Virus record (IMG/VR): IMGVR_UViG_3300047171_000143
Location: 1 to 40,919 of that record
Source of the DNA: a virus
Strand: one strand, 5' to 3'
DNA length: 40,919 nt
A program made the translations under genes and the position numbers. The notes beneath the pieces were generated by a model that was given only the letters and a program-made list of their open reading frames with translations, did no database searches and had not been told where the DNA came from. This document shows, in pieces, positions 1 through 40,919 of the stretch. Numbering within the stretch: the first letter of the stretch is position 1; each line of letters opens with the position of its first letter.

Positions 1-264
1 ATGGCGTGGAACACGGACAGTACGCATTCGCTGGAGGCCTGGGCGGAGTACCAGCGCAAGCAGGTGGATGGGCTGATTGTGGTGGTGATTCGCGCGAAGG
101 ATGCCGTTTTGGCGGCGGACCCTTTGCTCGACGTGCTCGATGTGCATGACCGGCTGTGGGAGCGTGATGTGCCGGCGCTGCTGGCGAGTCTGCGGCGTGC
201 GCGGGAAGAAGTGCGCGGCGCGCAGTTGAAGCGTGAAGCTAGGAAGCGAGTGGTTAGTGGTTAG
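1..264 (+). CDS. Hypothetical phage protein, possibly 5'-truncated
   Basis: An 87-residue frame that opens with ATG exactly at the window edge, so the true start could lie further left. The protein is mostly helical and charged, with a VIRAKDAV-type hydrophobic stretch near residues 25-40 and an Arg/Lys-rich C-terminus (LRRAREEVRG). I recognise no domain. It ends just inside a tandem heptad repeat, and its last codons (RVVSG) are encoded by that repeat, so the C-terminus may have been changed by repeat growth. It lies on the same strand as the following early genes. Function unknown. Confidence 0.5.
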   Translation: MAWNTDSTHSLEAWAEYQRKQVDGLIVVVIRAKDAVLAADPLLDVLDVHDRLWERDVPALLASLRRAREEVRGAQLKREARKRVVSG

Positions 265-335
265 TGGTTAGTGGTTAGTGATGAGTGATGAGTGATGAGT
301 GTGAGTGATGGGTGTGAGTGTGGAGTGTGAGTGTG
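249..335 (+). repeat. Short tandem heptad repeat (AGTGGTT, then ATGAGTG/GTGAGTG units)
   Basis: About four copies of AGTGGTT run from 249 to roughly 279. They grade into ATGAGTG and GTGAGTG copies up to about 335. The array fills the space between two genes and runs into the first codons of the next one. A similar AGTGGTT pair occurs at 18026-18041 and a GTGGTCA version at 18236-18263. Confidence 0.8.
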
Positions 336-569
336 AAAAGAAGTGATTTTGACGCGTTAACGCAGGGCATTATTCTGGCGACGATGAAAGCTACGCTGCT
401 GCGCGCGGCGGATATTGTGGCCGGAGTAACGCAGGCCGATTCGTTGTGTGTTCAGAGGGACTTGATTGCTCAAGGGGTCGACTTATCCAAGGTCGCCAAG
501 GTGGATCGGGCGGATGTTGCTATGGCCTTTCTGCTTGCGCAAGCGAAGGAGATTCCTGATGGGGACTAA
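318..569 (+). CDS. Hypothetical small phage protein
   Basis: An 83-residue protein with a GTG start at 318. A second in-frame GTG at 333 (giving MKRSDFDAL) is equally plausible, because the first codons come from the tandem repeat. It is helix-rich and Ala/Asp-rich with no recognisable domain or membrane segment. The stop codon overlaps the start of the Gp37/Gp68-like gene by 11 bp, so the two are probably co-translated. It is much too small to be TcmP, the partner protein often found beside three-Cys-motif proteins. Function unknown. Confidence 0.55.
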   Translation: MWSVSVKRSDFDALTQGIILATMKATLLRAADIVAGVTQADSLCVQRDLIAQGVDLSKVAKVDRADVAMAFLLAQAKEIPDGD

Positions 570-1617
570 GACGGGGATTAAGTGGACGGATGCGACTTGG
601 AATCCGATACGCGGTTGCAGTCGTGTGAGCGAGGGTTGCCGGCACTGCTATGCGGAGAGTGTGGCTTACCGGTTCAAGGGGCCAGGGCAGCCTTACGAGG
701 GGCTCGCGGTGCTGAAGAATGGGCATCCGAGCTGGACGGGGGAGATCAGGTTTGTTGAGGAGCATCTGCTGGATCCGCTGAAGTGGAAAGATGTGGCTGG
801 CGATGTGCGGGTCGATGGCGAAGGGCTGCATGTGACGTCGCGAAGGCCCCGGCGGATCTTCGTGAACTCGATGAGCGATCTGTTTCATGAGAATGTGACG
901 GACGAGATGCGCGACAAGATTTTCGCTGTGATGGCGCTGTGTCCGCAGCACACCTTCCAGGTGCTCACGAAGAGGCCGAAGCGGATGCTGGAGTATCTGC
1001 ACGGTGCGTTCGGTCGTATCGCCGACATTGTTGTGAGGATGCGTGCAGAGCGGGGTGATAAGTCGTGCGTGGGGCCACTGGCTCACCTGCCGCCTGGCGC
1101 GCGATGGTGGCCGCTGGCGAATGTGTGGCTGGGTGTGAGTGTGGAGAACCAGGAGACGGCTGACGAGCGCATTCCGCTACTACTTGAAACGCCGGCGGCG
1201 GTGCGGTTTATCTCGGCTGAGCCGTTGCTTGGCAGTCTTTGGATCGCCCCGTGGCTAGGGACAGAATGCTGCCATGACGGTAGTTACTCCGAAGAAGATA
1301 CCAACGCGACGATCTGCCGCGAATGCGAAGAGCAGGGTGTTCTCGACTGGGTGATCTGCGGCGGCGAAAGCGGACCGGGGGCGCGGCCGATGCATCCGGA
1401 TTGGGCGCGTGGGCTGCGGGACCAGTGCATGGCTGCCAGGGTGCCTTTCTTCTTTAAGCAGTGGGGTGAGTATTTGCCGCCTATGACGGATGGTGGCAGA
1501 GATCGCGACGGCGCTCATGTGCTGAATGCTTCGGACGAATTTCAGCGCGTGGGCAAGCATGCGGCGGGGTCGCTGCTCGATGGCCGCGAGTGGAAGCAAT
1601 TTCCGGGAGGGAGATAA
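559..1617 (+). CDS. Phage Gp37/Gp68 family protein (DUF5131), three-Cys motif
   Basis: A 352-residue protein of the DUF5131 (phage Gp37/Gp68) family. The start ATG at 559 gives the family-typical opening MGTKTGIKWTDATWNP, followed by the cysteine cluster C20-x6-C27-x2-C30 (GCSRVSEGCRHCYAES). This spacing suggests an iron-sulfur or zinc site. The C-terminal family block is also present: VICGGESGPGARP, then PFFFKQWGEY. An extra Cys-rich insertion (ECC and CREC near residues 235-260) precedes that block. Family members are common in phages and mobile elements. Their biochemical role is not settled to my knowledge, and a radical-SAM-like or nucleic-acid-modifying enzyme is only a guess. The usual TcmP partner gene is not visible next to it. 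Confidence 0.9.
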   Translation: MGTKTGIKWTDATWNPIRGCSRVSEGCRHCYAESVAYRFKGPGQPYEGLAVLKNGHPSWTGEIRFVEEHLLDPLKWKDVAGDVRVDGEGLHVTSRRPRRIFVNSMSDLFHENVTDEMRDKIFAVMALCPQHTFQVLTKRPKRMLEYLHGAFGRIADIVVRMRAERGDKSCVGPLAHLPPGARWWPLANVWLGVSVENQETADERIPLLLETPAAVRFISAEPLLGSLWIAPWLGTECCHDGSYSEEDTNATICRECEEQGVLDWVICGGESGPGARPMHPDWARGLRDQCMAARVPFFFKQWGEYLPPMTDGGRDRDGAHVLNASDEFQRVGKHAAGSLLDGREWKQFPGGR

Positions 1618-1619
1618 CT

Positions 1620-1985
1620 ATGTGGATTTATGTGGTGTCGCGTGGGGAGCTGGTCGACCCTGCGGGTACGACGATCGGGTTTGGTTACTCGGGCGATGCG
1701 GAGCACTATAACAACACGGCGTCGGAGGCGGTGCCGGATGTGGGGCCGATTCCGCGCGGGGGGTGGAGCATTGGGGAGTTTTTCGACGACCCTGGCGGCA
1801 AGGGTCCGCTGGTGGCGCGGCTGACTCCGAAGCTGTCGACGCAGACGTTTGGGCGGTCGGGGTTCATGATCCATGGCGACACGGCGGCGATGGATCACAC
1901 GGCGAGCCATGGGTGCATCATCCTGGCGCACAACCTGCGGCAGCAGATCGCGGCCTCGGGCGACTCGGACTTAGAGGTCGTGTAA
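1620..1985 (+). CDS. Tlde1/DUF2778-like L,D-transpeptidase-fold protein, candidate endolysin
   Basis: A 121-residue protein starting at ATG 1620, chosen for the strong purine-rich Shine-Dalgarno (GGGAGGGAGA) just before it. An in-frame ATG at 1590 lies inside the upstream gene. The PIPRGGW segment (residues 44-50), His85 in MIHGD and the C-terminal SHGCI motif with Cys99 match the DUF2778/Tlde1 family. That family is related to YkuD L,D-transpeptidases and acts on the stem peptides of peptidoglycan. No signal peptide or membrane segment is visible, so it would need a holin or another route to reach the wall. The holin-like genes 1.5 kb downstream make endolysin the most likely job. Tlde1-type toxins of secretion systems share the fold, so a toxin role cannot be excluded. 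Confidence 0.75.
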   Translation: MWIYVVSRGELVDPAGTTIGFGYSGDAEHYNNTASEAVPDVGPIPRGGWSIGEFFDDPGGKGPLVARLTPKLSTQTFGRSGFMIHGDTAAMDHTASHGCIILAHNLRQQIAASGDSDLEVV

Positions 1986-1994
1986 CTCAAATCT

Positions 1995-2054
1995 ATGAAC
2001 GAAGTTAATCGGGCAATGAAACCGCGCGGGTGCGGCTGTGGGGGAGTGCTTTGA
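1995..2054 (+). CDS. Possible 19-codon leader ORF coupled to the replication gene
   Basis: ATG 1995 opens a 19-residue frame (MNEVNRAMKPRGCGCGGVL). Its TGA stop at 2052-2054 overlaps the TTG that best starts the replication protein. The peptide has no recognisable function and no clear Shine-Dalgarno, so it may be chance. If real, its translation would deliver ribosomes to the TTG start next door. Confidence 0.25.
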   Translation: MNEVNRAMKPRGCGCGGVL

Positions 2055-2830
2055 GTATTCCCTTGATGGCGTTGGTGTGGACGTCGACGATGACGGACGC
2101 GACGGAGGTGGATGTGCTCTCGAAGCTGGCGAGTCATGCCAACGAGGATGGGCAGTCCTGCTTTGCGGGGGTGCCGCGTATTGCCAGGCTCGTGAGGCGT
2201 TCCGAGCGGACGGTACAGCGGACGATCGACAAACTGGAGCGCGACGGCTGGATCACGGTGCGGCGCGGCGACGGGGCCGGCAATTTGACCCAGTACGAGA
2301 TCAACGTGGAGAAGCTGAAAGGGTGTCAGGATGTCACCCTTTTGCCGAAGCAGAAAAGGGTGACATTGGTGCAGCAAAGGGTGACATTGGTGCCAAAAAA
2401 GGGTGACATTGACGCCGGCTCTTTAATAGGAAGAAACGTAAGTAAACAAAAAGCAAACGAAACACCCCCCAGCCCCCTTGTGGCCAAGGGGGAGAAGTGG
2501 TGTGAAAAACCTGCTGTGACTCGGGCGGTTGACCAGGTGAGCAGTGCCCTAGGTATCGCGGAGAATCAGCGGCGGCGGCGGCGGATGCTTGCGAGCGCAG
2601 TGGAGCGAGCCTGCGAGAAGGGCGATCCGGAGCCGACCGTGGCGCTGGCGATGATTGCGGCGGTGCGGAGGCAAGATGAACTGTATGTGCAGGGGGAGTT
2701 GAAGTACAAGTTTGGCCTGGAGAAGTTTATCGGCGGGGGCATCTGGCTGAACGAAAGCCGGTGGGGATGGGACTCGCAGCGGCTGCGGAAGCAGAGCGAT
2801 GCAAGCGTGGGGATGTGGAGGACTGGCTGA
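2051..2830 (+). CDS. Lambda-O-like winged-helix phage replication protein
   Basis: A helix-turn-helix replication protein of 259 residues. I chose TTG 2051 because it gives the family-like N-terminus MSIPLMALVW and follows a GGGGGAG stretch; a GTG at 2030 would add seven residues. The first 95 residues form a winged-helix domain (HANEDGQSCF, then RRSERTVQRTIDKLERDGWI) as in phage O-type and DnaD-like initiators. A linker follows, roughly residues 95-150, whose DNA carries the iteron array described separately. The C-terminal part (about residues 165-259) is helical and may bind a helicase or helicase loader. The likely role is to bind the origin inside its own gene and recruit the host replicative helicase. 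It overlaps the next gene as TGATG. Confidence 0.75.
   Translation: MSIPLMALVWTSTMTDATEVDVLSKLASHANEDGQSCFAGVPRIARLVRRSERTVQRTIDKLERDGWITVRRGDGAGNLTQYEINVEKLKGCQDVTLLPKQKRVTLVQQRVTLVPKKGDIDAGSLIGRNVSKQKANETPPSPLVAKGEKWCEKPAVTRAVDQVSSALGIAENQRRRRRMLASAVERACEKGDPEPTVALAMIAAVRRQDELYVQGELKYKFGLEKFIGGGIWLNESRWGWDSQRLRKQSDASVGMWRTG
2318..2411 (+). repeat. Iteron array, candidate phage replication origin inside the O-like gene
   Basis: Three direct copies of AAAGGGTGACATTG have their GGG at 2358, 2379 and 2401, so spacing is 21 and 22 bp, about two helical turns. An inverted copy lies at 2331-2345 (ATGTCACCCTTTTGC), and a degenerate direct copy at 2318-2328. Copies one and two share a reading frame (RVTLV) but copy three is read in another frame (KGDID), so the DNA rather than the protein is conserved. 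An A-rich, easily melted stretch follows at 2421-2462. This is the lambda ori arrangement: iterons plus AT-rich DNA within the initiator gene. Confidence 0.75.
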
Positions 2831-3093
2831 TGGCGCACAGGCACAACCAGGAAGATCGGGAAATTGATTTGAGGATCGGAATGCAGATTCAATTTCGCCG
2901 TGAGCAGCGGAAGATGACGGCATTGGAGCTGGCGGAGTTGGCAGGAGTGCATCGCAACACCATTTACAGGCTGGAGTGCGGGATGGGATGCAGGAGCTCT
3001 CTGCTGGCGCGAATCATGTTGGTGCTCGAAATCGAAACGAAGGATTTACACCGGGATGCACCAAGGTTGATGCATTTTCACGCGACGGCGTAA
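2830..3093 (+). CDS. XRE/Cro-type helix-turn-helix regulator
   Basis: An 87-residue protein; ATG 2830 shares its A with the TGA stop of the replication gene, so the two are probably translationally coupled. Residues 15-70 form a Cro/CI-type HTH domain: GMQIQFRREQRKMT, then ELAELAGVHRNTIYRLE as the recognition region, then an ILxxLE-like fifth helix. The chain is a single DNA-binding domain without a cleavable CI-type C-terminal domain, so it is more Cro-like than LexA-like. It probably regulates early or replication genes. The target operator was not identified. Confidence 0.8.
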   Translation: MAHRHNQEDREIDLRIGMQIQFRREQRKMTALELAELAGVHRNTIYRLECGMGCRSSLLARIMLVLEIETKDLHRDAPRLMHFHATA

Positions 3094-3151
3094 ATTCGCT
3101 GTACTATTCATTTCGTTGGTTCCTTATCGAGAGTAAGTCTTCTACACGGTT

Positions 3152-3171
3152 CCGAGCGCCGATAGGCTCGG
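3152..3171 (+). terminator. Stem-loop between the regulator and the lysis region
   Basis: CCGAGC pairs with GCTCGG (6 bp) around an 8-nt loop. The stem is followed by CCTCCC rather than a T-run, so a factor-independent terminator is uncertain. It occupies the only gap between the XRE gene and the next gene. CCTCCC is complementary to a Shine-Dalgarno, and none is visible before ATG 3181. Confidence 0.35.
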
Positions 3172-3180
3172 CCTCCCAGA

Positions 3181-3474
3181 ATGTCCAATAACACTCGTGT
3201 GTTCAATTTGACGCGCCGCTTCTTCATGAAGCATAAGCAGGCCTGCCGGGCGGTGGAGAACTGTGCCTGCGCGTGGGTTGAGCCTGGTGTGTCGCTGCGG
3301 GATTTGACGCTGGCCGAGGCGATTACGGCGAGGAATGCGCAGGCTGCGTTGCGCGATCCGCTGCCCTTTGCGGAGCTGCCGGGGGTGATGTACCGGCCTT
3401 CGGCTGGCCGCGAGGTGGGCGGCTATCGGCAGCGGGAGCTGGCGCGGGAAGCGAACCGATTTGCACAGGCGTAA
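3181..3474 (+). CDS. Hypothetical small phage protein
   Basis: A 97-residue basic protein. No Shine-Dalgarno precedes ATG 3181, so the start is uncertain; ATG 3226 (MKHKQACRAVENC) is an alternative. It has Cys residues in ACRAVENCACAW and an Arg-rich tail, but no recognisable fold. It follows an 87-bp non-coding gap with a stem-loop and precedes the likely lysis genes by 17 bp. Function unknown. Confidence 0.5.
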   Translation: MSNNTRVFNLTRRFFMKHKQACRAVENCACAWVEPGVSLRDLTLAEAITARNAQAALRDPLPFAELPGVMYRPSAGREVGGYRQRELAREANRFAQA

Positions 3475-3491
3475 CTCTGGAGGGTCGCGAT

Positions 3492-3773
3492 TTGGACGCT
3501 GAAGCTCGGCACTATCAGGACCAGCTTCATCGTGCCAACCAGGAGAGGATGGAGCGCGTCGAGGTGAAACTCGATGCGCTGCTGGAATCGTCGACGCGGG
3601 TGCAGGAGCAGACGAAGGATTTCCCGAGGTTGACGGAGCGGGTGGCAACGCTCGAGAACCAGTTGAATCGGGCGAAGGGCGCGGCGGCGATGCTGAGCGC
3701 GATTGCGAGTTTGGTTGGAGCGGGCATAGGGGCGGCGGTTGAGGCTGTGCTGCATGCGCTGTTTCGCAAATAG
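3492..3773 (+). CDS. XhlA/holin-associated-like coiled-coil membrane protein
   Basis: A 93-residue protein with a TTG start at 3492 preceded by GGAGGG. Residues 12-65 are a heptad-rich coiled coil (RVEVKLDALLES and RVATLENQLNRAKG). Residues 67-90 are a Gly/Ala-rich hydrophobic segment (MLSAIASLVGAGIGAAV) that should cross the inner membrane, and a short basic tail follows (LFRK). This order, coiled coil then C-terminal membrane anchor, matches XhlA-type lysis accessory proteins. The next gene is holin-like, so a role in timing membrane permeabilisation is likely. The assignment rests on architecture and context rather than on a diagnostic motif. Confidence 0.55.
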   Translation: MDAEARHYQDQLHRANQERMERVEVKLDALLESSTRVQEQTKDFPRLTERVATLENQLNRAKGAAAMLSAIASLVGAGIGAAVEAVLHALFRK

Positions 3774-3807
3774 GAAGAGGGCTGAGGTACTGGAAAGAGG
3801 AGAGAGT

Positions 3808-4641
3808 ATGGCGAACATTTTAAGCAACATTGTGAATCATCCGAAGACGACCGTCAGCGGGCTGCTGATTGGTCTGGTGACAATTGCGGGCGTGCTGTCG
3901 CAGCAGGGCATTACGCTGGGCAATGCGGGAAAAGGCACTATCGTTTCGCTCATTGCCGGTGTGGCGAGTGCCCTGCTGGGATTGCTGGCGAGGGACCCTG
4001 GACCGGCGGCAATACCACCTGTTCCGCCTGCCGGTGATACGCAAAAGCTGGCGGCGTTGATGCTTTGCTCGATTGTGCTGATGGGCTCGGTGGCTGGATG
4101 CTCGGGCGCGCAGGTGGCGCAGGACATTGTGAACTGGACGCCGACGATTGTCTCCAGTGCGCAGGTGGTTGGAACTGTGGTTTCGGGGCTCGATCCGGCG
4201 ATTGCGCCAGGAGTGGCGTTAGCTGTGGCGGGATTTGATGTGGCGGCGCAGACGCTGGCCAACCAGGCCAAGGCATATCTGGCCAACCCCACCTCTTCGC
4301 TGCTGCAGGCGCTGCAGGTGCAAGTGACGACTTTTCAGCAAAGTGTGAACTCTGCCGTGCTGAGTGCGGTGCGTATTACCGATCCAGCAAGTCAGCAGAA
4401 GGTGCTCGGTGCGCTGCAGGGGCTGGCTGTTGGGGTGAACGCGATCCTGGCTCTTGTTGCGAGTATCAAGGGCAACACGGTGTCTGCCTCGAAGGCGGCG
4501 GTGAAGGTAGCGGAGATTGCCCCCTATCTCGACCGGAAGCAAGCGGTGGCGATGGTGGCTGAGCACTATGGCGTGAGCAACGCTCGGGCAATGATAGAGC
4601 TTGATTGGACGCAGGCTCGATTGGCGGATGTGGCGTATTAG
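3808..4641 (+). CDS. Holin-like protein with an internal lipoprotein signal
   Basis: 277 residues starting at ATG 3808, chosen for the AAAGAGGAGAG Shine-Dalgarno; upstream frame overlaps the previous gene. The first 62 residues have two hydrophobic segments (about 15-31 and 43-61) with a short turn and then a charged residue, like a small phage holin. A Pro-rich linker (residues 64-77) leads to a third hydrophobic stretch ending in VAGC (Cys98), a good lipobox. The remaining 180 residues are Ala/Val-rich helices of unknown function. In frame ATGs just before the lipobox could start a separate lipoprotein. One reading is a holin plus outer-membrane spanin-like lipoprotein in a single frame. 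The other is an ordinary membrane protein whose third segment mimics a lipobox. Confidence 0.6.
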   Translation: MANILSNIVNHPKTTVSGLLIGLVTIAGVLSQQGITLGNAGKGTIVSLIAGVASALLGLLARDPGPAAIPPVPPAGDTQKLAALMLCSIVLMGSVAGCSGAQVAQDIVNWTPTIVSSAQVVGTVVSGLDPAIAPGVALAVAGFDVAAQTLANQAKAYLANPTSSLLQALQVQVTTFQQSVNSAVLSAVRITDPASQQKVLGALQGLAVGVNAILALVASIKGNTVSASKAAVKVAEIAPYLDRKQAVAMVAEHYGVSNARAMIELDWTQARLADVAY

Positions 4642-4646
4642 CGTCG

Positions 4647-4898
4647 ATGGATGAGGAGCTGGATGCAGCCGCCGGCGAAGTCGCTGCGATGCAGTTCGCC
4701 GGCGGTATGTCGATTGCTGAGTTGGCTGTCGAGTGGGATCGGGATGTGGAGTGGGTTGAGCGCGTAGTGCGGCGAAAAATGCTCGAGTATATACCGCGTC
4801 GCGATGGAGGGCTGAAGGCTTCGCGGTCTGAAGTCAGGAGGCAACAAAGCGAAGAGCATAGGGCGGCAAGTGAGCTACAGACCGATTTGAAATGGTGA
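4647..4898 (+). CDS. Small helix-turn-helix protein ahead of terminase
   Basis: An 83-residue protein; ATG 4647 lies 5 bp after the preceding stop. Residues 18-45 (GMSIAELAVEWDRDVEWVERVV) look like a helix-turn-helix, as in homeodomain-like or sigma-like DNA-binding proteins. The C-terminal third is charged and probably disordered. It ends 4 bp before the terminase small subunit, so a role as a DNA-packaging accessory or small regulator is plausible. Not recognised by name. Confidence 0.55.
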   Translation: MDEELDAAAGEVAAMQFAGGMSIAELAVEWDRDVEWVERVVRRKMLEYIPRRDGGLKASRSEVRRQQSEEHRAASELQTDLKW

Positions 4899-4902
4899 GC
4901 AA

Positions 4903-5460
4903 ATGACGCCGAAGCAGGCAATCTTCTACGGAGAGTACATCAAGGACGGCAACGCTACTCGTGCTGCGCGTGTTTGTGGGGCTCCGGAGTCGAGTGCTCA
5001 TGTGTACGGCGCCCGAATGCTTAAAAATGCTAAGGTTTCAGCGGCTATCGCGGCCTGGAAAGCTCGCCAGCTCGGCAGGTATGAGATCACCGCTGAGCGT
5101 GTACTGGATGAGCTGTTTAAGCTGGCTACGTATGACTCGGGAAACCTGTACGACGCGGATGGGAATCGGATTCCGGTGCATCTGCTGGACGATGTGACGC
5201 GGGCCGCTGTGTGCGACGTGGAAGACGAAACGACGGAGGCGACGAAGCTGGAAGCGAAGACCGGTGCCGCGCCTGAGATGTTGCGAACCTTGAAACACAA
5301 GCAGCGGATCAAGCTGGCTGAGAAGGGTGCGAATCTTGAGCGCCTGGGGAAGTACTTCAAGCTGTTCTCGGAGTCGGCAATGAGCGCGACGGTGACGCCG
5401 GGCGCTGGCGGGCTTCCGGGTGGGTCTGAGATCACGGTGAGGTTTGTGCGGCCTGAATGA
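4903..5460 (+). CDS. terS: Terminase small subunit
   Basis: A 185-residue protein of the Terminase_2 (XtmA-like) family. The N-terminal 60 residues match the DNA-binding part: MTPKQAIFYGEYIKDGNATRAA, then a hallmark segment placing a Tyr and Ala before LKNAKVSAAI. The middle (VLDELFKLATYD) and the helix LRTLKHKQRIKLAEKGANLE should form the oligomerisation core. It recognises the packaging site on the concatemer and delivers it to the large subunit, whose ATG overlaps this stop (ATGA at 5457-5460). Confidence 0.88.
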   Translation: MTPKQAIFYGEYIKDGNATRAARVCGAPESSAHVYGARMLKNAKVSAAIAAWKARQLGRYEITAERVLDELFKLATYDSGNLYDADGNRIPVHLLDDVTRAAVCDVEDETTEATKLEAKTGAAPEMLRTLKHKQRIKLAEKGANLERLGKYFKLFSESAMSATVTPGAGGLPGGSEITVRFVRPE

Positions 5461-6734
5461 TCATCGATATTCCGGAGGCTGCGGACTTTCTGTTTGAGCC
5501 GGCTCGATTCAAAGTTGGATGGGGTGGACGGGCAGGGGTTAAGAGTTGGAACTTTGCGCGGGCACTGCTGATCCAGGGGCGGGAGACAAGGCTGCGTATC
5601 GCCTGTGCCCGCGAAACGATGAAGTCCATCGACGACAGTGTTCACAAGCTGCTGCAGGATCAGATCGCTGCCATGGGGATGGGCGAGTTCTACTTCGCTC
5701 AAAGGAAGTTGATCTGGGGTCTTAACGGAACCACGTTTTCGTATCACGGTTTGCGCGACAAGATCGTGCATAACATCAAGTCGCTTGAAAGCGTGGACCG
5801 GCTGTGGATCGAAGAAGCGCAGAATGTGTCGAAGAACTCGTGGAACACGGTCATTCCCACCATCCGCAAGCCTGGGTCGGAAATATGGATCAGCTTCAAT
5901 CCGGTGCTTGAATCGGATGAGACTTACCAACGCTATGTCGTGAATCCGCCGATGGGTGCGGTGGTGCGAAAGATGAGTTATCGGGATAACCCGTATTTGT
6001 CGGAAGAGATCAAGGCCGATATGGCGGATTTGAAAACACGCGATCCGGATGAGTTTGAGCATGTTTACGAGGGCGTTTGCAGGCCTGCGGTGCAGGGCGC
6101 GGTTTACAAAGATCAGCTGATTGCCGCGGAGAAGGAAGGGCGTGTTACGCGGGTGCCGTATGATTCGTCGCGGCCGGTGGATACGTTCTGGGATCTGGGC
6201 TTTGGCGACAACGTCTCGATATGGTTTGCGCAGAGCATCGGGTTCGAGTTCCGGTTGATTGACTTCGTGTCTGAGTCGCTGAAGGATGTGAGCTATTACC
6301 TGGCAGAGTTGAGCAAGCGGCCTTATGTGTATGGCAGGGCGTTCCTGCCGCATGATGCCAGGGCGAAGACGCTGGCGGCGGGCGGCCGCACTGTGCAGCA
6401 GCTCGTCGAAGCGGGTGGGTACAAGGTGAAGATTGTGCCGCAGTTGAGCCTTGTGGATGGAATGGCTGCGGTGCGCACGATCTTTAATCGCTGCTGGTTT
6501 GATTCGGAGAAGTGTTCGGAAGGGCTGCAGGCGCTGAAGCACTATCGCTACGAGACAGACGAGCAGATGAGCGACTCCAGCCACATGCAATTCAAGCGGG
6601 AACCGCGGCATGATTGGGCGTCTCACCCTGCGGATGCGTTTCGCTACTTTGCGGTGTCGATCCGGGAGCCTGAGCGGGAGAGGGCGCGTGCTGAGGCGCA
6701 GGCTCCGCCGGTGCGGGTGGGGGTGTGGTCATGA
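5457..6734 (+). CDS. terL: Terminase large subunit (Terminase_3/PBSX-type)
   Basis: The DNA-packaging motor, 425 residues. The ATPase domain has a Walker A-like GGRAGVKS (23-30), in which Val replaces the usual sixth-position Gly, as often varies in this family. Walker B is RLWIEEAQ (115-122). An SFNP motif (147-150) follows as in other Terminase_3 members. The RNase H-like nuclease domain begins with TFWDLGFGDN and its metal-binding Asp246. The C-terminal HDWASHPADAFRY block is strongly conserved in the family. It cuts the concatemer and pumps DNA through the portal encoded 1.7 kb downstream. Both ends overlap neighbours by 4 bp. Confidence 0.93.
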   Translation: MIIDIPEAADFLFEPARFKVGWGGRAGVKSWNFARALLIQGRETRLRIACARETMKSIDDSVHKLLQDQIAAMGMGEFYFAQRKLIWGLNGTTFSYHGLRDKIVHNIKSLESVDRLWIEEAQNVSKNSWNTVIPTIRKPGSEIWISFNPVLESDETYQRYVVNPPMGAVVRKMSYRDNPYLSEEIKADMADLKTRDPDEFEHVYEGVCRPAVQGAVYKDQLIAAEKEGRVTRVPYDSSRPVDTFWDLGFGDNVSIWFAQSIGFEFRLIDFVSESLKDVSYYLAELSKRPYVYGRAFLPHDARAKTLAAGGRTVQQLVEAGGYKVKIVPQLSLVDGMAAVRTIFNRCWFDSEKCSEGLQALKHYRYETDEQMSDSSHMQFKREPRHDWASHPADAFRYFAVSIREPERERARAEAQAPPVRVGVWS

Positions 6735-7006
6735 CTGCTGAGTATCTTGTGGGCGAGATCTTCTCGCGGCATCGGGAGATGCCTTCGGATAAGCGGATCC
6801 TGACTGCGCGTGAGTTTGTAGCGTTGCGTGCACTGATCCTCAACGAGGAGTCGAAAGGTACTGTGCATGCGGGCCTGGGCGGGTCTCTCGTGTGGATGGC
6901 GCCTGGTGAAGTGAAGTATGTGTTGACCGAAGATCGTGTGAGTTGGAAGCACACGCTGACGCGGATGAGCACTGCGACGACGGCGCAGTCGGAAATGTTG
7001 TTCTGA
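6731..7006 (+). CDS. Hypothetical small phage protein
   Basis: A 91-residue protein; ATG 6731 overlaps the terminase stop (ATGA). Its first half is helical (MPSDKRILTAREFVALRALI) and its second half may be beta-rich (GSLVWMAPGEVKYVLTEDRV). No catalytic motif, cysteine pair or membrane segment is visible. It opens a run of six small genes between terminase and portal. Function unknown. Confidence 0.6.
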   Translation: MTAEYLVGEIFSRHREMPSDKRILTAREFVALRALILNEESKGTVHAGLGGSLVWMAPGEVKYVLTEDRVSWKHTLTRMSTATTAQSEMLF

Positions 7007-7019
7007 GAGGGGTGTAGCG

Positions 7020-7223
7020 ATGGCGATGTTGACGAGTGGTGAGCGCAAAGCGATTCCCAAGGCTGAGTTTGGCATGCCTGCCTCGAAGAAGTATCCGATG
7101 CCGGACAAGAGCCATGCTGCGAATGCGAAGGCGCGGGCTACGCAGATGGTGGAGAAGGGCAAGCTGTCTGCTGCTGCTGCGTCGAGGATACGGGCGAAGG
7201 CGAATCGGATGTTGGGAGAGTGA
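7020..7223 (+). CDS. Small basic phage protein (DUF6582-like)
   Basis: A 67-residue protein preceded by GAGAGGGG. The segments AIPKAEFGMP, KYPMPDKSHAANAKARAT and the C-terminal AKANRMLG match a small protein seen in many phages, often called DUF6582-like. It is Lys/Ala-rich and helical. No function is established that I know of. It sits in the small-gene run between terminase and portal. Confidence 0.7.
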   Translation: MAMLTSGERKAIPKAEFGMPASKKYPMPDKSHAANAKARATQMVEKGKLSAAAASRIRAKANRMLGE

Positions 7224-7227
7224 AGTT

Positions 7228-7503
7228 ATGAACCAGGTTGAAGTGCTGGATATGAATGCGAAGTCGCGGGGGAAGCAGGCTTCGAAGAAGATTCGCCGCG
7301 TGAGTATTGAGCCGGCGAAGAATGGCGGTCATACTGTCGAGCATCATTTCGAACACACCGATGGGCCGTATCGTGAGCCGGAGCAGCATGTGTTTGGCAA
7401 GGGCCAGCACGAAAAGATGCTGGCGCATGTGGCGAATGCGCTGAAGCTGCCTGAGCCCAAGGATGAGGGTGAGGATGGCGGCGGCGCTGGGGCGGCTTAC
7501 TGA
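7228..7503 (+). CDS. Hypothetical phage protein
   Basis: A 91-residue protein, ATG 7228, four bases after the preceding stop. It is basic at the N-terminus (KSRGKQASKKIRRVSIEPA), with a His-rich middle (GHTVEHHFEHTDGP) and an acidic Gly-rich tail. The middle motif resembles a small family found beside DUF6582-like genes in other phages. Its stop overlaps the next start as TGATG. Function unknown. Confidence 0.6.
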   Translation: MNQVEVLDMNAKSRGKQASKKIRRVSIEPAKNGGHTVEHHFEHTDGPYREPEQHVFGKGQHEKMLAHVANALKLPEPKDEGEDGGGAGAAY

Positions 7504-7661
7504 TGGCGTGGACTGCGCCGATGATTCATGCGCTGTTGCTGCGTACGGCGGCTCCGAAGGCTGCAATGCCGCTGAAGTTGCCCATGCAGAACCGGCCTGC
7601 GCGTAGCCCTTCGCCGCGAGGTGTGGGCGCGTCGACGGCGAGCGGATACAAGCGAGGTTAG
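7503..7661 (+). CDS. Short hypothetical phage protein (52 residues)
   Basis: ATG 7503 shares its A with the preceding TGA stop and gives a 52-residue basic, Pro-rich peptide (MAWTAPMIHALLLR, then PLKLPMQNRPARS). It exactly fills the gap before the KTSC gene, which begins one base after its stop. Coupled spacing on both sides is the main evidence that it is translated. No domain is recognised. Confidence 0.45.
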   Translation: MAWTAPMIHALLLRTAAPKAAMPLKLPMQNRPARSPSPRGVGASTASGYKRG

Positions 7662-7662
7662 G

Positions 7663-7878
7663 ATGGCTCTTTCTATCACTGAGATGGTACCTGTGCAGTC
7701 GACGGCGATCAAAGCTGTTGGGCACGATGCGTCGACCGGCCTGGTGCATGTTGAGTTTCACACGGGTGGGACGCACGCTTTTGGACCTTTGACGAAGGCA
7801 GAGTTTGAGCGGTTTCGCGATGCGCCTTCGATCGGCAAGCACTTCCATGCGCATGTGCGCGCAAAAGCTGTCAAGTAA
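7663..7878 (+). CDS. KTSC-domain protein
   Basis: A 71-residue protein, ATG 7663. It consists of a single KTSC domain: STAIKAVGHDASTGLVHVEF, then GTHAFGPLTKAEFERF and SIGKHFHAHVR. The domain is named for its resemblance to the C-terminal part of lysyl-tRNA synthetases and is frequent in phages and plasmids. Its role in them is not known. In-frame codons upstream of the ATG overlap the previous gene and are less likely starts. Confidence 0.75.
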   Translation: MALSITEMVPVQSTAIKAVGHDASTGLVHVEFHTGGTHAFGPLTKAEFERFRDAPSIGKHFHAHVRAKAVK

Positions 7879-7887
7879 GGGGATCAG

Positions 7888-8421
7888 GTGGATCAGGCTG
7901 AGAAGCGCGAAATCGAGAATGAGCTGATGGCTATGGGTTTGCCTGGGCTGGACAGCCCTGAACTGATCCAGGGGATGGCTGACATGGTGAACGGGTTTCC
8001 GATTCCTGGGGAGCGTGTTGACTTTTTTTGCGAGCTGTTGAATGAGTGCGAGGGCGCGAAGCGCCTGGAGATGTATGAGGCGCTGCGTCCTCGGCTGTCG
8101 TTTGATGTGCCGTCGCTGGATGGGTGCGAGGCGCGGATCGCGGCCAGGGCTGAGCGGCTGATCCGGCCGAGGCTGATGCCTGGTTCGCCTGTTGTGGTGG
8201 AAGAGCCGGAATTCTTGCTCGATCTGGAGTGTGGCGGGTGCGGTAAGAAGGAAACCTATGCGGGACGGACGCCGGCGGATGCGATGAGTGAAGCGAAAAA
8301 GTCTGGGTGGGGACGTGGTCCGCGCTGGCCTGAAGAGGGCGCGGAGCATTGCGCTGAATGCCGGTTGCTGGCTATGCCGGTGATGCCGTTTGGCAAGAGA
8401 TTTAGCGGCAGGTTGAACTAA
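7888..8421 (+). CDS. Hypothetical protein with C-terminal zinc ribbon
   Basis: A 177-residue protein with a GTG start at 7888 after an AAGGGGATCAG region. The N-terminal 110 residues are helical and acidic. The C-terminal part carries CGGC (near 114) and, about 45 residues later, CAEC. Together these look like a four-Cys zinc ribbon. Its stop overlaps the portal start (TAATG). The place before the portal suggests a packaging or head-assembly accessory, but no function is recognised. Confidence 0.6.
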   Translation: MDQAEKREIENELMAMGLPGLDSPELIQGMADMVNGFPIPGERVDFFCELLNECEGAKRLEMYEALRPRLSFDVPSLDGCEARIAARAERLIRPRLMPGSPVVVEEPEFLLDLECGGCGKKETYAGRTPADAMSEAKKSGWGRGPRWPEEGAEHCAECRLLAMPVMPFGKRFSGRLN

Positions 8422-10553
8422 TGGCCGATAAGGGCAACGGGGAGCCGAATTCTTCTGCCGATGAGGCACTGCTGAAGGAGCTGCGCGAGGACTTTGCTTA
8501 CGCAAAGGAATACTGGCAGGAGAATTACTCCGAGGCGGAGAAGGATATGGATTGTGTCCTGTGCATTCCGCCTGAGGACTTCCGCAATGACCGCGCCGGG
8601 CGGCCTTGCCTGTGGCCGGACGAAGTTTCGCAGTACGTCAACCAGACCAACAACAATCTCCGGCAGACGAAGCGTGCGATCAAGGTGTCGCCGCGCAGCG
8701 AGGAGGCAAAGGACGTCGACGCGGAGCATCGGCAGGCTTATATTCAGGGCATTGAGTATGCTTCGAAGGCGCAGTCCATCTATGCGACGGCGTTTGAGAG
8801 TTGCGTGGAGTGCGGGTTTGGCTACTGGCGCGTGCATCTTGTTGTGACGGGCCCGAATGGCGAGCAGGAGCCACGGATTCGGCGGATTCCGAACTGGGCG
8901 ACGGTGCTGCCCGATCCGGATGCGCGTGAGTCGGACTTCTCTGACGCAAATATGTACTTTGTGACGGACTCGATGCGGCAGTCGACGTTTGCGAGGCGCT
9001 ATCCGGAGGCAAAGAAACGCAGCTTTGTGGGCGCTGATAGTGAAATGGCGCCTGGTTGGCTGGATGCTGACAACATCACGGTTGCGGAGTGGTGGAAGCG
9101 CGAAGAGACCGTCGATGACGACGGTGTGAAGCACTACAAGGTGACGCAGCGCATTACGAACGGCCTGGAGATCCTGGAGACGAACGAGTGGATTGGTTCG
9201 TGGATCCCGATTGTTGGCTGTTTTGGGCTCGAGAAGTACAGACGGGTAGGCGGAGCTTCGAAGCGGGTATTCCTGTCGCTGGTGCGGCGGGCGCGGGGAA
9301 TTCAGCAGATGCTGGCTTACATTGCTTCGCAGCAGGCGGAGGAGTTTGGGATGGCTCCTCGAGCTCCGCTGCAGGGGTACAAGGGGCAGTTTGATTCAAA
9401 TGCGCACAAATACCTGAACCAGATACCGATGGCGTATGTGGAGTTCCTCATTCCTCTGGATTGGGAGCCGCAGTGGGGAGCCCCGCCGTTGCCGACTCGG
9501 CCGCAGTTTATTCCCAATGCGCAGGCCTACGAGACGGCCTTTGAGCAGTGGCGGCGATCAATGCAGGCTTCGATGGGGCTGACGCCGTTGCCGACTTCGG
9601 CGCAGCGGCAGAATGAGAAGTCGGGGATTGCGCTGCAGAAGATCCAGAGCCAGGAGTCGATTGGCAGCTTCCATTTCACGGACAACTTTGTTCGGGCGCT
9701 GACGAACACCGGCATGCAGCTGAATGAGCTGATTACGGAGCTGGCGAAGCTGGATTCGCTGCCGAAGCAGGTGCTGGGGATCGATCAGAAGGGGCAGGAT
9801 CGCACCTTGCACATCGCTCCGCGAGTGCAAGGCAGTGATATGGGTTCAGCGGACAGTGGTCAGGGTGCCGGGCAAGGTTCGGGGATGATGGCGATGCCTC
9901 AGTTGGCTGCCGACTCGCAGCATCTGCCTGAGGCGGATCTGTTTTTTGCGCATCGCGGCGAGTTTGAGGTGTCAATCTCGGATGGACCGAGCGACATGTC
10001 GCAGCGGGATGAAATATCGGGGTTTGTGGATACGCTGCTGCAGACGCTGCCGACGCTTGGTTTGCCGCCGCAGCTGATGCAGCAAATCATCGCGATCGCG
10101 ATTCGGCTGAAGAATGTGGGCACGTATGGCGATGAGATTGCCGATCTGCTGGCACCGCCCAGCCAGGAGAACATTCCTCCGCAGGCGCGGGCGATTGTGG
10201 TGCAGTCGCAGGCGCAGTTGCATGCTGCCATGGCCCAGGTGCAGCAGCTGAGCGCTGAGCTGCAGGCCATGAAGCTGAAGGAGCTAGGCAAGGTTGTCGA
10301 CAACCAGGGCAAGATGGCGCTGGCCGACAAAGAGCAGGAAACGAAGATGCTGGTGGCGGAGATTACGACGAAGGCGCAGAGCCTGAGCGAGCGGATGACG
10401 GCCTTTGAGGACATGATGAAGCAATGGCATCAGCAGGCGCATGAGGTGGCGCTGCAAGGCCAGGAGCAACAGGCGGCCTTGCAGCAGCAGCAGATGGCGC
10501 AACAGGCTCAGGCAGCTCAGCAACCTGGTCAACAGCCCCAGCCTGGGCAATAG
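8421..10553 (+). CDS. P22-type portal protein
   Basis: The 710-residue portal, close in size to P22 gp1. Twelve copies should form the DNA entry channel at one head vertex. The N-terminal part (KEYWQENYSEAEKDM, then VNQTNNNLRQTKRAIKV) and the segment RIPNWATVLPDPDARESDFSDA match P22-like portals, which read a rigid stem-and-wing domain and use PDP motifs. The C-terminal third (from about 575) is a long coiled coil ending in a Gln-rich tail (QQQQMAQQAQAAQQPGQQ), a plausible barrel helix reaching into the head. It is followed by a structured non-coding leader and the scaffold gene. Confidence 0.9.
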   Translation: MADKGNGEPNSSADEALLKELREDFAYAKEYWQENYSEAEKDMDCVLCIPPEDFRNDRAGRPCLWPDEVSQYVNQTNNNLRQTKRAIKVSPRSEEAKDVDAEHRQAYIQGIEYASKAQSIYATAFESCVECGFGYWRVHLVVTGPNGEQEPRIRRIPNWATVLPDPDARESDFSDANMYFVTDSMRQSTFARRYPEAKKRSFVGADSEMAPGWLDADNITVAEWWKREETVDDDGVKHYKVTQRITNGLEILETNEWIGSWIPIVGCFGLEKYRRVGGASKRVFLSLVRRARGIQQMLAYIASQQAEEFGMAPRAPLQGYKGQFDSNAHKYLNQIPMAYVEFLIPLDWEPQWGAPPLPTRPQFIPNAQAYETAFEQWRRSMQASMGLTPLPTSAQRQNEKSGIALQKIQSQESIGSFHFTDNFVRALTNTGMQLNELITELAKLDSLPKQVLGIDQKGQDRTLHIAPRVQGSDMGSADSGQGAGQGSGMMAMPQLAADSQHLPEADLFFAHRGEFEVSISDGPSDMSQRDEISGFVDTLLQTLPTLGLPPQLMQQIIAIAIRLKNVGTYGDEIADLLAPPSQENIPPQARAIVVQSQAQLHAAMAQVQQLSAELQAMKLKELGKVVDNQGKMALADKEQETKMLVAEITTKAQSLSERMTAFEDMMKQWHQQAHEVALQGQEQQAALQQQQMAQQAQAAQQPGQQPQPGQ

Positions 10554-10837
10554 ATCAATCAGGATTCTTGCCTCGGAACGACCTGCCGCGGCGCACGGCG
10601 GCCAGACTCGGGAATTCATGCCCGGATGGGCGTTGCGGCCTATGTTCCTACGCTCCCCGCAACGGGATGCAGAAGGCACGGGGCAAGATTGCAGCGGCCA
10701 TCGTCGGGAAGACGAGCCTATGCCGGACTATGTTCGGCGGACTGGTGAGGGCTTAGAAACCTCAGATGTAGGCAAAGAAACCTACCCGCTGCAATTCATT
10801 TCTCGCTGGCCCGGCGTAAGGGCAAAAGGAAAACAAC
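10554..10837 (+). ncRNA. Structured leader between portal and scaffold genes
   Basis: These 284 bases hold no convincing gene; a 62-codon TTG-started frame at 10568-10756 is the best candidate and is weak. Instead there is a row of possible hairpins: 10620-10631 (GCCC/GGGC), 10632-10663 (GTTGCGG/CCGCAAC, 7 bp), 10722-10738 (GCCGGA/TTCGGC, one G-T pair), 10768-10785 (GTAGG/CCTAC) and 10809-10823 (GCCC/GGGC). The last one sits 14 nt before the scaffold ATG. A translational control role for scaffold is an inference. Confidence 0.4.
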
Positions 10838-11875
10838 ATGGCAGAAGAATCGACGGCAGGAGCGGCCCCGTCAGCCGCGGCAGAAGCACCCACGTTTACG
10901 CAGTTTGATGGCTGGGATGAGGATGGAACCCCGGTTGTCAGGAATAAGCAGGAAGCAACGCCGGAAGCTGCGGACTCGGCAACCGCGAACGAAGAAGAAG
11001 AGACCACTACCGAAGATGGGTCTGAAGCGGAATCAGGCGAAGAGGTCAAGCAGGAAAAGAAACAGCAGGGGACTCGCCGCAGGCCTGACGCGGAAGCTCG
11101 CATCAAGGAGCTCGCCGCCCGGACCAAGCAACTGGAAAAGGAGCTGGCAGAGGCTCGGAAGGGCAAAGAGACGAATCCCGCGGAGCCGTCGACCGCAAAG
11201 CCTGCCGAAACCAAGCCAGTTGAATTTCCAGCGACGCGACCCAAGCCGAGGCTCGATGACAAGGGTCCTGATGGCAAGCCGCTGTATGGCACCTTTGAGG
11301 ATCACCAGGAGGCGCTGACCGACTGGGCGGTTGAGCAGAGGCTTGCAAATCGCGATCGCGAGGCGCACGTACAGCAGCAGCAGCAGAAATGGCTGAGTGA
11401 GCTCAATGAGGCGCGGGAGCGTTATGCGGATTTTAATGCCGTAGCGCCGCCGCTCGTGACTGAGCTGATGAAGCCGGATGTGCCTGAAGTTGTGCGAGAG
11501 GCGTTGATGCAATCGCCCGTGATCGCGGACCTTCTTTACACCATTGGAGGCACAGCGGCCTCGAAGGCTGACTTCCTGGATGCCTGCCGTAACAACCCGG
11601 TAAAAGCTTTGCGCGTGGCCCTGCTTATGGAGCAGGAGATCGCGGCAGAGCTGGGCATCTCCAAAGGTGCTGGGAAGGTTGCGGGTCAAGCGGGTCAAGG
11701 CGAGGGTGAAGCACCTCCTGTAACCACGAAACCTCGCGCGCCGAAACCACCCTCTGAAGTAGGAGGGCGTGGAGCTCCGAATACTGAGGATGCTCTGGTG
11801 GCGGCCGCCAAAGCGGGTAACTTTCGCGCTTTCGACGCGGAGCAAACCCGGCGTGTCCTGGCCTCACGCAAATAA
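10838..11875 (+). CDS. Scaffolding protein (P22-like module)
   Basis: A 345-residue acidic, low-complexity protein between portal and coat genes, the scaffold position of P22-like phages. The first 90 residues are Ala/Glu/Thr-rich and probably disordered. Residues 85-110 are a charged coiled coil (RIKELAARTKQLEKELAEA). A conserved helical part follows (FEDHQEALTDWAVEQRL, then RERYADFNAV). The C-terminus is basic and Gly-rich. Scaffold should guide coat assembly and leave before or during packaging. The assignment rests on position and composition. Its start has an AAAAGGAAAA Shine-Dalgarno. Confidence 0.75.
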   Translation: MAEESTAGAAPSAAAEAPTFTQFDGWDEDGTPVVRNKQEATPEAADSATANEEEETTTEDGSEAESGEEVKQEKKQQGTRRRPDAEARIKELAARTKQLEKELAEARKGKETNPAEPSTAKPAETKPVEFPATRPKPRLDDKGPDGKPLYGTFEDHQEALTDWAVEQRLANRDREAHVQQQQQKWLSELNEARERYADFNAVAPPLVTELMKPDVPEVVREALMQSPVIADLLYTIGGTAASKADFLDACRNNPVKALRVALLMEQEIAAELGISKGAGKVAGQAGQGEGEAPPVTTKPRAPKPPSEVGGRGAPNTEDALVAAAKAGNFRAFDAEQTRRVLASRK

Positions 11876-11893
11876 GGCCGGAGGGAGATTCTT

Positions 11894-13132
11894 TTGCCTA
11901 ACAATTTCGCAACAAGCAATTGGATATCCATGAAAGTTCTTTGGTTTCTGAAGAACTCTTGTGAGATCGCGTCGCAGTTCAACAATGAGTGGCAGGGTGA
12001 GTTTGAAAGGGCGTTTCCGGTGGGGTCGTCGGTGCAGATTCCCTTGCCGCAGTCCTGGCTGGTAACAAGCGGGCTGGGTTATCAGGAGCAGGGCATCAAC
12101 AACATGATGACCACGCTTAACCTGGACCAGATCCGGGGTATCCACTTTGGCTGGGACTCGTATGAGCGCCTGGTGAAGATGAATCGGTCGGAGAAGGAGC
12201 TGGAGGAGAAGTTCCTGCGGCCCGCCGGCTTCCAGTTGGCGCAGCAGGTAGACTCCGACGCAGCCAACTGGGCGGCCAACTGGACGAATAACGTGGTGGG
12301 AACGCTGGGAACGGACTCGACAACCATCGATTTCGCGCTGGCGGCGGAGGAGACGCTCTTTACCCAGGCCTGCCCGGCTGAGGGTACGAAGCACCTGTGC
12401 ATCTCTCCTGGGCTGATGCGCAGCTACGTGAAGAACAATGTGACGCAATTCAACCCGGCGTCGGAGATCAGCCGGATGTTCCGCAAGGGCGTGCTGGGCA
12501 CGGCTGCCGGCTTTGAGTGGTACCGGTCGATGTCGCTGGTGTCGCATACCTGCGGAACGGCGCCTACGGGTGGGGTAACGGTGGTGGGCGCGGGGCAGAG
12601 CGGCGCGGCGCTGGTTGTGACGGGGACGGCTGGGCAGACGATCAACCCTGGCGACAAGTTCAACATTGCCGCCGTGAATGCCGTGAACCCGCGTACTCGC
12701 GTGAAGACGGCGCAGGGGCTCAAGCAGTTTACCTACTGCGGCGGCGAGCCGTGGATCCTGACGGGCGGGAACGATACGATTCCCATCTCGCCGGCGATCT
12801 TTGGGCCTGGCTCGCAGTATCAGAACGTGGATGCGCTGCCGGCGAATGCGGCGGCCTTTACGTTCTGGCCTGGCACGACCACTCCCGCGGGCCTTACGGG
12901 CACGATTGGGCTGGCTCTCTCGCCTTATGCCTTCTCGATCGCTTTTGGCGAATTCGAGAATCCAACGGCGGTGGAGCGCGCGGAGACTGCGACTGATCCG
13001 GAGACGGGCGCGAAGGTTTCGTTCGTGCGTGCCTGGGACCAGTACAACCGCAAGATGACCAATCGCTACGACATGTGCTACGGGTTCGGGAATAACTATC
13101 CCGAGCTGGCGGTAGCTGTGGCGGGAAGCTAA
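11894..13132 (+). CDS. P22-type major capsid (coat) protein
   Basis: A 412-residue coat protein with the P22 gp5 layout. TTG 11894 is the likely start after GGAGGGAG; it gives MPNNFATSNWISMKVLW. An N-terminal arm and HK97-like core (ANEW-type VQIPLPQSWLV, then DLRDE-like SEKELEEKFLRPAG) surround an insertion domain at about residues 220-290 (INPGDKFNIAAVNAVNPRTR). That insertion resembles the telokin-like domain of P22 coat. It is followed by a strong hairpin, suggesting high expression. An EcoRV-type GATATC site lies in codons 10-12 of this gene (11923-11928). Confidence 0.88.
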   Translation: MPNNFATSNWISMKVLWFLKNSCEIASQFNNEWQGEFERAFPVGSSVQIPLPQSWLVTSGLGYQEQGINNMMTTLNLDQIRGIHFGWDSYERLVKMNRSEKELEEKFLRPAGFQLAQQVDSDAANWAANWTNNVVGTLGTDSTTIDFALAAEETLFTQACPAEGTKHLCISPGLMRSYVKNNVTQFNPASEISRMFRKGVLGTAAGFEWYRSMSLVSHTCGTAPTGGVTVVGAGQSGAALVVTGTAGQTINPGDKFNIAAVNAVNPRTRVKTAQGLKQFTYCGGEPWILTGGNDTIPISPAIFGPGSQYQNVDALPANAAAFTFWPGTTTPAGLTGTIGLALSPYAFSIAFGEFENPTAVERAETATDPETGAKVSFVRAWDQYNRKMTNRYDMCYGFGNNYPELAVAVAGS

Positions 13133-13148
13133 GCGCAGGCAGCAGCCA

Positions 13149-13177
13149 CCCCAACGGCCGAGGCGTGGCCGTTGGGG
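13149..13177 (+). terminator. Strong stem-loop after the coat gene
   Basis: CCCCAACGGCC pairs perfectly with GGCCGTTGGGG (11 bp) around a 7-nt loop. It follows the coat stop by 16 bases. No T-run comes after the stem, so it may be a partial terminator or an RNA stabiliser that lets coat mRNA accumulate rather than a full stop. Confidence 0.65.
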
Positions 13178-13199
13178 AAACGACACCGGAAACGGGGAA

Positions 13200-14246
13200 A
13201 TGAGGCAGGATTTGAAGGTACTAAAGAAACTCTCGCTGTTTGTCCTGGTCTGTGTTGGTATGGGGGCCTTTGCATCGGCACTGCATGCGCAGACTTTGTT
13301 GACCACCACTACGCTCGCGTCGGCCGTTGGAAATACGCAGTCTTCGGCGCTGACGACGGGCAACCTGGGTGTGATCGCGGTGGCGTCGGCTACCGGGATC
13401 AGCGGCCCGACGCCGAATACGGGCAATGTCGCGGGGTTGGCGACGTCCAACGCGGCGACTTACCTGTATGTGGATCGCGAGCTGATGCAGGTGGAATCGG
13501 TGAGCGGAACTACGATCACCGTTATTCGCGGGGTGGGGCCGACCGCGGCCAGCTCTCATGCGAGTGGGGCGCTGGTGTTTGTGGTGCCGGCCGCGTTTGG
13601 CTATGGATCGAATACCAGGCCGGGCTATTCGCAGGCAGGCTCCTGCACTCGTACGAATGAGCTTTATCTGCCTCGGATCGAGTTCGCTTCGGGCACGGTG
13701 TCCGACTGTCTGGGTGGCCAGTGGGTGAATGGGGACGCTTCGCAGACAACGCGCGGCACCTTTTACCGGCTGGAGTCTCCGACGATTGGCGCTGTGTCAA
13801 ACGCGGCGGCAATCGGCACGAACTCGACGGCGGTGGCGGCCGAGCTGTACTGCACCGAAGTCCGGTTGCCGTATAGCAGGCTGCTTACGGGGTTTGCGCC
13901 GCACATTGGCACGACGGGCGGCACGGACAAGTGGATTGTGGCTCTGTACGACTCGAGCGGCAACCTGCTGGCCAACAGCGCGCTCGCCGGGGCAACGGTG
14001 GGCACGGCCAATACATGGCAGGCGACGGCATTTACGACGCCCTACTACGCGGTGGGGCCGGCGCAGTACTTTGCCTGCCTGATGAGCAATGGAACGACGG
14101 CAACGATCGACACGGTGACGACGGGCAAGGATGACAACATTCTTACCTTCAAATCGGCGTCGGCGGGGACGTTTGGGACGCTGCCGAATTTCACGGCGCC
14201 TACTTCGTTTGCGAGCGTTTCCGGCGCTTACGGGTATGTGTACTAG
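13200..14246 (+). CDS. Exported virion-like protein with Sec signal peptide
   Basis: 348 residues, ATG 13200 after GGGGAA. The N-terminus has a basic start (RQDLKVLKK), a hydrophobic core (LSLFVLVCVGMGAFAS) and ALHAQ as a likely cleavage site near residue 31. The mature part is Ala/Thr/Gly-rich and beta-like. A segment near residues 83-118 (YVDRELMQVESVSG, then TTITVIRGVG) is typical of phage structural or decoration proteins. A C-terminal domain has a VALYDSSGNLLA motif. Position directly after coat suggests a head decoration or fibre protein, yet the signal peptide predicts export. A host-envelope role is the main alternative. Confidence 0.65.
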   Translation: MRQDLKVLKKLSLFVLVCVGMGAFASALHAQTLLTTTTLASAVGNTQSSALTTGNLGVIAVASATGISGPTPNTGNVAGLATSNAATYLYVDRELMQVESVSGTTITVIRGVGPTAASSHASGALVFVVPAAFGYGSNTRPGYSQAGSCTRTNELYLPRIEFASGTVSDCLGGQWVNGDASQTTRGTFYRLESPTIGAVSNAAAIGTNSTAVAAELYCTEVRLPYSRLLTGFAPHIGTTGGTDKWIVALYDSSGNLLANSALAGATVGTANTWQATAFTTPYYAVGPAQYFACLMSNGTTATIDTVTTGKDDNILTFKSASAGTFGTLPNFTAPTSFASVSGAYGYVY

Positions 14247-14260
14247 CTGGGACCTTGGAA

Positions 14261-14284
14261 CTGAGGGACTGAGGGACTGAGGGA
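14261..14284 (+). repeat. Octamer tandem repeat CTGAGGGA x3
   Basis: Three perfect copies of CTGAGGGA, followed by a partial copy (CTA). It lies in the gap between the exported protein and the Acb2-like gene. Its size and place resemble the other short intergenic repeats in this window. Confidence 0.8.
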
Positions 14285-14297
14285 CTAACCAGGAGTG

Positions 14298-14316
14298 GGG
14301 CGGCGATGGGCCGCCC
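14298..14316 (+). promoter_or_regulatory. Hairpin upstream of the Acb2-like gene
   Basis: GGGCGGC pairs with GCCGCCC (7 bp) around GATGG, 21 bases before ATG 14338. Similar GC-rich hairpins lie before the next two genes, at 14602-14620 and 14965-14989. The AGGGAGGAAGT Shine-Dalgarno is left free downstream of the stem. Confidence 0.5.
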
Positions 14317-14337
14317 TGCGCCTTTGAGGGAGGAAGT

Positions 14338-14571
14338 ATGGACAACCAACATAGGCAGATAAAGGGCTATCGAGAGCTGAGTGAGGCTGAAATAGCTTTG
14401 ATGAACAAGATCAAGGAAAAGGGCGCAGAGTTGGGCTTTCTTATTGAAGAGCTGGGCAAGTTGCCCGACGAAACCAAACCCGATCCTCGCTGGCTCGCAA
14501 TTGGTAAGACGCATCTGCAAGAAGGGCTGATGGCGTTGACGCGGAGTATAGCGAAGCCGACATTCTTTTAG
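14338..14571 (+). CDS. acb2: Acb2-like cyclic-nucleotide sponge (anti-CBASS/anti-Thoeris)
   Basis: A 77-residue helical protein that matches the Acb2/Tad1-hairpin family across its length: IKGYRELSEAEIALMNKIK, then DPRWLAIGKTHLQEGLMALT and the C-terminal RSIAKPTFF. Tyr11 and Lys26, which I recall as ligand-binding residues of the studied Acb2, are both present at the same numbers. Acb2 proteins form hexamers that bind cyclic di- and trinucleotides made by CBASS enzymes, so host abortive defence is not triggered. The gene has its own strong Shine-Dalgarno and lies inside the late virion block, which would give expression during the lytic phase. The family match is strong by eye; ligand range is untested. 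Confidence 0.85.
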   Translation: MDNQHRQIKGYRELSEAEIALMNKIKEKGAELGFLIEELGKLPDETKPDPRWLAIGKTHLQEGLMALTRSIAKPTFF

Positions 14572-14601
14572 GAATCTGCATTACTAACCAACAAGCAAAC
14601 C

Positions 14602-14620
14602 GGGCGGCTCATGGTTGCCC
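14602..14620 (+). promoter_or_regulatory. Hairpin upstream of the 95-residue gene
   Basis: GGGCGGC can pair with GGTTGCCC-type bases (7 bp including two G-T pairs) around TCATG. It lies 23 bases before ATG 14644, and a GGAGGAGGAA Shine-Dalgarno follows. Confidence 0.35.
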
Positions 14621-14643
14621 AAAATCGTATCGGAGGAGGAATC

Positions 14644-14931
14644 ATGGGCTTTGCTGCATTGTCAGAGAACGTTCGTATCGAAGCAGGGGAAGAAGAGCGG
14701 ATTGAGGCTGCTGTGGCCGCTTTGAAGGCCGATCCGCATGCGCCGCGAAAGATCACGGTGACGTTGATTATCAGTGTGCATCGGGAGTATCCGAAGCATG
14801 TGGTGGTTGGGAAAGATGTGGAAGGCAACGACGTGATTGCGGTGGTCGGCAGCGCGGAGGAAGAGGCCGCAGCGGTTGCGAAGCCGGCGCCGGCTGACGG
14901 CGAGACTGGCGAAGGCGGGACGATTCAGTAG
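14644..14931 (+). CDS. Hypothetical phage protein
   Basis: A 95-residue protein. ATG 14644 was preferred over ATG 14611 because a strong Shine-Dalgarno (GGAGGAGGAA) lies directly before it. The chain begins with helices (ERIEAAVAALKADP), has a beta stretch (KITVTLIISVHREYP) and ends in an acidic, Ala-rich tail that is probably disordered. No domain is recognised. It may be a minor head or tail-completion accessory by position. Confidence 0.6.
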   Translation: MGFAALSENVRIEAGEEERIEAAVAALKADPHAPRKITVTLIISVHREYPKHVVVGKDVEGNDVIAVVGSAEEEAAAVAKPAPADGETGEGGTIQ

Positions 14932-14964
14932 TTTCGCCGGAGACGAAGGAAACAAACCAAGGAA

Positions 14965-14989
14965 GGCGGCTTGGGACATCCGGGCCGCC
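14965..14989 (+). promoter_or_regulatory. Hairpin upstream of the 121-residue gene
   Basis: GGCGGC pairs with GCCGCC (6 bp), with a smaller internal pairing GGGA/TCC possible in the loop. It lies 24 bases before ATG 15014 and precedes a GGGGAGAAGAAG Shine-Dalgarno. Confidence 0.4.
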
Positions 14990-15013
14990 AGCACATTTAG
15001 GGGAGAAGAAGAC

Positions 15014-15379
15014 ATGCCGTTAGTGATCGATGAAGAGAAATTGGCGAAGATGACAGTTCTGGATTTGAGCAAGCCGCAGGGTTTTGCGGGGGGCCTGCCA
15101 GTGAAGGGAATTCCGCATTACGAGTACCCGCGATGCGTGTACCGGCACCCGGTGGAACCGTACCGTGAGGTGGTGCATCGCAATGCCAACCATGAGGTGG
15201 TGCATCGCGAGCTGGTGGCGACTGAGCATCAGGTGCATGTGTGCCAGAACGAGCAGGAGTTTAAGAAGAAGCTGAAGGAAGGATGGGTTGCGGACCCCTA
15301 CATTGCGCAGGCTCCGCCTGACCCTACCGAACACCTGTATCGCAAGGCTGCGCAGGCAGCAGGGCAGGCGGCCGAGTAA
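15014..15379 (+). CDS. Hypothetical phage protein
   Basis: A 121-residue protein, ATG 15014 with a strong purine-rich Shine-Dalgarno. The centre contains a near repeat (YREVVHRNANHEVVHREL). Tyr/Pro-rich (HYEYPRCVYRHP) and Lys-rich (EFKKKLKEGWVADPY) segments follow. The EQEFKKKLKEGW phrase is common in small structural proteins of phages infecting diverse bacteria. No defined domain is recognised. It abuts the gp4-like gene, whose GTG directly follows this stop. Confidence 0.6.
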   Translation: MPLVIDEEKLAKMTVLDLSKPQGFAGGLPVKGIPHYEYPRCVYRHPVEPYREVVHRNANHEVVHRELVATEHQVHVCQNEQEFKKKLKEGWVADPYIAQAPPDPTEHLYRKAAQAAGQAAE

Positions 15380-16156
15380 GTGGCTGTCACCTTTAGTGGA
15401 TCGAGCGTCACGGCACGGGCCTCCGACCTGATTCAGTCGGCGGGCTACGAGATTGCTGCGTTCTCGCCGGGTGAGGCTATTCCGGCGGCGGAGGCTGTGT
15501 GGGCGCTCGAGGTGCTGCAAAGGATCATCGACCAGTGGAATGCGAAGCGGTCGATGATCTATGCGGTGGAGTTCGACCTTTACAACCTGACGGCGAACCT
15601 GGCTCCGCATACGATTGGGCCTACGGGAACGTTTAACACGGGATCGGCGGCGAAGTATCGGCCGGTGCGGGTTGCGTCGGCGAGTTTTGTGCTGAATCCG
15701 GGGTTGGCGACGGCGGTGGATCTGCCGATCCAGATGCGGGACAAGGACTGGTGGGCGGCGAATCCGATCAAGTCGCTCACGAGCAGTATTATCACGGACT
15801 GCTACTACGAGCCGACGGCTCCGAATGGGACGCTGAACTTCTTCCCGATCTGCACGACGAACGGGCAGGTGCGGCTGGAACAGTGGACCAGCCTGCCGCA
15901 GGCGCTGACGCTGCAGACGGCGCTGGGGCTGGTGCAGGGGTACTGGGAGGCGCTGGTGACCACGCTGGCGCTGGCGCTGTGCCCCAGCTTTGAGAAGCAG
16001 CCCTCGGCGGTGCTGGTGGCGCGGCAGGCCGGGGCGATCAAGACGATCTTCGAGAACAATGATCCGGCTCCGCGGATTGAAACGAACAGCGGGATGCCTG
16101 GGACGGCGGGGACTGGGCGGCCGGACTTTAACTTCCTTACGGGAATGAGGGAATAG
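15380..16156 (+). CDS. P22 gp4-like head-completion (tail accessory) protein
   Basis: 258 residues, GTG 15380 immediately after the upstream stop. The opening (VTARASDLIQSAGYEIAAFS, then EAVWALEVLQRIIDQWNAKR) matches P22 gp4-type packaged-DNA stabilisation factors. The RDKDWWAANPIKSLTSS stretch and a C-terminal helix (AVLVARQAGAIKTIFEN) are also family-like. It should bind the portal ring after packaging, close the head and dock gp10. It is followed by a gp10-like gene after one small gene, the same order as in P22. Confidence 0.8.
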   Translation: MAVTFSGSSVTARASDLIQSAGYEIAAFSPGEAIPAAEAVWALEVLQRIIDQWNAKRSMIYAVEFDLYNLTANLAPHTIGPTGTFNTGSAAKYRPVRVASASFVLNPGLATAVDLPIQMRDKDWWAANPIKSLTSSIITDCYYEPTAPNGTLNFFPICTTNGQVRLEQWTSLPQALTLQTALGLVQGYWEALVTTLALALCPSFEKQPSAVLVARQAGAIKTIFENNDPAPRIETNSGMPGTAGTGRPDFNFLTGMRE

Positions 16157-16431
16157 TGACCTGTAAACATGAAAAGTTCATGGCGAATGTCGTGGTAGAT
16201 CGTGTGCTGAAGAACGAGGGCGACGCGGAGCCGGCAGGGTTTATGGCGGATATCACAATCAAGTGCGCGGATTGCGAAAAGCCATTCGAGTTTGTGGGTG
16301 ACTTTCCCTGCGGTATGTTGTGGGATCGGGCTTGCGTTGATCCGAGTAAGCAGGAATTGCGCGCTCCCATACAGCCAAAGGGGCTCGCCCTTCTTCCGGG
16401 GCTGGCGGGATTCACGGTGCGCGCGAACTAG
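16156..16431 (+). CDS. Small Cys-containing phage protein
   Basis: A 91-residue protein, GTG 16156, overlapping the upstream TAG by one base. It has CKHEKF at the start, and then CADCEKPFEF, giving a CxxC site that may bind zinc with the first Cys-His. The later RAPIQPKG segment is typical of a small protein common in phages. A GATATC site lies inside it (16249-16254). Its stop is directly followed by the gp10-like ATG. Function unknown. Confidence 0.65.
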   Translation: MTCKHEKFMANVVVDRVLKNEGDAEPAGFMADITIKCADCEKPFEFVGDFPCGMLWDRACVDPSKQELRAPIQPKGLALLPGLAGFTVRAN

Positions 16432-18021
16432 ATGGCGCGCTTTGGGTTTGTTGGGCCTACCTACACTTCGCAGTCGGTGATTGCGGACAGCCAGCGGTGC
16501 ATGAACTGGTATCCGGAGTTCATTGAAAGCGGGCAGGGGCAGAGTCAGATGGCGCTGTATCGAACGCCCGGCTTGAAGCTGCTCGTGACCCTGCCGACAG
16601 GCCCGGTGCGGGGCGGGATTGCGGTGACGGCTGGGCCTGCCGGGGGAACGTCGTTCTGGGTGGGCGGCGGGGTTCTATACCAAGTGGCCATCAACGCGGC
16701 TGGGGCAGGTGTGGCGACGGCGATTGGGCCGGTGGGCAATGACTTTCTGCCTGTGTCGATGGCGGTGAATGGCAGCGCCGGCAACCAGCTCTGCATCTGC
16801 TCGGCTGGGGAGCTCTACATCTACAATCTGAGCGCGCTGAAGCCGACGGGCAGCATTGGGCTGGCTCCGAACACGCTCTCGGGGACGATGGGCGGCCTGC
16901 AGGGGTTTGCTGCGAAGGTGGTGTACTGCGACGGCTACTTTGTGGCGACGCTGGCTAACACGAATGAGTTTCAGGTGTCCGCGCTCGAGGATGGGACGAG
17001 CTGGAATCCGCTCTCGGTGCAGCAGGTTTCGGTGTTTGCGGAGAATATCGGCGGGATCACGGAGGCTTACCGGCAACTGTGGATCTTCGGCGTCGACGGG
17101 CATGCGCAGGTGTACTACAACAGCGGCGCGAATGCCTATACGCCGTTCGATGTGATCGGGGCCGGCGGCGTGGGATTCATGGAAGAGGGCATCAATGCGC
17201 CCGAATCGCTGTGTGTGCTGGATAATGCGCCGTTCTGGATTGGCGGCAACGTCAACGGCGCGGGTATTGCCTGGCGGGCGAACGGTTACACGCCTACGCG
17301 GATCTCGAACCATGGGGTGGAGACAGCCTGGGCGAAGTATCCGAAGAAATGCAGCGATGCGGTGGGATTCAGCTATCGGGACCAGGGGCATACGTTCTGG
17401 GTGCTGCGCTTTCCGAGCGCGAACAACGGCTTTGGCGCGACCTGGGTGTATGACACGGCGACGCAGATGTGGCATGAGCGCGGGTATTGGTCGGAAGAGG
17501 GATTTACGGGCTTCCGGGCGCACCTGGCGGGCTGCCACTGCTGGGCGTTCAATATGCACCTGGTGGGCGACTGGAACAACGGCAACATCTACGCGATGGA
17601 TATTGCGTACCGGGACGACAATGGAGCGCCGCTGCGGCGGGTGCGGCGCGCTCCGCATGTGTCGACAGAGCGGCAGTGGATTTACTTCCACGAGCTCGAA
17701 GTGGTGATGGATGTGGGCGACGGTCCGATACCGCCGCTGGTCGATGGAGCGGGGAACGCGCGGGGTCCGCAGGCGATGTTGCGCTGGTCAGACGATGGCG
17801 GGCGCACGTGGAGCAATGAGCACTGGGTGGATGTGGGCCAGGCGGGCAACTACAAGACGCGCGCACGCTGGCTGCGGATGGGCCGCTCGCGCGATCGGGT
17901 GTATGAGCTGATGGTGAGCGATCCGATTGACTGGCAGATCATCGATGCGGATCTGCGGGCGACGCCGGGGTTCGATGTGCCTACGGAGCGGCTGGCTAAG
18001 ACTTATGGAAAGCAGGCCTGA
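16432..18021 (+). CDS. P22 gp10-like packaged DNA stabilisation (head-closure) protein
   Basis: 529 residues, ATG 16432 directly after the preceding stop. The opening (FVGPTYTSQSVIADSQRCMNWYPE) and the phrase YRTPGLKLL are typical of phage stabilisation proteins of the P22 gp10 kind. The body is a beta-rich repeat fold with Trp and Asn-Gly turns. Later segments (YRQLWIFGVDGHAQVYYNSG and RWSDDGGRTWSNEHW) suggest a beta-propeller-like fold. It should bind the gp4 ring and seal the head while giving an attachment site for the tail. Nearly every codon ends in G or C. Confidence 0.82.
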   Translation: MARFGFVGPTYTSQSVIADSQRCMNWYPEFIESGQGQSQMALYRTPGLKLLVTLPTGPVRGGIAVTAGPAGGTSFWVGGGVLYQVAINAAGAGVATAIGPVGNDFLPVSMAVNGSAGNQLCICSAGELYIYNLSALKPTGSIGLAPNTLSGTMGGLQGFAAKVVYCDGYFVATLANTNEFQVSALEDGTSWNPLSVQQVSVFAENIGGITEAYRQLWIFGVDGHAQVYYNSGANAYTPFDVIGAGGVGFMEEGINAPESLCVLDNAPFWIGGNVNGAGIAWRANGYTPTRISNHGVETAWAKYPKKCSDAVGFSYRDQGHTFWVLRFPSANNGFGATWVYDTATQMWHERGYWSEEGFTGFRAHLAGCHCWAFNMHLVGDWNNGNIYAMDIAYRDDNGAPLRRVRRAPHVSTERQWIYFHELEVVMDVGDGPIPPLVDGAGNARGPQAMLRWSDDGGRTWSNEHWVDVGQAGNYKTRARWLRMGRSRDRVYELMVSDPIDWQIIDADLRATPGFDVPTERLAKTYGKQA

Positions 18022-18025
18022 AGGC

Positions 18026-18041
18026 AGTGGTTAGTGGTTAG
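18026..18041 (+). repeat. AGTGGTT heptad repeat, two copies
   Basis: Two copies of AGTGGTT in the 35-base gap after the gp10-like gene, the same unit as the array at 249-279. It precedes the GTG start of a short coiled-coil gene. Confidence 0.7.
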
Positions 18042-18056
18042 TGATCAGGGGGAAGT

Positions 18057-18236
18057 GTGGCGACTGAGGCGAAGCCGGTTTTTGCGGCGATGCAGTATAC
18101 GGACCCGAAGACTGGGTTGCTGACGGGTGGGGCGCAGCAGGCGCTGTCGCAGTGGCAGACGGCGATCACCACGCTGCAATCGCAGGTGGCGACCTTGCAG
18201 GCGGATGTAGCGGCATTGCAGAAGGGGGCAAAATAG
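18057..18236 (+). CDS. Short coiled-coil phage protein
   Basis: A 59-residue protein, GTG 18057 preceded by GGGGGAAGT. Residues 27-57 are heptad-like and hydrophobic at spaced positions (LSQWQTAITTLQSQVATLQ), so it should form a helical bundle or trimer. A small coiled coil between head-closure and tail-fibre genes recalls the P22 gp26 tail needle, but it is far shorter and is only a positional parallel. The stop codon's last base starts the next gene's GTG. Confidence 0.55.
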   Translation: MATEAKPVFAAMQYTDPKTGLLTGGAQQALSQWQTAITTLQSQVATLQADVAALQKGAK

Positions 18237-18263
18237 TGGTCAGTGGTCAGTGGTCAGTGGTCA
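18236..18263 (+). repeat. GTGGTCA tandem repeat x4 encoding the start of the tail fibre
   Basis: Four perfect copies of GTGGTCA. Both possible GTG starts of the tail-fibre gene (18236 and 18257) lie in it, so the first residues of that protein are repeat-encoded. It resembles the AGTGGTT arrays elsewhere in the window. Confidence 0.85.
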
Positions 18264-20404
18264 GGAAAAGCCGCGTTCTTGCGGTGCTGGCGTTGTGGGC
18301 GATGATGGGGAGCGCGGCGGTGCAGGTGCCTGGTCAGGTGGCCGTGTCGCCATGGAAGAGCCCGTATGTGACGTTTACGGACACCAACGGGGTGCCGCTG
18401 GTAGGTGGGTGCGTGTTTACCTATGCCGGTGGGACTTCGACGCCGCTGGCGACTTATACGGACTCTACGGGTAGTACGTTGAATGCCAATCCTGTCATTC
18501 TGGATTTGACGGGGTCGGCGAAGATCTGGCTGGGGCCCAGCACGTACAAATTCGCGATCTGGAGTACGGGAGGGACGAACTGCTCGAGCGGCGCTTTGCA
18601 GTGGACGGTCGACAATGTGCCTGGGAACATCTTTAACAACACCACGGTGAGCGGTGGGACCTGGACGGGCGGCACGATTACCGGCGCGGCGATCAGCGGC
18701 GGGACGATCACTGCCGCGGCGATCACGAACAGCACCATCGACTCGTCGCCGATCGGGCAGACGACGCCTTCGACGGGGTCGTTTACGTCGCTGGCCTGTG
18801 CGCTGAATAACATGACCTTCAGCTCCACGCCGGTGTTTGCGGCGGGGAGCTATTGCAATTTTGTGATGACGCTGACGAACAACGTCACTTCGTCCAGCCT
18901 GACGGGCGGGACGAACGGGCAGATCATCTATTTCAACATCTGCCAGAACGGCACGGGACAGACGATTGGCGGGATCACGACGGGCTTCACGTTCGCGTGG
19001 CCGTCGAACTATACGAATCCGCCGGTGATTAATCCGATTTTGAATGCCTGCACGATCGTCCAGGCGCAGTACAACGGCGGGTTCTGGACTACGATTTCGA
19101 CGACGCCGCAGCTATTGCTGGGGAACCTGGATACGATTCCTTTCAGCGCGACGCCCATCTTTCCGGCGGCGAGCTACTCCAATTTTGCCCTGACGCTGAC
19201 GGGGAATGTGACATCGAGCACGTTCACCGGCGGGACGACCGGGCAGGTAGTGACGATTGCCATCCTGCAGAATGGCACCGGCGGCAACACGTTTGTATGG
19301 CCGACGAACCTGCTGAATGCGCCGACCGTCTCTACCGGCGCGAACACCTACACGTCGATTGCGGCGGTGTACAACGGGACGAACTGGATCTCGGTGGCCA
19401 ACTCTTCAGTGACGAGTACGACGCCACTGACGGGCAATCTTGACACCATCCCTTTCACGGCCGCGCCGACGTACTCGGCGGCGAGCTTCAGCTCGTTTGC
19501 GATGACGCTGTCGGGGAATGTGACCTCGAGCACGATCACCGGCGGCGTCTCGGGGCAGCTCATCCAGATCGCGCTCACGCAGGGCTCGTCGACGACGGCC
19601 GCGCCGGCCTCGGCGCCTACGACCTCGACCCTGACGACAGGCGGCAACCTGCCTGGCACGACAACCTACTATGCCAAGTGCGCGTATCTCTATGGGACAA
19701 CCGAATCGCTGCCCAGCGCGGAAGCAAGTCAGATCACCGGGTCAGGATCGACGAACACAATCACGTATAACTGCCCGGTGGCCGCCGGCGTGACGATGTA
19801 CAAGTTCTACATTGGGACCGGGACGGGCGCGGAGAACTACTACTTCACCACATCGAGCGCGTCGTATATCCAGGTGGGTATGCCGAGCACGGGGACGCCT
19901 GGTCTCCCGCTGACGGGCAGCATCTATACCGTGAACTGGCCGCCGAACTTGATCAACGCGCCGATTATGACGACGGGCATTGGGCAGACGACGGCGCTGA
20001 TTGCGCTCTACAACGGTACGAATTGGGTCGCGGTGGGCACGACGGGCAGCGGGCAGACGGGTGTGACCTGCTCGGGCGGGAACTGCTACCGGCAGAACTC
20101 CGATGGAAGCTTTGAGGAGTGGGGGACGACGCCCACGTTTGGCGGCGCGAATGGCGGAAGCTTTTCGATGACGTTTCCGCATGCCTTCACGAATCTGGCC
20201 AGCATCACTGTCGTCTTCAGCGCGAATGCCTGCGCTGGTGGGACTACGGGTTCGTATTGCGCGGGCAATCCGGGTGGCAGCTCGAACAATACGTTTGGGT
20301 GCGGCATCGCGACGGCGAGCCTGACGGCGCCGACAGCCTTCTACACGAGCAGCAATACGGTGACTTCGGGCAATTCCTGCTCGTTTCATGCGATGGGGTA
20401 TTGA
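18236..20404 (+). CDS. Tail fibre with signal peptide and gp53-like C-terminal domain
   Basis: 722 residues from GTG 18236 (715 from GTG 18257). An Arg/Lys start and hydrophobic core (RVLAVLALWAMMGSAAV) look like a signal peptide. Next is a virion-adaptor-like domain (TFTDTNGVPLVGGCVFTY, then NPVILDLTGSAKIWL), common at the head-binding end of podovirus fibres. Three diverged beta repeats then follow (about 18793-19108, 19108-19430 and 19431-20055), each with an NVTSS(T/S) turn and WP-N-(P/L) motif. The last is interrupted by an Fn3-like insertion at 19596-19925. The C-terminal domain (SFSMTFPHAFTNLASITVVF) resembles tail-fibre gp53-like receptor-binding tips. The leader peptide is the odd feature. 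Confidence 0.75.
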   Translation: MVSGQWSVVRKSRVLAVLALWAMMGSAAVQVPGQVAVSPWKSPYVTFTDTNGVPLVGGCVFTYAGGTSTPLATYTDSTGSTLNANPVILDLTGSAKIWLGPSTYKFAIWSTGGTNCSSGALQWTVDNVPGNIFNNTTVSGGTWTGGTITGAAISGGTITAAAITNSTIDSSPIGQTTPSTGSFTSLACALNNMTFSSTPVFAAGSYCNFVMTLTNNVTSSSLTGGTNGQIIYFNICQNGTGQTIGGITTGFTFAWPSNYTNPPVINPILNACTIVQAQYNGGFWTTISTTPQLLLGNLDTIPFSATPIFPAASYSNFALTLTGNVTSSTFTGGTTGQVVTIAILQNGTGGNTFVWPTNLLNAPTVSTGANTYTSIAAVYNGTNWISVANSSVTSTTPLTGNLDTIPFTAAPTYSAASFSSFAMTLSGNVTSSTITGGVSGQLIQIALTQGSSTTAAPASAPTTSTLTTGGNLPGTTTYYAKCAYLYGTTESLPSAEASQITGSGSTNTITYNCPVAAGVTMYKFYIGTGTGAENYYFTTSSASYIQVGMPSTGTPGLPLTGSIYTVNWPPNLINAPIMTTGIGQTTALIALYNGTNWVAVGTTGSGQTGVTCSGGNCYRQNSDGSFEEWGTTPTFGGANGGSFSMTFPHAFTNLASITVVFSANACAGGTTGSYCAGNPGGSSNNTFGCGIATASLTAPTAFYTSSNTVTSGNSCSFHAMGY

Positions 20405-20850
20405 TGGTTATCTTTCCGGTCACCTATCGATCGCTGTTAGATGACCCCTCATGGCCTACGCTGATGGGCGAGTATGCCGTGGAGTGTTCGCTGCCGGAGC
20501 TGGGTGAGCTGGACCCGCAGCGCGACCTTTACGCGGCCATGGAGGCCTCGGGCGGCTTGCAGTGCTTTGGCGTGTATGCGGGAAGGCTGGTGGGCTTCAT
20601 TTCGCTGATTACCTGGACGGTGCCGCACTACGGGAAGACGATCGTTTCGACGGAGAGCATCTTTCTGTCGCGCAGCGATCGAGGACAGAACACGGGGCTC
20701 CGCATGCTTGACTTTGTGGTGGACTTTGGCCGCGAGAAGAAGGCGCGGATGGTGCAGATCACGGCTCCGGCCGGCTCTCGGCTGGGCAAGCTGCTGTCGT
20801 ACCTGGACCCGTGGCGGCATAGCAACGATGTGTTTGTGAGGGGTCTATGA
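20404..20850 (+). CDS. GNAT-type acetyltransferase-like protein
   Basis: 148 residues; ATG 20404 overlaps the fibre stop. The fold order of GNAT proteins is visible: a variable front half, a central strand with CFGVYAGRLVGFISLIT, then a strand with STESIFLSRSDRGQNTGLRML, which is the pyrophosphate-binding loop region (Q/RxxGxG/A-like, here RGQNTGL). GNAT genes near tail genes are common in podoviruses. The substrate is unknown. The stop overlaps the next ATG by four bases. Confidence 0.75.
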   Translation: MVIFPVTYRSLLDDPSWPTLMGEYAVECSLPELGELDPQRDLYAAMEASGGLQCFGVYAGRLVGFISLITWTVPHYGKTIVSTESIFLSRSDRGQNTGLRMLDFVVDFGREKKARMVQITAPAGSRLGKLLSYLDPWRHSNDVFVRGL

Positions 20851-21287
20851 CGCTCGCACTGATCGATAAAACGCTGCCGGCGACGTCGCGGGGGATCCTG
20901 GAGAAGATTGCGCTGGTCGAGGCGCGGCTCCGGCCGCGCGAGGGCACGCTGCAGGTAAGGATGGAGCATCGCCTGCACGCTGGACTGTATGCCAGGACGT
21001 GCCGGCTGGCTGCGGACCAGGTGATTACGAGCGTGCTGATCAAGATTCCGACGGTGCTGATCGTACATGGCGACTGCATTGTGCTGGCCGGGGACGAATG
21101 GCAGGAGCTGACGGGGTTCAACGTGCTGGCGGCGGAGGCTGCGCGGAAGCAGATTTATGTGACGCGCGGTGAGACGGAGATCACGATGATTTTCCGGACG
21201 GAAGCAAAGACGGTGGAAGAGGCTGAGGCCGAGTTTACGGATGAGGCGGCGAACCTGTTGAGCAGGAGGACGGAATGTCAGGGATAG
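20847..21287 (+). CDS. Cupin-like phage protein
   Basis: A 146-residue protein, ATG 20847 in an ATGA overlap. After a helical N-terminus, the central part has alternating strands with regular turns (YARTCRLAADQVITSVLIK, then TVLIVHGDCIVLAG) like a small cupin-type beta barrel. A helix with acidic residues ends the chain. Such a gene follows a GNAT gene in several podoviruses, but a metal-binding His triad is not clear here. Function unknown. Confidence 0.45.
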   Translation: MTLALIDKTLPATSRGILEKIALVEARLRPREGTLQVRMEHRLHAGLYARTCRLAADQVITSVLIKIPTVLIVHGDCIVLAGDEWQELTGFNVLAAEAARKQIYVTRGETEITMIFRTEAKTVEEAEAEFTDEAANLLSRRTECQG

Positions 21288-22306
21288 CGACGGGAACGGC
21301 TCTACTGATTGGTTCTGGAGTTGCGGCGGCCGGCGGAATCGGCAGCGCCGCGCTTGAATCGAGCGCGGCTGGCAAGGCTGCTCAAACTCAGGCGAGCGCA
21401 GCGGATCGCGCCGCCACGCTGCAGGCCGATCTGGGGCAGGAATCGCTGCAGAATGAGAATTACCAATACCAGCAAGACCGGGCGGATCAACTGCCGTACA
21501 TGCAGAGCGGGGCGAACAGCATGGCTACGCTGGACTACCTGCTTGGCCTGAGCTCGCCTAACGGTGCACCGGGTTCCACGGCTGGGTCTGGCTCAGCAGG
21601 GTCTCCGCAGACGCTCAGTATTCCGGGCGCGAATGGTTCCGTGACGCTGCCGGGTGTATCTGGAGTAACCGGGACGGCCAGCACCAACCTGGGAGATTTC
21701 GGCTCGCTGATGGAGAAGTATCCTGGCGGGGAGTTTGCCGCGCCCACGGCAGAGCAGGCTCGGCAGACGCCGGGGTATCAGTTTGCAGCGGATCAGGGAA
21801 CGCGCGCGATCGATGCCGGGGCGGCTGCGAATGGCTCGCTGCTGACGGGCGGGACGCAGACCGCGCTGAATCAATTTGGCCAGGGGCTGGCGGACACCAA
21901 CTACAACAACGTCTATAACCGGGCGCTGCAGACGTACAACACGAACTACAACACCTGGTCGAACAGCCAGGCGAACCAGTTCAACCGGCTGGCGGCGCTG
22001 GCAAATGCGGGGCAAGTGTCGGCGCAGCAGCTCGGCAATGCCGGACTTACGTCGGCAGGGCAGGTAGCGCAGACGCTGAGCAACACCGGGCAGCAGGTGG
22101 GCGCCAACATCAACAACGCGGCGGCGGCTACGGCCTCAGGATACATCGGGCAGGGCAACACATGGGGCCAAGGCCTAACCGGCGCTACGAACGGCCTGAG
22201 CCAGATGGCGATGCTTCAGAAGTTGATGCAGATGAATCCTCAGCAAGATCCCGGCGTTCAATGGGCCAGCGACCCCTCTAACCAGTACCTGATGAGCACA
22301 ATGTAA
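21275..22306 (+). CDS. Ejection protein, T7 gp14/P22-internal-protein-like
   Basis: 343 residues, ATG 21275, overlapping the previous gene. The N-terminus is an Ala/Gly-rich hydrophobic helix pair (TALLIGSGVAAAGGIGSAAL), then a coiled stretch (GKAAQTQASAADRAATLQADL), typical of internal virion proteins that insert in the host envelope during DNA ejection. The later half is Gln/Asn/Gly-rich (DTNYNNVYNRALQTYNTNY) and ends in a short helix. It is the first of three consecutive ejection-module genes, as in T7-like and P22-like phages. Confidence 0.78.
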   Translation: MSGIATGTALLIGSGVAAAGGIGSAALESSAAGKAAQTQASAADRAATLQADLGQESLQNENYQYQQDRADQLPYMQSGANSMATLDYLLGLSSPNGAPGSTAGSGSAGSPQTLSIPGANGSVTLPGVSGVTGTASTNLGDFGSLMEKYPGGEFAAPTAEQARQTPGYQFAADQGTRAIDAGAAANGSLLTGGTQTALNQFGQGLADTNYNNVYNRALQTYNTNYNTWSNSQANQFNRLAALANAGQVSAQQLGNAGLTSAGQVAQTLSNTGQQVGANINNAAAATASGYIGQGNTWGQGLTGATNGLSQMAMLQKLMQMNPQQDPGVQWASDPSNQYLMSTM

Positions 22307-23934
22307 TGGCGACCATACCTCTCCCAGCACTTCATACCGCGCCGATCGAGCAGCCCCCGAGCCCGCTGGCGATGTACGCCCAGCTCATGGGTATCAAGAA
22401 CCAGCAACAGGAGCTGCAGCAGCGGCAGGCGATGGCACCGCTGCAGCAGGAGCAGGCGCAGCAGGCCGTCCAGGCCGGGCAGTTGGAGAATCAGCAGCGC
22501 CAGCAGCAGCAGCAGGATGTACAGACGCTGCGATCGCTGTCTCCTAACTTCCTGACCAAGGATGAAAACGGCAAAGTTACGGGCTACGACTTCAACGGCT
22601 TGTTCAATCAGGCTGCCTCGTCCGGAGTCAGTCCGCAGACGTTGGCCGCGTTTCAAAAGAGCATTTCGGATGCGACCCTGGCGCGTGCGAATGCGACCAA
22701 GGCGGAGCGCGAAAATCAGCAGGCTGTGAATGCCGAGGCCTTTAATCACCTGGAGGGACTGCGGGGTGCGCAGGATCCGGCGCAGCGGCAGCAGTTGTGG
22801 CAGTCGGCGGTGCAGTGGTCGATGAAGAACTCGGCCGCGCTGGGAATCGATCCGGGAAAATTTCCGACGCAGGCACCGGATGACAACGGCCTGAGTGCGC
22901 TCGAGGCCTCGCTCGGGATGCATGCACAGCAGATCGCGGATGCAGGTAAGCTGGCGGAGACCGATAAGAACGTCCAGCAGGGTAAGGAAGCTTCGGCAAA
23001 GACGGCTCAAACAGAGGCGGAAACCAAGTTCTACGAGCAAAATGGCGGCGCGCCTGGGGTTCCCGCGGAAGCGGTGCAGCAGGCGGACTGGCTGAAGAAG
23101 AATCCCGGCAAAGGGCCTTCAGACTATGTTCTGTGGAAGGACAAGAACGCACCGTCTGTGATCGTGCAGAACATGAGTACAGCCGCTTCGGCGGGATCTG
23201 CACCTGGCAGCGGAGGCGCGATCGATTGGGGTAAGGCAGCGCAGCGATATGGCATGACGCCGGCCGCATTTGATCAGACGGCCGAAAAGTATTTTCAGAC
23301 TGGCCAACTGCCGCCGATCGGACGCAGTTCGAACGCTATTGCGATGAACCGCGACCTGATGAACCGCGCGGCAGAGCTGCATCCGAATGTATCCTTGGCG
23401 GAGAATTCAGCGGAATACAAGGCCAACGCCGACTCGCTGAAGAAGCTGCTAGGTGCCACGGACCAGCTCGAGGCCTTTGAGGGTACGGCTAACAAGAATA
23501 TCGAGCTGCTCAAAAGCATTGCGGCAAAGGTGCCGGATCTGGGCGTGCGCTTTGCGAATGTGCCGGTGAGGATGCTTACCGGGAACACGATTGGAACGGA
23601 GAATATGGCGGCCTTCAAGACTGCCCTGGCTCCGGTGCAGACTGAAGCAGCGAAGATCCTCAACTCGGCGAATCTGCAGGGAGTGCTTTCTGACTCGGCG
23701 CGGCATGAGCTGCAGGAGATTGTGGACGGCAATGCGACGTATCCGGCCCTTGTTGCTTCGTTGAATGTGCTGCAGAAGGATTTCAGCAATCGGCGCGAGT
23801 CAAACCATGCGCAGATTCAGGATATCCAGACACGGCTTGGGGGTACGAGGCAGCCGCAAGAGGGTACTACCAAGACCAACAGCCACGGCGACAAGATTGT
23901 CTTTAGGGGTGGCCAATGGCAGATGGCCCAATAG
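22306..23934 (+). CDS. Ejection/internal virion protein, Gln-rich
   Basis: 542 residues, ATG 22306 overlapping the previous stop. Residues 30-75 are extremely Gln-rich (QQELQQRQAMAPLQQEQAQQ), then helical. Heptad-like segments and a segment TGNTIGTENMAAFKTAL follow, and the last part contains KTNSHGDKIVFRGGQWQMAQ. The C-terminal 15-20 residues are duplicated in spirit in other ejection proteins. Position 2 of 3 matches T7 gp15-type internal core proteins. The GATATC site at 23821 lies near its end. The final codons overlap the next gene by 19 bases. Confidence 0.7.
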   Translation: MATIPLPALHTAPIEQPPSPLAMYAQLMGIKNQQQELQQRQAMAPLQQEQAQQAVQAGQLENQQRQQQQQDVQTLRSLSPNFLTKDENGKVTGYDFNGLFNQAASSGVSPQTLAAFQKSISDATLARANATKAERENQQAVNAEAFNHLEGLRGAQDPAQRQQLWQSAVQWSMKNSAALGIDPGKFPTQAPDDNGLSALEASLGMHAQQIADAGKLAETDKNVQQGKEASAKTAQTEAETKFYEQNGGAPGVPAEAVQQADWLKKNPGKGPSDYVLWKDKNAPSVIVQNMSTAASAGSAPGSGGAIDWGKAAQRYGMTPAAFDQTAEKYFQTGQLPPIGRSSNAIAMNRDLMNRAAELHPNVSLAENSAEYKANADSLKKLLGATDQLEAFEGTANKNIELLKSIAAKVPDLGVRFANVPVRMLTGNTIGTENMAAFKTALAPVQTEAAKILNSANLQGVLSDSARHELQEIVDGNATYPALVASLNVLQKDFSNRRESNHAQIQDIQTRLGGTRQPQEGTTKTNSHGDKIVFRGGQWQMAQ

Positions 23935-26207
23935 TTATCGATCCGGTCACGGGTGAGCGTGTCCAAGGTAGTGCGCCACAGGGCAAGATTCAAATCGACC
24001 CGAGGACTGGGGAGCGCGTTGCATCTCAGTCTGCCGGAGGTGGCGCGTCTTCCCAGGAGTTTGCGAATACCAAGGGCGAGGGTGTGTACAACATGTGGGA
24101 CACTGCGGGGAAGATGCACGCGGTGCCCTATTCGCTTGTGCCTGTCGTGCGGGGTCATGGGTTTCAGTTCGACACGAATGCGAACTCGGCCGGACTGACG
24201 CCGATGCAGCAATTCACGAAGGATGAGGCTGCGGATCCGCATCGTACCGGCGGCACAACCTTCACGATGGCTCCGGCGGGAACGACGTGGGAAGGCCGTC
24301 CTGAGCCTGCATCCCGACAGGAGTCCCTGCAGCGGCAAGCACAAGCCGACAAGACCGCGCCGCTGCCTCAGCAGCTGCTTACGGGTGCTATGAAGGGTGG
24401 CGGCACGATTGCACGCCCTGTTATTGACGTGGCGAACCTGGGGATGGGGGATAAGGGCGATACGCCGCAGGAGACCAGCGCCATGCTCGAGGGGCAGACG
24501 CCGACGGAAACCGCGGCTAAGGTCGGGACTATCGGGGCGACGATTGCGCCTGGGTTGGTTTACGCTCCTGTGCCGACTGCGACGGGTCTAGCTGGTGGAG
24601 CGATTGGCTCTTACGCGGCTGGCAAAATTGCTGATGGTCTAGGAGCTGATCCGAAGCTGAGCGCCGTTGTCAGTGATGTGGGTGGGCTGGCGGGCGGCGT
24701 AGGTGGGAGCATGGCGGTCCGGCCGTCTGCCGTGTGGGGAGCTGCGGGCCAAGCGCCGTTGGCCGGCGCTGAGGGGCCGGTAAATACGATGAGCGGCGTG
24801 AACAGTGTCCTGGATGCGGCGCAGCACGCTACGATCCCCTCGGCGTTTGGGGCTGCAGGGCGTGGATTGAAGACGGCGCTCACCGGGGATATACACGCAC
24901 CGATTCCTGGCACGGATATCACGCCTGCAGGCAGGTATCAGGCGATGAAAGATATGGGGCTGACGCCGAACGCGGCAGAGGCTACCAATGCGCCGATTCT
25001 TAAAGCCGTTGAGAGGGTAAACAAGAACAGTCTCACGGCGGCAGGAACCTATGCGGATGCTCAGGCTAACAACCTTGCTGCGCTGAATGACTTTACAGAG
25101 CACCTGCTGAATGGTATGTCGGAGACCAGCCCGGAAGAAGGTGGTGCGGCAGTTCAGCAGGGGCTTCGCGCCGCGCAAGTCAAACTGCAAAACAGTGCCG
25201 GTGAGGGCTTCTCAAACCTGGACAGGCAGGTGGGAAACCGCAAGATGCAAGGACGAACGATTCAGCAAACGGCGCAAAACATCTACGATGCGTACAAAGA
25301 TTACGCCGATAAGTATCCGGAGCTCGTGCCCAAAGATACATGGAAATTAGTGAAAAGATTGGCTGGAGCAGATACTACACCACCTTTTCGGCCGCAACCG
25401 GTGTCGTTCTCTGAGGTTCATCAGTTGCGATCAGACCTGCTGGAGTTGGTGCGCAGCAATCCCGACATTGTCAAGAACCAAGCGGGCGGATGGCTGCAGC
25501 AGCTTGCTGAGGCAGCGGATGCCACAATGACTACCGGGAAAAGTGGTTTGACGCCGCAACAGGTGCAGGTTTTCCGCGACGCGAATGAAGCGTGGGCGAA
25601 AATGAAAAGCATTTACGACAACCCTTCCCACCCGTTTTACCAAGCATTGCGGAACCCCTCGCCTTCGAAACTTGTGGACGGTATCTCAGCAACTCCAGAG
25701 ATGGCAAAGATGCTTCAAGAGGCGCTGGGTCCGGAGGGCATGGGGCCAATTCAGCGGGGCATTGCGGAAAAGCTTTTGCGGACTACAAGAGACGGTGGCT
25801 ACAACTTCAAGACGTTCCAAGGTCAATGGAACAGGTTGCCTGAGAGCTACCGCGAAGCCGTGTTCACGCCGGAACAGCGGCAGCAACTCGAAGGGATAGC
25901 GGAGGCCGGGACGGTGCTGAATACAGAACCGAATCCGAGTGGATCGGCCAGGCTAGGACAAGGAATTGCGGAGGGGGCCGAAGCGTTGAAAGCGCTTGCT
26001 AGTCCCAGCATCCCCGAGCTAGGGGGAAACGCGATCTATCATGGCGCGCATTACGGCGTAGGCAAGCTGATGAACTCGCCATGGTTTGTGGATTGGCTGA
26101 TGAAAGGGAGGGGATTTACGCGGATGGAAGACGCTGGCGCGGCACCTGTGGCACCGGTCGATCCACGCACTGGGCCGCTCGGACAGCCCAACTATTACTC
26201 GAATTGA
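23916..26207 (+). CDS. Large ejection/internal virion protein, gp16-position
   Basis: 763 residues, ATG 23916, chosen for its tight overlap with the previous gene. It starts with two copies of an IDP(V/R)TGERV motif (residues 8-15 and 26-33), followed by WDTAGKMHAVPYSLVPVVRG. The middle is Ala/Gly-rich, and the C-terminal half has many helices (MAKMLQEALGPEGMGPIQRG). Position and size match T7 gp16-like or P22 gp20-like ejection proteins. I see no transglycosylase motif (the usual ES/SLT Glu block), so if a peptidoglycan-cutting step exists it must come from elsewhere. A GATATC site lies at 24915-24920. Confidence 0.7.
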   Translation: MADGPIVIDPVTGERVQGSAPQGKIQIDPRTGERVASQSAGGGASSQEFANTKGEGVYNMWDTAGKMHAVPYSLVPVVRGHGFQFDTNANSAGLTPMQQFTKDEAADPHRTGGTTFTMAPAGTTWEGRPEPASRQESLQRQAQADKTAPLPQQLLTGAMKGGGTIARPVIDVANLGMGDKGDTPQETSAMLEGQTPTETAAKVGTIGATIAPGLVYAPVPTATGLAGGAIGSYAAGKIADGLGADPKLSAVVSDVGGLAGGVGGSMAVRPSAVWGAAGQAPLAGAEGPVNTMSGVNSVLDAAQHATIPSAFGAAGRGLKTALTGDIHAPIPGTDITPAGRYQAMKDMGLTPNAAEATNAPILKAVERVNKNSLTAAGTYADAQANNLAALNDFTEHLLNGMSETSPEEGGAAVQQGLRAAQVKLQNSAGEGFSNLDRQVGNRKMQGRTIQQTAQNIYDAYKDYADKYPELVPKDTWKLVKRLAGADTTPPFRPQPVSFSEVHQLRSDLLELVRSNPDIVKNQAGGWLQQLAEAADATMTTGKSGLTPQQVQVFRDANEAWAKMKSIYDNPSHPFYQALRNPSPSKLVDGISATPEMAKMLQEALGPEGMGPIQRGIAEKLLRTTRDGGYNFKTFQGQWNRLPESYREAVFTPEQRQQLEGIAEAGTVLNTEPNPSGSARLGQGIAEGAEALKALASPSIPELGGNAIYHGAHYGVGKLMNSPWFVDWLMKGRGFTRMEDAGAAPVAPVDPRTGPLGQPNYYSN

Positions 26208-26209
26208 TA

Positions 26210-26223
26210 CCTTGCTGGCAAGG
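26210..26223. terminator. Small hairpin at the convergent junction
   Basis: CCTTG pairs with CAAGG around CTGG. It sits just past the last ejection gene (stop at 26207), where the rightward block meets the leftward cassette. No long T-run follows, so termination is only possible. Confidence 0.3.
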
Positions 26224-26260
26224 CTGCTTTCGAGGCTGCTCGGTCAAAGGAACAGTAAGA

Positions 26261-26398
26261 CTAGGCATCGGGCGCGGATAGACGATGCTTGCCCTGATTC
26301 TCTGCGATACGTTTGAGCCTGTCGACGTGGCGATCGTGCCCTGAGCTAGCGATTCCATAGCCGATGAGGCCACCTAGTAAAAGGAAAAACGTAACCAT
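26261..26398 (-). CDS. Small single-pass membrane protein
   Basis: A 45-residue protein on the reverse strand, with start at 26398 behind an AGGAG Shine-Dalgarno. The first 20 residues form a membrane segment (VTFFLLLGGLIGYGIASSG), and the rest is charged and His-rich (HDRHVDRLKRIAENQGKHR). It is the last gene of the reverse cassette and follows the exported protein by 13 bases. The layout suits a lysogenic-conversion or superinfection-exclusion factor, but no family is recognised. Confidence 0.6.
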   Translation of the reverse strand: MVTFFLLLGGLIGYGIASSGHDRHVDRLKRIAENQGKHRLSAPDA

Positions 26399-26411
26399 AT
26401 TGAGCAAACTC

Positions 26412-26798
26412 CTATTTGGCGGGCTGAATGATTTCTTGATGCACCATTGAGAACTTATGTTCTTTGTGACTGGCATCGCGAACAACGAAGAAGTTACCGT
26501 GCCGATAGAATGCGACAGTTCCGTTCACGGGCAGTGGAATCGCCTCAATTACATCTTGCGTCCGGGTTCCCAGTTTGTAGGTTGATACCTCAACCCATGT
26601 CATCTGCTCTGTCTCGGTTTGCACGATGACGGTATTTGAGTAGCGGACCAAAGGGGTGTTTGTCATCAGTCCTCTGTCCTCTTGATGTGTTCGGATGTCT
26701 TGCGAGATGACCTTCGCGGTCTGTATGTCGTGCTGTTTTCGTGCTAAGACGGAGACCGGGAGGCATAATACCAAAGCCACTGGCAGCAAGCGTTTCAT
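26412..26798 (-). CDS. Exported hypothetical protein (lysogenic-conversion candidate)
   Basis: 128 residues from ATG at 26798, chosen because a CGGAGG Shine-Dalgarno lies six bases away; the longer frame adds eight unlikely residues. MKRLLPVALVLCLPVSVLAR is a clean Sec signal peptide. The mature part has VRYSNTVIVQTETEQMTW and VAFYRHGNFFVVRD, patterns that I associate with envelope proteins abundant in Acidobacteria genomes. It has no catalytic motif. Reverse orientation within a late phage block is typical of a moron gene expressed in the lysogen. It could alter the periplasm or block superinfection; both are inferences. Confidence 0.65.
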   Translation of the reverse strand: MKRLLPVALVLCLPVSVLARKQHDIQTAKVISQDIRTHQEDRGLMTNTPLVRYSNTVIVQTETEQMTWVEVSTYKLGTRTQDVIEAIPLPVNGTVAFYRHGNFFVVRDASHKEHKFSMVHQEIIQPAK

Positions 26799-26826
26799 TG
26801 AGTCCTCCGGGAATTTCGACATTATC

Positions 26827-27024
26827 TCACAGGCTGACGCTAGCTTGACGTGGGGTTAGTGGCGCGTAGAGGGCTTTGATGGCGGCGAGGTTGGCGGTGC
26901 GCAGGGCTGTGGTGCGCTGGAAGTGGACGCCTGGCAGTCTTTCACTCTCTTTGCCGGTGCAGGGGCGGCCGGTGCGGGCGCGGCAGGCTGGGCACGATAC
27001 CTGGTAATCGCGGCGGATCTTCAT
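26827..27024 (-). CDS. Phage zinc-finger protein
   Basis: A 65-residue protein, start at 27024 after AAGGA. CPACRARTGRPC then GVHFQRTTAL is a phage zinc-binding pattern, CxxCxxxxGxxC with a later His and Arg, seen in many small phage proteins. The remainder is basic and helical. It likely binds nucleic acid or a protein partner. Its ATG overlaps the TGA of the gene before it (ATGA on the reverse strand). Confidence 0.7.
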   Translation of the reverse strand: MKIRRDYQVSCPACRARTGRPCTGKESERLPGVHFQRTTALRTANLAAIKALYAPLTPRQASVSL

Positions 27025-27182
27025 AGGATTCCTTTCGCTTCGAGCTGGCTGCGTAATGTGCTGATGCGGTTTTCAGATAGACCGTTCGCTGCACCAAACA
27101 TCCGCAGCAATTCAGAGGAACGGACATGCTTTGCGCCAAAGTCGGTTGCGACGTCAATGAAGTTTAGAAACTTGCGAACCAT
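27021..27182 (-). CDS. Small helical protein (53 residues)
   Basis: ATG at 27182 is preceded by GGAGG at close spacing, and the stop overlaps the next start by four bases. The protein (MVRKFLNFIDVATDF, then VRSSELLRMFGAANGLSENR) is helical and may hold a helix-turn-helix in residues 22-50 (LRMFG, then NRISTLRSQLE). It is likely a small DNA-binding regulator of this cassette, but the helix-turn-helix call is weak. Confidence 0.5.
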   Translation of the reverse strand: MVRKFLNFIDVATDFGAKHVRSSELLRMFGAANGLSENRISTLRSQLEAKGIL

Positions 27183-27239
27183 AGAAACCTCCATGTCGCT
27201 ACTGTCTCACAAGTACGCTGTTGTGTAAATGGAAAAGTG

Positions 27240-27401
27240 TTACGCCTTTGGTGGTATCTGGTGGGCAGGGCAGGCTGACCGGCGCTCTCGCGCGGAGAGC
27301 AGTTTGCCGCATTTGGGGCATTCGGCCATGACTTTCGCTCTTCCTTTGAAGGTTTTGCGCATGGCGGCCAGCGCCGCGCCTGGGCTCTTCGCTCTCTTCA
27401 T
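27240..27401 (-). CDS. Small putative zinc-ribbon protein (53 residues)
   Basis: ATG at 27401, stop TAA at 27240-27242. The C-terminal half has CPKCGKLLSARERRSACPAH, in which CxxC and a later Cys-x-x-His could form a zinc site. The N-terminal half is basic (MKRAKSPGAALAAMRKTFKG). The start lacks a strong Shine-Dalgarno. It opens the reverse cassette. A forward frame at 27229-27414 overlaps it fully and is less likely because it has no such motif. Confidence 0.45.
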   Translation of the reverse strand: MKRAKSPGAALAAMRKTFKGRAKVMAECPKCGKLLSARERRSACPAHQIPPKA

Positions 27402-27466
27402 CTCGTCACGTTAACGCAGTGGTGTAAGTAAATCAAGTTTCTCAACCAACCCTCAAGGAAAAACTC

Positions 27467-30400
27467 ATGATGAAGCGGTACTTTGGTGCCTTCGCGCTCC
27501 TTTCCGTGCTATTTAGCTTTTGGGCCACGGCTGTTTGCGGGGCTCAGAATACGACGACGTTTGGCAACATTGTGAGCCAGGGGACGCCGTGCGGATCCGC
27601 GAACTGCGTGTACTACCAACTGCCGCCGTCGACGCCGTGGGTGTCTGTGGTGGTGACGGGGACGTGGACGGGCACGCTGGAGACGGCCGTAACGAGCGCG
27701 CCGAATGCGAACTACAGCAACCTGAGCACGCTGGCCTGGACGGCGGTGACGACGAATACGGCGAACGGCACCTGGACGGTAGCTACGACGGGATGGACCT
27801 ATCTGCGGGTGCGGGCGACGAGCTGGTCCGGTGGCCTGGCGCATGTGGCGATGGACAGCACGCTGACGCAGGCTCCGCTGATCAACCCGATCTTTCCGGG
27901 GCAGAGCGACGGGTTGACAGCCCCTGCGGGCAACACCGTGGTAGGCAACGGTGCCGGCACTACTTCAGTTACCCCTGTGTCGCAGGAACAAAATCTCTCT
28001 CAACTTTACAATCTTCCACTGAATTCAACGAGCATCTCAAATGGACTCCAGACAATCGGAGACTCGATTACCTGTGGCATAGGTGCGTGGCCTGCAACAA
28101 CTACGCCGTCAAGTCCAGGTCTGGGTTACGCCTACTTGATGCAGCAGCATTTAGGGGCTACTTTATTCAACCATTGCCAATCTGGGGGAACTGCTTCCGA
28201 CCTCGCTTATCTCATTCCGTATTTTGTCTATCCGTCCGAAGGAGCGAATCCTCTTTCGACATACATGGTGGGCAAAAACGACGAGAGCTATGGAACGACG
28301 ACGGCGAACCAGCAGTCTTACCTGAAGAACATGGTGGGCGGTGTTACCTGGGTGGCCATGCCCCCGTCTTCCCGGACCTCGACCAGCACACTCCCTTTGA
28401 CGATCACCAGTGCGGTGTACACGCCCCCCAACGGCTTGATCCCGGCGACGATGGTGTTTACCCTTTCCGCTCCCCTTCCCGGCTCGTATGGGGCGGGATT
28501 TCGCCTTGCGCTGTCGGGGCTGACTCTCAACACCGCGCTGAACGGCACGACCGTGCAGATCGATCAGCCGATGAGCAATCAGCTCACCGCATCGACCAAC
28601 AATCAGGTCATGGTGCAGATTCCGGCTTGCAGCTCATGCGCGAGCGGGACGGAAACAGGCTCGGCAACCCCGGCCAATTACACGTTTTCGGGCTTTGGAA
28701 CTCAGGACAACACGACCTATTTGACGGGCCAGTTTGCGACCTCTACAACCGCTGGCGACACCCTGACGCTGACCAATTACCCCATTGGGCAGACGGGCGT
28801 GCTGGTGGTGCATTACGCGGGCTACCAGAACGGCACAGGCACCGCTACTGTGTCGGTGGATGGCGCAGTCCAGACAGACACCCTGACGGCCTCTACGACG
28901 CTCAATGCGAACCAAGGAACGAACATCCAGAAAGCGTTTTTGCTGGCCAATGAAACCCCGGTGGAAGCGGCGGTTTATACCGGGCTGACTCCTGGGCTGC
29001 ATACGATCCAGATCACCAACACGAGCAACGCTCTTTTCGGTGTGCTCGACGTAGGTTCGCCGGATAACTCGGTCACGTCAGGGTCCAGCGCGCCCACGGT
29101 GTTTGTGGATGGCATTACCCCGAACGCTGGCGAGGCGATGACGGGAACGACCTCATACACGATCAACAACTGGGCGCTGAATGAAGCTTTGACACTATAC
29201 GAGCAGGGCTTCAACGTCTATCCCGTAAACGTCCGCCGATACATCAATTCAGGCGTGGACTTTTCGGGCGATGGCTTTCATTGCATCGCCTCGGACTTGC
29301 TTCCTGTCCATCCCGGCTCGTGCGGACACGCGGCAATTGCAAGAGCCAACGAAGAAGCGATTAAAGCCGCCGGTATGACACCTGGCGCAAACTGGACCTA
29401 CATCAATAACCCATCGGGCGGGACTACGCCCGTCAACAAGGCGTTCACTCAAGTCTTTCAGGCAGGCGGCAGTGTCGTGCTTGGCGCGGTAAGCAGCTTC
29501 CAAACTGGGCCTGTGACGATCTATAACAGCTCTACTTCCGCCAACCTGGTCGTGACTTCGACGGGGAATACGGGAGGAAACCTGACTCTCACCCCGCTAA
29601 CGGGTGGCGTGTGGACGACGAACGCTGGCGGGGCATGGTTCTATCTGCGGCCCTTGACAGCTACTTATCCTCAATCGCTCATCACGCAAAATGGCGGTAG
29701 CCCAGTTACAGTAGCCTGCACGAGCAGCTTCCAGACTTACATCCTTACTGGGAGTCCGGCTGCTCCGATCAATCTTCCGACGAATTGCCCGGCCCGCACT
29801 CAGGTAACGCTCATCAACCAAGCGGTGAGCGGGGCTTCCGCAATTACAGGGATTGCTTACGGAAACGCAACCTCACTGACGTCACTTGCTAACGGCGATT
29901 GCGTGACGCTCGAAGCGGAGCAGTATTCAGGGGCTGGAGGTTGGGGCAAAATTGCGGGTCAATGCTTGGCTTCTGGTGGAGGATCGGGGACGGTGAACAG
30001 CGGTACGGCGGGGCAGATCGCCTATTACGCTGCGAATGGCACCGCGGTGAGCGGGGCTACGACGCTGCCTGCATCGGCATTCCCTGGGCTGACGGGCGAT
30101 ATTATCTGTGCGGGCGGGGCGCTTGTTTGCGTGGTAGATGCTATTGGAGGAAGCTCGCTCACCGCGCTGCCTGCGCGAACCGGAGGAGTTTACACCCCCG
30201 TGTCGGTCAATCAGGCGACAGGGGCGCTTTATCCCATGACGGGCACGGACCTCGAATCTATAGGCTCCATCATCAACACACCGGGAAGTCAGGGTCAGTA
30301 CATCGCGCAGACTCTCGACTCGACCTTTGGCGCATCGGTCGATAACAACGTCTACCAGTACGCCGGATTTGCGCAGGTCGCTCTCGCATCGGCCAACCTT

Positions 30401-33229
30401 GGAAGCAACGCTGCCACGGTAACTTTCACTGCCAGCTCGGCAAATATCGCTGGGGCGAATACGTTGGGTTTCACCGCCCCTGTGCAGTTCAGCAGTACCG
30501 GGACATTGCCAACGGGCATCTCGGCAGCTACGACTTACTATGTGCTTTCAATGGGAAATCCCTTCACTGTTTCGGCTACGGTGAACGGTTCGCCGATTGT
30601 CGTTACTTCGGCGGGCACTGGCACGATCACCGCGACGGCTCAGGCGACTTACCCGCAAATGCTTACGTCATGCGGAATTAATCAGACCGTCTGGAATCAG
30701 GCTGATTATGCCTTCTTCTACACAAAGCAGGAAACCTGCGCGAAGGGTAACTCAAAGACGCTTGCGTGGGGTGATCAGAATCCGATTATCAAATGCGCTC
30801 AATGGACCCAACCGATTGCCGGTTTTTATCACACCAACAACGTGGGAACTTCCGGCAACGGAACATGGATACAACAAGGTTGCCAGTTGTTCGGCGAGGG
30901 CCTCGCTTCGCTCTCCGGCACGACCTTGACAGTTACAGCGGGATCGCTAAGTACCCTTTACAGCCCGCCGATTGTTGTGGGCACGGTAATCAATCTGGAC
31001 CAAGGCCCAGGGGTTGTGCCCGGCTCTCCGGCAGGCGTGGTGCAGGTAACTGTCCAAAGTGTCACGTCTGCGACAGTTCTGCAACTCGTCTCTAATCCCG
31101 TGGGAACGGCGACGAATATCCACTTCCTTACCGAAGCCCCGATGCAGACACAGACGGCCGGCAACGCTGCTGTTTATGAAGCGAACATCGTTTGGAATGC
31201 TGCTCAGAACGCCACTGGGTGTGAGAGCAACGCCTATGAAGATGGCGGCTTGTATAGCCAGATCACTTGCACCAACGTCGCCCCTGGGTCCGCGAATGCT
31301 ATGGTGCTCGGTTCGGCGGCTGGGTTTAATCAAGACAAACTCAACATGAATGTGCAGCTCACAAACCACATCGCTTCGACGCAAGGATTTCCGACTGTGA
31401 CAGGCACAGTATCTGGAGGGACGCTTACTTCCGTTACCACGTCGGGCGGGACTCAGCCTTTTGTTTCGTCAGAGTATCTGCAATTCAATGTCAAGGATAC
31501 GGCTGGTAACTGCTCAGTCGATCCGTCGGGAATCACGGGCCATCTTGTCAGAGGATGGACGATCACCGGCACATCGGACGGCACAACGCTCGCTCTTACC
31601 AACGTGACCGTATCAAGCGGCACTCCAGCAACTGGCAATCCTATCTTTGTGGATATGGCGGCTTCCAGCCTTCCCTCCACCGCTGAATGGTGGTATCAGC
31701 CAGCTTGGAACACGACCATTCAGACGATCACCGGCACTGGTCCGTACACGTACAACGTCATCAATTCGAATCACAAACCGATTCCGGCGGGAACTTACAC
31801 CTTCTACGGCAACACACCTACCAGCGTTGGAGTGGACAACAGCAGCATTGTTATCGGCAATGGAGGGACGTGCGCCACGGTGGGCACTCCTGCATTTACC
31901 AACACTTCACCGATCATCGCTGCGACCAATACGCTTGCGGCCAACAATACGATTCAGTTTCAAACGACGGGTGCTCTCCCTTCCGGGTTTGCCGCCAACA
32001 CGACTTACTACGTACTTTCAACGGGTCTATCAGGGTCGCAGTTTGAAGTCTCTGCCACTCAAGGGGGAACTCCGATCACTGCCGGGAGCGCGGGCAGTGG
32101 GACTCAATCGGCAACGGTGAATGCTCCTTATCTATCGGAGATGCAAATTTGGCCCGTGGCGAACGGTCTCTTAGACTTTGAGTCAGATGCTCACTGGCCT
32201 AACCTGTACGTGCAAGAATTTCCGATCGGCGTGACAGTGCAAGGCGGCGCTTCAAGTTTCGAACATTTTCACCCAACGTCAAACGTTACCGGACTCGCAG
32301 CGAATACCGGAAGTCTCAATTTCACGGACATGGAATGCGACACAAACCTGCTTTGCTTCAAGAACAACTCTTCGACTAACTCGACAATCAATTTCACGGG
32401 GACATTCAGCTATTTTGCTCACGCGGGAACTTTGGCCGGTGCGACTGTTTATCAGTTCGCACCATCTGGAAACCTCATAAAGATAGGCGGGGCTGGCGCG
32501 AATAACGCAGGGCATCCGACGACGGGATTCAATTTTTACGCCAATAGCAGCGGCGTGGCTTTGATTCCCTGCACCCCCGCATGGCTTGCTCTCGGAAGCA
32601 TCAGCACTCCCAATCAAGACCCTGCCTATGCGTCCACCAACGTCGACTGCAACATCAATAACACGATGTTTGTGAATGGCCTTGGAACGATGGGTCCGCT
32701 GTATCTTGGACCTTCTGGCTCTAATTCGCCTGGTACGGTAGGTCAAGTTCCCCTTTCGCAAGGCCCTGGCGTTGCTGCTATATGGGGAACGCCGCCTGCC
32801 GGAACGCATCAGGTCGGGCCGTTCTTTTGCACCGGGTTGGCGAGCAGCGGTGGCAACATGAGCGCGATTGGCGTGGGCGCAACGGCGGGTCCGGCCTGCA
32901 GCACGAGCGGCTACAACGGTCAGGTGGGTTTACTGATGGTTTCAGGTGGCACCGCAAGCAACCTGTCGGCGCGGTGTGGCTCTGTAGGTTCGAGCACGTC
33001 GAGTGGCACTATCACGCTTCAGCGCGTACTCAATACCGCAAGCGGTGCGGTGGCTACCAGCGAGCAGATCATCCTAGGTACCGGAGCGGCGGGAACACTC
33101 GTGCAGGATACGAACCCCGCTCACAACTACACATATGCAGCTGGGACTGTGCTGTCGATCCTGATGACAAGTGCAGGCAGCGGCGAAACGCTCGGCAACT
33201 GCACCTTCAATTTCGACATTACCGATTAG
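27467..33229 (+). CDS. Giant tail protein with signal peptide and split SGNH hydrolase
   Basis: 1,920 residues, ATG 27467 (or 27470) after CAAGGA. Residues 1-26 form a signal peptide (hydrophobic core LLSVLFSFWATAV, cleavage at GAQ). A disulfide-rich beta module follows (about 30-135). A GDSL-like hydrolase starts with IGDSIT (Ser200), with GKND (269-272), and ends with SDLLPVHPGSCGHAAIA (candidate Asp610 and His615). The roughly 340-residue spacing means a carbohydrate-binding-like module is inserted in the hydrolase. The rest is beta-rich and ends in a compact domain. Two copies of a TTYYVLS-containing beta module lie near 30440-30660 and 31927-32130. Likely a tailspike or fibre with an esterase that trims surface sugars. 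Codon style shifts near residue 165, suggesting mosaicism. Confidence 0.75.
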   Translation: MMKRYFGAFALLSVLFSFWATAVCGAQNTTTFGNIVSQGTPCGSANCVYYQLPPSTPWVSVVVTGTWTGTLETAVTSAPNANYSNLSTLAWTAVTTNTANGTWTVATTGWTYLRVRATSWSGGLAHVAMDSTLTQAPLINPIFPGQSDGLTAPAGNTVVGNGAGTTSVTPVSQEQNLSQLYNLPLNSTSISNGLQTIGDSITCGIGAWPATTTPSSPGLGYAYLMQQHLGATLFNHCQSGGTASDLAYLIPYFVYPSEGANPLSTYMVGKNDESYGTTTANQQSYLKNMVGGVTWVAMPPSSRTSTSTLPLTITSAVYTPPNGLIPATMVFTLSAPLPGSYGAGFRLALSGLTLNTALNGTTVQIDQPMSNQLTASTNNQVMVQIPACSSCASGTETGSATPANYTFSGFGTQDNTTYLTGQFATSTTAGDTLTLTNYPIGQTGVLVVHYAGYQNGTGTATVSVDGAVQTDTLTASTTLNANQGTNIQKAFLLANETPVEAAVYTGLTPGLHTIQITNTSNALFGVLDVGSPDNSVTSGSSAPTVFVDGITPNAGEAMTGTTSYTINNWALNEALTLYEQGFNVYPVNVRRYINSGVDFSGDGFHCIASDLLPVHPGSCGHAAIARANEEAIKAAGMTPGANWTYINNPSGGTTPVNKAFTQVFQAGGSVVLGAVSSFQTGPVTIYNSSTSANLVVTSTGNTGGNLTLTPLTGGVWTTNAGGAWFYLRPLTATYPQSLITQNGGSPVTVACTSSFQTYILTGSPAAPINLPTNCPARTQVTLINQAVSGASAITGIAYGNATSLTSLANGDCVTLEAEQYSGAGGWGKIAGQCLASGGGSGTVNSGTAGQIAYYAANGTAVSGATTLPASAFPGLTGDIICAGGALVCVVDAIGGSSLTALPARTGGVYTPVSVNQATGALYPMTGTDLESIGSIINTPGSQGQYIAQTLDSTFGASVDNNVYQYAGFAQVALASANLGSNAATVTFTASSANIAGANTLGFTAPVQFSSTGTLPTGISAATTYYVLSMGNPFTVSATVNGSPIVVTSAGTGTITATAQATYPQMLTSCGINQTVWNQADYAFFYTKQETCAKGNSKTLAWGDQNPIIKCAQWTQPIAGFYHTNNVGTSGNGTWIQQGCQLFGEGLASLSGTTLTVTAGSLSTLYSPPIVVGTVINLDQGPGVVPGSPAGVVQVTVQSVTSATVLQLVSNPVGTATNIHFLTEAPMQTQTAGNAAVYEANIVWNAAQNATGCESNAYEDGGLYSQITCTNVAPGSANAMVLGSAAGFNQDKLNMNVQLTNHIASTQGFPTVTGTVSGGTLTSVTTSGGTQPFVSSEYLQFNVKDTAGNCSVDPSGITGHLVRGWTITGTSDGTTLALTNVTVSSGTPATGNPIFVDMAASSLPSTAEWWYQPAWNTTIQTITGTGPYTYNVINSNHKPIPAGTYTFYGNTPTSVGVDNSSIVIGNGGTCATVGTPAFTNTSPIIAATNTLAANNTIQFQTTGALPSGFAANTTYYVLSTGLSGSQFEVSATQGGTPITAGSAGSGTQSATVNAPYLSEMQIWPVANGLLDFESDAHWPNLYVQEFPIGVTVQGGASSFEHFHPTSNVTGLAANTGSLNFTDMECDTNLLCFKNNSSTNSTINFTGTFSYFAHAGTLAGATVYQFAPSGNLIKIGGAGANNAGHPTTGFNFYANSSGVALIPCTPAWLALGSISTPNQDPAYASTNVDCNINNTMFVNGLGTMGPLYLGPSGSNSPGTVGQVPLSQGPGVAAIWGTPPAGTHQVGPFFCTGLASSGGNMSAIGVGATAGPACSTSGYNGQVGLLMVSGGTASNLSARCGSVGSSTSSGTITLQRVLNTASGAVATSEQIILGTGAAGTLVQDTNPAHNYTYAAGTVLSILMTSAGSGETLGNCTFNFDITD

Positions 33230-33236
33230 TTTTTTC

Positions 33237-33446
33237 TCAGCTTTTGGGGTTGCGCTCTAGCAACTCGGCGATGGCGAGCTGGATGGCGGAGGTGCGGGGG
33301 ATTCCTTTGGACTCGGCGAAGGCATCGAGCCGCGCCAGGTGGTCGGCCTTGAGCCGCACCGGGATCGGCTTGCCTTTGTCGTTCACCGGCTTGCGGCCGG
33401 CCTTTTTCTTGGCGACTTCAATGGTGGCATCTGTCTTCGATTTCAT
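33237..33446 (-). CDS. Ribbon-helix-helix regulator (leaderless candidate)
   Basis: 69 residues from ATG at 33446. The C-terminal part (PIPVRLKADHLARLDAFAES, then RTSAIQLAIAELL) is a CopG/Arc-type ribbon-helix-helix domain with a basic N-terminal tail (KKKAGRKPVNDKGK). Such proteins bind DNA as dimers and usually repress themselves. A promoter and inverted repeat lie directly before the ATG (see 33453-33487). It may control lysogeny or the integrase, which starts about 480 bp further on in the opposite direction. Confidence 0.75.
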   Translation of the reverse strand: MKSKTDATIEVAKKKAGRKPVNDKGKPIPVRLKADHLARLDAFAESKGIPRTSAIQLAIAELLERNPKS

Positions 33447-33452
33447 GGTGAA

Positions 33453-33482
33453 ATAGTACGCTGGAAATTGGAGAAATGTAAA
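33453..33482 (-). promoter_or_regulatory. Promoter with operator-like inverted repeat for the 69-residue regulator
   Basis: On the reverse strand TTTACA (-35) is followed by an 18-bp spacer and TACTAT (-10). The expected start is about seven bases after the -10, which falls on the A of the ATG, so the mRNA may be leaderless. An inverted repeat GGAAATT/AATTTCC (33463-33487, 11-bp spacer) spans the promoter and is a good repressor operator. Confidence 0.5.
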
Positions 33483-33540
33483 TTTCCGCCCTTGTAAATC
33501 TATTTTGGTATATCAAACGTAAACAGAAACGTGGTAATAA

Positions 33541-33720
33541 TCAGGAATCTCGTTGATTCACTCTGCTCTGGGGCCCCTGCAAGATTCCTTCGCCCTCGGC
33601 TAGCCGGGTGATTGCGAGCCGGATCACGTCTGCCCGGTCTACCTGGAGTTTTTCTGAAAGTTGAGTAAGTTGAGCGATTTGGGTGGAGCTCAGGCGTAGG
33701 GAAATCTGCGTCATGGGCAT
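33541..33720 (-). CDS. Second ribbon-helix-helix regulator
   Basis: 59 residues, reverse strand, start at 33720; the ATG at 33714 is equally possible. MTQISLRLSSTQIAQLTQLS, then QVDRADVIRLAITRLAEGEG, is a compact Arc/MetJ-type ribbon-helix-helix domain. The first strand TQISLRL gives the DNA-contacting residues. It precedes the first RHH gene by 94 bp in the same direction, and the integrase runs the opposite way 210 bp upstream. Together they form a probable lysogeny-control pair. No clear Shine-Dalgarno is seen. Confidence 0.65.
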   Translation of the reverse strand: MPMTQISLRLSSTQIAQLTQLSEKLQVDRADVIRLAITRLAEGEGILQGPQSRVNQRDS

Positions 33721-33825
33721 GATTCATCGTAGAGGGCCGAGCGAATATCCCTTGCATATTCAATGGGTAACGGCGGCCTCGCTGGATGATCTGAATAATT
33801 GTTTCAGTTTCGTGAATTCAATTGC

Positions 33826-33855
33826 TTGACAGGAAACGTTTTGAGCGCATACAGT
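33826..33855 (+). promoter_or_regulatory. Likely promoter of the integrase gene
   Basis: TTGACA at 33826-33831 and TACAGT at 33850-33855 are separated by 18 bp. The -35 is a perfect consensus. Transcription would begin near 33862, which excludes the upstream TTG starts of the open frame and supports ATG 33931. Confidence 0.6.
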
Positions 33856-33930
33856 TCGTCTCTCTTCACCGGGCCAAACAAACATAGCGCTGGGCACCGC
33901 GACTGCCCTGTATGCCAAGAGACGCGCTCC

Positions 33931-35058
33931 ATGAGTAAGATCTTTGTAACGCCCGACATGCTTTTTCCCGATGCTTTTGAAGCCTGGATCGCGCGCCGGA
34001 CGATGAGCGCGCCCGACAATGTGAGCCTGGTTTTGAAGCCCGTCAACGCGCGCTACCTGGCCCGGCGCAGCATCAAGGACTACCGCGCAACGGCGGCGGC
34101 TCTCAGCAAATTCTTCGCCAAGCTGACCCTGGGAGAGATCCATCAGGGCCATCTCACGCAGTACCAGTCCGCGCGCGCTTACTGCGATGTGTCGGCATGC
34201 GTCGAGGGCGCGTGGGAAAAGCCGTGCGGTTCGAATCGTATTCGCAAGGAGATGGATCTGCTCGTGAGGATCCTGAAGTCGGCTAAGCTTTGGGGCGACG
34301 AGCAGAAGGAAGATTTCGTACGCGTCAGGCGAGAGGATAACGATGTGCGGCGGGCGCTCACGCCGGAAGAGCAGGACCACTTTCTGCGAACGGCGGCGAG
34401 CCGCGAAGACTGGCATTTTATCCTGTGGTATGCGTGCGTTGGCTTGCAGACGGCGGCGTCGACCGACGAGCTGCGGAACCTTCAGATCGGCGACGTGTCC
34501 GTGGGTCGGCCCGGCTACGAGATGATTCATATCCGCTGGAAGTCGGAAGGCGTGAAGAATAAGTATCGCGTCCGGCCCGTGGCTCTGGAGGGGCAGGCCA
34601 TTTGGGCGATGGAGAAGCTGCTCGATCGGGCGGCTAAGCTCGGGGCAAACCAGTACCATCAATATCTTTTTCCTCTGGGCGCTCGCGGTGGCCACTCGTA
34701 CGATCCAAATCAACCGATGAGCGATTCGGGACTGAAGAAGCGCTGGGAAGCGGTACGCGCGGCTGCCAATTTGCCCTGGCTCCGGCCCTACGATTTGCGG
34801 CATACCGGCATCACGCGCATGGCTGAGGCCGGCGTGCCGGTGCAAGTTGCGATGTCGATAGTCGGGCACATGACGCTCCAGCAGCACCGGAACTACATGG
34901 ATGTCTCCGGGAACTCGCAGCGCCGATGGATGAGCGCGGTGTGGGGAGGGAATCCGGACCAGGGAGGTGCAGATGCGGGCAAGAAACAGCCGTCTGCGGT
35001 TCGACCTGCGAACCAAACTGGTAACGGTTTTGCACAGAAACTTCCACGGCGCGCGTAA
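33931..35058 (+). CDS. int: Tyrosine recombinase (phage integrase)
   Basis: 375 residues from ATG 33931, chosen because the promoter at 33826-33855 lies inside the longer open frame (TTG 33799). An N-terminal arm- and core-binding domain (residues 45-125) is followed by the catalytic domain. Visible catalytic residues are Lys near 209-211 (GVKNKYRVRPV), Arg290 in YDLRHTGITRM (Tyr replaces the usual His), His313 in VGHMT, and Tyr322 in HRNYMD. The first catalytic Arg is not at its usual place (TAASTDELRNL at 174-184). The gene ends 124 bp before attR. Integrase inserts the phage at the 3' half of a tRNA-Met gene. Confidence 0.85.
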   Translation: MSKIFVTPDMLFPDAFEAWIARRTMSAPDNVSLVLKPVNARYLARRSIKDYRATAAALSKFFAKLTLGEIHQGHLTQYQSARAYCDVSACVEGAWEKPCGSNRIRKEMDLLVRILKSAKLWGDEQKEDFVRVRREDNDVRRALTPEEQDHFLRTAASREDWHFILWYACVGLQTAASTDELRNLQIGDVSVGRPGYEMIHIRWKSEGVKNKYRVRPVALEGQAIWAMEKLLDRAAKLGANQYHQYLFPLGARGGHSYDPNQPMSDSGLKKRWEAVRAAANLPWLRPYDLRHTGITRMAEAGVPVQVAMSIVGHMTLQQHRNYMDVSGNSQRRWMSAVWGGNPDQGGADAGKKQPSAVRPANQTGNGFAQKLPRRA

Positions 35059-35066
35059 TTTATATC

Positions 35067-35094
35067 TTGACGCGGCGCATTTCTGTTCTACATT
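35067..35094 (+). promoter_or_regulatory. Promoter-like sequence after the integrase
   Basis: TTGACG and TACATT are 16 bp apart and point rightwards over attR. In the prophage this would read into host DNA; in circular phage DNA it would read across attP into the left arm. The pattern is weak at the -10. Confidence 0.3.
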
Positions 35095-35182
35095 GATCAA
35101 AGTTCAGTCAAGGGACTCAGAAACGCTTCGAAATTTTTGGTGGTATAAGGGCTAGGCCGATTGTGCGAATTAGTTAGGCCGT

Positions 35183-35231
35183 CGGATTCATAACCCATAG
35201 GTCGGCGGTTCGATCCCGCCCTCCGCCACCA
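35183..35231 (+). other. attR: 3' fragment of a tRNA-Met(CAT) gene
   Basis: The fragment contains the anticodon loop TTCATAA, a T arm (GGCGG, TTCGATC, CCGCC) and the acceptor 3' strand CTCCGCC followed by ACCA. A 5' partner GGCGGAG and a proper D arm are missing, and the anticodon stem has mismatches. A whole tRNA therefore cannot be formed here. It lies right after the integrase, where a tRNA-targeted phage leaves the displaced 3' end of its target. The reconstituted tRNA should lie at the left end, outside this window. Confidence 0.8.
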
Positions 35232-35341
35232 AAACGACCACACTTTCCTCAATCCCAATCCCCCGCCAAACTCTTTGCGGTATCATTCGTCTATAAGGAC
35301 TGTGGGCCTCCCGCATTTGGGAGTCCGGCTTTGGGGTGGCG

Positions 35342-36550
35342 ATGAACCGTTTCTTTCAACGATCTGTCTTCGTACTTTCACTCGGCCTGCTGCTGGCCCT
35401 TGTCGCCGGGGAATTTGGCCTGCGTGCCGTCCGCGCCGACTCCAAAGACGATGGCGCTTATAACCAGATCAACGTGTACCAGCAGGTTCTGCGCAAGATC
35501 CAGACCGAATACGTCACCGAGCCCAACATCAATGACGTAACCACCGGCGCTCTCCACGGCTTGCTTGAAACCCTCGACGCCGACTCCAGCTACCTCTCGC
35601 CTACCGAGTACAAACTCTACAAAGATCACCCCGCAGGCGAAAACGCCCAGGTTGGCCTCACCGTCTCCAAGCGCTACGGATACGCCGTCGTCGTCAGCGT
35701 CCTCCCCGGCTCTCCCGCTGAAAAGGAGCACTTCGCCGACGGCGATGCCATCGAATCGATCGGTACTCAGTCCACCCGCGAACTCTCCCTGGCCATGATC
35801 AAGCTTCTGCTAGAGGGCAAACCCGGCTCGCAGGTGACCATGTCGGTCATCCGCCCGCGTAAAGCCGATCCCGAAAAAGTCACCCTCACCCGCACCGTCC
35901 CCGCCGTCCCCACCCTCGGCGAACAGCAATACGAAAACGCCAGCATCCTCTACCTGAAACCCGTAGTGTTGTCCTCGGCCCGCGTCGATGAGCTCATCAC
36001 CCACCTCAAGGCGATGAACAAAAACGGCAACAAGAAAATTCTCCTCGATCTGCGCGATGTCTCCGCTGGCGATGAAGAGCAGGGCCTGCGCCTCGCCAAC
36101 CTCTTCCTCAAGCAGGGCACGCTGGCCACCCTCAGCGGCCAGAAATTCCCCACCCAGACCCTCACCGCCGACCCAGCCAAGTTCCTCACCGACGCGCCTC
36201 TGGTCGTCCTCATCAATCGCGGCACTGCCGGAGCAGCCGAACTCGCCGCCGCCGCCCTCGCCGACAACAAACGAGCCGATCTGGTTGGCGAACGCACCTT
36301 CGGCGCAGGCTCAGTTCAGAAAACCATCGAGCTTCCCGACGGTGCAGCCCTGGTCCTCAGCGTAGCGTTCTACTCCAGCCCCGGCGGCAAAAAAATCCTC
36401 GAAGAAGCAGTAACCCCAGCCACTCTCGTAGGCCCCACCCCCGAGCAGGAAGCCGCCCAGGCAGCCACCGAAGAAGAAGACACCGCCCCAGCCAAAACCG
36501 ACGCCCCACTCAACAAAGCCCTCGAAATGCTCAAAGCCAAGTCCGCCTAA
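35342..36550 (+). CDS. S41/CtpA-family protein with lost catalytic dyad (pseudoprotease)
   Basis: 402 residues, ATG 35342 (a GTG at 35336 adds two). It has an N-terminal membrane or signal segment (VFVLSLGLLLALVAGEFGL), a CtpA-like helical front part, a PDZ domain at about 100-180 (GYAVVVSVLPGSPAEKEHFADGD) and a C-terminal S41 fold. The usual nucleophile Ser in GSASASE is Gly297 here (NRGTAGAAEL), and the general-base Lys in TFGKGSV is Ala322 (TFGAGSVQ). They are 25 residues apart, the same spacing as the known Ser-Lys pair of Prc. So it is probably inactive and may act as a PDZ scaffold or inhibitor. It is host-type, rich in C-ending codons. Confidence 0.85.
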   Translation: MNRFFQRSVFVLSLGLLLALVAGEFGLRAVRADSKDDGAYNQINVYQQVLRKIQTEYVTEPNINDVTTGALHGLLETLDADSSYLSPTEYKLYKDHPAGENAQVGLTVSKRYGYAVVVSVLPGSPAEKEHFADGDAIESIGTQSTRELSLAMIKLLLEGKPGSQVTMSVIRPRKADPEKVTLTRTVPAVPTLGEQQYENASILYLKPVVLSSARVDELITHLKAMNKNGNKKILLDLRDVSAGDEEQGLRLANLFLKQGTLATLSGQKFPTQTLTADPAKFLTDAPLVVLINRGTAGAAELAAAALADNKRADLVGERTFGAGSVQKTIELPDGAALVLSVAFYSSPGGKKILEEAVTPATLVGPTPEQEAAQAATEEEDTAPAKTDAPLNKALEMLKAKSA

Positions 36551-36556
36551 TCGCCC

Positions 36557-37399
36557 ATGACGCCAAAACAAGACTTCGAGCGGAAACTTGTCCAGCTAGC
36601 GAGTGAGCTCAAAGCCCATGTGAGCAGTGACGATGGGCAATGGACAGTCAAGGGCTTCGTCGACATCTTTAGCAATGTCTATACCATTTCATCCGATACA
36701 AAGGTACTTTCCAAGATTCTCGAAATTCATCTCTTCCCCCACATTCTGGCATTTTCCGAAGCGCATGGTTTCAAAGTGATCCTCGCGGATCATCAAAACT
36801 ACTATCCAGACATTTCATTTGTCCGATCCGATAACGAATCCATCAAGTTTGCAGTTGATTTCAAGACGACCTACCGCAACCTTCAGAAACCGCATCTTTG
36901 CAACGGATTTACACTGGGCTCTCACGGCAAGTATTTTCAGGATCGATCCAGCAAGAAGAATATTCAATTTCCGTACGGCTCTTATTCTGGCCATTTTTGT
37001 CTCGGGATTATCTATGATCGAGCGGAAGAAGCAACCATCGATGAAACCAAGATTCGTAAGATTGATGAACTTAGGTCGATCACATCGGTGGTTAAGAATT
37101 TCCAATTCTTTGTAGCTGAAAAATGGAGGATTGCGAGCGACAAAGGTGGAAGCGGGAATACAGCGAACATTGGGAGTATCAATAATATCGATGACATTCT
37201 TCGCGGTCGTGGCATGTTTTCTAGGCTTGGCGAATCGTGGTTTGACGACTATTGGATGAACTACGGCAACATCACCATGAAGCTGGAATCCGGAGGGACG
37301 AAGAAAATTACCAGCTTGAAGGAGTTCGTCGCGTATCGCAACGGCGATGTCTCATTGATAGTTGCCAAAAAGAACAATGAGGGGCAGGCAGAAGAATGA
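36557..37399 (+). CDS. EcoRV-type type II restriction endonuclease
   Basis: 280 residues, ATG 36557, six bases after the S41 stop and without a clear Shine-Dalgarno. It aligns by eye with EcoRV over most of its length: [40 protein letters not shown], and [12 protein letters not shown], the last matching the recognition loop of EcoRV. The PD...DxK active site is Asp85, Asp101 and Lys103, with Glu56 as the extra acidic residue. The shared recognition loop suggests cutting at GATATC. It is more AT-rich than its neighbours. The stop overlaps the methylase start by four bases. Confidence 0.88.
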
Positions 37400-38286
37400 A
37401 AGTAAACGTCCCGCCGATCAAGTCCCAGGGTATCAAAACAAAACTCGTGCCGTGGGTAAAGCACATAGTCCCCGGAGATTTTGATGGCGTGTGGATCGAA
37501 CCATTTATGGGCACCGGCGCTGTTGCTTTCAATATCGCCCCGATGAATGCGCTGCTTTGTGATACGAATCCCCATCTTGTCAATTTCTATTCTTCGCTTG
37601 CACGAGGAGAAGTAACATCTGTTGTGGTCCGAGACTATCTCACCGAGGAAGGCAGGCTCCTCTTAAGCAAGGGCGAAGATCATTACTACGAGATACGTGA
37701 TCGATTTAACCGTCACCACAGCCCATTGGATTTTCTTTTCCTGAATCGAGCTGGATTCAACGGTATGATTCGCTTCAACCGGAAAGGGCACTTCAACATA
37801 CCTTTTTGCAGAAAACCTCAACGCTTTGCGATCGCCTATGTAACAAAAATTGTCAATCAGGTCTCCTGCCTAGAGAAGCTATTACGCACGAAAAACTTTG
37901 TCTTCAAATGCCAGGATTTTTCCGAGACGATCAAGGAAGCCGCTCCGTCGGACATTGTGTACTGCGACCCGCCGTACATCGATCGTCATGTTGACTATTA
38001 CAGTGGTTGGGATGAATCCAACGAAAACAATCTACATAGTGCACTTGCAAAGTTTGAAGGCCGGTTCATTCTTTCTACCTGGCATCACAACGACTTCAGA
38101 GAAAATGAGTACATCAAGACCCTGTGGAGTGAATTTCATGTCCTCACCAAAAACCACTTTTATCATGTCGGTGGCAAAGAAGCGAACCGTAATCCCATGG
38201 TTGAAGCGTTAATCGCGAACTTTCAATCTAACAACATTATGGATAATCAACCAAAATCCGAACAATTGCAGTTGATCGAGTGCTGA
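37396..38286 (+). CDS. EcoRV-type N6-adenine DNA methyltransferase
   Basis: 296 residues, ATG 37396 in an ATGA overlap with the endonuclease stop. It resembles M.EcoRV closely: [15 protein letters not shown] at the start, then [12 protein letters not shown] (35-46, the AdoMet site), FLFLNR and FNGMIRFN, and the catalytic [13 protein letters not shown] (DPPY at 191-194). It is a Dam-like adenine methylase that would protect GATATC sites. R and M lie in tandem, so methylase expression depends on endonuclease translation unless it has its own promoter. A terminator follows directly. No separate control gene is seen. Confidence 0.92.
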
Positions 38287-38309
38287 CAGATTTTGTCAGC
38301 CGGATTTTT
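38282..38309 (+). terminator. Factor-independent terminator after the methylase
   Basis: GCTGACA pairs with TGTCAGC (7 bp) around GATTT, followed by CGGATTTTT. The hairpin begins inside the methylase stop codon region, so it is well placed to end the S41/R/M transcript. Confidence 0.75.
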
Positions 38310-38402
38310 GATTTATATCTTGTTCGCACTGATTCCGTCAGGCATTTAGTAAGCTGGTGGAAGCTCAAACCCGTGATACGCTCGGGCTGAGGCTCATAGA
38401 TT

Positions 38403-40919
38403 TTGGCGTCCACCTCCCCACCCCAGACCCCGGCTGAACTACCCACCCAGCCGCCTGCCCGTCGCGGCTTCCAGCCCCCGCGCCTCCGCCAGCCCAACGC
38501 ACCCGAACGCCGCCGCCGCAAGCTCGCCGGACGCTTCACCTTCGCCGTCCTCTTCGCGCTCGCCGCCATCACCGGTTCTCTCGCCGGACTCACCCTCGTC
38601 TACTCCGTCGATCTCCCGCAGATCAACGACCTCGAACGCTACCGCCCCTCCACCACCACCGAACTCCTCGACGTAAAAGGCCGTCCCTTCGGCTCCTTCG
38701 CCCTCGAGCGCCGCATCATCGTCAACTACGACGACTTTTCTCCCATCCTCCGCCAGGCCGTCATCTCCATTGAAGACAAGAACTTCGAGTCCCACTGGGG
38801 CATCAACGTCTTCCGCGTTGCCGGAGCACTCTGGCACGATGTCGCCTCCCACGGCCGCGCTCAGGGAGCTTCCACCCTGACCATGCAGCTGGCTCGCAAC
38901 CTCTTCCTCAGCAGCGAACGCACCACCGCCCGCAAGGTTCAGGAAGCCTACCTGTCGATCCAAATTGAGCGTTCCTTCACCAAGGAGCAGATTTTTACCC
39001 TCTACGGCAACCAGATCTACCTCGGCCACGGCATGTACGGCTTCGAAGCCGCCTCCGAGTTCTACTTCTCCAAGCACGCTACCGAACTGAACCTCACCGA
39101 AGCCGCCCTCCTCGCTGGACTCCCCAAAGGCCCCGTAGCCTACTCGCCGCTGCTCTACCCCGAAAAAGCCCTCAAGCGCCGCAACCTCGTCCTCAGCGAA
39201 ATGGAAGCCGACAAGGCCATTACCAAACAGCAGGCAGACGCCGCCCGCGCCCTGCCCCTCGGCCTCCACATCGCTCAGCCTGAAATGTCCGTCGCCCCCT
39301 GGTTCGTCGAAGAAGTCCGCCGCGAACTCGAAAAACAGTTCGGCACCGAAGAAGTCCACGAAGCCGGCCTTCGCGTCGAAACCACCCTTGACCTCGACCT
39401 CCAGCAGGTCGCCAACCGCGCCGTCCTCGACGGCATAGCCACCTACGAACATCGCCGCGGCTGGCAAGGGGCGTCGCAAAACGTCCTCACCCAAGGTGTC
39501 GCCATCGAAGATTACCGCCATCCCGACTGGGCCATGCGCATCAAGCCCGGCGACTACACCCACGCCGTCGTTACCTCCGTTCTCCCGCTCCAGATTCGCG
39601 GCCGCGTCGGCAATCAGTCGATCGTCATGACCCCCGAAGACTGGAAATGGACCGGCCAGGCGCACGGCGACGCCCTCGTCAAACCCGGCGACATCATCTA
39701 CATCCAACTCGGCCAAGCCATGGAAGGCACCGCCCGCAAAGCCACGCTCGAACAGGACTCCGGCGCGCAAGGCTCGCTGATGGCCATGGACAACACCTCC
39801 GGCGACGTGCTCGCCATGGTCGGCGGCCGCGACTACGCGCTCTCCCAGTTCAACCGCGCCACCCAGTCCCAGCGCCAGACCGGCTCCAGCTTCAAGCCCT
39901 ACGTCTACACCGCCGCCATTGAAGACGGAGTCAAGCCAGAAGACATCATCGTCGACGGCCCGGTCAGCTTCGGCAGCTACACCCCGCACAACTACGAGGG
40001 CGACTACAAAGGCGCAATGACCGTCCTCAACGCCTTCGCCGAGTCGCGCAACATCCCCGCCCTCAAGCTCGCCGCCCGCGTCGGCATCCACAAGGTCATC
40101 GACACCGCCCACCGCTTCGGCGTTACCAGCAACATCCCCGCCTTCCTGCCCGTAGCCCTCGGCGCAGTCGAAATCACCCTCGAAGAGCAGGTCGCCTCCT
40201 ACTCAGTCTTCCCCAACGACGGCGTCCGCGTCACCCCGCGCCTGCTGCGCAAAGTCTCCAACGCCGACGGCATCACCCTCTGGGAGCAGCCCCCAGCTGT
40301 CAAGGAAGTCACCAGCCAGGACACCGCCCGAACCATGATGCGCCTCCTCAAACAGGTCATCTGCTGCGGCACCGGCGGCGCAGCCAGCCAGCTCAAACAC
40401 CCCCTAGGCGGCAAAACCGGCACTACCTCGGACTACACCGACGCCTGGTTCATGGGCTTCTCGCCGTCGGTCACCTGCGGCGTCTGGGTAGGCTTCGACA
40501 GCCGTCAGTCGCTGGGCGAAAAAGAAACCGGAGCCAAAGCCGCGCTCCCCATCTGGATGACCTTCATGAAAGCCGCCATCCAGGGCAAAGACGAAGAACG
40601 CTTCACCGGCGACCCCACCCCCAACACCACCCTGCAAGCCAAAGCCGAACCCAAACCCACCCCAGCTACTGCCAAGCCGCCAGTCCTCGCACCAGTTAAA
40701 CCACCAGTAGCCAGCGCGCCCAAGTCAGCGTCTCCACCAACCGCACGACCCATACCAACTCCTGTCGCGGTGAAACCTGTGCCCACTCCAGCCCCAAAAC
40801 CAGTCATCAAACCCATAACACCACCTCAGCCACCCGCCGTAACAAGACCCGCATTCCCAACAAAATCAGACCCAAGCAAACCCACCAAACCTCAACCCAG
40901 ACCGGCCCTACCGCAATAG
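38403..40919 (+). CDS. Class A penicillin-binding protein 1A (bifunctional)
   Basis: 838 residues with a TTG start at 38403 and no in-frame ATG nearby. After a basic Pro-rich tail (1-40) comes one membrane anchor (about 45-67). The GT51 glycosyltransferase domain has SIEDKNFESHWG with Glu124 and GASTLTMQLARNLF; KVQEAYLSIQIER follows. The transpeptidase domain has SSFK (Ser495, Lys498), SRN (548-550) and KTGT (671-674). A long Pro/Ala/Lys-rich tail from about 750 ends at the last base of the window. It polymerises and crosslinks peptidoglycan in the periplasm. It is a host gene with C-ending codon preference. Confidence 0.93.
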   Translation: MASTSPPQTPAELPTQPPARRGFQPPRLRQPNAPERRRRKLAGRFTFAVLFALAAITGSLAGLTLVYSVDLPQINDLERYRPSTTTELLDVKGRPFGSFALERRIIVNYDDFSPILRQAVISIEDKNFESHWGINVFRVAGALWHDVASHGRAQGASTLTMQLARNLFLSSERTTARKVQEAYLSIQIERSFTKEQIFTLYGNQIYLGHGMYGFEAASEFYFSKHATELNLTEAALLAGLPKGPVAYSPLLYPEKALKRRNLVLSEMEADKAITKQQADAARALPLGLHIAQPEMSVAPWFVEEVRRELEKQFGTEEVHEAGLRVETTLDLDLQQVANRAVLDGIATYEHRRGWQGASQNVLTQGVAIEDYRHPDWAMRIKPGDYTHAVVTSVLPLQIRGRVGNQSIVMTPEDWKWTGQAHGDALVKPGDIIYIQLGQAMEGTARKATLEQDSGAQGSLMAMDNTSGDVLAMVGGRDYALSQFNRATQSQRQTGSSFKPYVYTAAIEDGVKPEDIIVDGPVSFGSYTPHNYEGDYKGAMTVLNAFAESRNIPALKLAARVGIHKVIDTAHRFGVTSNIPAFLPVALGAVEITLEEQVASYSVFPNDGVRVTPRLLRKVSNADGITLWEQPPAVKEVTSQDTARTMMRLLKQVICCGTGGAASQLKHPLGGKTGTTSDYTDAWFMGFSPSVTCGVWVGFDSRQSLGEKETGAKAALPIWMTFMKAAIQGKDEERFTGDPTPNTTLQAKAEPKPTPATAKPPVLAPVKPPVASAPKSASPPTARPIPTPVAVKPVPTPAPKPVIKPITPPQPPAVTRPAFPTKSDPSKPTKPQPRPALPQ

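Follow-up and report, generated by a model that had tools for sequence, protein, structure and literature searches.

Three predicted outer proteins of an acidobacterial-type prophage almost certainly begin with genuine Sec signal peptides (SPs). The best explanation we can offer is a split assembly, to which we give a probability of roughly 0.6: the core of the particle would be built in the cytoplasm, the outer parts would be exported, and the two would meet by docking at lysis. The window (the whole stretch of viral DNA analysed, 40.9 kb, 59% GC) is a P22-like podoviral prophage of Acidobacteriota type with a host flank at the right, and the virus in it is a temperate P22-like podovirus. The SPs are found on the protein encoded after the coat gene (post-coat protein, start at 13200), an adaptor-fibre protein (18236) and a giant protein (27467). 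Predicted SPs are restricted to outer parts and are found on no core particle part that we tested.

The gene content that marks a P22-like podovirus is present in the window, with a P22-type coat, a P22-type portal and, downstream, gp10-like head closure and ejection genes. The terminase large subunit starts at 5457, followed by the P22-like portal (8421..10553, +; PF16510, E 9e-79), a scaffold-like gene (10838), the P22-like coat protein (11894..13132, +; PF11651, E 1.2e-13; phrog_283), a gp4-like gene (15380) and the Hc3/gp10-like head closure protein (16432..18021, +; phrog_578, E 8e-92). Three ejection-type genes (starting at 21275, 22306 and 23916) occupy 21275..26207 (+); the first matches phrog_598, and the other two were assigned by position and conservation in relatives. 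An integrase gene (PF00589) lies at 33799 with host genes beyond it. A usual, though not formally defining, trait of P22-like phages, the SP-less tailspike or fibre, is absent: the adaptor-fibre protein has an SP in the window and in all clade members tested. Close relatives of the window sit in Acidicapsa dinghuensis 4GSKX (L041) and in uncultured Acidobacteria, which makes an acidobacterial host most likely. Near the prophage's integrase end, between an S41 peptidase and a PBP1A-like gene, we also noted an EcoRV-type restriction endonuclease (PF09233, E 1.6e-118) and a D12 adenine methyltransferase (PF02086) at 36557-38286. Towards the left of the prophage, at 1590-1985, is the gene for a Tlde1/L,D-transpeptidase-like protein (PF10908), adjoining a DUF5131 gene (466-1617).

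The preliminary description had proposed Sec SPs on the three proteins, and all three leaders were found, at 13200..13289 (+), 18236..18334 (+) and 27467..27544 (+). Each start has the features of a Sec/SPase I SP behind plausible start signals, with a basic n-region, a hydrophobic h-region and small residues at –3/–1, these features being weakest in 18236. With a slash at the predicted cut, the post-coat leader (ATG start; residues 1-30, ...ALHA/Q) reads MRQDLKVLKKLSLFVLVCVGMGAFASALHA/QTLL, the adaptor-fibre leader MVSGQWSVVRKSRVLAVLALWAMMGSAAVQVPG/QVAVSPW and the giant-protein leader (ATG start, AAGGA upstream; ...VCGA/QNTTTFG) MMKRYFGAFALLSVLFSFWATAVCGA/QNTTTFG. We ran the SP prediction that had been suggested for the three proteins and their homologues with our own rule-based scorer, calibrated on core phage proteins from the same loci, on homologue loci drawn from IMG/VR and GTDB genomes. 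It called an SP in 26/27 post-coat homologues and 8/8 giant-protein homologues, and in 0/364 homologues of eleven core gene classes from the same phages, which included the portal (0/27), coat (0/59), Hc3 (0/92) and the three ejection-type proteins (0/52, 0/7 and 0/9). Leaders at equivalent gene positions kept their SP character while their sequences diverged. The post-coat leaders of relatives, for example, are quite different from one another (MKKKFSLFLLVCAFASALHA/Q, MKRFAAVSSFLVVLASIGNA/Q and MNKTLKLASFVMGLLLCGSAFG/Q), with n-, h- and c-regions recognisable in every SP-bearing homologue. This conservation by position, together with the core controls, therefore excludes chance and wrongly called starts, and we regard the three predicted SPs as real with very little doubt.

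The mature post-coat protein (13290..14246, +) has 318 aa and is the neighbour of the coat gene. Its structure model (pLDDT 77) gave as best PDB match in Foldseek the capsid accessory protein of cyanophage A4 (9jwb chain Z; E 6e-5, TM 0.56 by target length), a fold match that covers only part of the protein, with 14% sequence identity. The next matches were phage baseplate, tail-tip and fibre domains, so that this single capsid chain stands among many tail-domain matches. The decoration-type beta domain attributed earlier to this protein is thus partly supported, by coat-gene adjacency and by the cyanophage match, and we consider it a probable capsid decoration or adhesion protein. A tblastn search of the protein against INPHARED gave no match. 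Four conserved cysteines (mature 119, 140, 188 and 263) form two near-invariant pairs: residues 119 and 140 are Cys in 22/22 and 21/21 of the aligned rows with a residue there, and 188 and 263 in 18/20 each. The number of mature Cys is even in 22/23 post-coat proteins. An SP-less homologue adjoining the coat gene in a betaproteobacterial prophage (L064) has no Cys.

The adaptor-fibre gene starts at a GTG with AAGGGGG upstream and is coupled by a TAGTG overlap to a small coiled-coil-like gene without SP (18057..18236, +). Its c-region is the least typical of the three; relatives have leaders ending in ...SASA/QVAVSPW, ...SAMA/QVAVSPW and similar, as in MNTRKVSLLLLLLLGASMASA/QVAVSPW and MKKLFALLAFAFAASALA/QVTVAPF, and in these too the SP directly precedes the adaptor domain. 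A GTGGTCA/GTGGTCAG tandem repeat encodes the n-region of the window's fibre SP (18236-18270), and one relative (L006) shows a similar VVSGEWSVV stretch; because of these two observations, fibre leaders may recruit intergenic repeat DNA. The predicted fibre-adaptor domain proved genuine. Lying at the mature N-terminus (18335..18631, +), it is homologous to the spike and fibre N-termini of proteobacterial phages, keeps their invariant residues (alignment A1) and has an extra Cys pair (mature C26 and C83). The remainder of the protein occupies 18632..20404 (+). A gp53-like tip, also proposed earlier, found no confirmation in Pfam or PHROGs, and these domain searches assigned nothing firm to either 18236 or 27467. 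Directly 3' of the fibre gene is a GNAT-like acetyltransferase gene (20404-20850; its weak match to PF00583 falls short of the curated cut-off), and relatives also have similar-sized genes after the fibre gene.

Giant-protein leaders of relatives (MLKRYFWAIALVCAVTSALHA/QNTTTFG and MLKRLLIFALFLPIAAFA/QNTSTFG) precede an N-terminal beta-sandwich domain that in the window spans 27545..27880 (+; model pLDDT 87.8) and has a conserved Cys pair (mature C16 and C21). This module is common to other SP-bearing phage proteins; a PDB fold search with it returned no match below E 0.001. The remainder (27881..33229, +) holds a weak GDSL-like segment (protein residues 197-291). As this segment is all that domain searches revealed, the earlier description of 27467 as a giant tail protein is borne out only in part, and tblastn against INPHARED gave one marginal match. 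Just before the giant gene, a small moron-like gene on the minus strand (26412-26798, –) has its own SP, MKRLLPVALVLCLPVSVLA, and minus-strand SP genes occupy the equivalent place in L041 (17256-17894) and L003 (20268-20996). In the viral contig L115 (5944-12266), four consecutive tail-region genes start with SPs, the third judged by eye.

We examined the association of the adaptor SP with host phylum by scanning genomes with alignment A1, which yielded 40 loci. An SP directly preceded the adaptor domain in 7/7 Acidobacteriota and 0/33 other-phylum genome matches (Fisher p 5e-8); in all 33 of the latter the domain is the protein start. Two of the seven Acidobacteriota SP loci (L046 and L080) were judged by eye, the scorer having missed both. 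Phylum-wide and order-wide searches added four loci with an SP (L168, L169, L171 and L172) and one without (L170), bringing the count to 11/12 Acidobacteriota. The one exception found there is an adaptor-like domain of 34% identity on a 68% GC contig of an Acidobacteriota-phylum genome. Among viral contigs, the adaptor SP was present in 7/80, and the others begin with the domain itself. In a tree of the gp10-like (Hc3) protein the SP-bearing phages form one clade, this acidobacterial P22-like clade having an SP at every locus with the adaptor in view; tree rows marked 'no' within it are loci whose adaptor lies outside the fetched stretch, not SP-less cases. A prophage considered as a counter-example (G534) was set aside, there being no adaptor gene visible on its contig. 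In other acidobacterial genomes, the ejection genes of prophages are followed by a terminal run of 2-3 SP genes (L287, L289, L175/L209), and such cassettes extend to more distant acidobacterial prophages, including one in a Bryobacteraceae genome (L287, L289, L175/L209, L178). The SP may therefore have been gained ancestrally in one clade and then spread. Its acquisition in the P22-like clade may have happened just once, in an ancestor, so that the counts overstate the number of independent observations behind the host association. The preliminary description named homologues beginning downstream of the hydrophobic part as evidence against its claim; these turned up only as distant homologues in phages of other phyla and never among relatives in the acidobacterial P22-like clade. 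This confinement argues that the predicted SP is a lineage-specific addition rather than an error.

The cysteines of the mature proteins point to an oxidising compartment. In the window they number 4 (13200), 14 (18236) and 30 (27467). Even counts were found in 19/22 SP-bearing mature adaptor proteins and 19/21 other SP-bearing phage proteins, compared with about 50% in the controls (36/74 SP-less adaptor proteins, 15/31 coat and 11/21 Hc3), comparisons that are only indicative because homologues are not independent. At least two Cys fall within the first 99 residues in 18/25 SP-bearing versus 1/108 SP-less adaptor proteins, and the Cys pairs of the SP-bearing proteins are missing from SP-less homologues. 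Cys density as sole evidence is weakened by the core proteins of the acidobacterial P22-like clade (coat and Hc3), which are also somewhat richer in Cys than those of other phages; we relied instead on parity and paired positions. The suggestion that the mature Cys would suit periplasmic disulfides thus gains strong comparative support.

Gln occupies position +1 of the predicted SPase I cut in all post-coat proteins (23/23) and in the majority of adaptor and giant-protein homologues. By our own scorer, Gln at +1 follows 19-53% of predicted SPs in three acidobacterial genomes, 22% in Paraburkholderia and 37% in Hymenobacter. Given the Paraburkholderia value, we do not claim an Acidobacteriota-specific Q-rule. 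In acidobacterial secretomes (L214-L233, L267-L286) predicted SPs are nonetheless often followed by Gln, which may reflect a preference resembling the Q-rule outside Bacteroidota. Conservation of the SPs by position, the even Cys numbers, the Cys pairs absent from SP-less homologues and the +1 Gln make export, cleavage and disulfide bonding of the three proteins very likely. Of the assembly route or surface display by export that had been raised earlier, the export part is strongly supported comparatively by positional SPs, +1 Gln and the Acidobacteriota association.

We propose the following route. Coat, portal, scaffold, gp4-like, gp10-like and ejection proteins would be made and assembled in the cytoplasm, while the host Sec system would export the post-coat protein (probably head-decorating), the adaptor-fibre protein and the giant tail protein. 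Cutting by signal peptidase I would expose an N-terminal Gln directly ahead of the mature domain, and the exported proteins would fold in the periplasm with disulfide bonds. Lysis by holin and endolysin would then mix both pools, and the mature proteins could attach to completed particles by their N-terminal regions, whether adaptor or capsid-binding. Gene position and resemblance predict that the three are outward-facing accessory parts that can be added to finished particles. Docking at lysis, to which we lean, is plausible in that tailspikes and decoration proteins are added on to the particle, and phage L offers a precedent, its decoration protein Dec binding finished P22 capsids in vitro (PMC6449081). 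Extended to the phylum, the idea would be that decoration and adhesion proteins of Acidobacteriota phages are Sec-exported and disulfide-bonded, giving oxidised, robust outer parts on virions completed only at lysis; for an adaptation of that breadth we see an even chance.

The strongest competing reading is export with no attachment to virions. The three would then be non-virion proteins, lysogenic-conversion factors that arose from fibre genes and act in the envelope of the infected or lysogenic cell, whether in adhesion or matrix, in masking receptors or in superinfection exclusion. SPs by default target the periplasm or beyond, and the separate minus-strand SP gene just ahead of the giant gene fits such a role. 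A lone SP-adaptor gene of 576 aa without phage neighbours on an Acidobacteriales chromosome (L288, 4628-6358), possibly a domesticated fibre, also makes a secreted use outside the virion conceivable. However, the genes lie within the structural operon beside the coat and gp10-like genes, and no second, SP-less adaptor-fibre copy accompanies them in the loci read. The adaptor domain, moreover, retains its invariant residues and still sits first in the mature chain, as it does in SP-less virion fibres, which argues that these proteins still bind tails. Because the domain stays intact exactly at the N-terminus left by cleavage, we favour virion attachment over retention at the host surface, and consider a purely envelope-based function unlikely, if a serious contender.

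A mixed fate, in which periplasm-folded proteins are held loosely at the cell surface and picked up by particles crossing the envelope, thereby serving in both display and virion, fits all the sequence evidence, and several SP genes per prophage would allow differing fates. We think it improbable: the three mature N-termini, which start with Q-V/T/N, show no sign of a lipobox or of an anchor for the outer membrane. That the hydrophobic N-termini are not working SPs at all, being uncleaved virion anchors or products of mis-called starts with the true starts downstream, draws on the weak c-region (VQVPGQ) and GTG start of 18236. This is very improbable: start signals directly precede the leaders, SP character is kept without sequence identity and is absent from the core genes, and neither +1 Gln nor even Cys counts would be predicted. 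A chance or GC-rich compositional artefact is refuted by conservation, the SPs being confined to equivalent gene positions across phages down to ~36% identity, and its probability is negligible.

The reducing environment of the cytoplasm is generally assumed to be where structural proteins of tailed phages fold and assemble. For Benler 2018, the lack of SPs on phage DGR (hypervariable) proteins spoke for their origin in phages (PMC6199706). If outer virion parts are exported first, SP-bearing phage adhesins are not automatically host or lysogenic-conversion genes, disulfides become usable in fibres, and the final assembly step shifts to lysis. The combination of SP, +1 Gln and even Cys number could serve as a sequence signature for finding adhesins of Acidobacteriota phages. 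Among the papers listed in our searches of non-subscription literature, none reported exported tailed-phage adhesins, little concerned adhesins of Acidobacteriota phages, and no induced phage of the acidobacterial P22-like clade came up.

Among known systems, the P22-like podoviruses of Salmonella and the coliphages (P22, L and HK620) share with the window the P22-type coat, portal, gp10-like head closure and ejection genes. Their tailspikes and the Dec protein of phage L are cytoplasmic and lack SPs, whereas the outer parts encoded in the window bear Sec leaders and Cys pairs. The window's adaptor domain is 41-51% identical to spikes or fibres of Xanthomonas phage PBR31, podovirus ctNMl277, phage DSL-LC05 and Rhodoferax P26218. 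Unlike in the window, the domain forms the protein start in PBR31 (a tail spike), ctNMl277 and DSL-LC05, without SP and without the Cys pair; the ctNMl277 gene lies downstream of a stabilisation gene, as in the window. Coat proteins of filamentous phages are virion proteins with a Sec leader that assemble in the membrane during extrusion, a route that a lytic tailed phage cannot use. The nearest published precedent we found is in phages of Porphyromonas gingivalis, which have SP genes of unknown function obeying the Bacteroidetes Q-rule (Matrishin 2023, PMC10367356; also noted in PMC10653852). Those genes combine Sec SPs with a Gln after the cut, as in the window, but the window's genes are assigned to the decoration and fibre positions of a virion module, and the hosts are Acidobacteriota.
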